A DNA stretch of 64,000 nt. It comes from Pseudisothecium myosuroides. Taxonomy: Eukaryota > Streptophyta > Bryopsida > Hypnales > Lembophyllaceae. The position numbers and the translations under genes are program-made. Below, one piece after another: positions 1-64,000 of the stretch (its first letter is position 1; each line of letters opens with the position of its first letter). Under the pieces are notes generated by a model. The model had not been told where the DNA came from. It saw only the letters and a program-made list of their open reading frames with translations, and searched no databases. The DNA is taken from NCBI GenBank assembly GCA_951799445.1, contig OX637297.1, positions 11,036,001-11,100,000 on the forward strand. Direction: 5' to 3'.

Positions 1-582
1 CGCTATTTTAGATTTTTGGATGTTACATACTTCCACAGAGATCGCTTAGTGATTTGCACCAAAGAAATAAAAACCCTAGAGAACATGCTACCAAGTGCAG
101 AAGACACCCAAAAGTATCAAAAAGCATACCAAAATTTTCAAAAATTTGAGAAGAAATCAAAAGTGGGAAGAAGAGTCTAACCTAACGCTCCATTTTAGCA
201 CCTTCAAATTATGAAATGTAGAGATGTGCAAGAGTGTTGTGGCGGAGTCGCCTTCTGGTGCTCCCTAGACGAAAAACAATAAAGAGGAGAAGGCAGTCGC
301 CACGTGGACAGAAAGAACAAAGACAATGTTTGAACTGACAAGAATTGTAAGGTCAAGAAGCCTACTTGTCGATTTAGACAAATCTTTGTCAATTTTTTGT
401 CATACAGGACGCCATTCCCTTGTAGTGATTGGCCATTGAGGTCCAGGGTGGTAGAGAAGTGGATCTATGTCATCTTGGACCTTAATCACATTCTTTGTAT
501 TAGCAAAGATTAGAAGTCTAAGGGGGCCATCAAACAATTCAACCACTAGTCGGAGCCACAATCTGCCACGGTTGGCGCAATT

Positions 583-966
583 GTGGGATCCAAGGTAGTG
601 TACGTCCAATCCAATTGCTCTACATTTTTGAAGGAGTTAGAAAAAATAGCCTTTGTTTTGGTGTGGAGCTCCATGAAAAAGTCCTCCAAGGAAGGCATTT
701 GCGTTTACCTTTTCCACGACAAAAGGTTGCCCTTTCTTGTTCTTGGGCAAAATTCCTACAAGACAATTAAGTGCAGGAATAAAGCAAGCAAGTTGATCTC
801 ATATAAGGAACCGGGAACTGATAAGGAATTGTTCCTTAAAAAATTGAATGTGCTTTTTGATGACTCAAGAGGGAACTTTGCTTCTGATAATATTGTCATA
901 GTAGACGATAGCCCTCGTAAGCACATCATGAACAACCTGGAGAATGTTATGCTATCAAATTTCTAG
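583..966 (+). pseudogene. FCP1/TIM50-like (HAD) phosphatase domain fragment
   Basis: The reading frame resembles the C-terminal two thirds of an FCP1-homology (CTD small-phosphatase-like, HAD superfamily) domain. The visible motifs are FVLVWSSM, the beta-strand and serine region after the catalytic aspartates in this family, and IVIVDDSPRKHIMNN, the family's VDDSP motif IV that binds magnesium. The N-terminal DxDx(T/V) nucleophile motif is not in this frame upstream and there is no good ATG (the frame opens at a GTG), so this is a fragment or an internal exon of a decayed gene. The frame stops at 966, about 125 bases before element A starts. FCP1-like proteins dephosphorylate RNA polymerase II CTD or related substrates; activity is not expected here. 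I am fairly sure of the fold and unsure whether any expressed gene remains. Confidence 0.5.
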
Positions 967-1532
967 AATAACTGGAGGAATGGCAATAAAAACATGTTTC
1001 TTCTTGCGGTCCTACTGCCTTGGTTTCAAAGGTTGGACATCAATCGCAGTCCCAAGGGGATGACTTAGAAAATTTTAGCATATTACATATTGTGGGAGCA
1101 CGGAAACTTAGAGTAAAGGAAGATAGCATAGAAGTAGGTTAGGAGTTAGTCAAAAATTTCAAAATTTTGGTAGGAAAAAGGAAATTAGATCCGGATACGA
1201 ACAAATTCCGGATAGTTAGAATCCGAGATCCTGATCCTGTAACGGATCTTAAAATCCAAGTTAGGTCGGATCGGAACGAGCTACGGAATAGGTATCCGAC
1301 CTACGCCGCTAGGGAACCATTACGGGAACGGACCTCTTTCCGTTCGCCAAGGGGAACGGTCGGCAGCTCGACTAGTACTTAAACCCTCGCCATACCTAAT
1401 CTTCCTCATTCTTCACTTTGCTGATTGTCTTGCGCATTTAGCTGAGAGAAAGAGTGGTGAGTTAGAGATCGTGACAGGGAGAGACTAGTGAGGTTGGTGC
1501 CGATTGCACCGGATTTAGTTGTCGGTGTCGGT

Positions 1533-3434
1533 ATGGCGGAGTCCAGCAAACCGGTAGCGCGTCGACCCTCTGTCACAGCTCGGATAGTTAGACCAGCGAT
1601 TCCGGCCAACCCAGCGCACCGGAAGGAGTTAGAGACAGATCTGACCCGGATGGGGTGCGTAGGTTTAATCCACCGACCGTGGAATGTTAAGAACGCGGAG
1701 ATGCTAGAGCAGCTGATCTCGGGAGTCCCGAATCAGTTCGAGTTGACTGTGAGAGGCCAACCCGGAGCATGGACGGTGGATGTATGGGCTGACGTATACG
1801 GGTTTGGGAAGGACGGATCCGGATTAGGTTCTCGGGTAGAGACGTACGGGATTGGGAAGTTCCGCAATCCGGTTACCACTAAAGACGGATACCCAGTGAG
1901 TGACTGTAAGGACGCTAGGCAGAAACGGGTGTTGGAGTTTTTGATTCCGATCATGTACCCGGAAAAGCCCACCTGAGTTACGGTTACGGTGGCCAACACT
2001 ATCTTTGGGGCTTTAGAAGATAAGGTAGTCCATTGAGGGAAAGTTCTAGCCGGGATAGTAAAGAAGCTCGTGTCGCACGTCGGGAAGGGGAAGCCGAGTC
2101 TTCTCAGCCCGTACCTGTTTCACCTGTATTACCATCAGGAGGTGTTGACGAGTGAAGAGATGGTGATTTACAACACCGGGTTGGAAATCGTGAAGTACGG
2201 TCTCACGCACGAGATTCCACCGGATACTCCGATCGAGGGAGAGGAGGAGGAAGAAGAAGAAGACGATGAAGAGGAAGAAGAACCGCAGCAGCAGGACCTG
2301 GTCGACAAGAGAGAGAAGAGAAGGAAGTCGACCAATCCGAACTCAAGGGTGGAACAGCTGACCCCGGAAAAGGGAGAGCCGAGTCGACCCCCGGAACCGG
2401 AACCGCAGTCGGACTTCTTCGACGCCGGAACGGAGTGGATGGAGGAGGCCAAGCACATGTATTTTGGCATGTCGGACATGATCCTGGCGATTGCTGCAGA
2501 GTTGAAGGTGGAGCCGGAGGATATCGTAAATCAGATCCGGAAACTACCGAGTCCGGATCTGATTCGTGAAAAGGACGAGCGGATCAAGAGTTTGGAGAAG
2601 GAAAGGGATGGCATGTTAGGTCGGGTGAACTGGGCGGATACGGATGCCGCAGTTGCACGGCAGAAGGAGGCGGAAGCTCTCCAACTCGTTCACAATCTGA
2701 CTGCGTTGGTGGAGCAGCCCGTGGAAGCTGTGGTCAAATCCCGACTCTTCACCAATCAGCTGAGTGGCATAGGCCACTTATCCGGGTCCAAGGTAGTAAC
2801 GATCTTGGTGGACTTCCAGGCCCGGATGGAAGGTATTCTGAAGGAGATGGCGCAACTGTTGGGGCACCTGGACCCGAACAAGCCCTTGGACTTCACCCAC
2901 TTTCCGGAGCTGCCCAACGTCGACTTGTTGAAGACACCTCAAAAGCCGGGGTCAGGGATAAGTCTACCGACATCCCCAAGACCTACTCCAGGTCAGGCAC
3001 GGATCCAGACGAAGACCACGAAGTTCGGCCAAACGAGGAGTGTCCAGTCGATTCCGGTAGGGGAAGGGAGTTCCGTTCCGGCATCTGGAACATCCGTCCG
3101 GAGCGATTTAATCCAACGGATGGGGGCCTTGTCAAACCCGGCTCGGACCAATCCGGTCGACTTTACTCACATGCAGAAGGCATCGCCCAGGAGGAATACA
3201 ACTCCGATTCAGCTGGACGATTCGCCAGAGAAAGAGACCAGAGTGGAGATGATCCAAGCATCCGAAAAGGGGGAATTTACTTCCGGCAATGAGACGGAAT
3301 CGGATGACGACCCGCCGCCGATCGAGCGGAAGATTCCGACCCGGGCTGCAACGAAGTCTACTCCACCGAAATGAAGCAGGAAACCACCTGCAGGGCCGAG
3401 TAGCAGCGCGAAGAAATCCAAGCGGGGAAAGTAA
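1533..3434 (+). pseudogene. Element A ORF, decayed (633 codons, three in-frame stops)
   Basis: The frame starts at the ATG in GGTATGGCGGAG, which is conserved in B. It runs in one frame to TAA at 3432-3434, interrupted by TGA at 1974-1976, 2034-2036 and 3372-3374. Comparison with B shows the first is CGA to TGA and the second TGG to TGA. The protein has an N-terminal domain of about 200 residues with PGAWTVDVW, KDGYPVSDCKDARQKR, ANTIFGAL and SPYLFHLYY. A glutamate/aspartate tract follows (codons around 2241-2283), then a predicted coiled coil (IREKDERIKSLEKERD region), and a basic Lys/Arg-rich tail ends in KKSKRGK. There is no zinc knuckle, protease, RT or integrase motif. I do not recognise the family; a Gag-like or regulatory retroelement protein is one possibility. 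Confidence 0.8.
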
Positions 3435-4076
3435 TTAGTATGTTTGCAGTTTTAGGATTTTTAATCTAGAGCGGATTTTCCGTGCGTGGGGCCCGGTTCC
3501 GGATTCTTAGGAGTAGTTGACTTTGAACTTTCCGGATATTACGGTTGATTACTGATTGGTCATCTGGATTTTCAGGTGTTCTTTTTTTGGCTTTTTGTTT
3601 GGGTTTTAAGTGGAGGGCAGCTTGTTGCCCTTTCATTCCAGCCTTGTCCATTTTGTGTGCATTAGTTTATGTTCATATTCTCTTTTCTCTAATCTGAGCC
3701 ACTAAGTGGACATGCGGATTTTTGGCTATGTGTGCGTTTTCTTGAGTCGTTTATGAATGGTGAAAGTGTGAGAGAGGGCGGATGAGGGGGAATCCGGGTT
3801 GAGAATTAGTTGGACCTGATTTGAGCGAGTAAGTTTGTGAGGACACTTTACTAGATTTGTGAGTAAGGACTTGTGCGTGGTACCTTTAAATTGCCGTAAC
3901 AGTGATCCGGTTCTAAGGAGTGGTGCGGATGCGAATCCGGAATCCAGGGAGGGTTCCGAGCGGAGATAAGCGACCGCCAGCGGAAAATCCCCACTCACCG
4001 GAAGGTCTGCCAACCATAGGATCAGTCTGGTAGATAGATGCACGAATCTCTTCCAGTTCCGGCTGTCTTGATCTGT

Positions 4077-4150
4077 CGTTGTAGTAAAGGCGGAAGGATA
4101 CAATTCTGAGTGACCTGTTCTCCGGGCAAGCTACCCGGGGAATTGTGAGG
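4077..4150 (+). promoter_or_regulatory. Conserved CGTTGTAGTA + hairpin motif in element A
   Basis: CGTTGTAGTA (4077-4086) is followed by TGACC and a GC hairpin (CCGGG, short loop, CCCGG) and then TTGTGAGG. The same order occurs at a similar distance (about 450-600 bases) from the 3' end of B, C, D and E, although the surrounding sequence differs between subfamilies. The role is unknown; an RNA-processing or packaging structure is a guess. Confidence 0.5.
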
Positions 4151-4552
4151 ATCGTTACTTTCTCTACTCTACAATAAAAACTCGGTTAGGATTGTTTTGT
4201 GTGAAGTTTGGTGTAGAGAAATAGATGTCTATGAGTGGTACGTTCCTACCCCTCTAAAGATCAAATGCGGACACCCTGAGGGTAAAACAGGGGAATAGAA
4301 AACCAGTTGAAGTCAAGAAGTGAGACCCGGAAACCGGAAAGAGATAGATCCGGATTGGGATCCGGAAGACCATTGTGTAAGAAATAGGAAAAGAAAGAGG
4401 TGTGGCTTGGGGTTTTGTTGTTTGGATTACAATCCGGAAACTCCCTAGCTTGCTAAAACATACTAGAATGTCCTAGGACAATATTTCGTGTTATCTTACC
4501 ATCATTTTGGTGTTAAGGATACTTACGCCTAGATTGCGCGTACGACACATAT

Positions 4553-6597
4553 GACCAAAGATATGGTACATTTTATTCATTGCTCCTAAATTTTTGAAAA
4601 ATATTTAAGATAATATATTATAGAGAAAATAGGTGAATCACAATTATAATAAATATATGGAAATAAATAATTTGGCTAATTTGATTCTTTTAGATCTAAC
4701 GTACTATGAAGTAAAAGTATCCTAAGCTGGGGCTATGAAATTTGTCATGTTTTATAATCATGCCTTTGACTTCATATGTGAATGATTCAATTGTATATCT
4801 ATGTCATGTGAAGGTTGTAGTACAAATGAAGATTGTATTTCATGCTGCATTCCAATTGATTTGTTGTTCTATCTTGGTGTTTTGTATTATTTGGATGTAA
4901 GAGTCACATTCATTGTAGACACTAAATATGTTATGAATTCCTATGCAATGGCATTTTCAAATGATATCTTCTTTGTGTCCACAATCTTCATTTGTAGCTT
5001 AGTTTATTAGGTGTTTAGGTGTGTTCTATGGTACCACTGATATCATGTATTTTGGGGTATTTTGTTACTTATATGATAAAGTTTTATTACACATAGGATT
5101 TTCCAATTCAAGATCCTTAGATTATAATGAAATAGTGGTATGAAAAATTGGCCTGTCTTTCAAATTTGAAATAAATGTATGGTACTTAAAATTATGATAA
5201 ATTAGAAAATTAGGTAATGATATGGTCTATTTAATTGGTCTCCTCTATCAAAGTATGCCCTTAAATAATATCCCTCGGTCACACGTGATATGGAAACCCC
5301 TTTAAGAGTCTCCTACCCCGTGACCATGGTGTAGGGTTGAAGTTGTTCTCAGCAGGTGCACTCTTTGAAAAAAATAAGGATATAGGTGCAAACACCAGGT
5401 ATTTAAATGGGAGGTATTATTTTTTGTCAATTGATTATTTTGAGGTCTATCATTATGTAATTTTCTAATTTGAACCATTAAAAAGGGGGCATACATTAAT
5501 CATAATTCCTAAATTGCCATGAATATGTTATATGCTATATTGGTTTCAATTTTTATGCACTACTCGCTATCACAAAATTTAGTATAGCGTTTAGGGATCA
5601 CAATTAGGGGGCTTCATAATACTTTAGTGCTTCGAAGTCCAAAAATTCATATCTAATTCCACAAAGCTCCAAAAATATGAAACAACTTGGATTAGATGCC
5701 AATTCCACTTGTCTTTCAAGGAGAATTTATTGAAAAACATTTTAAGATGTTTCAACTCTTCAAAATTCAATTTTAGTTTTAAAATGGGCAATTTACGGAC
5801 TTCTTATTTCATAAGCTCAATTTGTAATCAATTTCCCATTTACAAATTTTTAGTAGCAAAATTGGTATTCATGTAAAGTGCAGATATTTGCAGCTTCAAA
5901 AATCATAGTCCAATTGTAGGATTTGTCATTATTTGGATTGTTTTGTTTTTTTGAAATAAATGAAATAGATTTTCATTGCCAACGGTATAAAAGAAACTTA
6001 CAAGCCGGCTAGCCACAAGTGGTCAAGGTGAATTGCCCTCTTCGCTTGTCCCCCCAAGTCATTCTAGGGGTGCATGTAAAAAAAAAAGCTCCGCTACTTT
6101 GTGCTTGATTAATTTATTTTGTACAACCTTCCTTGCTAATTTTGGAGCTTTTGATTGCAAAAATAAATTCAAAATTTGCAAATTTTATCATGCATTGCAA
6201 ATTTAAAAAATCAGCATTTTTCCTTAGGGGAAAGTAAGGGGGTCAATTCACCCAAGCCCTAAAGGTGGCCTGGCCAGAAGAGAGACAAACAAGACATACA
6301 AGACCAGACCAAATAAGACTAGGGAAGAGAAAAGGACATTAGGCTAATTGGATTGTAAACTTAGTCAACCTTTCCATTTTGAATTTCTGATGATACTACT
6401 TTTGGAGAAATGCATTTCTGAATGCACTCTCATAACTTATGTGTTCACACTTTATTATTTACATGGAGTTATAACCACAGCCTACACATGATAGGCTGAT
6501 ACCCTCATTTAATTCTGAGACTAAGAGTAGTAGATAAAATATAATAGATCATCATAGCCTAAAGAATCTAAAATAAAAAGACAATGTTAGTAGTCTA
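4553..6597. other. AT-rich stretch without a recognised gene
   Basis: I see only short, low-complexity reading frames and no motif, RNA gene or clear repeat boundary. The segment around 6000-6070 (GCCGGCTAGCCACAAG...) is locally more GC-rich and may be a transposon relic. Confidence 0.4.
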
Positions 6598-7818
6598 TAG
6601 TGGGGTACCATTCAAAATGGCGATTTTGCATTTGCAGGGAAGGAAATTTCACATTTGCCAACATTGCCAACCTCCCAAGGGCTGAAAAATTGATCTCTTA
6701 ACATGAAATTTTTGTCATGAGATCATATCCATGTTGATAATATGTGTGACAAATTTCAAGGTCAAAAGATTTACACAAAAAAAGATATTTGAAATCTACC
6801 ATTAAGTGTAGTTGTATGTGAGAAACAATTTCACTACTACCAATTGTGATACTCTCCCAAGGGTTGAAAAATTGTTTTTTTATTATAAAATTTTTATTAT
6901 GGAATCATCTCTATATTAGAAATATGTATGCCAAATTTAAAGGTCTAAAGATTCAACAAAAAAAAGATATGCTAATTCTACAACATGTGTAGTTGAGAGA
7001 ATGATTTTTTCAGGCCTTGGGATAATGTCATTTTATGGGTAAAGTTTCACATGGATGTAAAAAATCTTTTTGACAACTACACATGTTGGTAGAATTAGAA
7101 TATATTTTTTTTGGTAACTCTTTTGACTTTGAAATTTGGCACACATGTTATCAATATAGAGATGATCTCATGCCAAAAATTTCATGGTCAAATTTCATGA
7201 GTTTTTTTTTCAGCCCTTGGGATAGTGTCAAAATTGGCAGTAGTGAAATTTTTCTCACTGCTACACATGTTGGTAGACTTTGAATATTTTTTTTTTTTGA
7301 ATCTTTAGACCTTGAAATTTGGCATACATGTTTCTAACATAGAGATGATTCCATAATAAAAATTTCATGATAAATAAACAATTTTTCAACCCTTGGGCTC
7401 AGAGTATCAAAGTTGGTAGTAGTGAAATTGTTTCTCACAACTACACATGTTGGTAGATTTCAAATATCTTTTTTTGTATAAATCTTTTGACCTTGAAATT
7501 TGGCACAAATATTATGAACATCGATGATTTTCTAACAAGATATTATTGGTAAAAAAAAATATTTCCGCCCTCCACAGGGTATCAAAGTTGGCAACAGTGA
7601 AAATTTTCTCACTGCTACACATGTTGGTAGATTTGAATTTCGGTGAATTTTTTTACCTTGAAATTTGATACACATGTTATTAACATAAATATAGTTCCAT
7701 GACAAAAATTTTGTATTAAAAGATCTATTTTCAAACCTCAAAAGGCTGTCAAAGTTGGCAGATGTGAAATTTCCTTCCCTTTGAATGCAAAAACACCATT
7801 TTGAATGGTACCCCACTA
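6598..7818. mobile_element. Foldback DNA element with long inverted arms and internal repeats
   Basis: The ends are inverted copies of TAGTGGGGTACCATTCAAAA, flanked by a possible TA duplication (6596-6597 and 7819-7820). The similarity extends inward past TTTGCATTTGCAGGGAAGGAAATTTC. Inside, units of very roughly 170-200 bases repeat with the landmarks CTACACATGTTGGTAGA, CCTTGAAATTTGGCA and CAACCCTTGGG. Units are in reverse orientation on the left (about 6650-6990) and forward on the right (about 7000-7790), so the whole element can fold on itself. There is no transposase ORF; the short frames inside are low-complexity. It is a non-autonomous foldback or MITE-like element. Confidence 0.7.
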
Positions 7819-7820
7819 TA

Positions 7821-10190
7821 CATGTAGAGTTAAATGTTAGCCCTAAACCCATAATTAAGACTTTTGTCCCACAAAACTAATAAAAAAGGGGGTATATTAA
7901 GTCTAATTTTGTCCTAATGCATCCCATTATTCCACATCCTATAGTATTTACAATACATCCAATGATATTTTACATACTCTGTAGTATAATCAATCAGATT
8001 ATAATTTTTAGCTCCAATGTTTTTTTGGCACCCTATCATTTGTTTGCACGTATATTGCTACTTCTACCGCTTATTGCACCCCCTGAGAAGTTGTTCCAGA
8101 AAAATAACAAATGGAAATTGGATAACAAATGCTATACAAGAAAAAAGGTTGTCAAGAGTGTGACAAACTTATAGAAGTGGTCTCTAGGTCAATTAGCATT
8201 AGTTAGCGCAGCAACTGGAGGTAAATAGTTTAGCTCAAGACAAGCTGAAATGTAGCTTATGTATGCATTTTGCATTAGTTATTAGCCTTTTGCATTTTAG
8301 CTCAAATCAAGCTGATACGCAAGGCAACTTTATTCATGGGTTGCAAATTTGGCTTATGTTGTGGTTGTACTTCTTACTCTACCTTCTTTATCTCTAGACC
8401 TCTGATCTGCAGATTGTGTTCCTAATTTAGACTCTTTTTGTGTCAAATGAGGAGCACGTTGGAGTTCCATACACCAAATGAGGTCCTCCCATGCCAAGCG
8501 TCTACGGATTCCATCCTGGACTATGGACAATACATGATCCTGAGTATAGGGAACTTCCTTTGTTTGGCACCCACTATCAATTCCACTATGGACTTCTCTA
8601 TGCAGCCCATTGAAGACGGAGTGGTGGATAGTCTTCCAAACCAAAAGCCATGCTTGCCATTTCCTTTGCGCTTGAGGAAAATCCGAACTTTGTCAATATC
8701 ACCAATTGCCTTTGACAAAAGGACGCAAATGAAGCTTTATGGGTATGCCAATTATCCAAGGTTGACACCGAAAATAAAGTCCAAAGTCTTAGAGAAGCCT
8801 CATGAGAAAATTGTTCTTGTCCCTATTATTCCGCCCTCACTTCCACATTGACGTGCATCGATTGAAGGGGAGAGATTGAAAAGAAAACATGATGAGCCAT
8901 TGTGTAGTCAATCCTTTGCTCCTAGTTGGGACTCTTAGGAATGCAGATCATTATACGTGCAGCAAAGGGAGTACATGCATCAAGTCAAGCGGATTGCAAA
9001 GGATTATAGTCAAGTGAAGGACCAGAAATTTTGAAGGCCACGGAGGAGCTGAGGAATACATTATGCAATTGATAGTTGCATATACTAGATGTTCAATAAA
9101 TATATATATATAAATATATTGTATAGATATTTCATAGAATTATATACTTCTGCATATTTAAGAGAGCGTTTGTATATACATTACAGTGATGTCCATTATA
9201 GGATATTACAAACCCTTGTATTTTGGATGTTTTGCTATTTTGCAGCAAAGAGCCATAGGGTGGATGCACGGTTGAGTGGACCACTTTTCATGTCATAGTG
9301 TTTTTTCCAGTGAGACCTTTGCACTGCAAGCCACATTGTACATAATTGACTACACCATTTGATCTACAAATTTGAACATACACTCTCAACTTGAATGCAA
9401 AGGCAACTATATAATTATTAGTAAGATATTTTCTTTATCAAAGAGCTATAGACTCTTAAAGTTGTAAATTCAATTTAGAAAAGTCCATATGTTATTTTGT
9501 GAAGGCATTTTTAATGAAAAGAACATTTAATGAATATTCTCGTAATTGTATTAGTAACTCATGACGTATTGTAGTATAGATTGAGGCACCCCTAAACTAT
9601 ATTGCTTTATCTTATTGTGGTCTTAAAATAGTAGTTATGGACTTTTGAAGGAGCTAAATTCAGCTGTATTTAGAAAAGTCCATAAAAGAATCAAAACAAG
9701 ATATTTTCTTAAATTTATTTTTTTGATCCGAAATGTTTTTAAAAGTTATAGATGGGCTTTGAATTTATATTGCATTTTGGGTGATTGCTTGAATGCTAGC
9801 ATTCAAGAGGTGCAGGGTAGAAGAAGACGGAGGACGCTGTCCCTGGGCATTTGTGATGGGACCCAGGCTTGGGACATGAGACTCGATTAGGATTCTGAAC
9901 CCACCCCTCCAGAACAGCCATTTTGCGTCTCTCTCTGCTGGTTGAGTGCTTCCTTTGTGCAAAGTGTCCTAGCTATGGTGAAGTTCGATTTTAGTGTTTC
10001 AATTTGGGCTTTGAGTTGGGGTGATGGCACATTTGGCGATTGCAAATTGAAGTGTTTCTAAACATTCAATTACAGTGTTTACTGAGGTGTTTAGGAGAAC
10101 CGGTGCCTATTACAGTTATTCATTTGGCATGCAGTCTAGGATTTAGGGTTTACAATGTGAGGGTTTAGAGGAGGAGGACGCTTATTATTG
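7821..10190. other. AT-rich stretch; one unassigned frame at 8438-8851
   Basis: The only frame of note is plus-strand 8438-8851 (about 137 codons), whose composition is less biased than its surroundings but matches nothing I recognise. It ends in a proline-rich VLVPIIPPSLPH. It may be a gene relic or chance. The rest is AT-rich with no gene, RNA or repeat boundary I can support. Confidence 0.3.
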
Positions 10191-10195
10191 TACAA

Positions 10196-13100
10196 ATGGC
10201 AAGTGCAAGAGATGTGGCAAGGCGGACTGGAGTAAAGCATCCAGGTCTGGCTGAAAGAGAAAGAGTGTCCTTACGGAGAGAAAGAGATAGAGAGCGGCAA
10301 AAAAAGAGTAGGCTTGTCAAGAGAGAGGAGCTTGGTCGGATTCAAGAAGAAGAGCGATTGTATGCTGGGGAAGAGTGCAGAGGAGCAGATGAGAGTTCTC
10401 GAGATCATGACAGAGTTATTTGGTGGGAGGTATCGCGTGATGTTACAACCATACCATAGTGTGCAAAGTCGACGTTGAGTGAGCACAGGGACGGGTGCCA
10501 TAGAGAAGCGATTTTGCAGGCGTTGTGGTTTAATCCGTTTACCACCTCAGAATTGCCGCTCTCAAAAAGGGTTTAGATGAGGCCAAACGCAAGCTTCCAT
10601 CGTCTCTGGGTTGGTTCCATTGTTGTCCAAAGTGAAAAATGCCAAAACCAAGGCACAACTAGTAGCGAAGCATGCAATTCTTATAGCAGTTGTGAGTTCT
10701 AGGTCTTCAGGATTGGGATCCGTGAGACAAATAGCCTGTTTGTTGAATGTCCATCATCGTAATGTTACTATGGCTATGCAAAGGCATGCTTCTATGGGGA
10801 GCAATGAGCATATATTTTGGACTCTTTCTCTGAAAAAACAAAGAAGTGACCAAACGTCTAATTCCGTGAAGGTGGAAGTTATTGCTTGGTGGACTGCTAA
10901 AACCAAGGTTAGTCCAAATGGCAAGGAGGTGGTGAAGAACTAAATTGGAGTTGGTATCTACAAAAAACACCATAATCAATATCGTTTGGAATCACAGGTA
11001 TGAAATTTATATTTACTGTTCAATTTGTGCAATTTTGGGTTGATTGACTGTTTATGTGAATAGGATTTAGGTTATTCTAGAATGGAGGGCAAGAGTGGAT
11101 TATTTGAATGTATTGGGTGTGGTTTAGGGTACAATAGAAAGTATGTGAAGGTTTAGGGTTTAGGGTTTTAGTTGTGGAACTGTTGGGTGCATTCTATAGG
11201 TTCTATGGATAGAATAGGAAAATAGTGACCTTTTTTTATAATACCATTCATCTTCACACATGGAATTGCGATTTGAGTGAGGCAAACTGTAGGGTTCAGT
11301 CACTTTTGGTGTACTTGTGTGAATTGTAGTAGGGTAGAAATGCATTTCAAGTGAGTCGCATGGGACCTGTGAAGACTGATGTTGAAAAAGAGGAGTAATG
11401 AAATGGTGTCCAATGCAGTGCATTTGGACTTGTATGGCTTCCTGAAGTCTTGCGCAACTTGTATGCAATGTTGCAATCTCGATGGGAATTGAATTACTAT
11501 TCTATTGAGTTTGATTAGTGTCCAATGAAGTACAATTATAAATGTATGGCTTCCTAGAATCCCTTGCAACTTGTATGATGAATTGCACTGGTGCAAGGAA
11601 TTGAATTAGTTTTCTATTGAGTCTTCCTCATCATGTATGGTTGACAATGGAGTAGGCAAAAGTTTCATGTCAATTTGTTGCAAGTATTATGAACTTCTAA
11701 GGGAAGCTGGCAGGAGCACTTCACAGGCAAAGAGTATAAGCACTATACCCAATTTTTTTACATTCAAGTATCTTTACAATTGTTGATGACTAAGCTTGAT
11801 GATAGAGAATACTTGTGTGGCACCTCCAGAGTTCTTGGCTGGACTTTAATGCAGTGATATTGTGGCTACAGATGGAATTCTATTTGCAATTTCAAGCTGC
11901 AAATCCCCAGGTAGTTGTTGGTAAGAGGGTCTTTGACTCATTCCAGCCATACTTTGTCAAAAGACTGAAGGAACAAAATATTTTGTTGTTGTATTTATCA
12001 TGTTGAAATGGAAGAGTTTAGGATAGGATTCAATTACATGCAGGTTCTGTCTGCACTGCACTTTAAAAGTGTTTGCTATGTCAGTGTGAGGTGTGTGAAG
12101 CTATGAATGGAGAGGGCCAATGTTGTGCCAAACACTCCACCTTTCCTAGGCTCACGGCTATGGTTGAATCTATTTTGTGTCCTCGGATTGATGAATGCCA
12201 ATGGCATAAGAAAGAGTGCATTTTTGGTGACTATGAAAACTGTGGAGTAGACTTCCTTCCTCTCTACCCCATCAAGGAAGATGGGGGTTCCAGCAATAAA
12301 GTGAAATAGAAGCGATTTGCAATGGAAGCATTCACGACGAGAAAAGGCGAGGAAAAAAACAATTAACATTGGTTTACAAAGAAACCTCTTCTGATGAGTT
12401 TGTAAGTTATCTGAAACCTAAACTCCAAGAGTTTGTGTGTCATTCTTTTGTTGCAAAGTAGGAGGATGAGCAGTTCAAAAATTGTCTTACAAGCTTTCTT
12501 GCTGATTCTATAGTATCCGTGATTGATTTCGCTGAAAACTACTCGTTTGAGGTCCAAAACGAGGTGCAGTCTATGCATTGGCATTGCTATCAGATCACCA
12601 TCTTGTCCACATTACGTAGGTATGAAATCCAAACCCTGACCCCAATGATGAAAGTACTAGGAATATAATGGAGTACCATTTTTACATTAGTGACGACAAA
12701 AAGTACGATAGCTACTTCGTCCAACATTGTCTGATGCTGCACTGGGACAGTCTCATCGAAGGAGGATTCAGGCCTAGAAATCATTGGATTTGGAGTGATG
12801 GTTGTGTTGGCCAATTTAAGAATCAAATTCCGATACTTTGTAAGTCGTTATCCAGAAATTACTAATGGGTGAGCATGTATGTGGAGCTTTTTCGGATCTG
12901 GACATGGTAAAGGCCCCCATGACAAGGAAGGTGTTGTGCTTAAACGTTACATATAGACTTTCCAACTTGATGTGCATGGCCCACGCCTTGAGGATACTAA
13001 GACAATTGTCGAATTCTTGAGAGCCAAATTGAGCAAAAGGCCAAGAATTGCATATGGTGATCGAAGACCAATGCAGAGAACCTTCTGGCACGTTCTAGAA

Positions 13101-13766
13101 GACGACATTGACAGGGAGAGTAACTTTGATTGTGATCCCATCAAAAGATGCAGAGAAGTGCATTCTATCCAGTCAGTAGAATCAATTGATGTTAATAAGT
13201 TGTTGAAGCAAAGTTTGGCTTGCTTCTGTACTGCTTGCATTGAATGTAATTGGAGGGCATGTGAGAATTTGGCTTGGGCTCAAACTTGGGAGGTTGAGCT
13301 TTTTGTTGTTCATAAGCCAGGTTATGTCCAATCTGTAATCATGGCTGAGTTCAAAGAAGATGACTGGGATGAGTTTGGAACGAATGGTAAATACTTTGTT
13401 TCGATAATGGAGCTTAGTGATAATTTGCTATCAATGTTGCTCCTAACAATGAAAAGAATGTTGACTTCTATTTCCTTGTTTGTACTAAGGAAATGTATAC
13501 ATGCCAGAAGGCATTTGAGTGCCTGTGGGGTGAGGCTTTTGAGCCACAAGACTTGTTGATTCAAAAACGTTACTATCAAAAATATGGAACTGCGGCTGGC
13601 ACTTATGTTTTTTTTAAAGAAATCTCAGAAGGCTCACGTTTCGGTTGATAACATTAGAGCCACAAAATTTCCAATGCACATTGCTGACCATCGTGTTGCA
13701 AGTAATGATTTAGTATACAGGTTACTTGAAACTGTGGAAGAGGCAATTCTGGAGTATGTATGATGC
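10196..13766 (+). pseudogene. Degenerate DDE-like transposase gene
   Basis: Conserved blocks can be followed in order but jump frame and contain stops. From 10611 a frame holds RQIACLLNVHHRNVTMAMQR and VIAWWTAKTKVSPNGKE, which look like a DNA-binding region. At 11900-12310 there is a cysteine-rich stretch (CQCEVCEAM, ECIFGDYENCGVD). At about 12500-12570 the frame reads DFAENYSFEVQNEVQSMHWH. Then come YISDDKKYDSYFVQHC, HWIWSDGCVGQFKNQ (12781-12830) and FFGSGHGKGPHDKEG (about 12885-12930). Further blocks are RPMQRTFWHV and LVCTKEMYTCQKAFECLWG, and a tail HIADHRVASNDLVYRLLETV stops at about 13764. The D...SDG..QFK and SGHGKGPHD blocks are typical of an RNase H-fold (DDE) transposase-like protein repeated in seedless-plant genomes. 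At least three nonsense or frameshift lesions are visible, including TAG after LKRYI near 12955. Confidence 0.6.
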
Positions 13767-16700
13767 GTTACTAGCATTCCGCATTCTTGCCAGCCTACCT
13801 CGTTTAGATGGGCGAGGCCATCACCCACAACCTGCCATGCTTGGCGGGGCATTTTTTCTTTGGGACGTGCCTTTAAGCATGTTTCTCCAATGAAACACCA
13901 AATTGGAATGATATTGTATTGCTCAAGTGGATGATTTGAATGAGGTCCTACGGACTTTGCACTTGCAAATTTTAGGAATGTGGCAGGGGATAAATGAAGT
14001 TTCAAAATGTAACTTACAATGGTGTCAAACAAAAGCCTCTGTGGTTTGTATGAGTTCCAGGGACACTCTGTAGAACTGCATGGGTGTGGTCCTCAACATG
14101 AGTGAATTGTTGGTGATTCAATGTCTTGGAAATGCGCAGTACTGCTCATAGTGCGGCAAGATCTTCATTGTCAATTATTGAATGTCAAAGAAATGGAGAT
14201 CGGTGCAATTATGATACACAGATACAACTAAGCAATTGGATTGCAGTTAGTTGTACTATAACTGCCTCGTGGATATGAAGATCAGCATCCTGCAGGCTCT
14301 AGGAACAATGAAGTTACTCTTTCTACTCACCAAATTTTGAAATAACATCCTTCCCACCGAATTTTGAAATTCTCTACCTTTAATTGACATCTTAGACCCT
14401 ACTTGAAATCAAAATTACCGATATAGATTACAATCAATTTTCCTAAATTTATTGGAATGAACTCATGTACAAAATGACCCTTGCTTAAATGTTAAAACTT
14501 AGGGTAGTTAGTTAATTAAACTAGGTGTTTGTCTAATCAAAAAAATTATGTTCTAAATCCATTATCAATTTCTTGGATGAAGTCCCATCTTGGTGATCTA
14601 AAATGTGAATTGATCCCAATCTCTTCCATGTAGAACATGTATATGGTCCATTTGTTAAAAAGATTAGTGAGATTGGCAATTTTATGAATTCAATTTAATA
14701 AGGAGTAAGGGCACAAGGGCATCCTTTAAGATTCCCCATGACTGTTGGCCTTCACCTTTGTATGAATTAATTAAGGAAGAAGCGTCACTTGACATTTATA
14801 ATTGCATTGCAACTCCAACATTAGGCCATATTGTTTGCACTCAATTGTACTATTTTTTTACCACATTCAATTGTGGCCACATGTGATAAATTTAGGATTT
14901 AAACCAAACCATCATGTATTGGCTTCAATAGAATTTGAATTGGGGGCCTAAACTATATTGGGTGACATGTAATATTTACCTACTCTAATTTACACATGTC
15001 AATATTAGCAAGAATAAAAAATTGGTGTGGGAAAGGGGTCCAGAGGCCCAATGGAGATTCCCCCTATTTCAATGAGACTGAGGCATGGTCCGCCCTTGGG
15101 CCCCCGGATTGAGTGATCAACACATACAAGCCTTTATGTAGGAGCCCACTCAATTAGCACCAAACGATATGGGATAATCAAGACCTGCGGCACCCTCATA
15201 ACCTAGGCATCCACATTGAACATAGAGGCTTCTCCAAAAACTTATAAAAGGATATATTTGTGAATTGATTGTGCCTTGGTCATTTATTTATTGGCCATAT
15301 GCTCAAAAGTCAACATGTAGGCCACTAAATTAAATTACCAAGGCTTCCATATGCGAGTTCATTGTGCTTTAATTTAATTCAGTAAACATATGGTAAATTA
15401 AACATAGAGGCTCCTATCTATGTTCAATTATTATATCCAAACGTTTGGATACTTCATTTGATATAATTTTTAACAAAATTTTGGGGCAAGCCTAAACTTG
15501 TGGAATAATGGTATATTAATTTCATATTTAAAAAAAAATTTGAAGCAAGCCCAAACTTTTGGATAATTCATTTCATACTTTTTTGACAAAAGTTTGGGGC
15601 AAGTCCACCCTTCTAGAATAATGAAATATTAATTTCATATCCCTAATGAGCACTAATTAATCCCATAAAAAAAAAGTGGGTGTTATATGCACCCCTCATT
15701 ACTTCCACGGATCTATTTCTTTTTTTTAGATAAATGTATAACTTTGAAAATATTTGAGTAATAACAATCTTTTGGAAAGAAATAGGGATTTCACTGCTAG
15801 TCAATTTGCTTTTCTTTTGTAAACCTTAAAGGTAGAACTCCATATGACATGTAGATTTAGTAGGTACTGAATTTTATTCTATGAAGTAGGATGTGGCCTA
15901 TATATGCATGGTGTGAGCTCCCAATTTGTCACTTGGGACTCGTAGAATTATTTTTTTGGAAATTTGCAATTTAAAGTTGATAAAAGTATAGAAAAACCCA
16001 TAAAAAGAGTGTAGAACCGAAATAGGGTTGTGTCATACCCATTATAGTATTTGGTCTAGATTTGTGTTTTTTACTTAGAATCCCCCAAACCTTGCCTAAA
16101 AATAGTATAGAAATAACGAAAAGGTTAGATTTGGAGGACTCGAGTCACACAGCCCCAAAAGGGCTAAATCCCACTATGAATGTGGCGATTCATGGCTAGG
16201 TCGGTTCGAGGGATCTACAACGAGGCCACTAGGTCAGGTCCTAGAGTTAGATTTAGAATTCCCCATTAGATCGACGAATTCCCAAAATCTCGATTGTTAG
16301 CATGTAGGAGCCACTCACGCAAGACTGGGCCCGTGGAGGAATCTGCAACCCAGGGATGGTGTTCTAGGGTGAATCCCATGCTAAGAGTCCAACGGCAAAA
16401 TCGGTTCGCCAAGATTCCTCCACCTGCAGAAGATTCCCGCACCGTCGCTAATTCGAGGAGATGGCCAGTTTTAAATCTCCATTGACCAATCGTGCCAGGT
16501 ACGGAAACACACCCGCACGTCTTTCATGCGACTCTCTGAGAGGTCACGTGAAAAATCCCGGCATCTTCCGACTTGCAGACGAACCTTTTCTGGGTGGTCA
16601 ACCCTCCTAACCCCCAACGGGAATTTCATGGAAATTACCCAGGTTACTATAAAATCTCACTAAAAATTAGACTAGCTTGTTTTATGTTAATAATGCGCTC

Positions 16701-17190
16701 CGTGAATTTTCACAACATTCCGATAGCGGCAAGTACCCGAACCGGCGAGATTCCTCGGGAATTAACCACGTGGCAGGGTCCCCGCCACTTTGACCGGCAT
16801 CCGAGCCCATACGATGGCAAAACGAAGTCAACCAAAAGACCTTCCCGACTCTTTCGCACCTATCGGAGACCCTAGGCTATTCACATTTCTCAAAATAGGA
16901 GACCCCCAAGATCTAGGATTTTACCACGATTTGATTTTTAAACTAAATTAGCCTACGATGGGTTTTTGGCCTCGGTACGGGAGGTAGAGGGATTTAGGAC
17001 TAAACACGGCGATCTGGATCCAACAGCGCAATCCGTTTGGCGATTGGAGCTAATCTCCAAAAGTTAGGATGTTGGTCCAGCATAGATGGTAGAAGTAGAT
17101 TTTTAGGATGTAGGATGAAAATCTTTGAGGATGAGGATGAAAATCCTCGTTGATAAGGTTACCTTAGAACTCTAGAGGGAGGGGTGAGCC
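13767..17190. other. AT-rich stretch with no supported gene
   Basis: I find no gene or RNA. Around 15480-15640 a short motif (AAACTTTTGGATAATTCATTTCATA and variants, with GGCAAGCC/GGCAAGTCC) recurs three times about 60-80 bases apart. From about 16100 base composition rises and resembles the upstream part of a retroelement or promoter (see the TATA entry at 17201). Confidence 0.35.
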
Positions 17191-17200
17191 CTTGGAAACC

Positions 17201-17209
17201 TATATAAGG
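17201..17209 (+). promoter_or_regulatory. TATA box, possibly of an LTR-like or host promoter
   Basis: TATATAAGG lies in CCTATATAAGGGCCCC and is followed by a CT-rich leader (TTTCTCTCTCTAG), the usual layout of a plant core promoter. Downstream is a long repeat-rich leader without a clear ORF until a possible short coding exon at 19392. I looked for TG/CA ends with a 5-bp duplication around this region and found none that match. Confidence 0.4.
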
Positions 17210-17628
17210 GCCCCATTTCTCTCTCTAGAACACCCCCAATTCTTGTTTTGGGTCCGTGGGTCCAAGTTATTTTAGATATTTTGGCGTTTGAAGCCAAAAA
17301 CCTCTACGGTGTTTTTGGAGCACTTTTGGCTCCATTGTTGCTTATTTTCAAGCTTTGAAGGTACTTGGGGGTCCTTCTACCTTGCTTTGTATACTCTTTT
17401 GTGAAGTTTTTGGTACCTTGTTGTAAGTGGAGAGCCTCTCTCTCCCTCTTGTACGTGTTGTGGTCTAACTTGTGAAGTTTAAGAGTTCTTTTTGTATCTT
17501 GCACTAATCCTAAAGTCACCCCCCACCGTACCTTGGCGATGCCGCTTTGGGGGGCCTTTAGCGTGTGAGCTTTGTGTTGCCACGTGGTCTAACTTATATG
17601 TTTTCTCTTTGTGTTTTTCTTACACCCT

Positions 17629-17875
17629 CTTCTAACCTTCTCCTTGTTGAGTGGATCTCCCTCCGGGACGGCGAAGCTTTGAACCTCCTTTGTGTATGTT
17701 TTCTAAAGTTATCCCCAACCTTCTTCTAATCTTCTCCTTGTTGAGTGGACCCCCCTCCGGGACGGCGAAGCTTTGAACCTCCTTTGTGCATGTTTTCTAA
17801 AGTTATCCCAAACCTTCTTCTAATCTTCTCCTTGTTGAGTGGACCCCCCTCCGGGACGGCGAAGCTTTGACCCTA
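17629..17875 (+). repeat. Tandem repeat, ~94-bp unit, about 2.6 copies
   Basis: The unit runs from TCTAACCTTCTCCTTGTTGAG through GGACGGCGAAGCTTTGAAC to TTTTCTAAAGTTATCCC and recurs at 17631, 17724 and 17819. Degenerate partial units with ACGG(C/T)G(A/G)AGCTTTG continue to about 18090. Confidence 0.85.
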
Positions 17876-18299
17876 AGTGTGTGTGTTCTTTAAAAGTTTA
17901 GTTTTTTCCCTCTTCTAAAGTCTCTCTCATTGTGTGGACCCCCCTTGGAAACGGTGAAGCTTTGAACTAGTGACAAAGTTGAAGTCCTAAAGCGTGTGTT
18001 TAAAGTGTAGACGGCGGAGCTTTGAACCCCCGAGGTGTCAAGAAGTCCTAAAGTTGGTGTTAAAACCAATCTAACGGCGAAGCTTTGCACCTCCCCCGTG
18101 TTTAGTTCCAAAGTCTAGTTTCCAAGACCTTTGTGGAAACCTCTAGAGTTTAGCTTCCAAGATATGTAGGTTCCTTTGCATTTAGTGAAGTTTAGTTAAT
18201 CCCAAAGTTTTCTTTAGTTTAGTTGTTCCCCAAGTGTTTAGTGAGTCTGAGTGTTCTCCAAGTTTTAGTGTGTCTAAGTTGCTCCCCAAGTATTTAGTG

Positions 18300-18470
18300 A
18301 GTCTAGTTGTTCCCCAAGTTCTATTTTCCCCAAGTCTTATTTTCCCCAAGTTCTATTTCCCTCAAGTCCTATTTTCCCCAAGTTTATTTTCCCCAAGTTT
18401 ATTTTCCCCAAGTTCTATTTTCCCCAAGTCCTATTTTTCCCAAGTTTTATTTTCCCCAATTTTTTTTCCT
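18300..18470 (+). repeat. Minisatellite TTTTCCCCAAGTYYTA
   Basis: About ten imperfect copies of a 15-18-base unit (TATTTTCCCCAAGT) lie head to tail, with looser copies (TTCCCCAAGTNTTTAGTGAGTC) from 18225. The open frames through it are a by-product of the repeat. Confidence 0.85.
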
Positions 18471-18527
18471 TAGTTCACCAAAAACCCAATTTGCCAAAAA
18501 TCCAGTTTTTCCTTAGTGGTCAAGGTC

Positions 18528-18650
18528 CAGAGCCAAAACAGACCAGATCAAGTCGAGAACCAAACAGACCAGATCAGTCAAGAACCAAATAGACCAGATC
18601 AAGTCGAGAGCCAGAACAGACCAGATCAAGTCGAGAACCAAACAGACCTG
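18528..18650 (+). repeat. Minisatellite AACAGACCAGATCAAGTCGAG
   Basis: Five imperfect copies of a 22-25-base unit built on ACAGACCAGATCAAGTCGAG follow one another. They are separate in sequence from the pyrimidine-rich array just upstream. Confidence 0.85.
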
Positions 18651-19391
18651 GTCACATCATCAGAATATCAAAAGAAAACAAATAAATATTTATTTATTTT
18701 GTTGAACCCGACCCCCTAGCAGCTAGCCAGCCAGCCGGGAGGCCAGGCTTGGTCCGGCAGGCAGTTGGGGCCCCAGTTCGGTCCCCATTTTTGGACTCCT
18801 TTTTCTTGATTTTTGGTTTCTCTCACATCAGAACAAAATAAAGACAAGATAAACAAAACAAAGGAGAATGGGGGGCTGACCTATTGCTAAGTCGGGATTG
18901 GGGTAGGGATTAGGGTCTAAAATCAAAAAGGGAGAAGGGAAAAAAGAGCGGAGCACCACCGTACCTGCACACAAGGAAGTCTCACCCTCACCAACAACTA
19001 CAAAACACTCTACACACAATGGAGGAAAGGTAAAGAAAAATCGAATGAAATAGGGGAGAGGTGAGAGAGACGATGAATAGTGACCTAGGCTTAGAGTAGG
19101 TCGACCTAAGAAAAAATCTTGAGAATTTGTGGTGACCGTTGAGAGAAGGATTAGGATGACACAAAGGCAAAATTGTGTAAGAGGATAGTTGGCATCTTAA
19201 AAACCTCCTTGAAGTTTGAGACCATAGTGTAAGACTCATAAAAGCTTAGGTGGAATAGTACTAGTGTAGAAGGAGAGAGGAAGAAAGAAAAGAAGGGAGA
19301 AGAAGAAAGAAAGAGTTTAGATCATCAAAAATTGTAATATTTTCTAAATAAGCGGTGAGCTTGGAAAATCAAACAAAAACCAAAGATTACC

Positions 19392-19454
19392 ATGGAGCAT
19401 GAGGATGTACACGTGGACGTGGACGAAGTTATTTCTGAAACCGGTAGTGAAGAG
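19392..19454 (+). CDS. Possible short first coding exon (21 codons)
   Basis: An ATG in a good plant context (TTACCATGGAG) opens a frame of 21 codons, acidic in composition (MEHEDVHVDVDEVISETGSE), ending directly at a consensus splice donor GAG|GTGAGT. Upstream is a purine-rich leader-like stretch (19260-19320). I cannot find a convincing second exon: the next 1.2 kb is a degenerate repeat array. It may be the N-terminus of a retroelement or a host gene relic. The evidence is the start context and donor only. Confidence 0.25.
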
Positions 19455-19739
19455 GTGAGTTTTTGATTTAATCTTTGATGTTTCTCCCTAATTAGCATTT
19501 ATTTTCCTAATCAGCCCTTAGAGCGTGATTAGCATCCGAGATTAGTGTAAATTAGAAGTTTAGATTCAAAAGTTGATAGAATAGGAATAGAGGTTTCCAA
19601 AAACATCTTATAATTAAGATTCGACCGTAAACTGACCGCGTTAGGCTAAGTTAAGCAGTAGGGGGTAGGACGGAGGAATTTTGAGTAAAAATCATCCAAA
19701 AAGAATCATGGACGGACCTTAGGGGTTTAAATTAGAAAG

Positions 19740-20665
19740 AGAATTTAGGATTAAAATTAGGGATTAATTAGCGGTTAGAATTAGAATCAATTTACATTTT
19801 ATTTCTTAAAGTTAAAATTCTAAGGTCAAAATCTAGAGTTAACTTTGGAAAGTTAAAAAGTAGAATTAATTTGGAAGTTTAACTTAGGGGGTTAAAATTT
19901 CCAGTGAAACCTTAGGATAGTTTAGAAAAGAAAGTTAGGATAAATTAGGAGTAAAAAGTCCGAGTGGGAAGTAGAAATTAAAAAGTAAAACTTTGGACTA
20001 AATTTAGGAGGTAGAAATTACAAGTAGATTTTTGAGTTAGAAATAGAGTTAAAATTAGAAGTCAAAACTCAGAGTAAATTGTGGAAGTAAGTTTAGAAGT
20101 TAAGCCCTAGAGTTAAAAGTTGGAATTAAATTTAGGAGGATAACACTTAGAGTTAAACTAGGATTAAAACGATAGGATTAAAGTTGGAAGTAGAAAGTCA
20201 AAAGTCAAACGTCAAAAGTTAAGATTAAATTTAAAGGTTAAACTTTAGAGTCAATTGGGGAGTAAAAAGTTAGAGTGAAAAGCTAAAAGTAGAAGTTAAA
20301 AGTTAGAGGTAGAAGTTAAAGTTAGAGTTAGTTGTTGGAAGTAGAAAAAATCTAGAGTCAAAGTGAAAACGTAGAGTCAAAACTAGAGGTTAAAATTTGG
20401 GATTAATTTTAGAAGTAAAATTTAGAGTTAAAAGTCAAAATCCTAGAGTTAAAATTCAAGGGTAGAGTTTAGAGTTAATTTAGGAGTAAAAACTTAGAGT
20501 TAAAAGTTAAAACATAGAATTAAAATTCAAGGGTAAATCTTAGAGTTAATTTAGGAATAGAAACCTAGAGTCAAAAGTCAAAACATAGAGCAAAAGTCGG
20601 TAGTTAATATTTAGAATCAAGTTAAAGAAGTAAAATCTAGAGTTACATTCCGAAGTTGGAACTTT
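19740..20665 (+). repeat. Degenerate purine-rich array (TTAGAGTTAAAAGT motif)
   Basis: About 0.9 kb is made of variants of TTAGAGTTAAAAGTCAAAA and TAGGATTAAAAT at irregular spacing of 15-45 bases. It is strongly strand-asymmetric (few C on the plus strand). No coding potential is visible. Confidence 0.7.
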
Positions 20666-21683
20666 AGGGGTAGCTTTTAAAAGTAGAACTTCTAGGTGGA
20701 GTTTTAAGAACCCAAGATAGCCTTGGAGGTTCATGGAAGGAACATAGGGGTTCCCCTTTTTACGTAGTTAGGGACGTTAGAAATGACGCCAACTACCCAG
20801 TCGACCCTCGACATAGGATAGATAGTTAGGGAGTTAGAAGTTTACCATTACCCCTAAGCTTGCAGTTACCTTGTGAGTTATTACATGCATTCTAATTATT
20901 CACTGTCATCCATGACACTTAGGAAACGTTAGCAAAAAAGATCCATTGCTTGGAAGGCACAGTGGACCGCGCTCACATCACCCCCATATATTAAAAATTG
21001 TGGATAAAGGCATAGAATCTGGTCGGTGTTTGCTTTATTACCAAGGGTGGGTAATCTAGCGCCTACACATGGGTATAGGATTCTTTCTTTATACACTGTA
21101 ACTTTTTCTTCTTGGAATTTTTTTCTTCCACCCACTCTCCCATTAAAATCTTGTCTTTAGTAACAAGGTTAATATTATATACTACAATTTTCCCATTCAA
21201 TAATTGAGGCTAGCCTTGTTTCAGTTTTTGGCCATGAAGAGTTTATAAGGTTGCAGTGCACTCCCAAACTAAAACACTCCCAAATTGTTTCAATTGAATT
21301 TAGCATGATCTCTTAGGGCATGCTGGCTATGAAGTCTTTCCATCTGGTAGGCATACACTGAGAAACCACTATGTAACATGTTGTACCCCGGGAACTGTAA
21401 CACTTTGGATTTTTTTTTAAATTGATCAAACTACAAGAAGTTAGCTCATATGGAACCTTGCTCTTCTGATCCAAGTATGACTGAGTATGCTTTACAATAC
21501 AACCAAATACAAAGGATACTGCAGTATTACTCCTTTGTACACAAAAATTGATCTTCAATTACTGTGAGTATAAACAAAATATACATTCAGTTGTCAATCC
21601 TCAATATGACACTAAGTGTTCTCAACATTGAATCAAAATTTTTTGTGGCTACAGAGACCTAGAAGTAGAGTAAAACAAGTATG
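20666..21683. other. Unassigned stretch before element B
   Basis: I see no gene, RNA or repeat boundary that I can support. The longest frames are short and lack recognisable motifs. Confidence 0.35.
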
Positions 21684-22099
21684 CCTTTTGTCATACGCGC
21701 AATCTAGGTGTAAGTATCCTTAACACCAAAAAGATGATAAGATAACACGGAATATCGTCCCATGAGATTCTAGTATATTTTAGCAAGCTAAAGATTATCC
21801 GGGTCTTTTCAAAACAACAAAACCCAAGCAACACCTCTTTCCCTTCCTATTTTCTTTCCAACACAAATATCTTCCGGATTCCAATCCGGATCTATCCCTT
21901 TCCGGTTTCCGGTTTGATCCGGGTTCCGGGTTTCACTTCCCAATTCTGACTGGTTTTATATCTCCCTGTTTTACCCTCAGGGTGTTTGCATTTGATCTTT
22001 AGAGGGGTAGGGACTCACCACTCATAGACTCCTGTTTCGTCTATAATAAATTCACACGAAAGAATCCTTACAAAGTTTTTATCGTAGATTAGAGAAAGT

Positions 22100-22181
22100 A
22101 ATAGTCCTTACAATTTCCCGGGTAGCTTGCCTGGAAAGCAGGTCACTTAGAACTACATCCTTCCGCTTTTACTACAATGAC
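22100..22181 (-). promoter_or_regulatory. Conserved TTGTAGTA motif region in element B
   Basis: Minus-strand GTCATTGTAGTA (one C-to-T change from A's GTCGTTGTAGTA), then GTGACC, and a weakened hairpin ending in CCCGGGAAATTGTAAGG. The layout matches A, C, D and E. Confidence 0.45.
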
Positions 22182-22833
22182 AGATTAAGACATCTAGAAC
22201 TGACAGAGATTCGTGCATTATCTACCAGACTGATCCTATGGTTGGCAGACCTTCCGGTGAGTGGGGATTTTCTGCTAGCGGTCGCTTATCTCCGCTCGGA
22301 ACCCTCCCTGGATTCCGGACTCGCATCCGCACCACTTCTTAGAACCGGATCACCGTTACGGAAATTTAAAGGTACCACGCACAAGTCCTTACTCACAAGT
22401 CCAGCAAAACTTCCTCACAAACTTACTCGCTCAAATCAGCTCCAGATACTCTCAACCCGGATTCCCCCTCACCCGTCCTCTCTCTCTCTTTCTTTGACAC
22501 TTCATTAACAAATCAAGAAAACGCGCACATAGCCAGAAATCCAAATGTCCACTTAGTGGCTCAGATTAGAGAAAAAGGAGAAATGAACATAAACTAATGC
22601 ACATAAAATGGGCAAGGATGGAATGAGAGGGCAACAAGCTGCCCTCTACTTTAAAAACCCAAACAAAAAGCCAAAAAAGTTCACCAAAAATCCAGGTGAC
22701 CAATTAGTAACTGACCGCATTATCCAGAAAGTTCAAAGTCAACTACTCCTAAGAATCCAAAACCGGGCCCCACGAACAGAAAATCCGCTCCAGATTCAAA
22801 AAAACTCTAACTAACTGAAAACATGCTAACTAA

Positions 22834-24739
22834 CTACTTCCCTCGCTTCGATTTCTTTGCGCTGCTACTCGGCCCTACAGGTGGTTTCCTGCTTGTTTTT
22901 GGTGGAGTGACCTTCATTGCAACCCGGGTCGGTATCTTCTGCTTGATTGGCGGAGGGTCATCATCCGAGGCCGTCTCCTCCCCAGAATCAAATTCTCCCT
23001 TCTTGGACTCCCGATCATCTCCCTCCTTACTTCCTTCTCCGACGAATCCTCTAGATGAATCATTGCTGTCTCCCGCTTTGGTGACACCTTCTACATATGT
23101 GGAAAGTCGGTCGGATTGGTCCGAGCTGAATTTGACAAGGCCCCCATCCGTTGGATTAAGTCGCTCCGGACTGAAGTTCCGATTGTCGGGACGGAACTCC
23201 CTGCTACTACCGGAATCGACTGGATACTCCTCGTATGGCCCTCCTTAGTAGCCATCGTTTGAATCTGTGTCTAGCTTGAAGTAGGTTTTGGGAATGGCTG
23301 TAGAATGATCCCCTGCCCCGGCCTCTGGGGCGTCTTCAACAAGTCGACATTGGGCAACTCCGGAAAATGAGTGAAGTCTAGGGGCTTGTTCGGGTCGAGG
23401 TGCCCCAACAGCTGAACCATCTCCTTCAATATTCCTTCCATCCGGGCCTGGAAATCGACCAAGATAGTCACCACCTTGGACCCGGATAAGTGGCCTATAC
23501 CACTCAGCTGGTTGCTGAAGAATCTGGACTTCAACACGGCTTTCGCGGGCTGCTCCACCAACGCTGTCAAGTTGTGGACAAGTTGGAGAGCTTATGTCTC
23601 CTTCTGTCGTGTAGCTGCGGAATCCGTCTCCGCCCAATTCACTCGAGCTAAGAGGTCGTCCCTCTCCTTCTCCAAGTTCTTGATCTGCTCATCCTTCTCA
23701 AGTAGCAGATCCGGGTTTGGTCGTCGCCGGATCTCCGTCAAAATATCTTCCGGCTCCACCTTCAACTCCGCGGCAATGCCCAGGATCATGTCTGACATTC
23801 CGAAGTGCATGTGCTGAGCCTCCTCCATCCACTGCTTTCCGACATCGAAGAAGTTCGACTGCAATTCCGATCCCGGGGCTGACTGGGCCTTCCTTTTTTC
23901 GGGGTCGTCTGCCCCACCCTCGAGTTCGGATCGGTCGACTTCCTCCTCTTCTCCCGTTTGTCGACCAGGTCCTACTATTGCTGTTCTTCCTCATCGTCTT
24001 CGTCATCTTCTTCCTCCTCTTCCTCTTCTTCCTCCTCGATTGGAGTATCCGGCGGAATTTCGTGCGTGAGACCGTACTTTAGGATTTCCAACCCGGTGTT
24101 GTATATCAACACCTCCTCGCTAGTGAGGACCTCCTGCTGATGATACAGGTGGAACAAGTACGGACTAAGAAGGCTAGGCTTCCCCTTCCCTACGTGATCC
24201 ACTAGTTTCTTCACTATGCCCGCTATAACCTTCCCCCAGTGGACTACTTTATCTTCTAAAGCCCCGAAGATAGTGTTGGCCACAGTAATCGTAACTCGGG
24301 TTGGCTTTTTCGGATACAGGATCGGAATTAAAAATTCCAACATCCGTTTCTGCCTAGCATCCTTATAGTCACTCACGAGGTATCCGTCCTTAGTGGTAAC
24401 CAGATTACAGAACTTCCCAATTCCATACTTTTCTACCCGAGAACCTAGTCTGGATCCTTTCTTCTTGAACTCGTACACATCAGCCCATACATCTGCTGTC
24501 CATGCTCCGGGTTGGCCTCTCACGGTCAACTGAAACTGATTTGGGACCCCGGAGACGAGTTGCTCCAGCATCTCCGGGTCCTTAACATTCTATGGCCGGC
24601 GAATCAAACCTACGCACTCCATCCGGGTCAGATCTATCTCTAATTCCTTCCGAAAAGTTGGGTCGGTGGGAATGACCGGCCTAACTATCCGAGCCGTGAC
24701 TGAGGACCAACACGCTACCGGGTTGCTAGACTCCGCCAT
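22834..24739 (-). pseudogene. Element B ORF, decayed
   Basis: The start is the ATG at 24739 (CTATGGCGGAGTC), equivalent to A's. The C-terminus GGGAAGTAG matches A's ending in position. Lesions include TAG at 24592-24590 (TGG in A), a double TAG after the acidic tract near 23970, TAA near 23592 and at least one frameshift near 23270, since the span is not a multiple of three. The surviving blocks are LTVRGQPGAWTADVWADVYE, VANTIFGAL, SPYLFHLYHQQ, an acidic tract of about 20 Glu/Asp, HFGMSDMILGIAAELKVEPE and SGIGHLSGSKVVTILVDFQA. The same blocks and order occur in A. It is non-functional as it stands. Confidence 0.8.
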
Positions 24740-25589
24740 AGTTTACCGACACCGACCACTAAATCTGGTGCAATCGGCACCGAGCTCACCCTTCTCTCCC
24801 TGTCGCGATCTCTAACTCACCACTCTTTCTCTCAACTAAGTGCGCAAGATGATCAGCAAAATGAGAATGAGAAAGATTAGGTTTGGCGAAGCTTTAAGTA
24901 CTAGTCAAGCTGTCGACCGTTCCCGTCAGCGAACGGAAAGAGGTCCGTTCCCGTAACGGTTCCCTAGGGTCGTAGGTCAGATACCTATTCTGTAGCTCGT
25001 TCCGATATGACTCAACCCGGATTTAAGATCCGTTCCTTCTTCCGGTAAAACCTGTTTTAATGGATCTAGAACCTCGGAATCTGATTATCCGGTATTTATC
25101 TGTATCCGGATCTAATTCCCTACATCTTACCCAAATTTTGAAATTTTTGACTAACTTCTACCCTATTTCTACACTACGTCTCTTCCTTATGAGTTTCCGT
25201 GCTCCCACACCTTTGCAACTCAAATTCTCTACCAAAAAATGAAAGCCTCCACAATTAATTACAATAGTTATTGAAATCACTATGTCCTGGTGGTTTTATG
25301 CACAGTAGCTTGGGTCTTAGTAGAGAGGCTGATTCTTTCATTCACGGGCCTCTTTGCCTTCTTACTGCGCACTTTGCTGCTCTGCTTTCCTGGCTTACTT
25401 TGAATTGAATTCGGAGCAGCTTGTACATTGCTCTCCCTGTTGTCATTCTTGTCCTGTCCGGACCCCATCCAGTGAGATGCTCTTGTCGCATGCAAGATCA
25501 CCCTCATTCTTGTAGTCATTGCCCATTGCCTACCTCGGAGCATTCTCTTGAACTATTTGGAGCATTGCTTTCATGGTTGTTCCCCTTGT

Positions 25590-26069
25590 CTATTTTTCAG
25601 GACAGCCAGAACTCCCTTCTCCATGCATCCCAGCCTCCTTAGCAGTCGGACCCTTGGAGCCAGTCAGAGGCTGCGGTATTGGTATACATCCCTCATTGAT
25701 ATCTTGGCTGCAGCTTGGGAAAATATGAGGCCCACCATGCAGACCTACATAATTTTCAACATCAAAACAAGGTGGGATCTGCCTCTTCTGCTTCAATGGA
25801 GAGCCCTTCTTTCCCTCGCATTGCTAGAATTCCTCTCCTTTGCCCATTGTATTTACAACCACCATATTCACATTGAGAGGCTTGTAAATTTTCTTCTTGC
25901 GCTTAGGTGAGGAGCCTCCCTCCTCCCCCATATAGTGTTGTTGTGGATCTTCTCCACCGTCTTGCTTACGCCCTTCACGACAACCCTCTCTTGTTTCCCT
26001 CGTTCTTGATCCCAGCCATTGGAAGCTTTGCCTGATCGATGGGCTCACAATATTGGAACGGGCCGAGCG
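25590..26069 (-). pseudogene. Unrecognised basic ORF fragment between elements B and C
   Basis: One minus-strand frame runs from upstream of 26069 to 25590 with a single stop at 25826-25824. It includes a basic, nuclear-localisation-like SSPKRKKKIYKP stretch and an IPIPQPLTGSKGPTAKEAG segment. More stops follow when the frame is carried on to about 25280 (RSKKAKRP). It is truncated at its 5' end by the target site of element C at 26070-26074, so it may be an older coding sequence that C landed in. I do not recognise it. Confidence 0.3.
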
Positions 26070-26734
26070 AACCCTATGGGAGCGCAAAATGTAAGGATAA
26101 GGTTAGTTAGTTAGAAATATGGAAGAAGGAGTAAGAAAGGGTAAAATTTTTTGGATTTTTACAAGTCTTAAATACGAGTTTTACCAAAATTAAGATATTT
26201 TTGTATTATAAGATCTCTAAACAGATAATATGGTTAAGAAAGAGAACTAGAGTTTCCCGATTAAACTAGGAAACCGGAACCAGATCCAGAACAGGGTATC
26301 AATCCGGAAGTTACCCAAGTACCGGGCCGGGCGTGAACATATGTAGGAGGATACCGGAGAGCCAACAGGAAGCCATTAGGGCAATCCTGAGATCCAACGG
26401 CTCTACCGGAAGTTAGGGAGAGTTGTTTAAACGGTCACAGTCTTCCGGGATTGCGGCGGAAACTGTAACCCTAAAACGGCTGGAAATGGATAGTTTGGGA
26501 GAAACCCAGGAAGAGGAAAACTTCCGTCTTCATTTTTCATTCTGAATTGAGGAAACATCTTTGGAATTCTGAGAGCGGTGGTTTGCAGATCAGATCGTGA
26601 AGACGAAGGGTTCCTAGTTTCCGGATCCGGATAGCATAGTACCGGAGTTTGTGAGAAAGGATCTGTAGTTTCTTGTATTGGAGGGCTTGTGTGAGAATTG
26701 TGCATGGCAGGGTAAGGAGAAACATTTGAGTGCA

Positions 26735-28594
26735 ATGGTGAAGGGTGAGGGTAGTGAGGCTGTCGTCTTCAAAACCAAGACTATCCACCCGGTCATCCCG
26801 GAAGATGAAAATCACCGGAAGCAGTTGGAGGAGGATTTGGGTCAAATCGGATGCCTTGGATTCCTACGGTGACCATGGAGCCTAAAGGACGACGAGATGA
26901 TTCAGGAGCTGACAAAGGACCAGTCCAACGAATGGGACAAGACGCACCGAGCGCTGCCAAGGAAATGGACCCTCGAGACATGGAAAGCAGTTTATGACTT
27001 TCCTCGCCCAGGAGACGGGATGGCTTCCCGGACACACAAATTCGCGGAGGGTAAGTTTTCTGACACTCCCCACAAGAAGGATGGTTACCTCGTGGCGGAC
27101 TGCAAGAATGCTAGGGAGAAGAGATTGTTAGAGTTTATAGTTCCGATAGTGTATTCGGAACGTCCATCCCGGATCACAGTGACTTGGGCAAACACGATCT
27201 TCGGTGCCCTGAGCGGAGAGAGGAAGGTATTCTGGGGAGAGATAGTGAAAGATTTAGTGGGAAAGATGGTCTCTTCCCTAGGTAACACTAAGGCCACGGC
27301 AATTGGCCCCTTCCTCTTCCACCTCTATGATTATCTAAGGACACTTAGAGATCATGAGAGAACCACCTATAAGGCTGCAGCCACCATCCAGAAGTTTAAC
27401 ATCGTTCCTCCTAAGAAACAGGAGGAAGAGGTAGAAGAGGAATCAGAGGGAGGATCTTCAGAAAAGAAGGAAGAATCCTCAGAGAGAGCCAGAGAGGTCT
27501 CCCCCCGGAAGCAGAAACCTAGGGGTAAACAAAGGGAGTCCGAGGAACCGGAAAGTTTACGGGATAAGACCCTTAGGAGGATCATTAAGGATCTCGAGAG
27601 GATTCGTGAGGAGCTGAGTGCCGAGAGAGGAGCAGTCCAGGATGTATGCAAACTGTTTGGTGGGATCGAGGTAGCTGAGCTCGCGAAGAAGGTAGAGGGT
27701 TTACTTCGGGATAAAGAATCCCGTAAGTGGAAAACCCGGGTTAGGGAATTGACTGAGAGGAATGAGGAACTGACCCGGAAGTTAGAGAAAAGTGAGGTCG
27801 GAAGCAAGGAGGTTAGGAAAATTTCCTTTGAGGCTGAGGACACACTTCACAAAGTCCGGAGCTTTGTATCTTACTCAAGTAGTGTGATCAACAAAGCTAA
27901 GTTGTTTGACGAAGGGATCCTGAAAGAAGGATCTGAAGCAGCCGTGAAGACAATATTGGTGTTGGCGGAGTATTCAACATCAATGGAGAAGATGATGTAC
28001 AAGATCCGGGACGTTCTTCAACAGTTGGGGTTCTATCAAGACCCGAAGAAAGCGCCCATGTCCCCACCTGTCATACCAAAGCCAAAGGACAAGCCGAAGG
28101 AGGAAAAGACACCTGGGAAGGGAGCCTCCAAGCTGAAGCCGGAGGAAGGGGAAGGATCGGTACGTGCATCCGGATCCAAGGAGAAGAGGAAGTCCGGATC
28201 CGAACTCGGGACCCCCCAGAGTAAGGATTCAAAGCAGTCTCCGAATGTTCCCAAGTCAACGAAGAAGAAGAAAACAAGCAAGCGTGCCAGAGAGGTGTCT
28301 CCCGTGAGTTACCACGAGGAAGAGGAAGAGTCGCCAAGTACGTCAAAAAAGGATGACAGCCCGACGGGATCCGGATCCCAGCCGATAGCGATTCCGGATT
28401 CTGAATCCGAGGACGATTCAAACTTGGAGACGATTTCTCCTTCCCAGCTCAAAGGTAAGACACAGATACCATCGAAGGGGACGCCAACAAAGGGCACGAC
28501 ATCGAAGGGGGTCAAGCCATCTCTAATCCGGAAACAGCCACCCCGGAAAGGAGCAAGCAAAGAGGAACCTACCTCGAAGAAGGCCAAGAAGTAG
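26735..28594 (+). pseudogene. Element C ORF, one early stop (619 codons)
   Basis: The ATG at 26735 (GTGCAATGGTGAAGG) matches D's. The frame is open to TAG at 28592-28594 except for TGA at 26870-26872, where D has CGA (Arg), a single C-to-T change. Downstream of it 565 residues are uninterrupted. The order is: N-terminal domain with TLETWKAVYDFPRPG, KDGYLVADCKNAREKR, ANTIFGALSGER and FLFHLYDYL; an acidic stretch (EEEVEEESEGG); a long coiled coil (ERNEELTRKLEKSEVGSKE); FDEGILKEGSEAAVKTILVL; and a Lys/Ser/Pro-rich basic tail with KKKKTSKRAREVS. It is otherwise the best-preserved copy of its subfamily. Confidence 0.82.
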
Positions 28595-29321
28595 TTAGGA
28601 AATTCCTTGAGTTAATCCTTGCATGGTTAAACTCAAGTTTTTAGTAGCAAGGAAGCAGTTAGTAAGCTGCATTTTAGGAGGATGCACCTGGACTTTAGTT
28701 TCCGGGATATTAGGATCTGAGATCCACATTTTGCAGATCGGCTGATAGGAAGTCAACTCAGATGGATAAGGAATGACGCGTGTCATTCTTTGGTCCTTTA
28801 TTTTAGATTTCTAGAGACCTTTAGGGTTTCCCTTGGGTTGCTATTTAGGGGCTGGAAGTTAGTTTCAACCCCGGGCGTTTTCATATTCTTGTTTTTTCCA
28901 TTTCCATTTCTGAAAAGAAAGCTTGAAGTTCAACTCCATGAGTATTGGTCTGAAAAGTCTTGGTCTTGTGTTGAGGAGTTAGGCAGTGTTTTTATCATTG
29001 CAAGTTCAGGTAGTTTGATGGTGAAGCTTTGAGGAGAAGAGGCGTCACCGGATTCTGTTTGAATCCGGTTCCGGGAGTATTTGGGTTGGTGAAGAACGTC
29101 TGTCGTACTAAGAGACAATTCTATCTACTGATGTTTCTTGGGAGTCTTCTGAGCAAGATAGCCATTCCGAGGTTAGGGGAGTCCTTGAGAGGAAGGACAA
29201 ACGCTAGCTGATGTCTGAGAGGTTTTGTTGTAACCGGAAGAGAGGAACTGGAAGGTAGCTGGGATCTGTTAGTACAAGAGTACCCGATTTAGCTCTTGGA
29301 ATTCTACCCGAATAGATTTGT

Positions 29322-29402
29322 CGTTGTAGTAATGTGGGGATTGTAAGGGTTTTCTGAGTGACCTTCTTGTCTGGAGTAACTTCCCGGATCAGTTGTGAGG
29401 AA
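29322..29402 (+). promoter_or_regulatory. Conserved CGTTGTAGTA motif region in element C
   Basis: TCGTTGTAGTAATG at 29321 is followed by GAGTGACC, an imperfect CTGGA...CCCGGA stretch and TTGTGAGG, as in A and D. Confidence 0.45.
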
Positions 29403-30059
29403 ATACTTGCTTTTCGGTTTTCTTTGTTTTCTATGTTATTTCTCTTTTAAGTAGAACTTCAACCACTTTAATCCAGTGGAGGGTAGGATTTACGTGTTTT
29501 TCCTTAAATCTAAGAACGGAACCCTCTGATGTAGAGGTTAAACTATAAGATGGTTCACCTTGCTTACTAGATCCGGATCCGGGAAAGGAACAGAATTACG
29601 ACACTCGTTCTGATTCCTCATTTGGTCAAGCAGGATACTAAGTTACTACTGAGTTTGTGAAGAATTAGTAACCTAGTTTTTGTTGATTGGTAATATATTT
29701 GAAAGCTAGGTTGATACAGGATAAAGTTAAATGAATACAGATTGGGAAGTCTAGTTCTACATTTTATTCCCGGATTCTGTTTGTCTTTGGTTTTGCGTTC
29801 CGGATCCTGTTCCGGGAATTTTGAGGAAACTACTAGTTGAAATCCTGTGGGAACGATACACGAGTCATCTAAGGTATTTTACACTACTTTAGCACCTAAG
29901 GGAGGGATTTGTGCTTTGTTGTATTACGACAAACCCCCACCGTTGAAAATGATCTTGAAGTTCAAATTGGATTTGCATTTCTCATTTTTTTTAGACTCGA
30001 TACAGCCTGCTCTAGATAGTTGAGAAAGCCGTCCATAGTCCACATTGACACTCATGAAG

Positions 30060-30760
30060 ATCCTATGACTCACTCTAGACCTTACAGTGATTCATGTACC
30101 ACAAAAAGTCTACCCTCAATCACCTAGAACTTTGTACAACATCCAAAGTCTACGTTGGGACTAAACAATAATTCAATAATATCAAGAAAAGTCCACATTC
30201 AATGAAGTGGATCCTCTGGAATACCTTAAGACTATGCGGGGACTTTACAATAATTCCCTAGTACCAAAAGGAGGCTGCATTCAATCAAGTGAACTCTCAT
30301 TAATACACTAAGACCATGCTTGGACTTCATGGTAATTCAATAATACCAAAAAAAGCCTACACTTAGTCAAGTAAACTCTCTTTAACACCTTAAAACCTGG
30401 CTGGGAGTATATAGTAATTGTACTATAGATTCAAGAACACCAAAAAGAGTCTACATTCATTCAAATGAACTCTCTATAACACCCTATAACTCCCTCTACA
30501 AGCACACAATACCTCTAGTATGGATTCCCAGCCACAAAAATTGTCTACATCCATTCATCCGAACTACATGTTATACACTATAACCCCATCTAGAATAAAC
30601 AATCCCTGAAGTAGCAATTCTAAGACACCCCAAGCAAACTCATTCCATTTAAATGAACTCCCTCATATACCGTATAACTCGCAGGCTCTCCAATATGCAC
30701 AACCCTTGTTTTCATTCAAGAACACCTGAAATCACTATGCACACATGGAACCTCTATAGT
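30060..30760 (+). repeat. Degenerate satellite-like array, ~80-95-bp period
   Basis: The motif GTCTACATTCATTCAAGTGAACTC and variants recur at about 30191, 30273, 30355, 30449, 30543 and 30634. Between copies are ATTCAATAATACCAAAAA and CACCCTAAGACC. It lies in the 1.2-kb gap between elements C and D. Confidence 0.65.
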
Positions 30761-31681
30761 CTTTGCTACTCTCTTTGACACCAATTGACTCCTTCCAAAG
30801 TATAAATTAACTACTTGATACATTCCTGTAATCCATGGCCAAAATATACCTATTGTGCAAGCCCAAGTCCATAGAGCTTCAATTCACTGAATATCAAATC
30901 AATGGACGTATTAACTCTATGACCCAAAGTCTTGTAACATTGTCCCCAATTCAAAAGCAGACTTTGGTGGATTGACAAAACCCTAGACCAGCATGACGAC
31001 TGCAAATGTAACAAAGGTCAAAATCCTAACTTGAATCTATTCCCCTAAATCAATGCAAGAAGATACAAACTATGAACTCACCTCCTAAATCTGTACCAAG
31101 ATCATCAGACTGATTGTTCTACCTTTCATGCTCTACCCCCTTTGCATTATGTTGTAACACGAATAAGCACAAATCCCCCTTTTGGCGTTAACCTAGTGCA
31201 AAAACACCTAGGATGACTCGTGTATCGTTCCCACAGGATTTCAACTAGTTGTTTCTTCAAAATTCCCGGAACAGGATCCGAAACACAAAACCAAGGTAAA
31301 TACAATCCGGGACTGAAAACGAAAATCTAGACTTCCCAATCTGTATTCCTTTAACTTCCTCCTATTTCAACCTAGCTTTCAAACATATTACCAATCAACA
31401 AGAACCAGGTTTGCATCTCTTCACAATAGTAGCAGTAACTTAGTATCCCGCTTAGCTAAACACGGAAACGGAAAGAGTGTCTTGATCTTGTGCCTTTCCC
31501 GGATCCGGATCTAGCAAGCAATGTGAACAATAGTATAGTTTAACCTCTACATCAGAGGGGTCCGCTCTTGGATTAAGGAAGGACACGTAAATCCTATCCT
31601 CCACTGGATTAAAGTGGCTGAAGTTCCACTAGAAAGGAAATAATAAAGGAAACAAACAAAACAAGAAAACAAGTATTTCCT

Positions 31682-31762
31682 CACAACTAATCCAAGAAGT
31701 TACTCCAGACAAGAAGGTCACTCAGGAAACCCCTACAATCCCCACATTACTACAACAACAGA
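31682..31762 (-). promoter_or_regulatory. Conserved TTGTAGTA motif region in element D
   Basis: Minus-strand GTTGTTGTAGTAATG, GAGTGACC, TCTGGAG and GTTGTGAGG appear in the same order and spacing as in C. Confidence 0.45.
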
Positions 31763-32473
31763 TCTATCCAGAAAGAATTCCAAGAGCTGGATCAAATACC
31801 CGGATACTAAGAGATCCTATCTACCTTCCCGTTCCTCCCTTCCGGACACAGCAGGACCTCATCAGACGTTGTCTAGCGCTCACTCTCCAATTTGAAGAAC
31901 TCACCTAGCCTAAGAATGGCTATCCCGCTCAAAAGATACTTCAGAAACCTCAGCAGCTCAAACTCCCTCTTAGTACACAAGGTTTCTAATCTCAATTCCA
32001 ATTACTCCCAGAACCGGATCCAGACAGAATCCGGGGGCTATCTATTCTGCTCCAACACCTGCAAACCAGCTACCCGCACTACCAATGCATTACACACTAA
32101 TGGCATACCAACACAGACTGAGACTTTTCAGACCAGTACTTGTGAAGTGGAAATCTGAGTTTAATTTGCAAAGTACTGAAAATGCACATAAGAATACCCG
32201 GGGCTTCCAACCAAAGTCAGCCCCCTAAATACCAAACACCCAGAGAACCCTAAAGGCCCTTGGGAATCAAAAGCAAAGGACCAGAGAATAACACTTGTCA
32301 TTCCCTTATCCTCCACCCATTGACTTTACTACCACACCCCGCCAATTCGCAAAATGTGGATCTCAGATCCTAAAAACCCGGAAAGTAAGTCCAGGTGCAT
32401 CCAACTAAAAAGCAACTAACTGACTGCTTCCTACCTATCAAAAACTTGAGTTTTAATACTGACCATGCTAGGG

Positions 32474-33749
32474 TCAACTCAAGGAACTACCTAACTTCTT
32501 CTTCTGCCGCTTTGGAGAAGGTTCCTCTAACTCGACCCCTCCTTTCCGGGGCGGTTGTTTCCTGCTTGGCGACGGTTTGGGTGGCTTGGAAAACTTCACC
32601 TCAGTCACTGAGGCCGTTTTTCCCTTGAACTGCAAAGGAGAGATAGTCTGTAATTCTGTATCTTCTTCCGATTCCGAGCCCGGATGGGACTCAGATTGGG
32701 AACCGGATCCAGACTGACTACCATCCTTCGCTGAGTTACTTGGTGTTTCGTCTTCCTCTTAATGGTTACTCACAGAGGTTGCCTCCCTTCCTCATTTTGG
32801 TGTCGTCTTCTTCCTGTTCGTGCTGGGCATCGTTGGAAATGGCTTCAAATCCTTGCTCTAGGGTGTCCCGAGTTCGGATCCGGACTTTCGGGCCATCTCC
32901 TTGGATCCGGATCCATGCCCTGATCCTTCTCCTCCTTCTGACCTCCGCTTGGAAACTTCCTTGGCGGGTGTCTTCTCTTCCTTGGGCTTACTCTTCGGCC
33001 TCACATATACTGGTGACGACATTGGCACCTTCTTGGAGCCCTGAAACAATCCCAATTCTTGAAGAACAATCCGGATCTTGTACATGAACTTCTCCGTAAC
33101 ATCGGAATACTCAGCCAGAACTTCTACTGACTTAACTGCTGCCTCTGCCCCGGACTTATGGATTCCCTCATCAAACAGTTTGGCTTTGTTAATCACATTC
33201 CCTGAATTTGATACAAAAGCCCTAACTCTATGGAGAGTCTCTTCAACCTCTGGGGAAAGTTTCCTTCTCCCCTTACTCTCCTCAAGTTCCCGGGTTAGTT
33301 CCTAGTTCTGATCAGTCAATTCCCTAACCCGGGATTCCCACTTCCGGTTCTCTCTATCTCGGAGTAAACCCTTAATTCTCTCCACGAGTTCAGATGCTTC
33401 AATCCCACCCAGAAGCCCACATGCACTCCTGATTGCTCTTCTCTCAACATCTAACTCTTCTCTGACCCTCTCCAGATCCTCAATGATTCTTCCCAGTGAG
33501 TCATCCCGGGGATCTTCCGGTTCCGGGGATTCCCGACTCTCACTCTTGATCCCTTTCTTCTTCTCTGAGGCTGGAATTTTCTCTGGAGTTTCCTCTTTCT
33601 CCTTTGAGGATTCTCTCTCTGATTCCTCGTCTTTCTCTTCCTCTACCTCTTCTTCTCCCTTTGGAGTGATATTCAGTTTCATGAGCGTGGCAGCAGCCTT
33701 ATAGGCAGTCTTCTTAGGACCTCTGAGGGTTCCTAAATACTCGTATAGG
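32474..33749 (-). pseudogene. Element D ORF, 3' part (after the nested insertion)
   Basis: The frame resumes on the far side of element E inside the conserved HLYEYLGTLRG block and carries the acidic tract, coiled coil and basic tail found in C. It contains TAG near 33302 (GAG in C) and TAG near 32858 (CAG in C). The original stop is lost (AAG in place of C's TAG), so the frame runs on to TGA at 32476-32474. The blocks GGIEASELVERIKGLLRDRE and NKAKLFDEGIHKSG correspond to C. Separated from its promoter and N-terminus by 3.5 kb, it cannot be expressed as the original protein. Confidence 0.8.
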
Positions 33750-34242
33750 TGTCGCAGCACAGAGTAAGTGAATTCCCTGTTATACTCCCAAAAACCACTC
33801 TAAAGCATAACAAAATGACTCTAAAGATCGAACCCACGAGATTCTGTGAAGTGTCTAGCTCTATTCCCAACTTAAGCTCAGCCAGTATCCAATTTCTACT
33901 TTCCGGTCCTAGATCTAAAACCGGAAACAACAACACACCAAAAACAACAACCAGACCTCTCTCTATCTCTTCCAGCCTGTCAAGCTATTCGGTCCTGTAA
34001 ATCTTCCACAACCCAGGATCCTTCAACTTCAGATCCTGGAACTCCTTTGGACCGATCCAATCCGGTCCTCGCACACGTACTCTCACTCTACTCCGGTTTA
34101 GTTTTGCCTCTGTTTCACTATCAGAGGTTCGCCGCTTGCTTTTGAGAGTGGCAGGCCCGCCACTCCTTCCGTGACTTATAGTGGCTGAAGACCCACTTCT
34201 CTAATTCACTACTTCCTACACTAGCGCGGATCCGGTTTGATC

Positions 34243-34320
34243 TCTCACAGCCACCCGGACAGCGATCCGGGTTGCAGGTCACACAAAGACCCCCCGTACG
34301 ATCCTCTCATACTACAACGA
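34243..34320 (-). promoter_or_regulatory. Conserved CGTTGTAGTA + perfect hairpin in element E
   Basis: Minus-strand CGTTGTAGTA (34319-34310) is followed by TGTGACC and the 7-bp perfect stem ACCCGGA/TCCGGGT with a 6-base loop (34272-34253), then TGTGAGAG. It is the clearest version of the structure seen in all five elements. Confidence 0.55.
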
Positions 34321-35229
34321 CCTTGATGCCAAGTTCCCTCCCGTACAAAGTTAGGTGGTTACAAGCAAACTCGTCCGTTCCAACATCAACTAAAGTCCTT
34401 CCGTTTACCAACTAGGGCAGCGAGACTCACGGGAGATCGGACACTCAACCGGATTTCCTATCCAGGAGTTCTAGCGCGACTAAGGACTCCTTCCCTATCC
34501 GCCTAGCCTAACAACGGTTTTCTCGCCCGGAATCGTGAACTGTAGAGGCGCTGAGGAACTGAAATCCGCTCCCAACACTTAGAATACCCAATCACATGCA
34601 CATAAGAGCAAAACAAACGCACTAAGGGGAGAAATCTCTCTAGAATCTGCATACATTTTCCTATTTCCTCACTAAAACAACCCTGCCACGCGCGGGAGAG
34701 ACGTACAACAAGAAGTCAATAGAAAACATACAAAAACTCAAGAGAAAAGACTCCCAGTCTCCTTCGCAGAGACTGACTAATATACACTTTAAAACTCAAA
34801 AGTCAACAAAAAGGGGCCCGGAAAGTCCGCGCGGAACTATCGGTCCCTGCCGAGCCGGCCAGACCGGAAAACATCCGATCTAGACCAGACACACCGGATC
34901 AAATCCGGTCCGGTCCTAACTAACAAATATTTACAACTAAAATTCTAACTATCCTATCATAACCGGATCTACTCCTTGATCCGTTCCTTTGTCTATAGCT
35001 TGGTCTTTGCCTTGGTCCACGCTCTGATCTTGATCCTCACCCTGATCTGGGGTCAGATCCATACCTTGATCCTGCCCCGGGTTCAGTATGGGACTTCTAG
35101 GCGGGTCGTTCCAAGTTGTTCGAAGACGTCCGTCAGGTTCCGGTTCCGCTCCCTGGTTTCACGTTCTGGGAGATCCGGTGACGAATCCAAGTTGATGGTG
35201 TGCGCGAGCTTCCTCCCACTCTTCTTTGA

Positions 35230-36714
35230 CTAGGAAGTTCCCTCCTTTCCTTCCGTCTGAATGCCCACGTTCGGAAAAGACCCGGGCATTGAAAGGTCGG
35301 ACAAATGGAACAACCGTGACAACGTCACTCCGTTCAGCTTCCGGCTGCTCTCCTCCATCCGGTTTGCAGCTTCTCGCGCTTCCATCATCACCAATTCCAC
35401 TTTCTCGGAGTAGTCCGTCAAGATCCGGACCAACCTGGTTCCGGATATCTTCTTCTCCTTGAGGACTCCCTCGTCAAACAGCTTGGACTTGGTGACGGCC
35501 TCTCTGGTTGTCCCAAAAGTGGCCTTCACATCCTCGGCTACTTTCCGGGTAGCCTCCGCCATCTCCCGTGTGGTAGCCATGTCCTCCTTGAGGAGCAACA
35601 ATTCCGTCTTCAACGACTCATTCTCCTCTTGGAGTCGTCGTATCTCCGCTTTTTGCTTCCGGATCTCATCCGGGCTGGAGATGAATTCTGCAACCACTCC
35701 TGCGAGGTTGCTATCTGCTGGTGCTTCCACCAGCTCGCTGATCTGGTTCAGAATCAGCTTCTTCACTATCCAGTCTGCTCGCACATTGCTCAGAATGTTG
35801 ATCAGCTGGTTGAACGGATCCGTCGGATCCGATCCGAAAGGACCCGGTTCTTCAGAAACCGGTTTCTTCCCAAGGTTGGAGGTCTCACCCGGAGGGGTTG
35901 GGGTTCTTCTCCGGTGAGGAGGCGTCGTCTTCTGCCGCTTGTGCTGCGGCCGGTGTTGCTCCTCCTCTTCTTCTTCTTCTTCCTCGGAATCGGATACTTC
36001 CTCTTGTTCTTCTTCCGATTCCGATTCCCCATACTTTAGGAGTGACTCATGAGTCTTCCACTCCTTCTCCTCCGTATCCGTGAGGAGTTGATTGTGCTTG
36101 TAAAGATGGAAGATGTAGGGACTCAACGGAGTCGGCCTACTTCCTCTGATCTTCGGAATCAGACGGTTGACCAGATCGGAAAAGATCCGGGCCCAGTCTA
36201 CTTTCCATTCCCCACTCAGGGCTCCGAAAATCAGGTTCCCGATGGCAATGGTCACCCTCGTCGGCTTCTCCGGGTGGATGATCGAAACCAGGAACTGTAG
36301 AAGGTTTCGATGCCGGTCGTCCAAACAATCCGCGACCACATGCCCATCCTTCGAGTCCACCGTGCACCGGAACTTCCCCCGAGTATAACCCTCCTTCGAG
36401 GTGGCCATCCCTCGACCTCCTGACCGGAATTCGTACACGGCCTTCCACATCTCTTCCGTCCAACTGCCCAAAATCCCGCGGATGGTCTTGTCGAACTGAT
36501 TCGAGAGTTTTCCCAACAACTCTCGAATCATCCGTTCCTCCCTAAACCCCCAGGGTTTATCGATCAGTCCTCTGCAACCCATCTTGGCAAGATCCTCTAT
36601 GAGGTTGTCCTTTTCCTTCTCTTCTGCTGGAATAATCGGACACACCTTCCGAAGTTTAACTTCCACTGCGGAGGAACTGGACGGCCTTGCTCTACTCTTG
36701 CGGAGCTGAGGCAT
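35230..36714 (-). CDS. Element E ORF: intact 494-residue retroelement-associated protein of unknown function
   Basis: The ATG at 36714 (GTCCATGCCTCAG) opens a frame with no stop until TAG at 35232-35230. The first ~200 residues are clearly homologous to A-D: MGCRGLIDKPWGF, GSWTEEMWKAVYEF, KDGHVVADC, PEKPTRVTIAIGN, FGALSGEWK and LSPYIFHLYKH. A Glu-rich tract and a basic RPQHKRQKTTPPHRR stretch (possible nuclear signal) follow. A coiled coil comes next (IRKQKAEIRRLQEENESLKT) and then KSKLFDEGVLKEKKISG, matching FDEGI.K in C and D. It is shorter than the A-D frames (about 620-633 codons) because the basic tail is absent. No enzymatic motif is visible. A nucleic-acid-binding, Gag-like or host-interacting role is conjecture. 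Confidence 0.78.
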   Translation of the reverse strand: MPQLRKSRARPSSSSAVEVKLRKVCPIIPAEEKEKDNLIEDLAKMGCRGLIDKPWGFREERMIRELLGKLSNQFDKTIRGILGSWTEEMWKAVYEFRSGGRGMATSKEGYTRGKFRCTVDSKDGHVVADCLDDRHRNLLQFLVSIIHPEKPTRVTIAIGNLIFGALSGEWKVDWARIFSDLVNRLIPKIRGSRPTPLSPYIFHLYKHNQLLTDTEEKEWKTHESLLKYGESESEEEQEEVSDSEEEEEEEEEQHRPQHKRQKTTPPHRRRTPTPPGETSNLGKKPVSEEPGPFGSDPTDPFNQLINILSNVRADWIVKKLILNQISELVEAPADSNLAGVVAEFISSPDEIRKQKAEIRRLQEENESLKTELLLLKEDMATTREMAEATRKVAEDVKATFGTTREAVTKSKLFDEGVLKEKKISGTRLVRILTDYSEKVELVMMEAREAANRMEESSRKLNGVTLSRLFHLSDLSMPGSFPNVGIQTEGKEGTS

Positions 36715-36857
36715 GGACACGAGCTGTGCTAAACCGGATTCTGACTGAGGTTACCTTTCCCTCTCCTAGCCGCACGTCTCGTTTCTCACCTTCGCTCTTC
36801 CGATCTCAACCGGAATACCTCTAAACCTGCAACAAACACTAAAGCGCTGCGCGCCCT

Positions 36858-36880
36858 CACACACACACGCACACACAAAC
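36858..36880 (-). repeat. CA microsatellite in element E leader
   Basis: An interrupted (CA)n run of about 23 bases lies between the TATA box and the ATG of element E's ORF. Confidence 0.8.
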
Positions 36881-36985
36881 TCACAGAACAAGGGAGCAAA
36901 TCGCTGGAGAAGGAATCTAAGTATGCGCTGGAGAGCGATTTCCGCAAAAGAAATTTGAAAAAGAGTGGCAACTGGATTGGTCAGC

Positions 36986-36994
36986 CTATTTATA
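36986..36994 (-). promoter_or_regulatory. TATA box of element E
   Basis: Minus-strand TATAAATAG within GACTATAAATAGGCTG lies 230 bases inside the element's 5' end and 272 bases before the ORF's ATG. This suits a promoter that drives the ORF. If E is an LTR, this would be its U3 promoter and the ORF would lie in R/U5. Confidence 0.65.
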
Positions 36995-37224
36995 GTCTGA
37001 TCTGTCATCATGACCAAATCCGTTCCTGACCCAATCCATTCCAACTCAGATCCGCTCCAATTCTAATCTGGTTTAGATTCAGATCAAATCCGGATTGTCA
37101 CCTATTCCGTTTCGTAGTTAATTTCCGGTTTTCCGTTACCTCTTGCTCAATTCCGGATCCCAGATCACGGTTTCCGTTCCAAGGTTTAAATAACTTACAA
37201 AAACCAAAAATTCACATTGCGACA

Positions 37225-37816
37225 ATAGGTGAAAGATAAATGGCCCTATCGCTGTTGCCTTGGTATTTCCTAAAGATGAGACCATCTTTGCTACTCTCTC
37301 CTTCACAATACCAGCCCAAAGCACTTTCCTTTCTCTACTCAGTGCCCCGAATATCGTGTTGGCCCAAGTTACCGTAATTCGGGTTGGACGCTCCAAATAC
37401 AGGATCGGGAGTAGGAATTCTAGCACTCTTTTCTCCCTCGCATCCTTGCAGTCTACTACGGTGTACCCATCATTGCCATCAGGAGCTTCAGAGAACTTAC
37501 CCTCATGAAACTTGAGCGTTTGAGAAGCCATACCCTCTCCAGGTTGAGGAAAATCGTATACCTGTTTCCAGGTATCGATGGTCCAACTGCTGGGAAGAGC
37601 CCGGGAAGTCTTGTCCCATTCATTCGACTGGTCCCTTGTTAGCTCCCGGATCATGTCCTCGTTCCTCAGCTTCCAGGGTCGGCGAAGAAAACCTGCACAT
37701 CCCATCTGCTTGAGGTCCTCCTCCAACTGTTTCCGATAACCGGGATCTGTCGGGATGATTGAGAGAACGTTCTTGAACTTCAAGGTAGCAGCTCTGCTCC
37801 CTTCGCCCTTCACCAT
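37225..37816 (-). pseudogene. Element D ORF, 5' part (before the nested insertion)
   Basis: The ATG at 37816 (GTGCAATGGTGAAGG, as in C) opens a frame with no stop up to the insertion of E. It encodes the N-terminal domain: MGCAGFLRRPWKLRNEDM, SSWTIDTWKQVYDFPQPG, NDGYTVVDCKDAREKR, RPTRITVTWANTIFGAL and ATAIGPFIFHL. It then runs into element E and stops at about 37136. This part preserves the Arg codon (CGA) that is TGA in C. Confidence 0.8.
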
Positions 37817-38831
37817 TGCACTCAAAGTTCTACCAAATTTTTCTTAACAGCAAACCTCACGCAGTCACTTACTAATGCCAAACTACAAATTTCCCGACTC
37901 TCACTCTGGTCCTATCTCTCTCTCTGGTCCAGAAAACTCGGAGCTCTCTCTCTCTTAGCAACCTTAATCACAACACAACCACTTCGAGCTCTCCAAGAAT
38001 TCTACAACCCTCAAAATGAGAAGTGTGGGCAGAAACGAAAACCCCTGGGTCTTCTCCCGTTCAACCGTTTTCCAGCCGTTAGGGTTTCCCGTTCCCGCTG
38101 GAATCCCGGAAGATTGTGACCGTTAAACGGTCTTCCTTATCTTCCGGTAGAGCCATTGGATCACAGAATTGCCCTAACGGCCTCCTCTGGGATCCCCGGT
38201 ATCCTCTAGTACTCTCCGGTACATGTTCATATCCGGCCCCGGTATATTGAGCAAGTCCAGATTTAATCCCCGGTTCCGTATCCGGTTCCGGATATCTGGT
38301 AAAAATCAGGACATTCTAATTCCCTTTCTTAACCTATTTATCTATTTACAATTATCCTCTACTGGAGAAATCTTAATTTTGGTAAAACTCATATTTAAGT
38401 TTTGCAAAAAGCTAAAAATTTTACCATTTCTTGCTCCTTCTTTCATATTCCTAGCTAACTAACCTTATCCTTACATTTTGTGCTCCCACACATTATCACC
38501 ATCCGGCTTCTTGATACCAGATCACCCACCAGTCTTTGTGCATTTCCTTGCCAAAGCGGTTAAACATATAGCTCATGGAACTTGAAAAATGAGAAATCGC
38601 ACACCACGAGTGCTAAGCATGTTGGCAACTTGCAAACTTGTAGTACTACATTGGATCTTGAAAATCCTTTACAACAAAACGGACAAGGAGCTATCTCCAC
38701 TATCACTGTTTCCCCCACATCCTCCTCACAAGAAAGATAAAAAAAGGGAAGGGCATTGGGAAATAGCCTAGGCGTTGGTATCTGGCCTTCATGCCCTTCA
38801 ACTGCGCCATCAGCACGCTCCTATGACGCCT

Positions 38832-39935
38832 CTAGAGTTTTTGCTTTAATGCCACGCTGCCATATGCTTCTTTAGCTACTGCAGTCTTCTTTGCAGCATC
38901 CTCAAATCTAGTTTCTCCAAAACCAAACATCACCCGCATATGATCCATAACCCCTCTTTGTGCCTGAACTTGGCGTCTCAAATCTGCCACCTTAGAATTG
39001 GCAGCCCCAATCTCAGCTTCATTTTTTGGTAATTTTGCCCTCAATGCAGTCAGCTTCTCGTCTTTTAGACAACATTCACCCTCCAACGTCTGCAGCCACA
39101 AATTAGTAGTGGCAAGTAGAGATTGCCTATACTCATGTTGAGTAGAAAATTTCACAAGTTCTATTTTTGCCGGTCCTTCTCTTCGCAACAATGCTTGACG
39201 AGCCCCTCCAACATTGGAACCTCCTTGTTCAACAAAGACAGCGCTTCCTACCATTCCACTATAGACATCGTGTGCTGACCTAACTTCCCCTCTAACCCTA
39301 ATCCGTTGTCAATCACTTGCACGCTCCTACTTGGCTATACTTTGACACCTTCCATCCCAATGTTGATGACATCCATCGCACCCTCCTTCTTGCAACCAGC
39401 AGTCAAAACACATTTTTTTTCTCTCCTTGCGCTCTAGGTTAAATCTTTGCAGTTGGTTGCGGCAGGTCCACTCAGCATAACGACACCAATTTGTCTTCTT
39501 GTTCAGCAATAACTCATATGCCAAACTTTTTGCTTCAACAACATTGATCAGCCGTGTGTTTGGAACACTTGTGCGTTCGTGGGTAACCATCCATATCCTC
39601 TCCACCTTCTCCACAAAGCTGGTATCTTCCAACAACGAATAAGCGTAACCATTGGAATTGACCTTCATTCCAAATAATACCTCTACATCTGATTCTAGCA
39701 GATGAATCCCGTATTTAAGTTGCTTTGGAGCCAAACCCTCATTACATAAACCAAAAGCCTTTGCAAATTCTCCCTGCTTCAATGGTGTCAACTTGTCCCA
39801 CGTAATTGTGGATTGGTCTGCATACAAAGGGTTGACCCAAGCTGCTCCTTTGACCTTGACCTTCTTCCTAACTGATCGCGGACCCTTCTCCAACAGAGAC
39901 TCCTACTCTTCCTCGAAGACCTCCGTATCACTCAT
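38832..39935 (-). pseudogene. Decayed coiled-coil ORF, retroelement-associated, unrecognised
   Basis: One frame runs from ATG 39935 to TAG 38834-38832 with an early TAG (after about eight codons) and further stops at 39329-39327 and about 39310. The upstream part has NPLYADQSTITWDKLTPLKQ, HLLESDVEVLFGMKVNSNGY and NVVEAKSLAYELLLNKKTNW. The downstream part is a heptad-rich coiled coil (LKDEKLTALRAKLPKNEAEI; KVADLRRQVQAQRG). The plan (globular N-terminal domain, then coiled coil, no zinc knuckle) is like the A-E protein, but I see no alignable motif. It may be the equivalent protein of another retroelement lineage. Confidence 0.45.
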
Positions 39936-40831
39936 TTTTTTCCCATAAAATACGCCCTTGACAAAGCACTTATGATTTCTCTAAACCGTTGCTAAAAAAA
40001 CACTCAAGTCCTAAACTTGTTTAACTTAGCATGTGGCACAATTGTCATTGCACGCGAGCCAGCTTCCGGGACACACAGAAAAGGAGCATAACGGGAACGA
40101 AGCCCCCAATGCCAACGTTAACAGCAGCTCCGATCACCGTCGGATGCGGTAACTTGAAAATGGACGGGTCAGATTTCCAAGCACGCGACCCATTAACTGA
40201 GGAATCCATTTCCGATGGGTGCACTAGATACTTTATGGTCAGTTCAACTACCGGGCCCTGAAGCCGCCAAGCCAGCTCTGAATAGGCTGATTTCTCTGAC
40301 CCACTTTAATCTCACCCAATCACAAAGCCACATTCTGCCATGTCATACTGCGGCTCAGCCTTATATTAAGTTCTATGGATATGGACTTCCGCCACCTTTG
40401 GTCCACTCAACCATGCATCCACCCCATATTTAGAGTGAGACTTGAAAAACATGAATTGTTGCAAATATTTCTAGTAAGGTATATATAGTTCAGAGATTGT
40501 GCTGGAGGCATCACTACCACTACCACTAGTAGAAAATTTAGCGTCCATAGTGACAGAAAAGTGTTGATTTGGTTTGTTAATTTTTGTGTTGATTTGGATG
40601 TGTTGACCCGGACGCTGCATAGCAAAAAAGTGTTGATTTGGACAAGAAATTGAACACTTTTTTGTTGAACCAAGCGAAAAAATGTTAACTTGGCAACAAA
40701 AACATGTTCATTTGGCAACAAAAAAATGTTCAATTTTCACCAATTAAAATTAAAAAATTATATTCTAAAAAATCAAATTTCTAGCCCAATCCGGGGCTGC
40801 CATGTGGCACCTTGCCACACAAGCTGGACTG

Positions 40832-40868
40832 CCACGTGGACAGGCCACGTAGGTAGCCCGCCACGTGG
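40832..40868. promoter_or_regulatory. Cluster of CCACGTGG palindromes (G-box core)
   Basis: CCACGTGG occurs at 40832-40839 and 40861-40868 with the related CCACGTAGG between them, inside a repetitive GC-rich patch (40795-40910) built on (G/C)CCACRTRG. CACGTG is the plant bZIP/bHLH G-box core. Function is not shown. Confidence 0.4.
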
Positions 40869-40904
40869 GTAGGCTACCTAAGCGGCCTTGCCACATAGGC
40901 GGTG

Positions 40905-40975
40905 TGGCCCCCAGGGTTTGAACCTCGGACCTTGGAGGTTAAACTCCAAGGTCTTAAACCATTAGACCACAAATG
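40905..40975 (-). ncRNA. tRNA-like / SINE-head sequence with Pol III A and B boxes
   Basis: On the minus strand TGGTCTAATGG (A-box-like), an extended anticodon-like stem TTGGAG/CTCCAA around TTTAAC, and GGTTCAAACCC (B-box-like) are spaced as in a tRNA. Stem pairing is irregular and the loop is not a normal 7-base anticodon loop, so it is not a functional tRNA. It is a tRNA pseudogene or a tRNA-derived SINE relic. Confidence 0.45.
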
Positions 40976-41046
40976 CAATTGCATGTGCAAAAGGGCAAAT
41001 GGTTTTTATTTAATTAGTTTCTCATTTTTTTGGTATTTGTCATGTG

Positions 41047-41404
41047 AAGTCAGCAGACTTTAGGGGCCGTTTTGGCATAGTAAATTAACTTACTTTTTGA
41101 AACTTTCAACTAAGAAAAGTTGGTAAATGAAGGTACCTTTCACCTCCAAAAATCCGTTTGCAATTTTGAGTCTTTAATAAAAAGATATGGACAAAATTCA
41201 GAGAGGGTGTTTAAAAGTGTTAAAAAAATTGGCCATTTCAACCCCTCTCTGAATTTTGTCCATAACTTTTTATTTAAGACTCCAAATTGCAGACGGATTT
41301 TTGGAGGTGAAAGGTAACTTCATTTCCCAACTTTTCTTAGTTGAAAGTCTTAAGAAAAAAAGTTTATTTACTATGTCAAAACGGCCCCTAAAGTCTGCTG
41401 ACTT
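41047..41404. repeat. Long hairpin (foldback MITE-like), inside the CACTA element
   Basis: AAGTCAGCAGACTTTAGGGG at the left is matched by its inverted copy at 41385-41404. The arms pair almost continuously (GGCCGTTTTGGCATAG, CAAAATTCAGAGAGG) around a centre near 41220. The transcript would be a ~170-bp stem. Confidence 0.85.
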
Positions 41405-42051
41405 TTAAAAACCCCGACTTGTGAATATTTAAGCTTTTAAATTCCTTTTTACCTATGTGTTATTTCCTTGAAGCATGAAAATGAAGTTTTAAAAAAAAAT
41501 TTGAGTATATATTTCCAACATGTTTTTTCAATATGTAAAGGAAGGTTGAAAGTTCTACATTTGAGGAATGCATTTTGGGTAAATAGTTTGAAAGATAAAA
41601 CCTAACCATTTGTAACAAAAAACATTTACTTTAAAATTTTCACACCATATGTGCCCAAAAAATAACACTTTTCATGAAAATAAACATTTCAATTTGATTT
41701 TCTAAATTTATTTTTATATCAGAAGCTTTGAAGTATTCAATTTTGATAAATGAGATGAAAATTATAAAGATTTTAAATTTATCGGTAGTTCTAAAATAAA
41801 GTGTACGTTTTTTTTGGTACTCAATTTCAAATACCGTTAAGGAAGACATAAAAACATTGGATGTACATGATTCATTACAACATTACAAATTATTCATGAT
41901 TGATGGAAATTTTTGAAATATATAAGTAAATTTTAAAGAACTTTGAACTATAAATCATAACAATGAATCCCTTGAAGATGTTAATCCTTTAATGAAAAGT
42001 TATAAACAAAATGGAGATAGGTATTAGAATTTTTTTTTTTATAAATTAAGG

Positions 42052-42390
42052 AAACTTCGGAGGTTGTTTTGGCATAGTACAAGAACTTTTTTGAAAACTT
42101 TTTTAACTAATAAAAGTTGGTAATTCAAACAAGCTTTCATCTCCAAAATTCCATTTGAAGTTTGGAGATTTTACTCAAAAGTTTTGGACAACTTTAAGAG
42201 AGAGGTTGGGAATTTATTACTTTTGACATTTTTGAACATCCTCTCTAAATTTTGTCCATAACTTTTGATTGGAGGATCAAAACTTCAAATAGATTATTGG
42301 AGATGAAGTCTTGTTTGAATTACCAACTCTTATTAGTTAAAAATGTTTTCAAAAAAGTTGTTTTGCTATGCCAAAACGGCCTCCAAAGTC
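42052..42390. repeat. Second, diverged hairpin plus a partial third arm
   Basis: GGAGGTTGTTTTGGCATAG (42059) pairs with CTATGCCAAAACGGCCTCC (42367-42385). The sequence is homologous to the 41047-41404 hairpin. A right-arm-only copy follows at about 42400-42585 and ends CCAAAGTCTGCTGACTTTA. Confidence 0.75.
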
Positions 42391-42832
42391 TACTGAATTT
42401 AAAGAAAAAAAATTTCAACACTTCTCTGAATTTTGGTTATAACTTTTGATTGAACAATTGAAATCTCAAACGGATTGTTGGAGATGAAAGTTGGTTTAAT
42501 TACACAACTTTTTCCAGTTCAAAGTTTTTTGAAAAAAGTTCATTTATTATGCGCAAAGTACTTCCAAAGTCTGCTGACTTTAATGGACATCGAATTGTAC
42601 GTGAATTCTTAATTTAAAAGAAAACTACATTGTACAAATAAGATTCCAAAAGATTCCAAAAGATTCCAAAAATGTTCAACAAAAATCTGTTGATTTCGTG
42701 ACTGCACTGTCCAAATGAACAAAACAAATGTCACCATTAACAAAAGACTGTAAAAATGGACATTGCAATACCTAAATCAACAGAAGTATGTTGATTTTTT
42801 GTTGATTTGGACGTCATTTTCTAGTAGTGTAC

Positions 42833-45800
42833 AAAGCCATTTGCTTGGAAAAGGATGCCATAGGCTGTGTTTGAAGAATGAACTCTAGGTGGGCAATTGC
42901 ACACTATTGTGAACCAAAACTGGTAGAAATACATCTATAAGAGTCCATTTTATTTTTGTGCATGTGAGCTCTAAAGCTTTTGATTTTTTTTCTAAAATTT
43001 CTTTATAGTGTGTTAAAGCAAAAGATGAAGAAATTGAATTGAATTTTTTTTGTATATTTATATAAAAAAACTTCAAAAATGGCATCTTATTTTGATTTAT
43101 TTCAATACATTTTAGAATTGATTAGAATGAAAATTAACTCTATTGAAAGTTAGGACACCTTCAAAAATACTTATTATAATTATTTTGTTAAAATAGATTT
43201 GTGTAAAGTTGATTTTAAGTATGTCTAATGTATCCCAAAATTCAATAGTATTTTTGATAAGATAACAATATATAAATAGTCCATATCTACAAATGTAGGA
43301 ATATAATTCTACATATTTCAAAACAAAACATTTGATTACATATATACCTATTTATTTATACTTTCTTTTTTGTAAAATATTTCAATTCCTAGTAGATCAA
43401 TGAGGCTTTACCTTTAATGCTATGGACTGTGACAGTATGTAAGAGTATAATTCAAAGTCCTTTATAAATAGAGTATAAACAGTTTTGTAAAGATCTCTTT
43501 TGTATTTCATAGATCATCAAGTATATAAGATTAATATGTATCCTTTTTTATATTCTACAACTTGTATATTTTGAAATTACAAAAATTTAAAAAAATCCCA
43601 CTAAAACATGGACTGTGACAATCCATAATAGGCCCCCGTAGTGTGCAATTGCCCAAGTACCGTTGAAGTCAATAGCAGACACAAATTCAAGAAAGAAGCT
43701 TAGAAAATTATAGAAACACGCTATGTCTGTACTCCTCGGTGGAAGGGGGACATTCCCAATTTTTTCAATTATAATATGCAATCAAATGAAGGGTAGTTTT
43801 AAGGACCTTGTCCTAAATCTTAGACAATTTTTAGAAGTACATTAGCATCACTAAAAGGGGATATTTTAAGTTATAAATAATAAAGCTTAGCGGATAATAC
43901 ACACCTTTACCTATTTTTTTTTCTAAAGTAGCCTTGCCAAAAAGCCCCCAAAAAATTTGAACTTTTAAAAACTATAATAAAGATTGGTTTACGAATCCAT
44001 GAGGCTGGATCCTATGAGCTATGGAGACAATACTATTAGTACAATAGATGAGAAGATTTAGATGCACGTAGAGATCAATGAACTAATTGTGAATGACTTC
44101 AGTTCAATAAGGCTTTGATTCCCCGTTTTTGATGACTTAGGGTTTAGACTCTGAGTTTGGCTAGCTGCAACAAATTCTTGCTTTGTTCCCTTTTGCAAAT
44201 GCTAAAACAATTCTTGCAAAAAGTTTGTAGAATGCAAGAAGGTTTGTTTGAGATTTTTAATGCAAGCAAATGCGGGTTTTACTTAGGCTACTCACAGTGC
44301 GTGTGGTTAGAATGGGGCAAATTTTGGAGATTACAGTAGACAGCAAATGTATTGTTCGGGGGAGCAGTTTCAAAGTTGAGGTATTCTTGTTTAGGGTCAC
44401 ACTTCGGGGCTTGAGACAGTTTACGGGTTTGATTACAAGGTTTAGAGTTTAGGACTTAGGCTTTGCAATCTGGAAGAGCTATGACTACCAGTATTCCTAA
44501 GAAAATCACCTTGTGGACGTTGGAAGATAAGTTCTTAGATCCCAAATACTTCGGCAAAGTCAATGTTAGAGGTGCTATGACATTGGAGGCGCTTGAGTTT
44601 ACCTTTAAATCCAATAACATTTTGGAGTGGTCGTTTGATTTTTGGGATGCCGAGATTTTGAAATGGTTCTCAATTATGTATTATTTAAATTTGTGCTGGG
44701 CTTTTTTTAGAAGTCTCACTAAGTGTGAGTGGGTTTGTTTTGAATGTCAGCATGTCAATCGCACGACACTACTGCACTTGCTGCTTGCTATGGTAGCTGT
44801 TTCTTGTGTAACTTGCATATGTACTTGCTGCTTGCTGTGGTAGCTATTTCTTTTGAGAAGAACTTTGTTGTCTTTTCAAAGTTGTGGAAACTAGACGTTG
44901 AAGTATTGGAGAAGCTACGGACCAATTCATTTGGCGCATTGAATGCTGCAGACCTGCTTGTGTTGGGAGGTATTTTTCAAAGCGGATGGCAACACAAAAT
45001 CAAGGTCAAGAAGGCAGATGGGCAATCCTTGTCCCCCAAAGTTTGGATGACCCCCCGGATGACCCTTGCTTTGCAATGAAGTAAGTCCTGCAGTTCAATC
45101 CTACAATTGCTGAGTTGCTTTATTTCTCATTTTTGTTTTGCGTTAATTCCTTTTGTTTCATCGTAGCAGTGTTTTGGAAATGTGCAGGTTGTTTCTACTA
45201 TATTTTCAAATTCAGAGTGAAGAACTCTACATGCTACCAGTTTTTCTTGTGTTTCTAAGATCTTGGATTTTTTCTAGATAAACATTTTCCTATTGGATTT
45301 CAAACCAATAACACTTGACCTATTTTTGTGCAGCCTTTAGTTTTTGGACTCCATTTTGGTGCATTGTATTGTGTTTGTGAACACATGCGTTGCGTTTGTG
45401 CACATGTGATTCTTATATATATATATTCATACAAGTATTCTTTTGTGTATGGTTTGTGCATGTTATTGGTTTCTTTTGCGTTCATTATTTTTGTGTATGG
45501 TTTGTACATGTTATTGGCTTCTTTTAATGAACATAGGGTACAAAAAATTAATACACAAAAAAATTTAAAACAAAAGATAGGGTACATGAAATAAGGCAAA
45601 TTTAGAATTTAGGTAAAGATAGCTCTATATAAATTTACAAAATGTACCTACATAGCCCCCATAGAATAGGGTCTTGGTTGCACGTGATGTCTAAATATAC
45701 TATGTAGTGCATCCTTTGTGCCATACTCCTAGGCTAATATTCTCATAGAGTGTAGTTGACATCTTGTGGTCTGTCAAAGTACCTACCAAAGGGGAATGGA

Positions 45801-47970
45801 CATAGTTTGTTTCTATAATTTTCTAAGTTTTTTCTTGAATTTGTGTCCACTATTGACTTTAGGGGTTCTTGGAGCATATCATGTACTTTTTTCTTCAAAC
45901 TTGTAAGTTTATGGCGTCCGCTTCCCAAGTGATTGGCTGAAACAATGGTGGTGAAGCTCTAGCAAAATTGTCGATCACCATGTATTTTGTTAGTTAGATA
46001 GGAACAATTTGTAATTTTTAGTGCTTCTACAAAGTCCCATTCTATAGTGTATAAAACCATTGCATGTATATTTGAAGAATATTTTCTATAAATTGATTTG
46101 TTTCTTTAAATTAATGCTTTGTATTGTGAAGTTTGGCAACAACATATGTGCTTTTGTATCATTGCATTGCTGCTTTTGTATCTATTTCACAATAGTTTCT
46201 CCTCAGTTTATAGTAGGTAGTGCATCTAGAAACTCCCATTTTTTTAGAAACCCCTCATTTTAATGAATATAGGGTTGCAGTAGGTAACTTGTCTTGTAAC
46301 ATCTACGGTCTAGAACCAATTCTAGTACCCTACAGTGTCAGCCCAATAAAACACTAGATGGTAGAAGTAGTACCTGTTAGGATATTGGATTAGCGTACAT
46401 TCTGTTGCTCCCAGTTGCAGAGACTTAACTCCGCCTCACCAGTCAAATTCCACCTAAAATTGTAAATTCCAAGCATCAAAATGCATTGCTAAACTAGAAG
46501 ACCTGCGAGTTAAAGTTGTGACCCACCTTTGACAAGTTTCCCACCAACATCTCAAACCCTCACTTGGCCCTAGGCGACGCGATTGACGTTGGTGTTATTA
46601 GCAACCTGACTTCCTAAGCCCTTGATCCCAAAGTATTCTAAATCAATTGAGGTATGTGAAATTACCAAGGAGATGCTTACAAATTAGTGATCCAGAACAT
46701 GAAGAGAAAGTGAAATTTAAAACTGCATATGTCCCTTAGGCACACCTTGCCGTGAACCTAAACCCTATGCGCTTAACTGCTAAGAAGAAGAAGAGCAACC
46801 TAAACCATGCCCTATCCAAGCTATAGCAGACGCAAGGGAGAGAAAGAAAAATGAAACCAAACATGTACAGGACAAGGTTGTTGACACAGTGTTGGCTGCA
46901 ACCTTAGTGTCCTTCATTGCCTTGGAGTGGATGCCTTTGCGCTACTCCACATTACTAAACCGACTATTAGAGAAAACATCATAATGCGTGTGCCCCCCCT
47001 CCCTACATTGAAGTGGAAGTGACAAATGAAGAGGACCTTGAGTGCTTTCTGAGCAAACCTTAGGATTTTGCTGCGCCACTCCATCCCCGCACTAAAGCTA
47101 GCTGCCAAGTCAAAAGCCAAGCCAAGATTCCCAATTGTGAAAGAAGAGTGTACAAGGAGGATGTCTAAGGAAATTTGCGGAGAAGAAGCACAAAACATTG
47201 TCATTGTGGAGCAATATCAAAGACAATGAGGTGAGCTTTAGCAGGGTAAAGTGAAAATTCCTTGTTAGTTCTATAACTACCAAATACCATATACTATAGC
47301 TGTGGCCTTTCAAAGTGTATTTTTTATTTTTTTCATTTCTTTAATTATTTGAAAGTTCTTAATTTTATTTCTCTCTTTTGAAAGTTGTGATATGTTTTAA
47401 TATTTTTAAAGTAATAACCACATTTTTTAAATTTAGTAATAATTGTCATGATTGTTTATTTTTTCATTGGTGAAGTTTTATTTATTTCCATATTTATACT
47501 AAATCTTTTTCTCCTAAGTAATTTAATAGATGTCAAATTTCCTTAACTTTTTTCAAAGCTCAGTGCTTTTGGCATCTTTGAAAGGATTTTTTTTCATTTT
47601 ATAACGTTTCTTATGTGCTTAATGTTGTAAGAATTTTTCTCCATCTTTGAATTTTACATCCATTGTGTCTTCTTAATTTTATTTAAAAAAATTTAGTGTT
47701 TGTAAGTTTTGAATTTTTTTTGGCCTTTTGTTGTTTTTGCAATGTTGTAATCTTTTTTATAAATTAAGATCTAGCTTTTTTTGTTTTTTGTTTTTTGTCA
47801 TGTTACTGAACTCAGTCCTTCATTTATAAAATATTGTTGTCTTCTTCATATATTGTATTTTTTTTTCTTTCACATCATTTCTCCATAATTATGTTTCAAA
47901 TTTTTTTTTAAGGTCTAGTATTTTAACTATTTTTGGCATTTTTTAGAAACAAGGTTTCTTTTTCTTGTTT
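42833..47970. other. AT-rich stretch with gene-like fragments at 44,481-45,079
   Basis: Plus-strand frames at 44481-44840 (with LWTLEDKFLDPKYFGKVNV and EALEFTFKSNNILEWSFDFW) and 44840-45079 (VVFSKLWKLDVEVLEKLRTN, ADLLVLGGIFQSGW) have gene-like composition and are preceded by GGTTTAG-type sequence like that before the 10-kb transposase relic. They match no family I recognise and may be exons of a decayed element. At 45440-45525 a ~45-base unit (TTTTGTGTATGGTTTGTRCATGTTATTGG) is duplicated in tandem. Nothing else is supported. Confidence 0.3.
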
Positions 47971-48029
47971 AAACATTTTATATTTTCTTAATGTCTAAAG
48001 AATTTCTCTCTTTTTTTTTTTTTGAAACC

Positions 48030-48360
48030 AAATGGAGAAAAATAGGAACAACAACATGGATCTTCAAGTCCACTCATATAAATAGAAGAAAGAAAAGGCA
48101 AATGGTTAGCCAAGAAGCACTGGAACAAAAGTAGATGTGGTAGTGTGCATCTTGACTTGGAAGCCCAAATATATAAAGGGGAATGGCATGTGTCCTTCAC
48201 TGGCCAATCCACATGGAAAAAAATGGATAGTATAATATTGGTGTCCATCTCCAGCCAAGTACATGGAACGGGCTTGGAATGCGTACTTGTCCCAACATGC
48301 TACCCCAATAAAAATAATATGACCATTTACAAACCACCTTTTTTGGGTGGACCTTTGTTA
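48030..48360 (+). repeat. Direct repeat copy 1 (~330 bp)
   Basis: The segment contains AAAGTAGATGTGGTAGTRTGCATCTTGA, GGCATGTGTCCTTCACTG, CCAGCCAAGTACATGGAACGG and GGACCTTTGTT. The same series recurs at 49213-49542. The ends are not clearly defined. Confidence 0.75.
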
Positions 48361-49212
48361 TATCTATTTTATTTATTTCTTGTTTTTCAATTATTTTCTA
48401 GTTTCGAATTTGTTTCTAGCTTTTCTAGCTTTGGAAATATTTAAATCTTTCTAAGTAAGTAAAATCTTTTTGCTCTATTGGACTTGTCATGTTTGTTAAG
48501 TTCTTGCTTTGTAAAATTTTGTTATATTTTTTATGTATTATAAAAAACTTTCTTATGGCATGGGCACCTAAAATGAGTTGTCATTGGTGGTCGATTAAAA
48601 AAGCCAACAAGTATATCTAAGTAAGATCTTTGTGTTGGGATACCCATTTTTTAAGTATTTGATCGCATTATCATGTATGCCAACTTGGGTTTACTAGCGA
48701 ACATGTATTGTGGTTGGAATGTCAAGGCTAAAGGTACAGTAGCTGCTATAGCCTTACTTGAAATCAACAAGCAACAAGGAATTATAGGTTTTGGACTTTC
48801 TGGTCACTTAATTATGAAGCGACGACATGTGAAAGAAGATATAGAAGGAGCTACATTGTTTTGTTTTAAAAATGTAGTATGAATGCTAGTAGGCAACTGG
48901 AAGACGATACAAATGCATCTGGTAGATGTTGAAGCTGAGTTTGTAGATGCCATGCAGCTCTCAACATGCCCGTTTTGGGTTTTGTATTTTTTTTCATGCT
49001 CTTAATCTCCTTCATTTTTAAAATATTGTCCTCATTTTTATGTGTTTAATATTTGTCTCTTCTAAAATTAATTTAGGAAAACTATGTTTCAAATTTTTTT
49101 TTAATGTTTAGTATCTTTGGCATCTTTAAAGAATGACTCTTTTTTAATAGTTTAAATGTTTTTTTGTCTTCTTCCCGTTTCAAGAGTTTGTTTTTAAGGA
49201 AAAAAATTAGGT

Positions 49213-49542
49213 CAAGGAAAAAGAATAGGGACGGCAATACGGGTCTTTACATCCATTCACATAAACGAAATGGAGAGGAAGCAAGTGCTTTGCAAGGAAG
49301 CGCTGAAATAAAAGTAGATGTGGTAGTATGCATCTTGATTTGGAAGTCCAAAAATAGAATAAAGAGTGGCATGTGTCCTTCACTGCCAATCCACGTGGAC
49401 AAAAATGGGGAGTGAAATGTCGATGTCCACCTCCAGCCAAGTACATGGAACGGACCTAGAAAACACACTTATTTTGGCATACTACCCCAATGAAAAAAAT
49501 ATGACCATTTAGAAGTCACCTTATTTTTGTGGACCTTTGTTG
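49213..49542 (+). repeat. Direct repeat copy 2 (~330 bp)
   Basis: It is homologous to 48030-48360 in the same orientation, about 1.18 kb away, at an estimated 80-85 percent identity. T-rich low-complexity DNA flanks both copies. Confidence 0.75.
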
Positions 49543-52489
49543 CGTCTTTTTTAATTTTTTAATTTTTCTTACCTATTTGAAATTTTTTAATTCTTTTTAT
49601 CTTTTATAGTATTGGTAATGATTTTTATTCTTTAAATAAATTTTTTTTTTTTAATTTTTTAATTTTTTTTTTATGTTTTTTAACTTTTAAATTTGTAAAA
49701 CATTATTATCATCTTCATTTATTATTCACTTTATTGTTTGAATTTTATCTTCTTAAGGTTTGAAGAATTTCTCTCGTATTTAAAGTTTTTAATTTTTTTA
49801 ATCTTCTTTGTTTTTTTAATTTTAATTTTAATTTTTTGTTTTGTTTTGTTTTTTTTCTTTCTAGAATATTTTTTGTTTGTCTATTTGTAAGAATTAAAAA
49901 ATAATTTTTATTATATTTTATGCGGTTGTGTCTGTAAGTTTTTGTTACTTCAATGTCTGTTAATTTTGAGTTTGTGCGTGTTTCTGTTTGTATGTATATG
50001 TTTGTGATTGTTTGTGTGTAATTTCTTTTTCAAACTTCCTTCTTACCTTTCTTATTTTTTTAATGTTTCTTTAATGTTTTAGAGTGTCCTTTATTTTTTC
50101 TAATCTTTATTAGCTTCTTTAAATTTAGAAATCCATTTTTTCCTTGATATTTTGTAAATCTTTATTTTCTTTTCCAAATTGTCAATATTTTTCAATATTC
50201 ATTCTCATCTAGTCTTTTGGTATCTTTTTAAAAAAAAATTGAAAATGGAAGCAAATTTCCATTGTAAAATCCTACATCCAAATAGGCAAAAAAAGGGTGA
50301 GAAATCTAAGTTGTAATAATCCTAATGTAGCTACTAAACCCTAGCACCACCACAAAACATTGACCCTAAACACAAATGCAGTTGTAAAATATAGGGGCAT
50401 GCATGGACACGCATTGGGCAAGGCACATGCATGGGAGGTATGAAGCATGGAGTGCCTCATCTCGGCCTCTATGCATCATGGACACCATTCCGGGTGTGAC
50501 CTACCAAAACACTGCAGCCGGAATATTGCCAATTCCCCCATGGATTTACAAGGAGGTAAAAAAACTAGCGTGTGGATGTCAATGGCCAGACATTCAAAGC
50601 CACCAGTACAAGAGAGCAATAGTCACTAGGTGGCATGAGGGGCTAATACGGGCCAGAAGGAGCTAGAATAATTAATAGCCACAAAAAATAGGGTGAGTTT
50701 TAGTGTGCACCAATAGGTTGGGTGGATGAATCCTTAAGATTAGTGTAATTTTAAGACTAAAGCATGTAGGATGAGTGTTCAAAAATAGCATCTATTTATA
50801 CTAAGTTGTGAAGCAAAATACAAAGGAATCCATTGCTTAGAAAACTAAGTAGTACACACTCTCCATTGGACTCTATAAAGTTTTTTTTTGCCAATCCAGT
50901 GAAAAGCATTTATAGGCAAGGTACAAAATTTCTTTTCTTCTAACTTCAAAGGTTATAATATCACAAACTAAGCAATCAAATGGGTTGAAATTTTTTATAC
51001 AATTTGTAGTCTAGATTAAATATGTATGGTTGAAAAATATTTTTCATTTTCAATCATGTTCAATGCACCAGAAAGTTATTATTTTAGATATTTTTTATGA
51101 AATATAGCCAAGAACTTTTGAAGTTCATTTCTTATTCATTTAGAATGACAAAAAGACACATATGCAGGTATTGTACTCACATTAAATTGTCATCTCATTA
51201 TACTAAGGTTTTTCTGCCACCCTTATACTTCTAAGTTGCAAAGTGAATTAATTGTTATTTTTCACTTCAAATTCATGTTAGAAATTTTTTGCCCCCATCT
51301 TGCAACCCAAAATTATACGGATGGGGCCAAAACCTCAATTTAGAGAGAAGAAAACTCAATATGATTGAAATGCATGCAATCATAGTGACTCAAAGCTCCA
51401 TAAGTAGGATTAAAAACTCAATATACGAAAAAGACAACTTGGAAGGAGACAATTCAATGTGACTAGTATCCATTACCCCAAAGGAAATTGCTCTAAAAAA
51501 AGTGTAAAAAATTTCAACTCCCTTAACCCCTAGAGTTCCATGACTATTTTCACCAAAAACAATAAAAAAACTACCATTTCTAGTACAAGTACCAAATTTT
51601 TGATTTTTTTTTTTTTGACACATATAATTGTAGGATCTTGTAATATGTTGACTTGTGAACAAGTAGTTGCAAAGTGAATTAAAATGCCAATTGTTAAGAA
51701 TTTAGTTATGTAATAAACAATTTACATACTATGATTTTATTTTTAGCAAAAAATATTGAAAATTGAGTAAGATAAAGGACTTCAAAGTTTATTTTAGAGT
51801 AGAGAACAAACAAAAACTCATAACTTTTGACTCATTGATGAAAATGGAATGATTCAAAGCTTTCCACATATATATAACTCTATAAAACCAATTTCAAATT
51901 TTTGTTTTTGAAAAAAGTGATTTTTACTAATCTACCCAGACTACCCATTTATGAAAAAAAGTAACATATTAGACCATAACTTTTGACTCATATTTCCAAA
52001 TGTTATGAAATCTAGCATTTATGAAAGATATTCCTCGTCTCCACCTTTTGTTAAAAATATATCAACTATATATACTTCACTCTTAAAATTCGTAACTGAT
52101 CCTCTAAAAGGTCAACTAATATGAAATGCCTTGAACTAGATTTGACTTCTTGAGTTTCTAGAAATATTTACTAAAAGAAGGTTTGAGGGATCTAACACCT
52201 CAAAAAAGGTGATTGTCTCCCCTCCCCTCTCATAAATTTTAAAAAAAATTCTCTTATAAGCATATAAAAATTCATTTTATGCAAACAAAAATTCATTGGA
52301 TTTGTCATAGACAATTCAAAACCCCATAGCATGTAGGGAAGTGTGCAGCCCCAGAAAATTCCAGAAAAGGAATTCAAGTTTTTAACACTTTATTTTTCCC
52401 CTTTTTGGCCACTCTTTCTACCAACCTTTTCAAAGTATCAAGTTAACACTTTTTTTTGAGATTTTTACAATAACTGACTAAGCAACCTC
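49543..52489. other. T/A-rich low-complexity stretch without a gene
   Basis: Long T-runs dominate 49550-50240. A short plus-strand frame at 50403-50666 (PGVTYQNTAAGILPIPPWIY) is compositionally unlike its surroundings but unrecognised. I find nothing else to support. Confidence 0.35.
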
Positions 52490-52499
52490 CTTTTTTCAT

Positions 52500-52926
52500 T
52501 GTGACTAGTGTAGCCCTATGTCGTTGCCACAACCAAAACGAAAATAAAAGTCAATTTTTAAACAAAAAATAACTAAAAAATCCATAACTTTTCAATCGTG
52601 GGTCCAAACACCATGAAACAAAGCCCACGCACCCCTCTTGGCCGAGGGCTTTCCAACGGTACCAAGAACATGATAATTTGACTCACGGTTCAAAAGATAC
52701 ATAATTTAGCATAATTTTAGATCCAAAAATAACTCAAAAATCCATAACTTTTGCACCGTAGGTCCAAACGCCACAAAACCAAGCCCGTGCACCCCTCCTC
52801 CCCAAGGGCTTTCCGACAATACCAAGCACACCTCTAGGGCACGGTCCGGGAGATCTCAACGTGACAAACAAACACACAAACAAAACAAAACAAAACAAAA
52901 CAAAACAAAACAAAACAAAACAAACA
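52500..52926 (+). mobile_element. SINE/LINE-tail-like repeat with (AAAAC)n tail
   Basis: Two tandem sub-copies share AAAAATCCATAACTTTT, GTGGGTCCAAACRCCA and CCCACGCACCCCTC...GGGCTTTCC. They end GGGAGATCTCAACGTGACAAAC and run into (AAAAC)n at 52881-52925. A single copy lies in an intron of the kinase gene (54893-55082, minus strand) with the same 3' junction and a shorter A/C-rich tail. The ending in a short A-rich tandem tail suggests retroposition. Confidence 0.6.
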
Positions 52927-53669
52927 GCCTATCTTAAGGTATAGATTATGTCTCGTTGTCACTCCAAAACAAATGATCAAATTTATTCATTTCAAATATA
53001 GTAATTTGAATCCAAGAATACAAATTGAAAGAGAGGCCAAATTATGTGCAACTTAAAGGATACTGTAACTTTATGATATAAAATTATTAGTAATAATATG
53101 GGCACAAGTAATCTAATCCAGCTAATCTTTATAAATAGTCAAATCTTGCAGAACCTTGGAGGGGTTAAGTTTCAATTAAATTTGGAGATTGCAATTGTAA
53201 ATCTAACTATTCAGGATTAATTTATAATTCAAAGTTTTGGACGTTAGTTTTACAAATGAATACCAAATTATTTTTCTAAGTTGTTTTTAATTCATCATTA
53301 CAGAACTTAAAATCAAGGCGATCACGGATAAATTTCAAACAGAACTTTTCACTTGACAACTGCAACAATTGGAACTTGGCATAACTTGAGAGCTGCCTTC
53401 ATTTGTGACAAGCGGTCATACAACCGAAGCCAGAATATTCTGGTGGCTCTATACGATGACAATCACCAAATCAGTAATATATAATAAAACATCCAGGAAT
53501 CAGCATCATAGTTGCCTTTATCTAAGACTCAGACCAGAAAAAGATCCAATAACGATCTCTGTAAACCTTTACTCACATCATACACGGAATCTTGCGATGT
53601 GGAGAGCTTCAGACTCAGCAACATCGTTCACCATAACTCATCTTTGGAACCCAGCGCGCCTTGCGGTGC

Positions 53670-56600
53670 TTAAAAATCGTGAGCAGCAGAACTTCTTGGA
53701 GTATTGGCTCCTCCAGGCTGTCCCATCGGTGGTCGCGTCAAAGGCTTCAGCTCTTGCATAATGTCGGAGAACGTAGGCCTCTGTCTTGGATCCCTGAAAG
53801 CTTTAACAAATCCGTAAGATATTTTCACGCTCCCAGACTAATTTCAGGAAATATGTACACAAAAATTAAATGCAGTTTTCTTAGCTGACGCGGGGTGATA
53901 TCTGAGATGCTCAAACGCAGTCGTTTTCCTACGTAACATAGCTTTAGGATAAGAAACATTTGGCTGGAAAAAAACAGAAAAGCACTGCGCAGATAATGCC
54001 TAAGTTTTTGTTGCTTAGTTAAATCCGACGGTGACGGAAGATTTCCGCGGGAGGATTCGATACGTACATTCGCCAGCACGCTTGAATAATATTAGCCACA
54101 GCTGGATCAATGTTCTCTGGTATCGGAAGCCTTCGGTGTTGGAATCCAACAGCTCCCACCACCTGCACAGCACAAGATAAGTCATTCCAAGGACACGTCA
54201 TCCAACTAATAAGCAACCACAAGACTTTTTAAATTATTAGATTGTGATAACTGAGCAACAGCATCTGTACTCAAGTTACAAGCGTCACTCAGGGGCTAAC
54301 CTGGATAGGGTTCATGCCAGCCCAAGGTTGCTGGAGGGTCGCAAGCTCCCAGAGAATGACTCCAAAACTATACACGTCCGATCTGCACCAGAGGAATTCA
54401 TTTAAAGGTAGAACAACCGCAACTCCAAATTGTGGTGATACCAACTAGATTGCTATCCTTTTCTACTTAGACGGTTCCATGTCTTCTATGAAAGTTCCAT
54501 GTCCAAGATATTGGCTGGTGAACAGGGAGACAAAAAGATTTCTGTTTCTGGGGAATGACTTTTTTCTTTGGGTGATTTCCAAGGTCTGTATTCAAGAGCT
54601 TAAAGTAAATAGAAAATGCACACTGCTTCAGAAAATTAAGATTCCAATTTAGTTCGCTTTGTCATAATATTGCTAATTATAACAACTAACCTCCAAAATA
54701 GCAGAAATTTTGTTACTATTAGGCAAAAAAATGCACCACAAAACTTATTTTCACAACAATTCAAAACCATCCTACAAATACAAATCTGTCATGCCAGTCT
54801 TAATCATAGACTTTGTGCCTTACGTGGAGGCAAAAGTGAACATTCATCCAAATGGAATCAATCCAATACGTGTTATATAATACCTTAACATAGACATAGT
54901 TTGTTTTATTTTGTTTGTTACGGTGAGATCTCCTGGACCCTCAGCGACGACAGGTGCACGGGCTTTGTTTCATGGCGTTTGGACCTACGGTTTGAAAGAT
55001 ATTGAATTTTGAAGTTTTTATGAATTAAAAAATTAGAAAATGACTTTTACTCCTATTTTGGCTGTGGCAACGGCACAGGGCACACTAACTTGGTACGTGT
55101 TCATGGCACAATATAACAAACTGACAAACAAAAGTGAGCAGATGAACAGCTATAGTAGTGTGTTGGACGAGACTTACTTTTCATCTGACAGTTCATTTCG
55201 AAGCACTTCAGGAGCCATCCACTCCGGCTGAACAAAAGTAAATCATCAGTAAACATGAGTTGTCTTATCTACAGCAGCCTAAACTGTCTAATCAACCTTC
55301 ATTGTGCTCAAATTGGACACACATCCATTTGCCTCATTTTAATTAGAAGAAAACCGTATATTCTAATAATTCACAAATAATAATTGAGGACGGTACCGTT
55401 CCAGCGCTCGACTTTGAGGTCAAAAATGTATTGTGCTTCAACCGGGAGAGTCCAAAATCACAGACCTGCAGAAACAATACAAAATAAAATATTGGTGGAA
55501 ACGATAGAAGAAACTGGCCACAGAAAAAGGTTACGAGGATGACAGCAAGCAAATGAGAAACTAAGGCTGAAAAGGAAATCCGAAGGACAGAAAGTCCATA
55601 TTTAAACAAAATGCTATTAAGCACGGACGTAATAGAAGCAACTCTCAGCAAACCGAACCTTCACAGTCCAGTTCTTGTCAACCAGTAAATTAGGAGACTT
55701 GAGGTCCCTATGTACTATTGGTGGTGAGGAGCGATGCAGATAATTCATTCCCTTGACCTGCAGCAAGGACACGAATACATAATCAATTGCCAAAATGACG
55801 ATTGCACGGCCTAACCTAACCACCAAAAGCTTGTTTTGATATCTTGCAAGATCGCATCCAATTCCTCTCCCTATAGAGAAAATATAACTGCACCATTCAA
55901 TACAATCTAGAATCTTCAGATAAGCAGCACAAAGTTCAGTTGTAAGAGTTTTCTGCTATTTGGGATCCATTGACCCAAATAGAATGAATTAGCCAACTCT
56001 GGCAGGAGAAATACCACGTCCAAAGCCATGCGAATACGTCGGCGCTCATCAAGCTCTCGATTAGGTCTATGGAGCAATCTGTACAGACTTCCTCTGCTCT
56101 CATGAAACCACATCAAATTAGCAACTCTTGCACTCTGAAATTACATTTGCAATCAAAAAACCACGTAGACCAGACAGTGCCAGTACACTTTTCGCTGATA
56201 ATCCGAAAGTGGCGTTCACAGTTCAGAAGTTCAGTTACCAAATCAGAAAAAATACAGTGACAAACCTTGGGCAAAATTCAGTGACAATCGATAGATTCGG
56301 AGGTACTGTAACTGCTCCCATGAAAAGAACCACATTCGGATGCCTCAAGCGCCTCATAATGGCCACCTGTACGGACAAAACGGCACCAGGTCAAGCACGA
56401 AGTGAAAGTAAAAGTCGCGTAATGTGCAGGTCATCTGCTAAAATCTCTGCTAAATTTAAATTAACTCACGAATACTCGCATAGAAAACAGTAACGAATTA
56501 AAATATCCAAGCTGGAATAAACACACCGATGTACAATGAGAAGAAAACATTGCAATATTTTAATAACACTGTAATTAGTAGCTTGTAATTTTAAAAAGCA

Positions 56601-59600
56601 CTGCCGACATACCTCTCTCCTGAACTCGTCTAATGCCTCCACCTTCAAGTCCTGATCCAGAAATACCTTGACGGCCACATCCTGCAATGACACCAACATC
56701 ACTTTCAAGAACTTCCACCATAATAATAAGCTATCAAATATGAAAAGAAATGATTTCTCTTCATCACATTTTTCCACTTCAGCATAAAATTTGGCAAAAT
56801 ATGAAACATACGATATATGTTTGTCAAGGAAGAATATGAGGTGAAAAGAGCAAGAAAATAATTTTGGAGTCTCAATACTAGAAAATATCGGTGACTCACC
56901 GAGCCTTGCCAATCGGCTCGATATACTTTCCCATAAGATCCTGCCACAGATTGAAATGTTCACCAAGTAAAAGAGAAAAAAAAGTCAGAAGGATAGATAA
57001 AAGGGCTCAAAAGAAAAATATATACCCCCTCACAAATTCAGAAGCTCCTAATGCAACTACAAATTTGCAAGTAAATTCTGATATCATTGCAATGCTCAAA
57101 CTTGCTGTGATTAAATCGCTTGATAACGCAGTCAGTAATTAAATGAAGGAAAATGGATGCACACCTTGTCCAATCCGTTCCCCAATTATAAGATCCTCCC
57201 ATAAGATCTCAAACTCTCTTGCGAATTCTACTGCATTTTCAACCAACTGCTCAGTTGTTAATCTACTTGAGTCCTCTTCCTGGCTACTTGGAGTTCCCCC
57301 CCTCCCCTCATTAGCACGCCCAGCGGGTTCACTATCCGACAGTCCAACAGTAACAACATCCGAACTCCTATTCCTCGGTACATCCTGATTGTAACTAGGT
57401 TGTGACCCCTGGAAATTCTCCATTGGTAAGCTGTTTTCCTTTTCCATTTCTCGTTCTTTAGCGATCTGTGCTACACTAGTCCGCTGATCAAACTGTAAGG
57501 GAGTGAAATCAAACGGCTGGGCAGCAATGTTCCCTCTTGGTGAAGGAATACCCCCCCTCCATGGGCCCATGTTCTGTGCACGAGGAGAACTAACAGAGAT
57601 CTTATCGACATCAGAATTCCCAGTCTTAACAGAAACTGCAGCAGCAGCGACAGTGCTGGCCGTAGTCACGGCCGACTCAGGAACATCTCCTGGTCGTGGG
57701 TCACTTCCTCCTTTAGGACCTACTTCCCCTCGAGCCCAGTGAACTACAGAAACACTACTGCCACCAAATGGACTGGGCCTCTCAAATTGCAAGGGTGATG
57801 CAATCACAGCAGGAGGAGCAGCTAGCCGCGAATCTGGAGGCATTATTTGACCAGGCTTGATAAGAAGATCCACCATCCACTCCCTGAAGAAAAATAATAG
57901 GAATCACGAATCATCTACTGAGCTTAAAAACACCGAATATATACCATCTGTCTTACTGTCCTAGTATGTAAAATACTTGAAAACAAACAAAACATTCCAC
58001 CGAAATAAACTTCTTATCGAGAGCAGGGAATAATCGCACCTGTCATCTCCACATTTGACAACCACCATTGCATCGTCTTCCTTCCCACAGTAAGAAGATC
58101 CACGAACGAGACGACATGGCAGTCCCACACTATCCGCCATCACCTGTATGCATAACAAGCATCTCAACATGAACTGTAAACAAGGAATTCTTGAGATATA
58201 CACAAATAAGAGAAGCGCTAAAATTTTACCTTGAACAGAAGAGCTCTGTGTCTACCCATGCCACATTTAAGAAGTCCAATTGGGAGGACTAGACTTCCAA
58301 GCAGCTGAGTCATTTTTGTGGTACTAACACGCCAAGTATCCGCTAACGCCTCGTCAGAGCCTGCAGGACCACCCATTTGAGCTGCCACCATCTGGGCCAA
58401 CTTGGTTGCTAAATCAAGGACTTCTTGAGAATCATACGCAAAACCCACTGCCTTATCCTCAAGCTCACGAAGATGTGGATCTCCGTTTCTATCTACAAGG
58501 ACCACTTCAAACTCTGCCTCAGCAGGATTAACACTCCGAAGTGATTCTAAAGGAGGCATGCGCCCAAGTTCGTTCAAATCTGTGCACATAGACCATACAT
58601 AGGGACTCATCCCCCAAACTTCATAAAAGCCATCCTCGATACGGTCTTCATAACCCAAGCAATTGCTCACCTGCAATGTGAAAAGATCCAAGTTTACCCT
58701 ATTAATTTGGACAATTTCAGCTTAACCACATACCGCTTAAGCATATACAATACCTAGGCAACCGACCACGGCTCTGTACAGGCCGTTCGTATGCTTCCCG
58801 CAGAAAAAACCAATAAGAAATAAAACACTCACCCAGTACCGATAAGCTGTAGACTCTACGCGGCTGACACCAGGCACCAATCGCATACTTCCCACTGGGC
58901 CCCTCTTGTTCGCAGACAAGTCTGGGTCATCAACAGCTGCAGCTTCAGCTGCAACTCGCAATGCCAGTGCTAACTGTAGCTGGAAATCCTCCTCAGCTTG
59001 CTGAAAATTAATTCCTCCCGCAGGCCCAGTCCATGCAGTCCACGCAGTACTCTCGGCCGAGCTTCCCTGTACGGAAGCGACGTTAGGGCTTCCTGATACA
59101 GAATTTGCTGCACTTCCACTGGATGTCCGAGAAAGCACCTGAGCCAGAACCAAAACATATTTCAACGCGGTCTGCAAATGACCCTAGTGAAACAACCGAC
59201 ACTCTAAGTACGACAACAGTCGGCCTCAGAGAAAGTTACTTGAATACCGAAAGAGTAACTTTGGACACTCAATGCGGTCAAAGCAAGACAACTCGAAAAT
59301 AGAACCGTCATTGAAGTCATTCCACATTAGATAGACTCATGCTTCTGACCAGAATGTTTCGGATAGTCACTACGCTTTCTCCATCCTAAATTTCTACATG
59401 TGCTCAAAAGGTCGCTGCAGGAATATATGCTGGTAATCTTCGCACAAAACGGTTTTCAATGCAAGTTGCGCCAGTCCCACTGCCATAAAATTATTAGTAT
59501 GAATAGAAGGTACGACTTTATGATTCCGTACCATTCAAGTTATCTTCATAGTCTGTAGTAACAATGGTGCCAGCCCTTTCATTTCGTTTCACGCAATGAA

Positions 59601-62266
59601 AAATTGAGTTTCCAAAAAAATAGAGTTTTAAGCTGACACAACAGAATCGCTTTTCTTGATTGGATTTCGGTACCTGTTCAGCAAAAGTTCCAATCTATCG
59701 CTGAGGCACTTCAACCATTATCCGTGCCCTGCTTACTCCTCAATTCCTTCTACAATATATAATCCGCTCCAAGATTTCGGACCAATAAGTTTATCGAAGA
59801 AAAGAACGGAAAAAGACTCAGTTTCTAAAATAAACGTCCGATGTAAAAGAAGAACTAAGACCAGAAATAGCCAAAGCGACCTGGTCCGGCAAAAGGATCA
59901 AGGTGACTTGAACCACGCAATCTAAACACTCTCATCCTCTTGTAGACTCTATGAAAAAACGCTCCACTTTCATCCTGACTTTCATTGCGTTTGAGGAATA
60001 TCAGAAAGAAAGATGGTAAGATGTTGCCAACAAAGGACGAAGCCAAGGACGGGGAAGGAAACTGGTCAATATCACCATGAAGGACTGCCTCTCTGGCTCA
60101 AAGTTAAAATTACTGACTAAACATGGAGGATATGAGTTAAACTTTGCAAGGCAACAATATCTAAATAAGAAAGGTTGGGCCAACAAAGTACCACAAAAAT
60201 TGTTGGCATACCTGAAAACCGGCAAATTCCTCATGCTCCCCTTCTCTTCCCATGTTGTAAGGTCCAGCACCATGGCCAATAGCAACAAGAGGCAGTGACA
60301 GGCCATCAGAATGATTAGTATCACTGCTTCTGTAAGGATCATTTTGAATCCTACTCGCAATAGAACTATGCGACAGGCGCTCCCGCTCCTGAAGGAAATC
60401 ATTGTCATGCTCAGAATCCCACGAATTTTGTCGTTCGGGAGGCCATCTTGGGGACCCTGTATCATCTTCCTCTCGCCTATTCCCGCCCCCAATGTGCATT
60501 TTTCGCAAAAGTTGTTCCACCGAGCTACGCCCCAACCTCTGTTGAACTATCAAGAGTTAAAAAGCATATTCGAGGGGACCACCATGCAATAAGTAGTGTA
60601 CCAGGCGCGTGATGAAAAGAAGACGATCCCCACTGTCAATCGCAATATAAGCTAGCCCTCAAGCATGTTTCAGTGCAAGAAAAAGTAATACAAAAGCGGC
60701 CATGTCAGACCAAAGAAGTAACTCCTGCATCATGCATTGCAATCTCTACGCAGAAAAATTCTTACCCTCTTCAGAGCCTAACCCATGGTAATCCAAGAGC
60801 AAGAGTTCCTATTGACATCCGTACTAGTAGATCATGCCGTCAATAGCCTGAACTTCCTACACATGAATCTTCTTTCAAGATTCACAACCAATGTGCAACG
60901 AACGCTGACTGGTATGAACGCCTTACCCAAACATTCGACGCTGCAAACACAGTTTGAACCAGAAAGGACTAAACTGACCAAAACACACAAGACTTAATGT
61001 AGAAAGGAAATACCAAAAGGTTCTTCCCTGGTGGATCACCATCACCCTTTGGTGGGTGAGCTGCGTCTACCACATTCTCTTCATCAATTGGCTTCCCAAT
61101 TCCTTCCTCAGAATAGTTCCTGGGCATGAATTCTGGCATAGTGTACGGTTCAGTACAAAACCAAGCTCCAGTGATACTCTGATTCTCATCGACAATAGGT
61201 TTAATCGTCACCACTGAGTTCAAGATAACATTATCTCTGCGCCGACAGTTCAATTGCCCCGTCCAGATTTCTCCTTGCCCAGCGCGCAAAATAGTATCTA
61301 AAGCAAGTGTCTGCTTGTTTGGCGGGATTATGATGTCCAGCAAATTTTTATTCAACACCTCATCCATCTTCCATTGATATAGTAGTTCGGCGGCTCGATT
61401 CCTGTGCCATCCAAACCCGCAGCTTTAGAGCCTTGCCCCCTTGCTAAAGAAGGACTACTACAAGACGACAGCGCAAAACAATCAACACCCAATAGTAACT
61501 AGGCTCAAAAATCGACTAACTAGAAATTATTACTTTCAAACCGTTTTGAACTGATTCCAAACCAGTCATGACTAACGTTTAACTATACATACGACGAACC
61601 TTTCAATTCCCTGTTATCACTATTGCAGATGTTCCATAGATCGCTCACTAAAGGTTATATATATTGAAGCATCTTTTTCCTGACGTTAATTGATCAAAAA
61701 TTAGTGGTAAAGAATATTGTCAAAAAACGAGTACACTTCCCCAAATACATCGAAAATAAATAAGAAATCCCATGTAACCTTCCACCACTAGGGAAGGCGG
61801 TCGCTGGGACTATTGAAATTTTCACGAGATATGAACTCACCAAGTGCGCAGTTTATAATGAGGTTGCGAGTTTAAAGGTTCATCTTTCCAATAGACATTC
61901 TACATTGAATAAGCTGCATATCCTTCGATTATAAATTTCAGAGGCAGAAACATATCAATCATGAAATATTTCATAAATCTACCAGCTAATGATCGTTCCT
62001 CCACAATCCACGGCGACGGCAGGCTGGCTGGACTGCATCGGCGTGGTGAGCAGCTTGGAGCTCATAGTCCTGCCAAATGAGGAGCCCGGGCCACCACCCC
62101 CAGCACTGCCACTGAAGGAGGGAGGGCGAGAGTACTGCGACGACGGCATGACACGGCGATGGTGCAGTGCCGTCCCTTGGTCTTGATGGAACCGCTCCCA
62201 CGAACTCTGCACAGAATTGCCCCCTCTCCACTCCCTCACACGCGCATCATTGTCCCCACTACTCAT
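53670..62266 (-). CDS. ANR/ARK (CTR1-like): PAS-EDR-Raf-like MAP3 kinase, ANR/ARK type (17 coding exons)
   Basis: The coding exons (minus strand) are 62266-61983, 61401-61014, 60538-60212, 59138-58833 (or from 59171), 58670-58230, 58143-58040, 57883-57165, 56940-56900, 56681-56613, 56366-56266, 56093-56015, 55757-55659, 55465-55397, 55227-55178, 54382-54301, 54162-54068 and 53793-53670. All junctions are GT-AG with compatible phases and give 1125 (or 1136) residues. The order is PAS (~88-200), Ser-rich linker, EDR (~390-640) and kinase (~845-1105), ending AAHDF. This trimodular plan is known for moss ANR/ARK, which acts upstream of SnRK2 in ABA, osmotic and cold responses. The ATG at 62266 is the first after an in-frame stop; the GTG three codons earlier was not used. 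All kinase catalytic motifs are present, so activity is expected. Confidence 0.9.
54068..57220 (-). other. Kinase domain exons of the ANR/ARK gene
   Basis: The exons encode in order: [17 protein letters not shown] (glycine loop, split by a phase-1 intron between 57165 and 56940), VAVKVF (catalytic Lys, exon at 56681), [34 protein letters not shown] with SPN (catalytic loop), [10 protein letters not shown] (DFG), [17 protein letters not shown] (activation segment and APE), [35 protein letters not shown] and [15 protein letters not shown]. These are the signatures of plant group B Raf kinases (CTR1/EDR1-like). Confidence 0.92.
54893..55082 (-). mobile_element. SINE-like repeat inside an intron of the ANR/ARK gene
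   Basis: It is homologous to 52500-52926 in the opposite orientation, so it lies in the sense direction of the kinase gene, in the intron between exons 55227-55178 and 54382-54301. Shared blocks are TAGGTCCAAACGCCATGAAA, CCCGTGCACC, GGAGATCTCACCGTAACAAAC and an A/C-rich tail. Confidence 0.55.
57850..58840 (-). other. EDR domain exons of the ANR/ARK gene
   Basis: The exons encode [45 protein letters not shown]-type text ([19 protein letters not shown]), [19 protein letters not shown] and [16 protein letters not shown]. These are the conserved blocks of the EDR1/CTR1 N-terminal regulatory domain (EDR, with a papain-like fold), which in CTR1 contacts the ethylene receptors and EIN2-linked machinery. 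The exon joins fall between YRYW and VSN and within Arg of GDDR-EW. Confidence 0.88.
61040..62010 (-). other. PAS domain, split by an intron, of the ANR/ARK gene
   Basis: Exon 1 ends DCGGTIIS plus TG and exon 2 begins with G, rebuilding Trp and giving the typical PAS stretch [14 protein letters not shown]. It continues [30 protein letters not shown] and [23 protein letters not shown] domains sense ligands or mediate dimerisation; in moss ANR this domain separates the protein from angiosperm CTR1/EDR1. Confidence 0.88.
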
Positions 62267-64000
62267 CCGGTGCACCCTAACTCCTCCCTCGCTGTGTCAC
62301 AATTCCAATGCTCATGGAATGAACAACGATCCCCCCCCCCCCTTTTTCCTTGCACAGACCCTCAGCAAGCAATAGACACCGATCCCCGCAAGCTTCTCGC
62401 ATCCACAACCTCAGAGAGGGTTGCTGAGACACAGCCCTAGCGGAGCCTTCACTGTGCCAGTGTCTCGCTGTCACAACTGCCCTCGCTCTCCCCAGTTTCA
62501 AAGCCTCGTGGAGCACCAGCCGCAGGATCACGTTCACGAGGAAGGACGGTCAAGATTCAAGTGTGACTCACAAGAACTGAAAGGAGGAAATACGCCCACA
62601 AGCTCGTCTTTGGAACCTGCCCACGGATAATTTTAAGAGTCTGCCCGACCGTTTTGTGGACGGTTAATTTTGTATTTTTGGCCCTAGTTTAATGGGGTCT
62701 TTGAGGATGGAAGTTGATCATGATTTCATCAAACTTTAAAAGCTGCATGAGAAACAAAGTCAAATATACCCATTAGATTAGTTGTAAAAACTATTGTAGT
62801 AGAAAAATATATCTTTTTTAAAATGGCTTCAATCTTTGACATTGGCACCATCATCCACGTAAACTTGTGTCATTCGCGATTGAGTCATTTAAATGACTCT
62901 CTAACAAGAAGTATATAGTGCAAGGGTTGAAGACTCTCTCTTCTATAAGTTTCCATTGATAGGGCGACACAAGAGCTGATGGAGATTCTAGGAAGTGATG
63001 TGTATTTGCTCCAATCAAAAATTAATCATTGGAAATTTTTATAACTGACTTCAATGCTATTGGAATACACTTGATGTTTTAGGCCTTCCTACTTTGTCAA
63101 CATTGTGGATATCTAGAAACATAATATGCTATATTACTATCTACAAACACTAATCTTTAACCCCTAAATATCCAAGACTTTTTTTGAACTTCTAGGAATT
63201 TGCTTTAAATTGAACAAAAAGTCAACATTTTGATAAGTTCATTTAGTTTTTTATGAATTGTAATTGTACAAATTCAAACTAGATATGTTAGAGGTCACAT
63301 AGGAAAAGAAAACCTAGCAATATTACTTATGGATTAAAAGATTATAATGTTTGAACATGAGGGTGTTAAAAATGCAAAAGTGACTTGAAGTCTTTCAATC
63401 CTCTTTTCACATGCCAAATCTAAAAAGTCGGTCAACAAAAAAATACGAGGTTAAAGGACCTAACATGAATAACCCCAATCAATTTACAGCTTCTCAAAAA
63501 CTACTCTACAATTTTTTTAAATGAATTTCTAATGCGATTTTTCCTCTAAGATCTAGTGTATTTGAGGGTCATCTCCAAGAGCCCTCAACACTACGGAAAG
63601 TCAAGATTGCAATGGGTACCCTTGCACAAAATCTTGAATAGAAAAACTATAATCCATCATTTTCAAAATCAAACTTTTAATGCTAAAACTAGACTTCAAA
63701 AGAACTTTTCAAAAAAATAAATTATTAACAACTTGGTTAGGTTTTAATTAACTTCAAAGTTTTGTCGACACCAAAATTCGATGCCTTGGGCATTTAGGGG
63801 TTAAGAATAACTGCTCAATAACTACAATCTTTACATTTAATACTATGTTCAATATTTTGAGAGAGTGGGACCCTCTCAAAATACCATTATCTATATAGTC
63901 ATCTAAAAATTGAATTTTGATTTTAGGCAATTTAGGTTAATAAACACTAAGTTTATTAGTTGTAAAGTATAATTTTCATTAAAGTGAGAGTTTTTTGTAC
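62267..64000 (-). other. 5' leader and upstream region of the ANR/ARK gene
   Basis: From 62267 to about 62640 GC content is higher and CpGs are frequent, as expected for a plant 5' leader. An uninterrupted 12-base C run (G on the sense strand) sits at 62331-62342. Beyond 62640 the sequence is AT-rich with no gene or clear TATA box I can choose. CCACGTAA near 62860 resembles part of an ABA-response element, but a single copy is weak evidence. Confidence 0.4.

Follow-up and report, generated by a model that had tools for sequence, protein, structure and literature searches.

Five single TG..CA-type elements with a shared protein gene and CCGGA(T) arrays, probable solo copies of long LTRs

Five elements (A–E) in the 64-kb window, that is, the whole stretch of DNA analysed here, encode one protein family under purifying selection, are packed with the motif CCGGA(T), and show in their protein a weak resemblance to VANC21; these three features are new here. 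The purifying selection on the shared ORF and the insertion signature are established, and so are the CCGGA(T) arrays, together with the DNA-level constraint on them. Our main reading, with a probability of roughly 0.45, is that A–E are solo long LTRs, carrying their own gene for a CCGGA(T)-binding protein, perhaps a VANC-like one. Taken separately, it is likely that A–E are solo copies of LTRs 3.5–3.9 kb long, belonging to one family of plant LTR retrotransposons. Binding of the CCGGA(T) motif by the encoded protein has about even chances, and an anti-silencing role for this protein is conceivable but doubtful.

Insertion signature and relations among the elements

The elements and their target duplications were delimited as follows:

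1086..4552, + strand: element A (1091–4547) with duplication CATAT at 1086–1090 and 4548–4552
21684..25214, - strand: element B (21689–25209) with duplication CCTTT
26070..29936, + strand: element C (26075–29931) with duplication AACCC
31145..38495, - strand: element D (31150–38490) with duplication CATTA, split by E
33745..37229, - strand: element E (33750–37224) with duplication ATAGG, sitting in D

Plant LTR retrotransposons leave a short target duplication of fixed length, 5 bp. The 5-bp duplications were perfect in 5/5 elements and all different in sequence, with a random match at a fixed place having a chance of 1/1024 per element. A preliminary description of this DNA had reported exact termini and a distinct perfect duplication for every element; its coordinates and duplications stood, but C opens with TA instead of TG, so that the TG..CA termini were exact in four of the five. 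Element E ended in a perfect 7-bp inverted repeat (TGTCGCA/TGCGACA), and 7 bp was the longest match between any element's own two ends. Because of the TG..CA-type ends, the 5-bp duplications and the 7-bp inverted terminus of E, insertion by a retroviral-type integrase, as proposed earlier, is well supported.

A and B aligned over their full length (1–3457 and 1–3521, respectively) with 82% identity. C and D shared 71.5% identity from base 3 through the end, with D joined from two pieces, aligned to C 3–1250 and C 1248–3857. Since A–D align with homologues up to their termini, their ends are independently fixed and not freely chosen. The break in the match of D to C coincided exactly with E. 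The ends given previously for D (31150–38490) stood; its own length is ~3.87 kb, and E is nested inside.

Self-comparison gave no terminal direct repeats in any of A–E, in agreement with the earlier statement that they have no LTR pair, and no paired direct copies around a gag-pol interior were found within the 64-kb window. For the frames of A, C and E, the reported lack of gag and pol was likewise borne out, as Pfam gave no match there to reverse transcriptase, integrase or gag domains. Pfam was also run on ten ORFs outside the elements.

The encoded protein family

The following reading frames were recognized:

1533..3374, + strand: reading frame of A, 613 codons, interrupted at residues 148 and 168 by in-frame stops
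22834..24748, - strand: what is left of the B coding region, scattered across several frames
26735..28594, + strand: reading frame of C, 619 codons, with an in-frame stop at residue 46
35230..36714, - strand: ATG-to-stop reading frame of E, 494 aa
36013..36675, - strand: N-terminal domain of the E protein, the region taken for a domain-only model

The reading frame of D is split by the insertion of E. In E the stop is at residue 495, yet related proteins extend beyond it, and the P0001 homology continues to nt 2112. Thus, the claim of one sense protein of 500–630 residues per element holds for the frames and fails for intact genes, all five being broken (0/5 intact); the damage in E is confined to near its end.

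The ORFs of A–E belong to one protein family with three deep lineages, evolving under purifying selection (dN/dS 0.10–0.20). The family had 53 database relatives. An alignment-based protein search listed 43 matches, ten of them new and all with an E-value of 1.4e-44 or better. When 43 relatives were compared with the window by tblastn, 246/246 rows fell inside the five elements. Pattern searches gave 49 matches in viral contigs and 57 in bacterial or archaeal contigs, with 0 relatives confirmed in either group.

The predicted layout of the protein is a helical N-terminal domain, an acidic linker, a coiled coil and a charged tail. PDB sequence searches with the protein gave only weak matches, of coiled-coil type or due to chance, and NCBIfam matches of the C and E frames were all far under the cut-offs. 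Nothing was found in a viral fold library at an E-value <= 0.001; a capsid fold was absent among the matches listed, which does not rule one out. A literature search for the name "putative plant transposon protein" returned nothing.

VANC21 is an anti-silencing DNA-binding protein. The predicted N-terminal domain weakly matched its structure, and profile and domain-only searches brought no confirmation. Hmmscan gave no match to the DUF1985 family (PF09331) for the frames of A, C and E or for the 13 members of A3, and this family was not among the 25 listed, of 70, for the 35 members of A1. Sequence homology to DUF1985 is not proposed: profile E-values were 0.16–0.28, 14 of 30 permuted controls were equally good, and the best profile alignment was a 38-column stretch inside the range of the permuted controls.

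CCGGA(T) arrays and noncoding features

CCGGA(T) was dense in all five elements. CCGGA occurred 204 times in the 18.2 kb of elements, compared with 18 times in the remaining 45.8 kb of the window, and ranked first among noncoding 5-mers in all three lineages. It was over-represented in the ORFs too, beyond amino-acid demand, as controlled by synonymous-codon shuffling. The sites were dispersed over the whole element, on both strands and including the ORF. The dyad TCCGGA was not in excess, with 41 cases among 201 CCGG compared with ~52 expected from flanking-base frequencies. CpGs such as that in CCGGA(T) can be sites of plant DNA methylation; CpGs within CCGG were better preserved than the remaining CpGs in three of four comparisons.

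Two noncoding features were located in E:

36987..36994, - strand: TATAAATA, candidate promoter (TATA box), ~280 nt upstream of the start codon
34310..34321, - strand: conserved noncoding block GTCGTTGTAGTA

The order in E is thus candidate TATA box, ORF, and then ~1.5 kb of 3' noncoding DNA. Octamers of the TATAAATA type numbered 11 in the window, with 2.8 expected. The GTCGTTGTAGTA block recurred at approximately 4075–4086 in A, 22170–22181 in B, 29320–29331 in C and 31748–31759 in D. It resembles the start of plant tRNA-Asp. A tRNA-like nature was dropped, as cmscan of 33740–35240, covering E only, gave no tRNA up to an E-value of 5; within the window, ARAGORN found no tRNA genes and Rfam no match at gathering score. 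A consensus fold of the five blocks was also set aside: it was a hairpin with some compensatory pairs, but its covariation term was unfavourable (+0.32).

Origin and possible role of the elements

If A–E are solo LTRs, the interior of each would have been lost when its two LTRs recombined, leaving one LTR with the target duplication. Every LTR would house its own protein gene, and the protein would recognise CCGGA(T), spread through the whole LTR, as a mark of self. Once bound, it could maintain the activity of the LTR promoter, either as a VANC-like anti-silencing factor or as an activator. Because gene and CCGGA(T) sites both lie within the LTR, a lone solo LTR might supply the protein to the whole family. 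The strongest form of this idea, in which the LTR holds a complete anti-silencing system (the gene of the DNA-binding protein plus dozens of CCGGA(T) targets) and solo LTRs still protect the family, we regard as unlikely.

Long LTRs recombine readily, and therefore 5/5 solo copies are not improbable. This speaks against an integrase-mobilised class without LTRs, in which each unit is complete and the integrase is supplied in trans. All five elements in the window being single would fit such a class, as would units with their own ends, gene and candidate promoter. We know of no way, however, to reverse-transcribe and copy such a unit without LTRs; for this reason solo LTRs are preferred, and the LTR-less class appears improbable. 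Non-autonomous DNA transposons of the Ginger2/TDD type are more improbable still. TDD-4 and TDD-5 make 5-bp duplications, and this group, which has a gypsy-like integrase, resembles A–E in its TGTNR ends and 4–5-bp duplications (PMC2836005). Its terminal inverted repeats are described as ~50–300 bp long, compared with at most 7 bp in A–E, and it encodes a transposase (PMC2836005), which was not seen in A–E either. The A, C and E frames gave no integrase domain, although a non-autonomous copy would lack one too.

A different explanation accepts solo long LTRs and takes the ORF for a Gag-type or other accessory protein unrelated to the motif, with CCGGA(T) as enhancer repeats for a host transcription factor, a role also suggested for the palindromic repeats of Sirevirus LTRs. 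We give it appreciable weight, short of favouring it. The structural lead is weak, and we only infer protein–DNA binding here. The LTRs of the plant element Sirevirus (Ty1/copia) are likewise rich in a short motif containing CGG/CCG, with at least eight palindromic repeats per element that have a CGG-CCG core and lie upstream of the TATA box (PMC2829016). Those palindromes are longer and form a cluster before the TATA box, whereas A–E repeat CCGGA with no excess of the palindromic form, over the entire element and, beyond amino-acid demand, in the ORF. Sirevirus LTRs average ~1.3 kb, and the available part of the source does not mention a protein gene in them (PMC2829016).

The closest parallel for the proposed role is VANC of the Arabidopsis VANDAL elements (MULE), also a transposon-encoded protein, whose VANC21 structure is weakly matched by the N-terminal domain here. 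The papers found describe transposon proteins that counter silencing in a sequence-specific way for VANDALs, in which, as in A–E, a short motif is enriched in the encoding family, rare outside it and arrayed in noncoding DNA (PMC5735166, PMC10398659). VANDALs are DNA transposons, unlike A–E, and VANC carries DUF1985, not detected in the A–E family. The VANC21 sites (YAGTATTAY) have a single orientation, are often tandem repeats and lie mainly in noncoding DNA (PMC5735166, PMC10398659), whereas the CCGGA(T) sites are scattered, on both strands and within the ORF as well. In titles and abstract openings, the part of the literature covered, no plant LTR-encoded anti-silencing protein was found.

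Many plant genomes have retrotransposons as their main component, and solo LTRs are commonly regarded as dead relics. An LTR-encoded counterpart of VANC, if real, would extend sequence-specific anti-silencing from VANDAL DNA transposons to retrotransposons, and solo LTRs could remain active genes. The CCGGA(T) motif offers a direct and cheap test of binding by the encoded protein.

On the solo-LTR reading, A–E have their protein gene within the LTR, as has MMTV with its superantigen gene. MMTV is an animal retrovirus, and the superantigen is unrelated in protein and role. Among plant elements, the rice gypsy elements Retrosat2, RIRE3 and RIRE8 are similar in having LTRs of at least 3 kb and an additional ORF without an assigned function (PMC3485330). 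Their ORF0 lies upstream of gag-pol and, in the part of the source available, is not described as within the LTR, the proposed place of the gene in A–E; their LTRs end in TGTCACACCC/GGGCGTGACA (PMC3485330).

Boundaries and nesting of the elements

The five elements described preliminarily, A–E, were re-examined twice and their positions held, each with a perfect 5-bp target duplication of its own (5/5):

1091–4547 (+), element A, duplication CATAT
21689–25209 (-), element B, duplication CCTTT
26075–29931 (+), element C, duplication AACCC
31150–38490 (-), element D, duplication CATTA
33750–37224 (-), element E, duplication ATAGG

The reported absence of an LTR pair was confirmed by self-comparison, with no terminal direct repeats seen in A–E. 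The TG..CA-type ends were found in A, B, D and E, but C starts with TA. A and B aligned end to end with 82% identity, and C and D were 71.5% identical over all but their first two bases, showing that the ends of A–D were not chosen by eye. The break in the D alignment coincided exactly with E, indicating that E inserted into D. When 43 relatives of the element protein were compared with the window by tblastn, all 246 rows fell inside the elements. The observation of five such elements is real and unusual.

Directly upstream of A there was a fragment of an NLI-interacting-factor-like phosphatase (550–966, +; PF03031, E 8.9e-6). Two open frames with a coiled-coil-like part adjoined D (38832–39902, -), without Pfam matches above the cut-off, and are possibly another element-encoded protein.

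A protein family under selection

Each element had been credited with one sense protein. The frames do encode one family, but all five copies are broken. Stops were found at residues 148 and 168 in A (1533–3374), at residue 46 in C (26735–28594) and at residue 495 in E (35230–36714), the homology in E continuing beyond. The coding remains of B are scattered across several frames, and the frame of D is split by E. The N-terminal domain of the protein, ~210 residues long, is helical and conserved; an acidic linker, a coiled coil and a charged tail follow it.

The dN/dS was 0.18 for A versus B, and 0.10 and 0.20 for two parts of C versus D, the latter being rough values because dS was near saturation (1.4–2.0). 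Six wrong-frame controls gave 0.92–1.74. A protein search found 43 relatives; of the 43 listed when their alignment served as query, 10 were new (53 in total). No precomputed Pfam domain was listed for any of the 53, and hmmscan of 35 family members gave only weak matches (best among the matches listed E 4e-4, in one member). In a tree of 36 rows, E grouped with the group of its database relative P0001 (16 rows, support 99/99), while A/B and C/D formed two further pairs, whose joining (93/76) is long-branched and unsure.

CCGGA(T) sites in coding and noncoding DNA

CCGGA and its reverse complement TCCGG occurred 204 times in the 18,176 nt of the elements, versus 18 times in the 45,824 nt outside (CCGG: 201 versus 31). 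In A, B, C and E the density was 9.7–16.2 per kb in noncoding parts and 7.6–15.4 per kb in ORF parts. Against dinucleotide-preserving shuffles, CCGGA was the top-ranked noncoding 5-mer in all three lineages, A/B, C/D and E (z 14.7, 15.4 and 10.1), and was under expectation in the flanks (z -1.5). In the ORF parts it held rank 1 in A and in C, and rank 4 in E. Against second-order Markov controls, CCGGAT was in excess in all five elements (0, 1, 0, 2 and 0 of 400 as high), the excess of CCGGA was less clear (4, 6, 12, 62 and 2 of 400), and CCGG alone showed mostly none (91, 48, 13, 103 and 10 of 400). Third-order controls matched the observed counts, as is almost unavoidable for such controls. 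Among 1000 synonymous-codon shuffles of each ORF, the observed CCGGA count was reached by 0 in A, 0 in C and 3 in E, and the sites occupied all six phases. The excess in coding DNA therefore does not come from amino-acid sequence or codon usage.

CpGs were kept more often within CCGG than elsewhere in C/D noncoding DNA (15/26 versus 7/57, p 3.3e-5), the A/B ORF (25/34 versus 46/138, p 3e-5) and the C/D ORF (15/25 versus 12/90, p 6.8e-6), and not significantly so in A/B noncoding DNA (13/18 versus 33/59, p 0.28); a site was scored as CCGG when either copy had it, which slightly biases toward kept sites. Counted per copy, C/D noncoding DNA kept 29/40 in CCGG versus 15/65 elsewhere, and 30 of these 65 are now TG or CA, as expected of methylated DNA. 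The low dN/dS of the ORFs indicates that much of the divergence was probably acquired in still-active lineages. The CCGG retention is thus most simply read as selection for the motif, but CpGs within CCGG may also have been protected after insertion.

A candidate promoter box, TATAAATA, lay ~280 nt upstream of the start codon in E, suggesting that the unit order may be promoter, gene and 3' noncoding part. The window contained 11 copies of this octamer, against 2.8 expected; no box as clear was seen in A–D. In every element a noncoding block, GTYRTTGTAGTA followed by GTGACCT, was conserved at a distance of 473–612 nt from the 3' end:

4075–4086, block in A
22170–22181, block in B
29320–29331, block in C
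31748–31759, block in D
34310–34321, block in E

Apart from a GAA repeat, GTCGTTGTAGTA was the sole 12-mer common to the three lineages. The 3' noncoding parts of C and D (C nt ~3200–3800) were 75–90% identical per 100 nt, mostly above most of the ORF.

Origin of the elements and neighboring features

Judged by their insertion signature and missing interior, A–E are probably solo LTRs. Every new insertion would then copy gene and sites together, and both would persist in every solo LTR. Retrosat2 is a plant example of LTRs longer than 3.2 kb and of an unexplained additional ORF (PMC3485330), although its ORF0 sits upstream of gag-pol. An integrase-mobilised class devoid of LTRs and transposons like Ginger2 (PMC2836005) are less likely alternatives.

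Recognition of CCGGA(T) by the element protein is suggested by the arrays of the motif, by the DNA-level constraint on them and by the selection acting on the protein. By analogy, the protein may work like VANC, the anti-silencing protein of VANDAL transposons (PMC10398659). No DUF1985 match was detected in the A, C and E frames and the motif sites of VANC are laid out differently, and membership is therefore not claimed. The strongest rival to recognition by the element protein is that the sites serve as enhancers for a host factor, a role suggested for Sirevirus LTR repeats (PMC2829016).

The window also contained a host gene (PF14381 match, E 4.8e-43), whose type suggests that the host is a land plant:

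55617–61424 (-), EDR1/CTR1-type gene with PAS domain, EDR1 and kinase stretches

Tandem repeats were found at 17624–17905 (94 bp), 18278–18497 (~16 bp) and 20000–20579 (~71 bp). Direct and inverted repeats of 114–190 bp, up to 92% complementary, clustered at 41036–42589, possibly representing another element.
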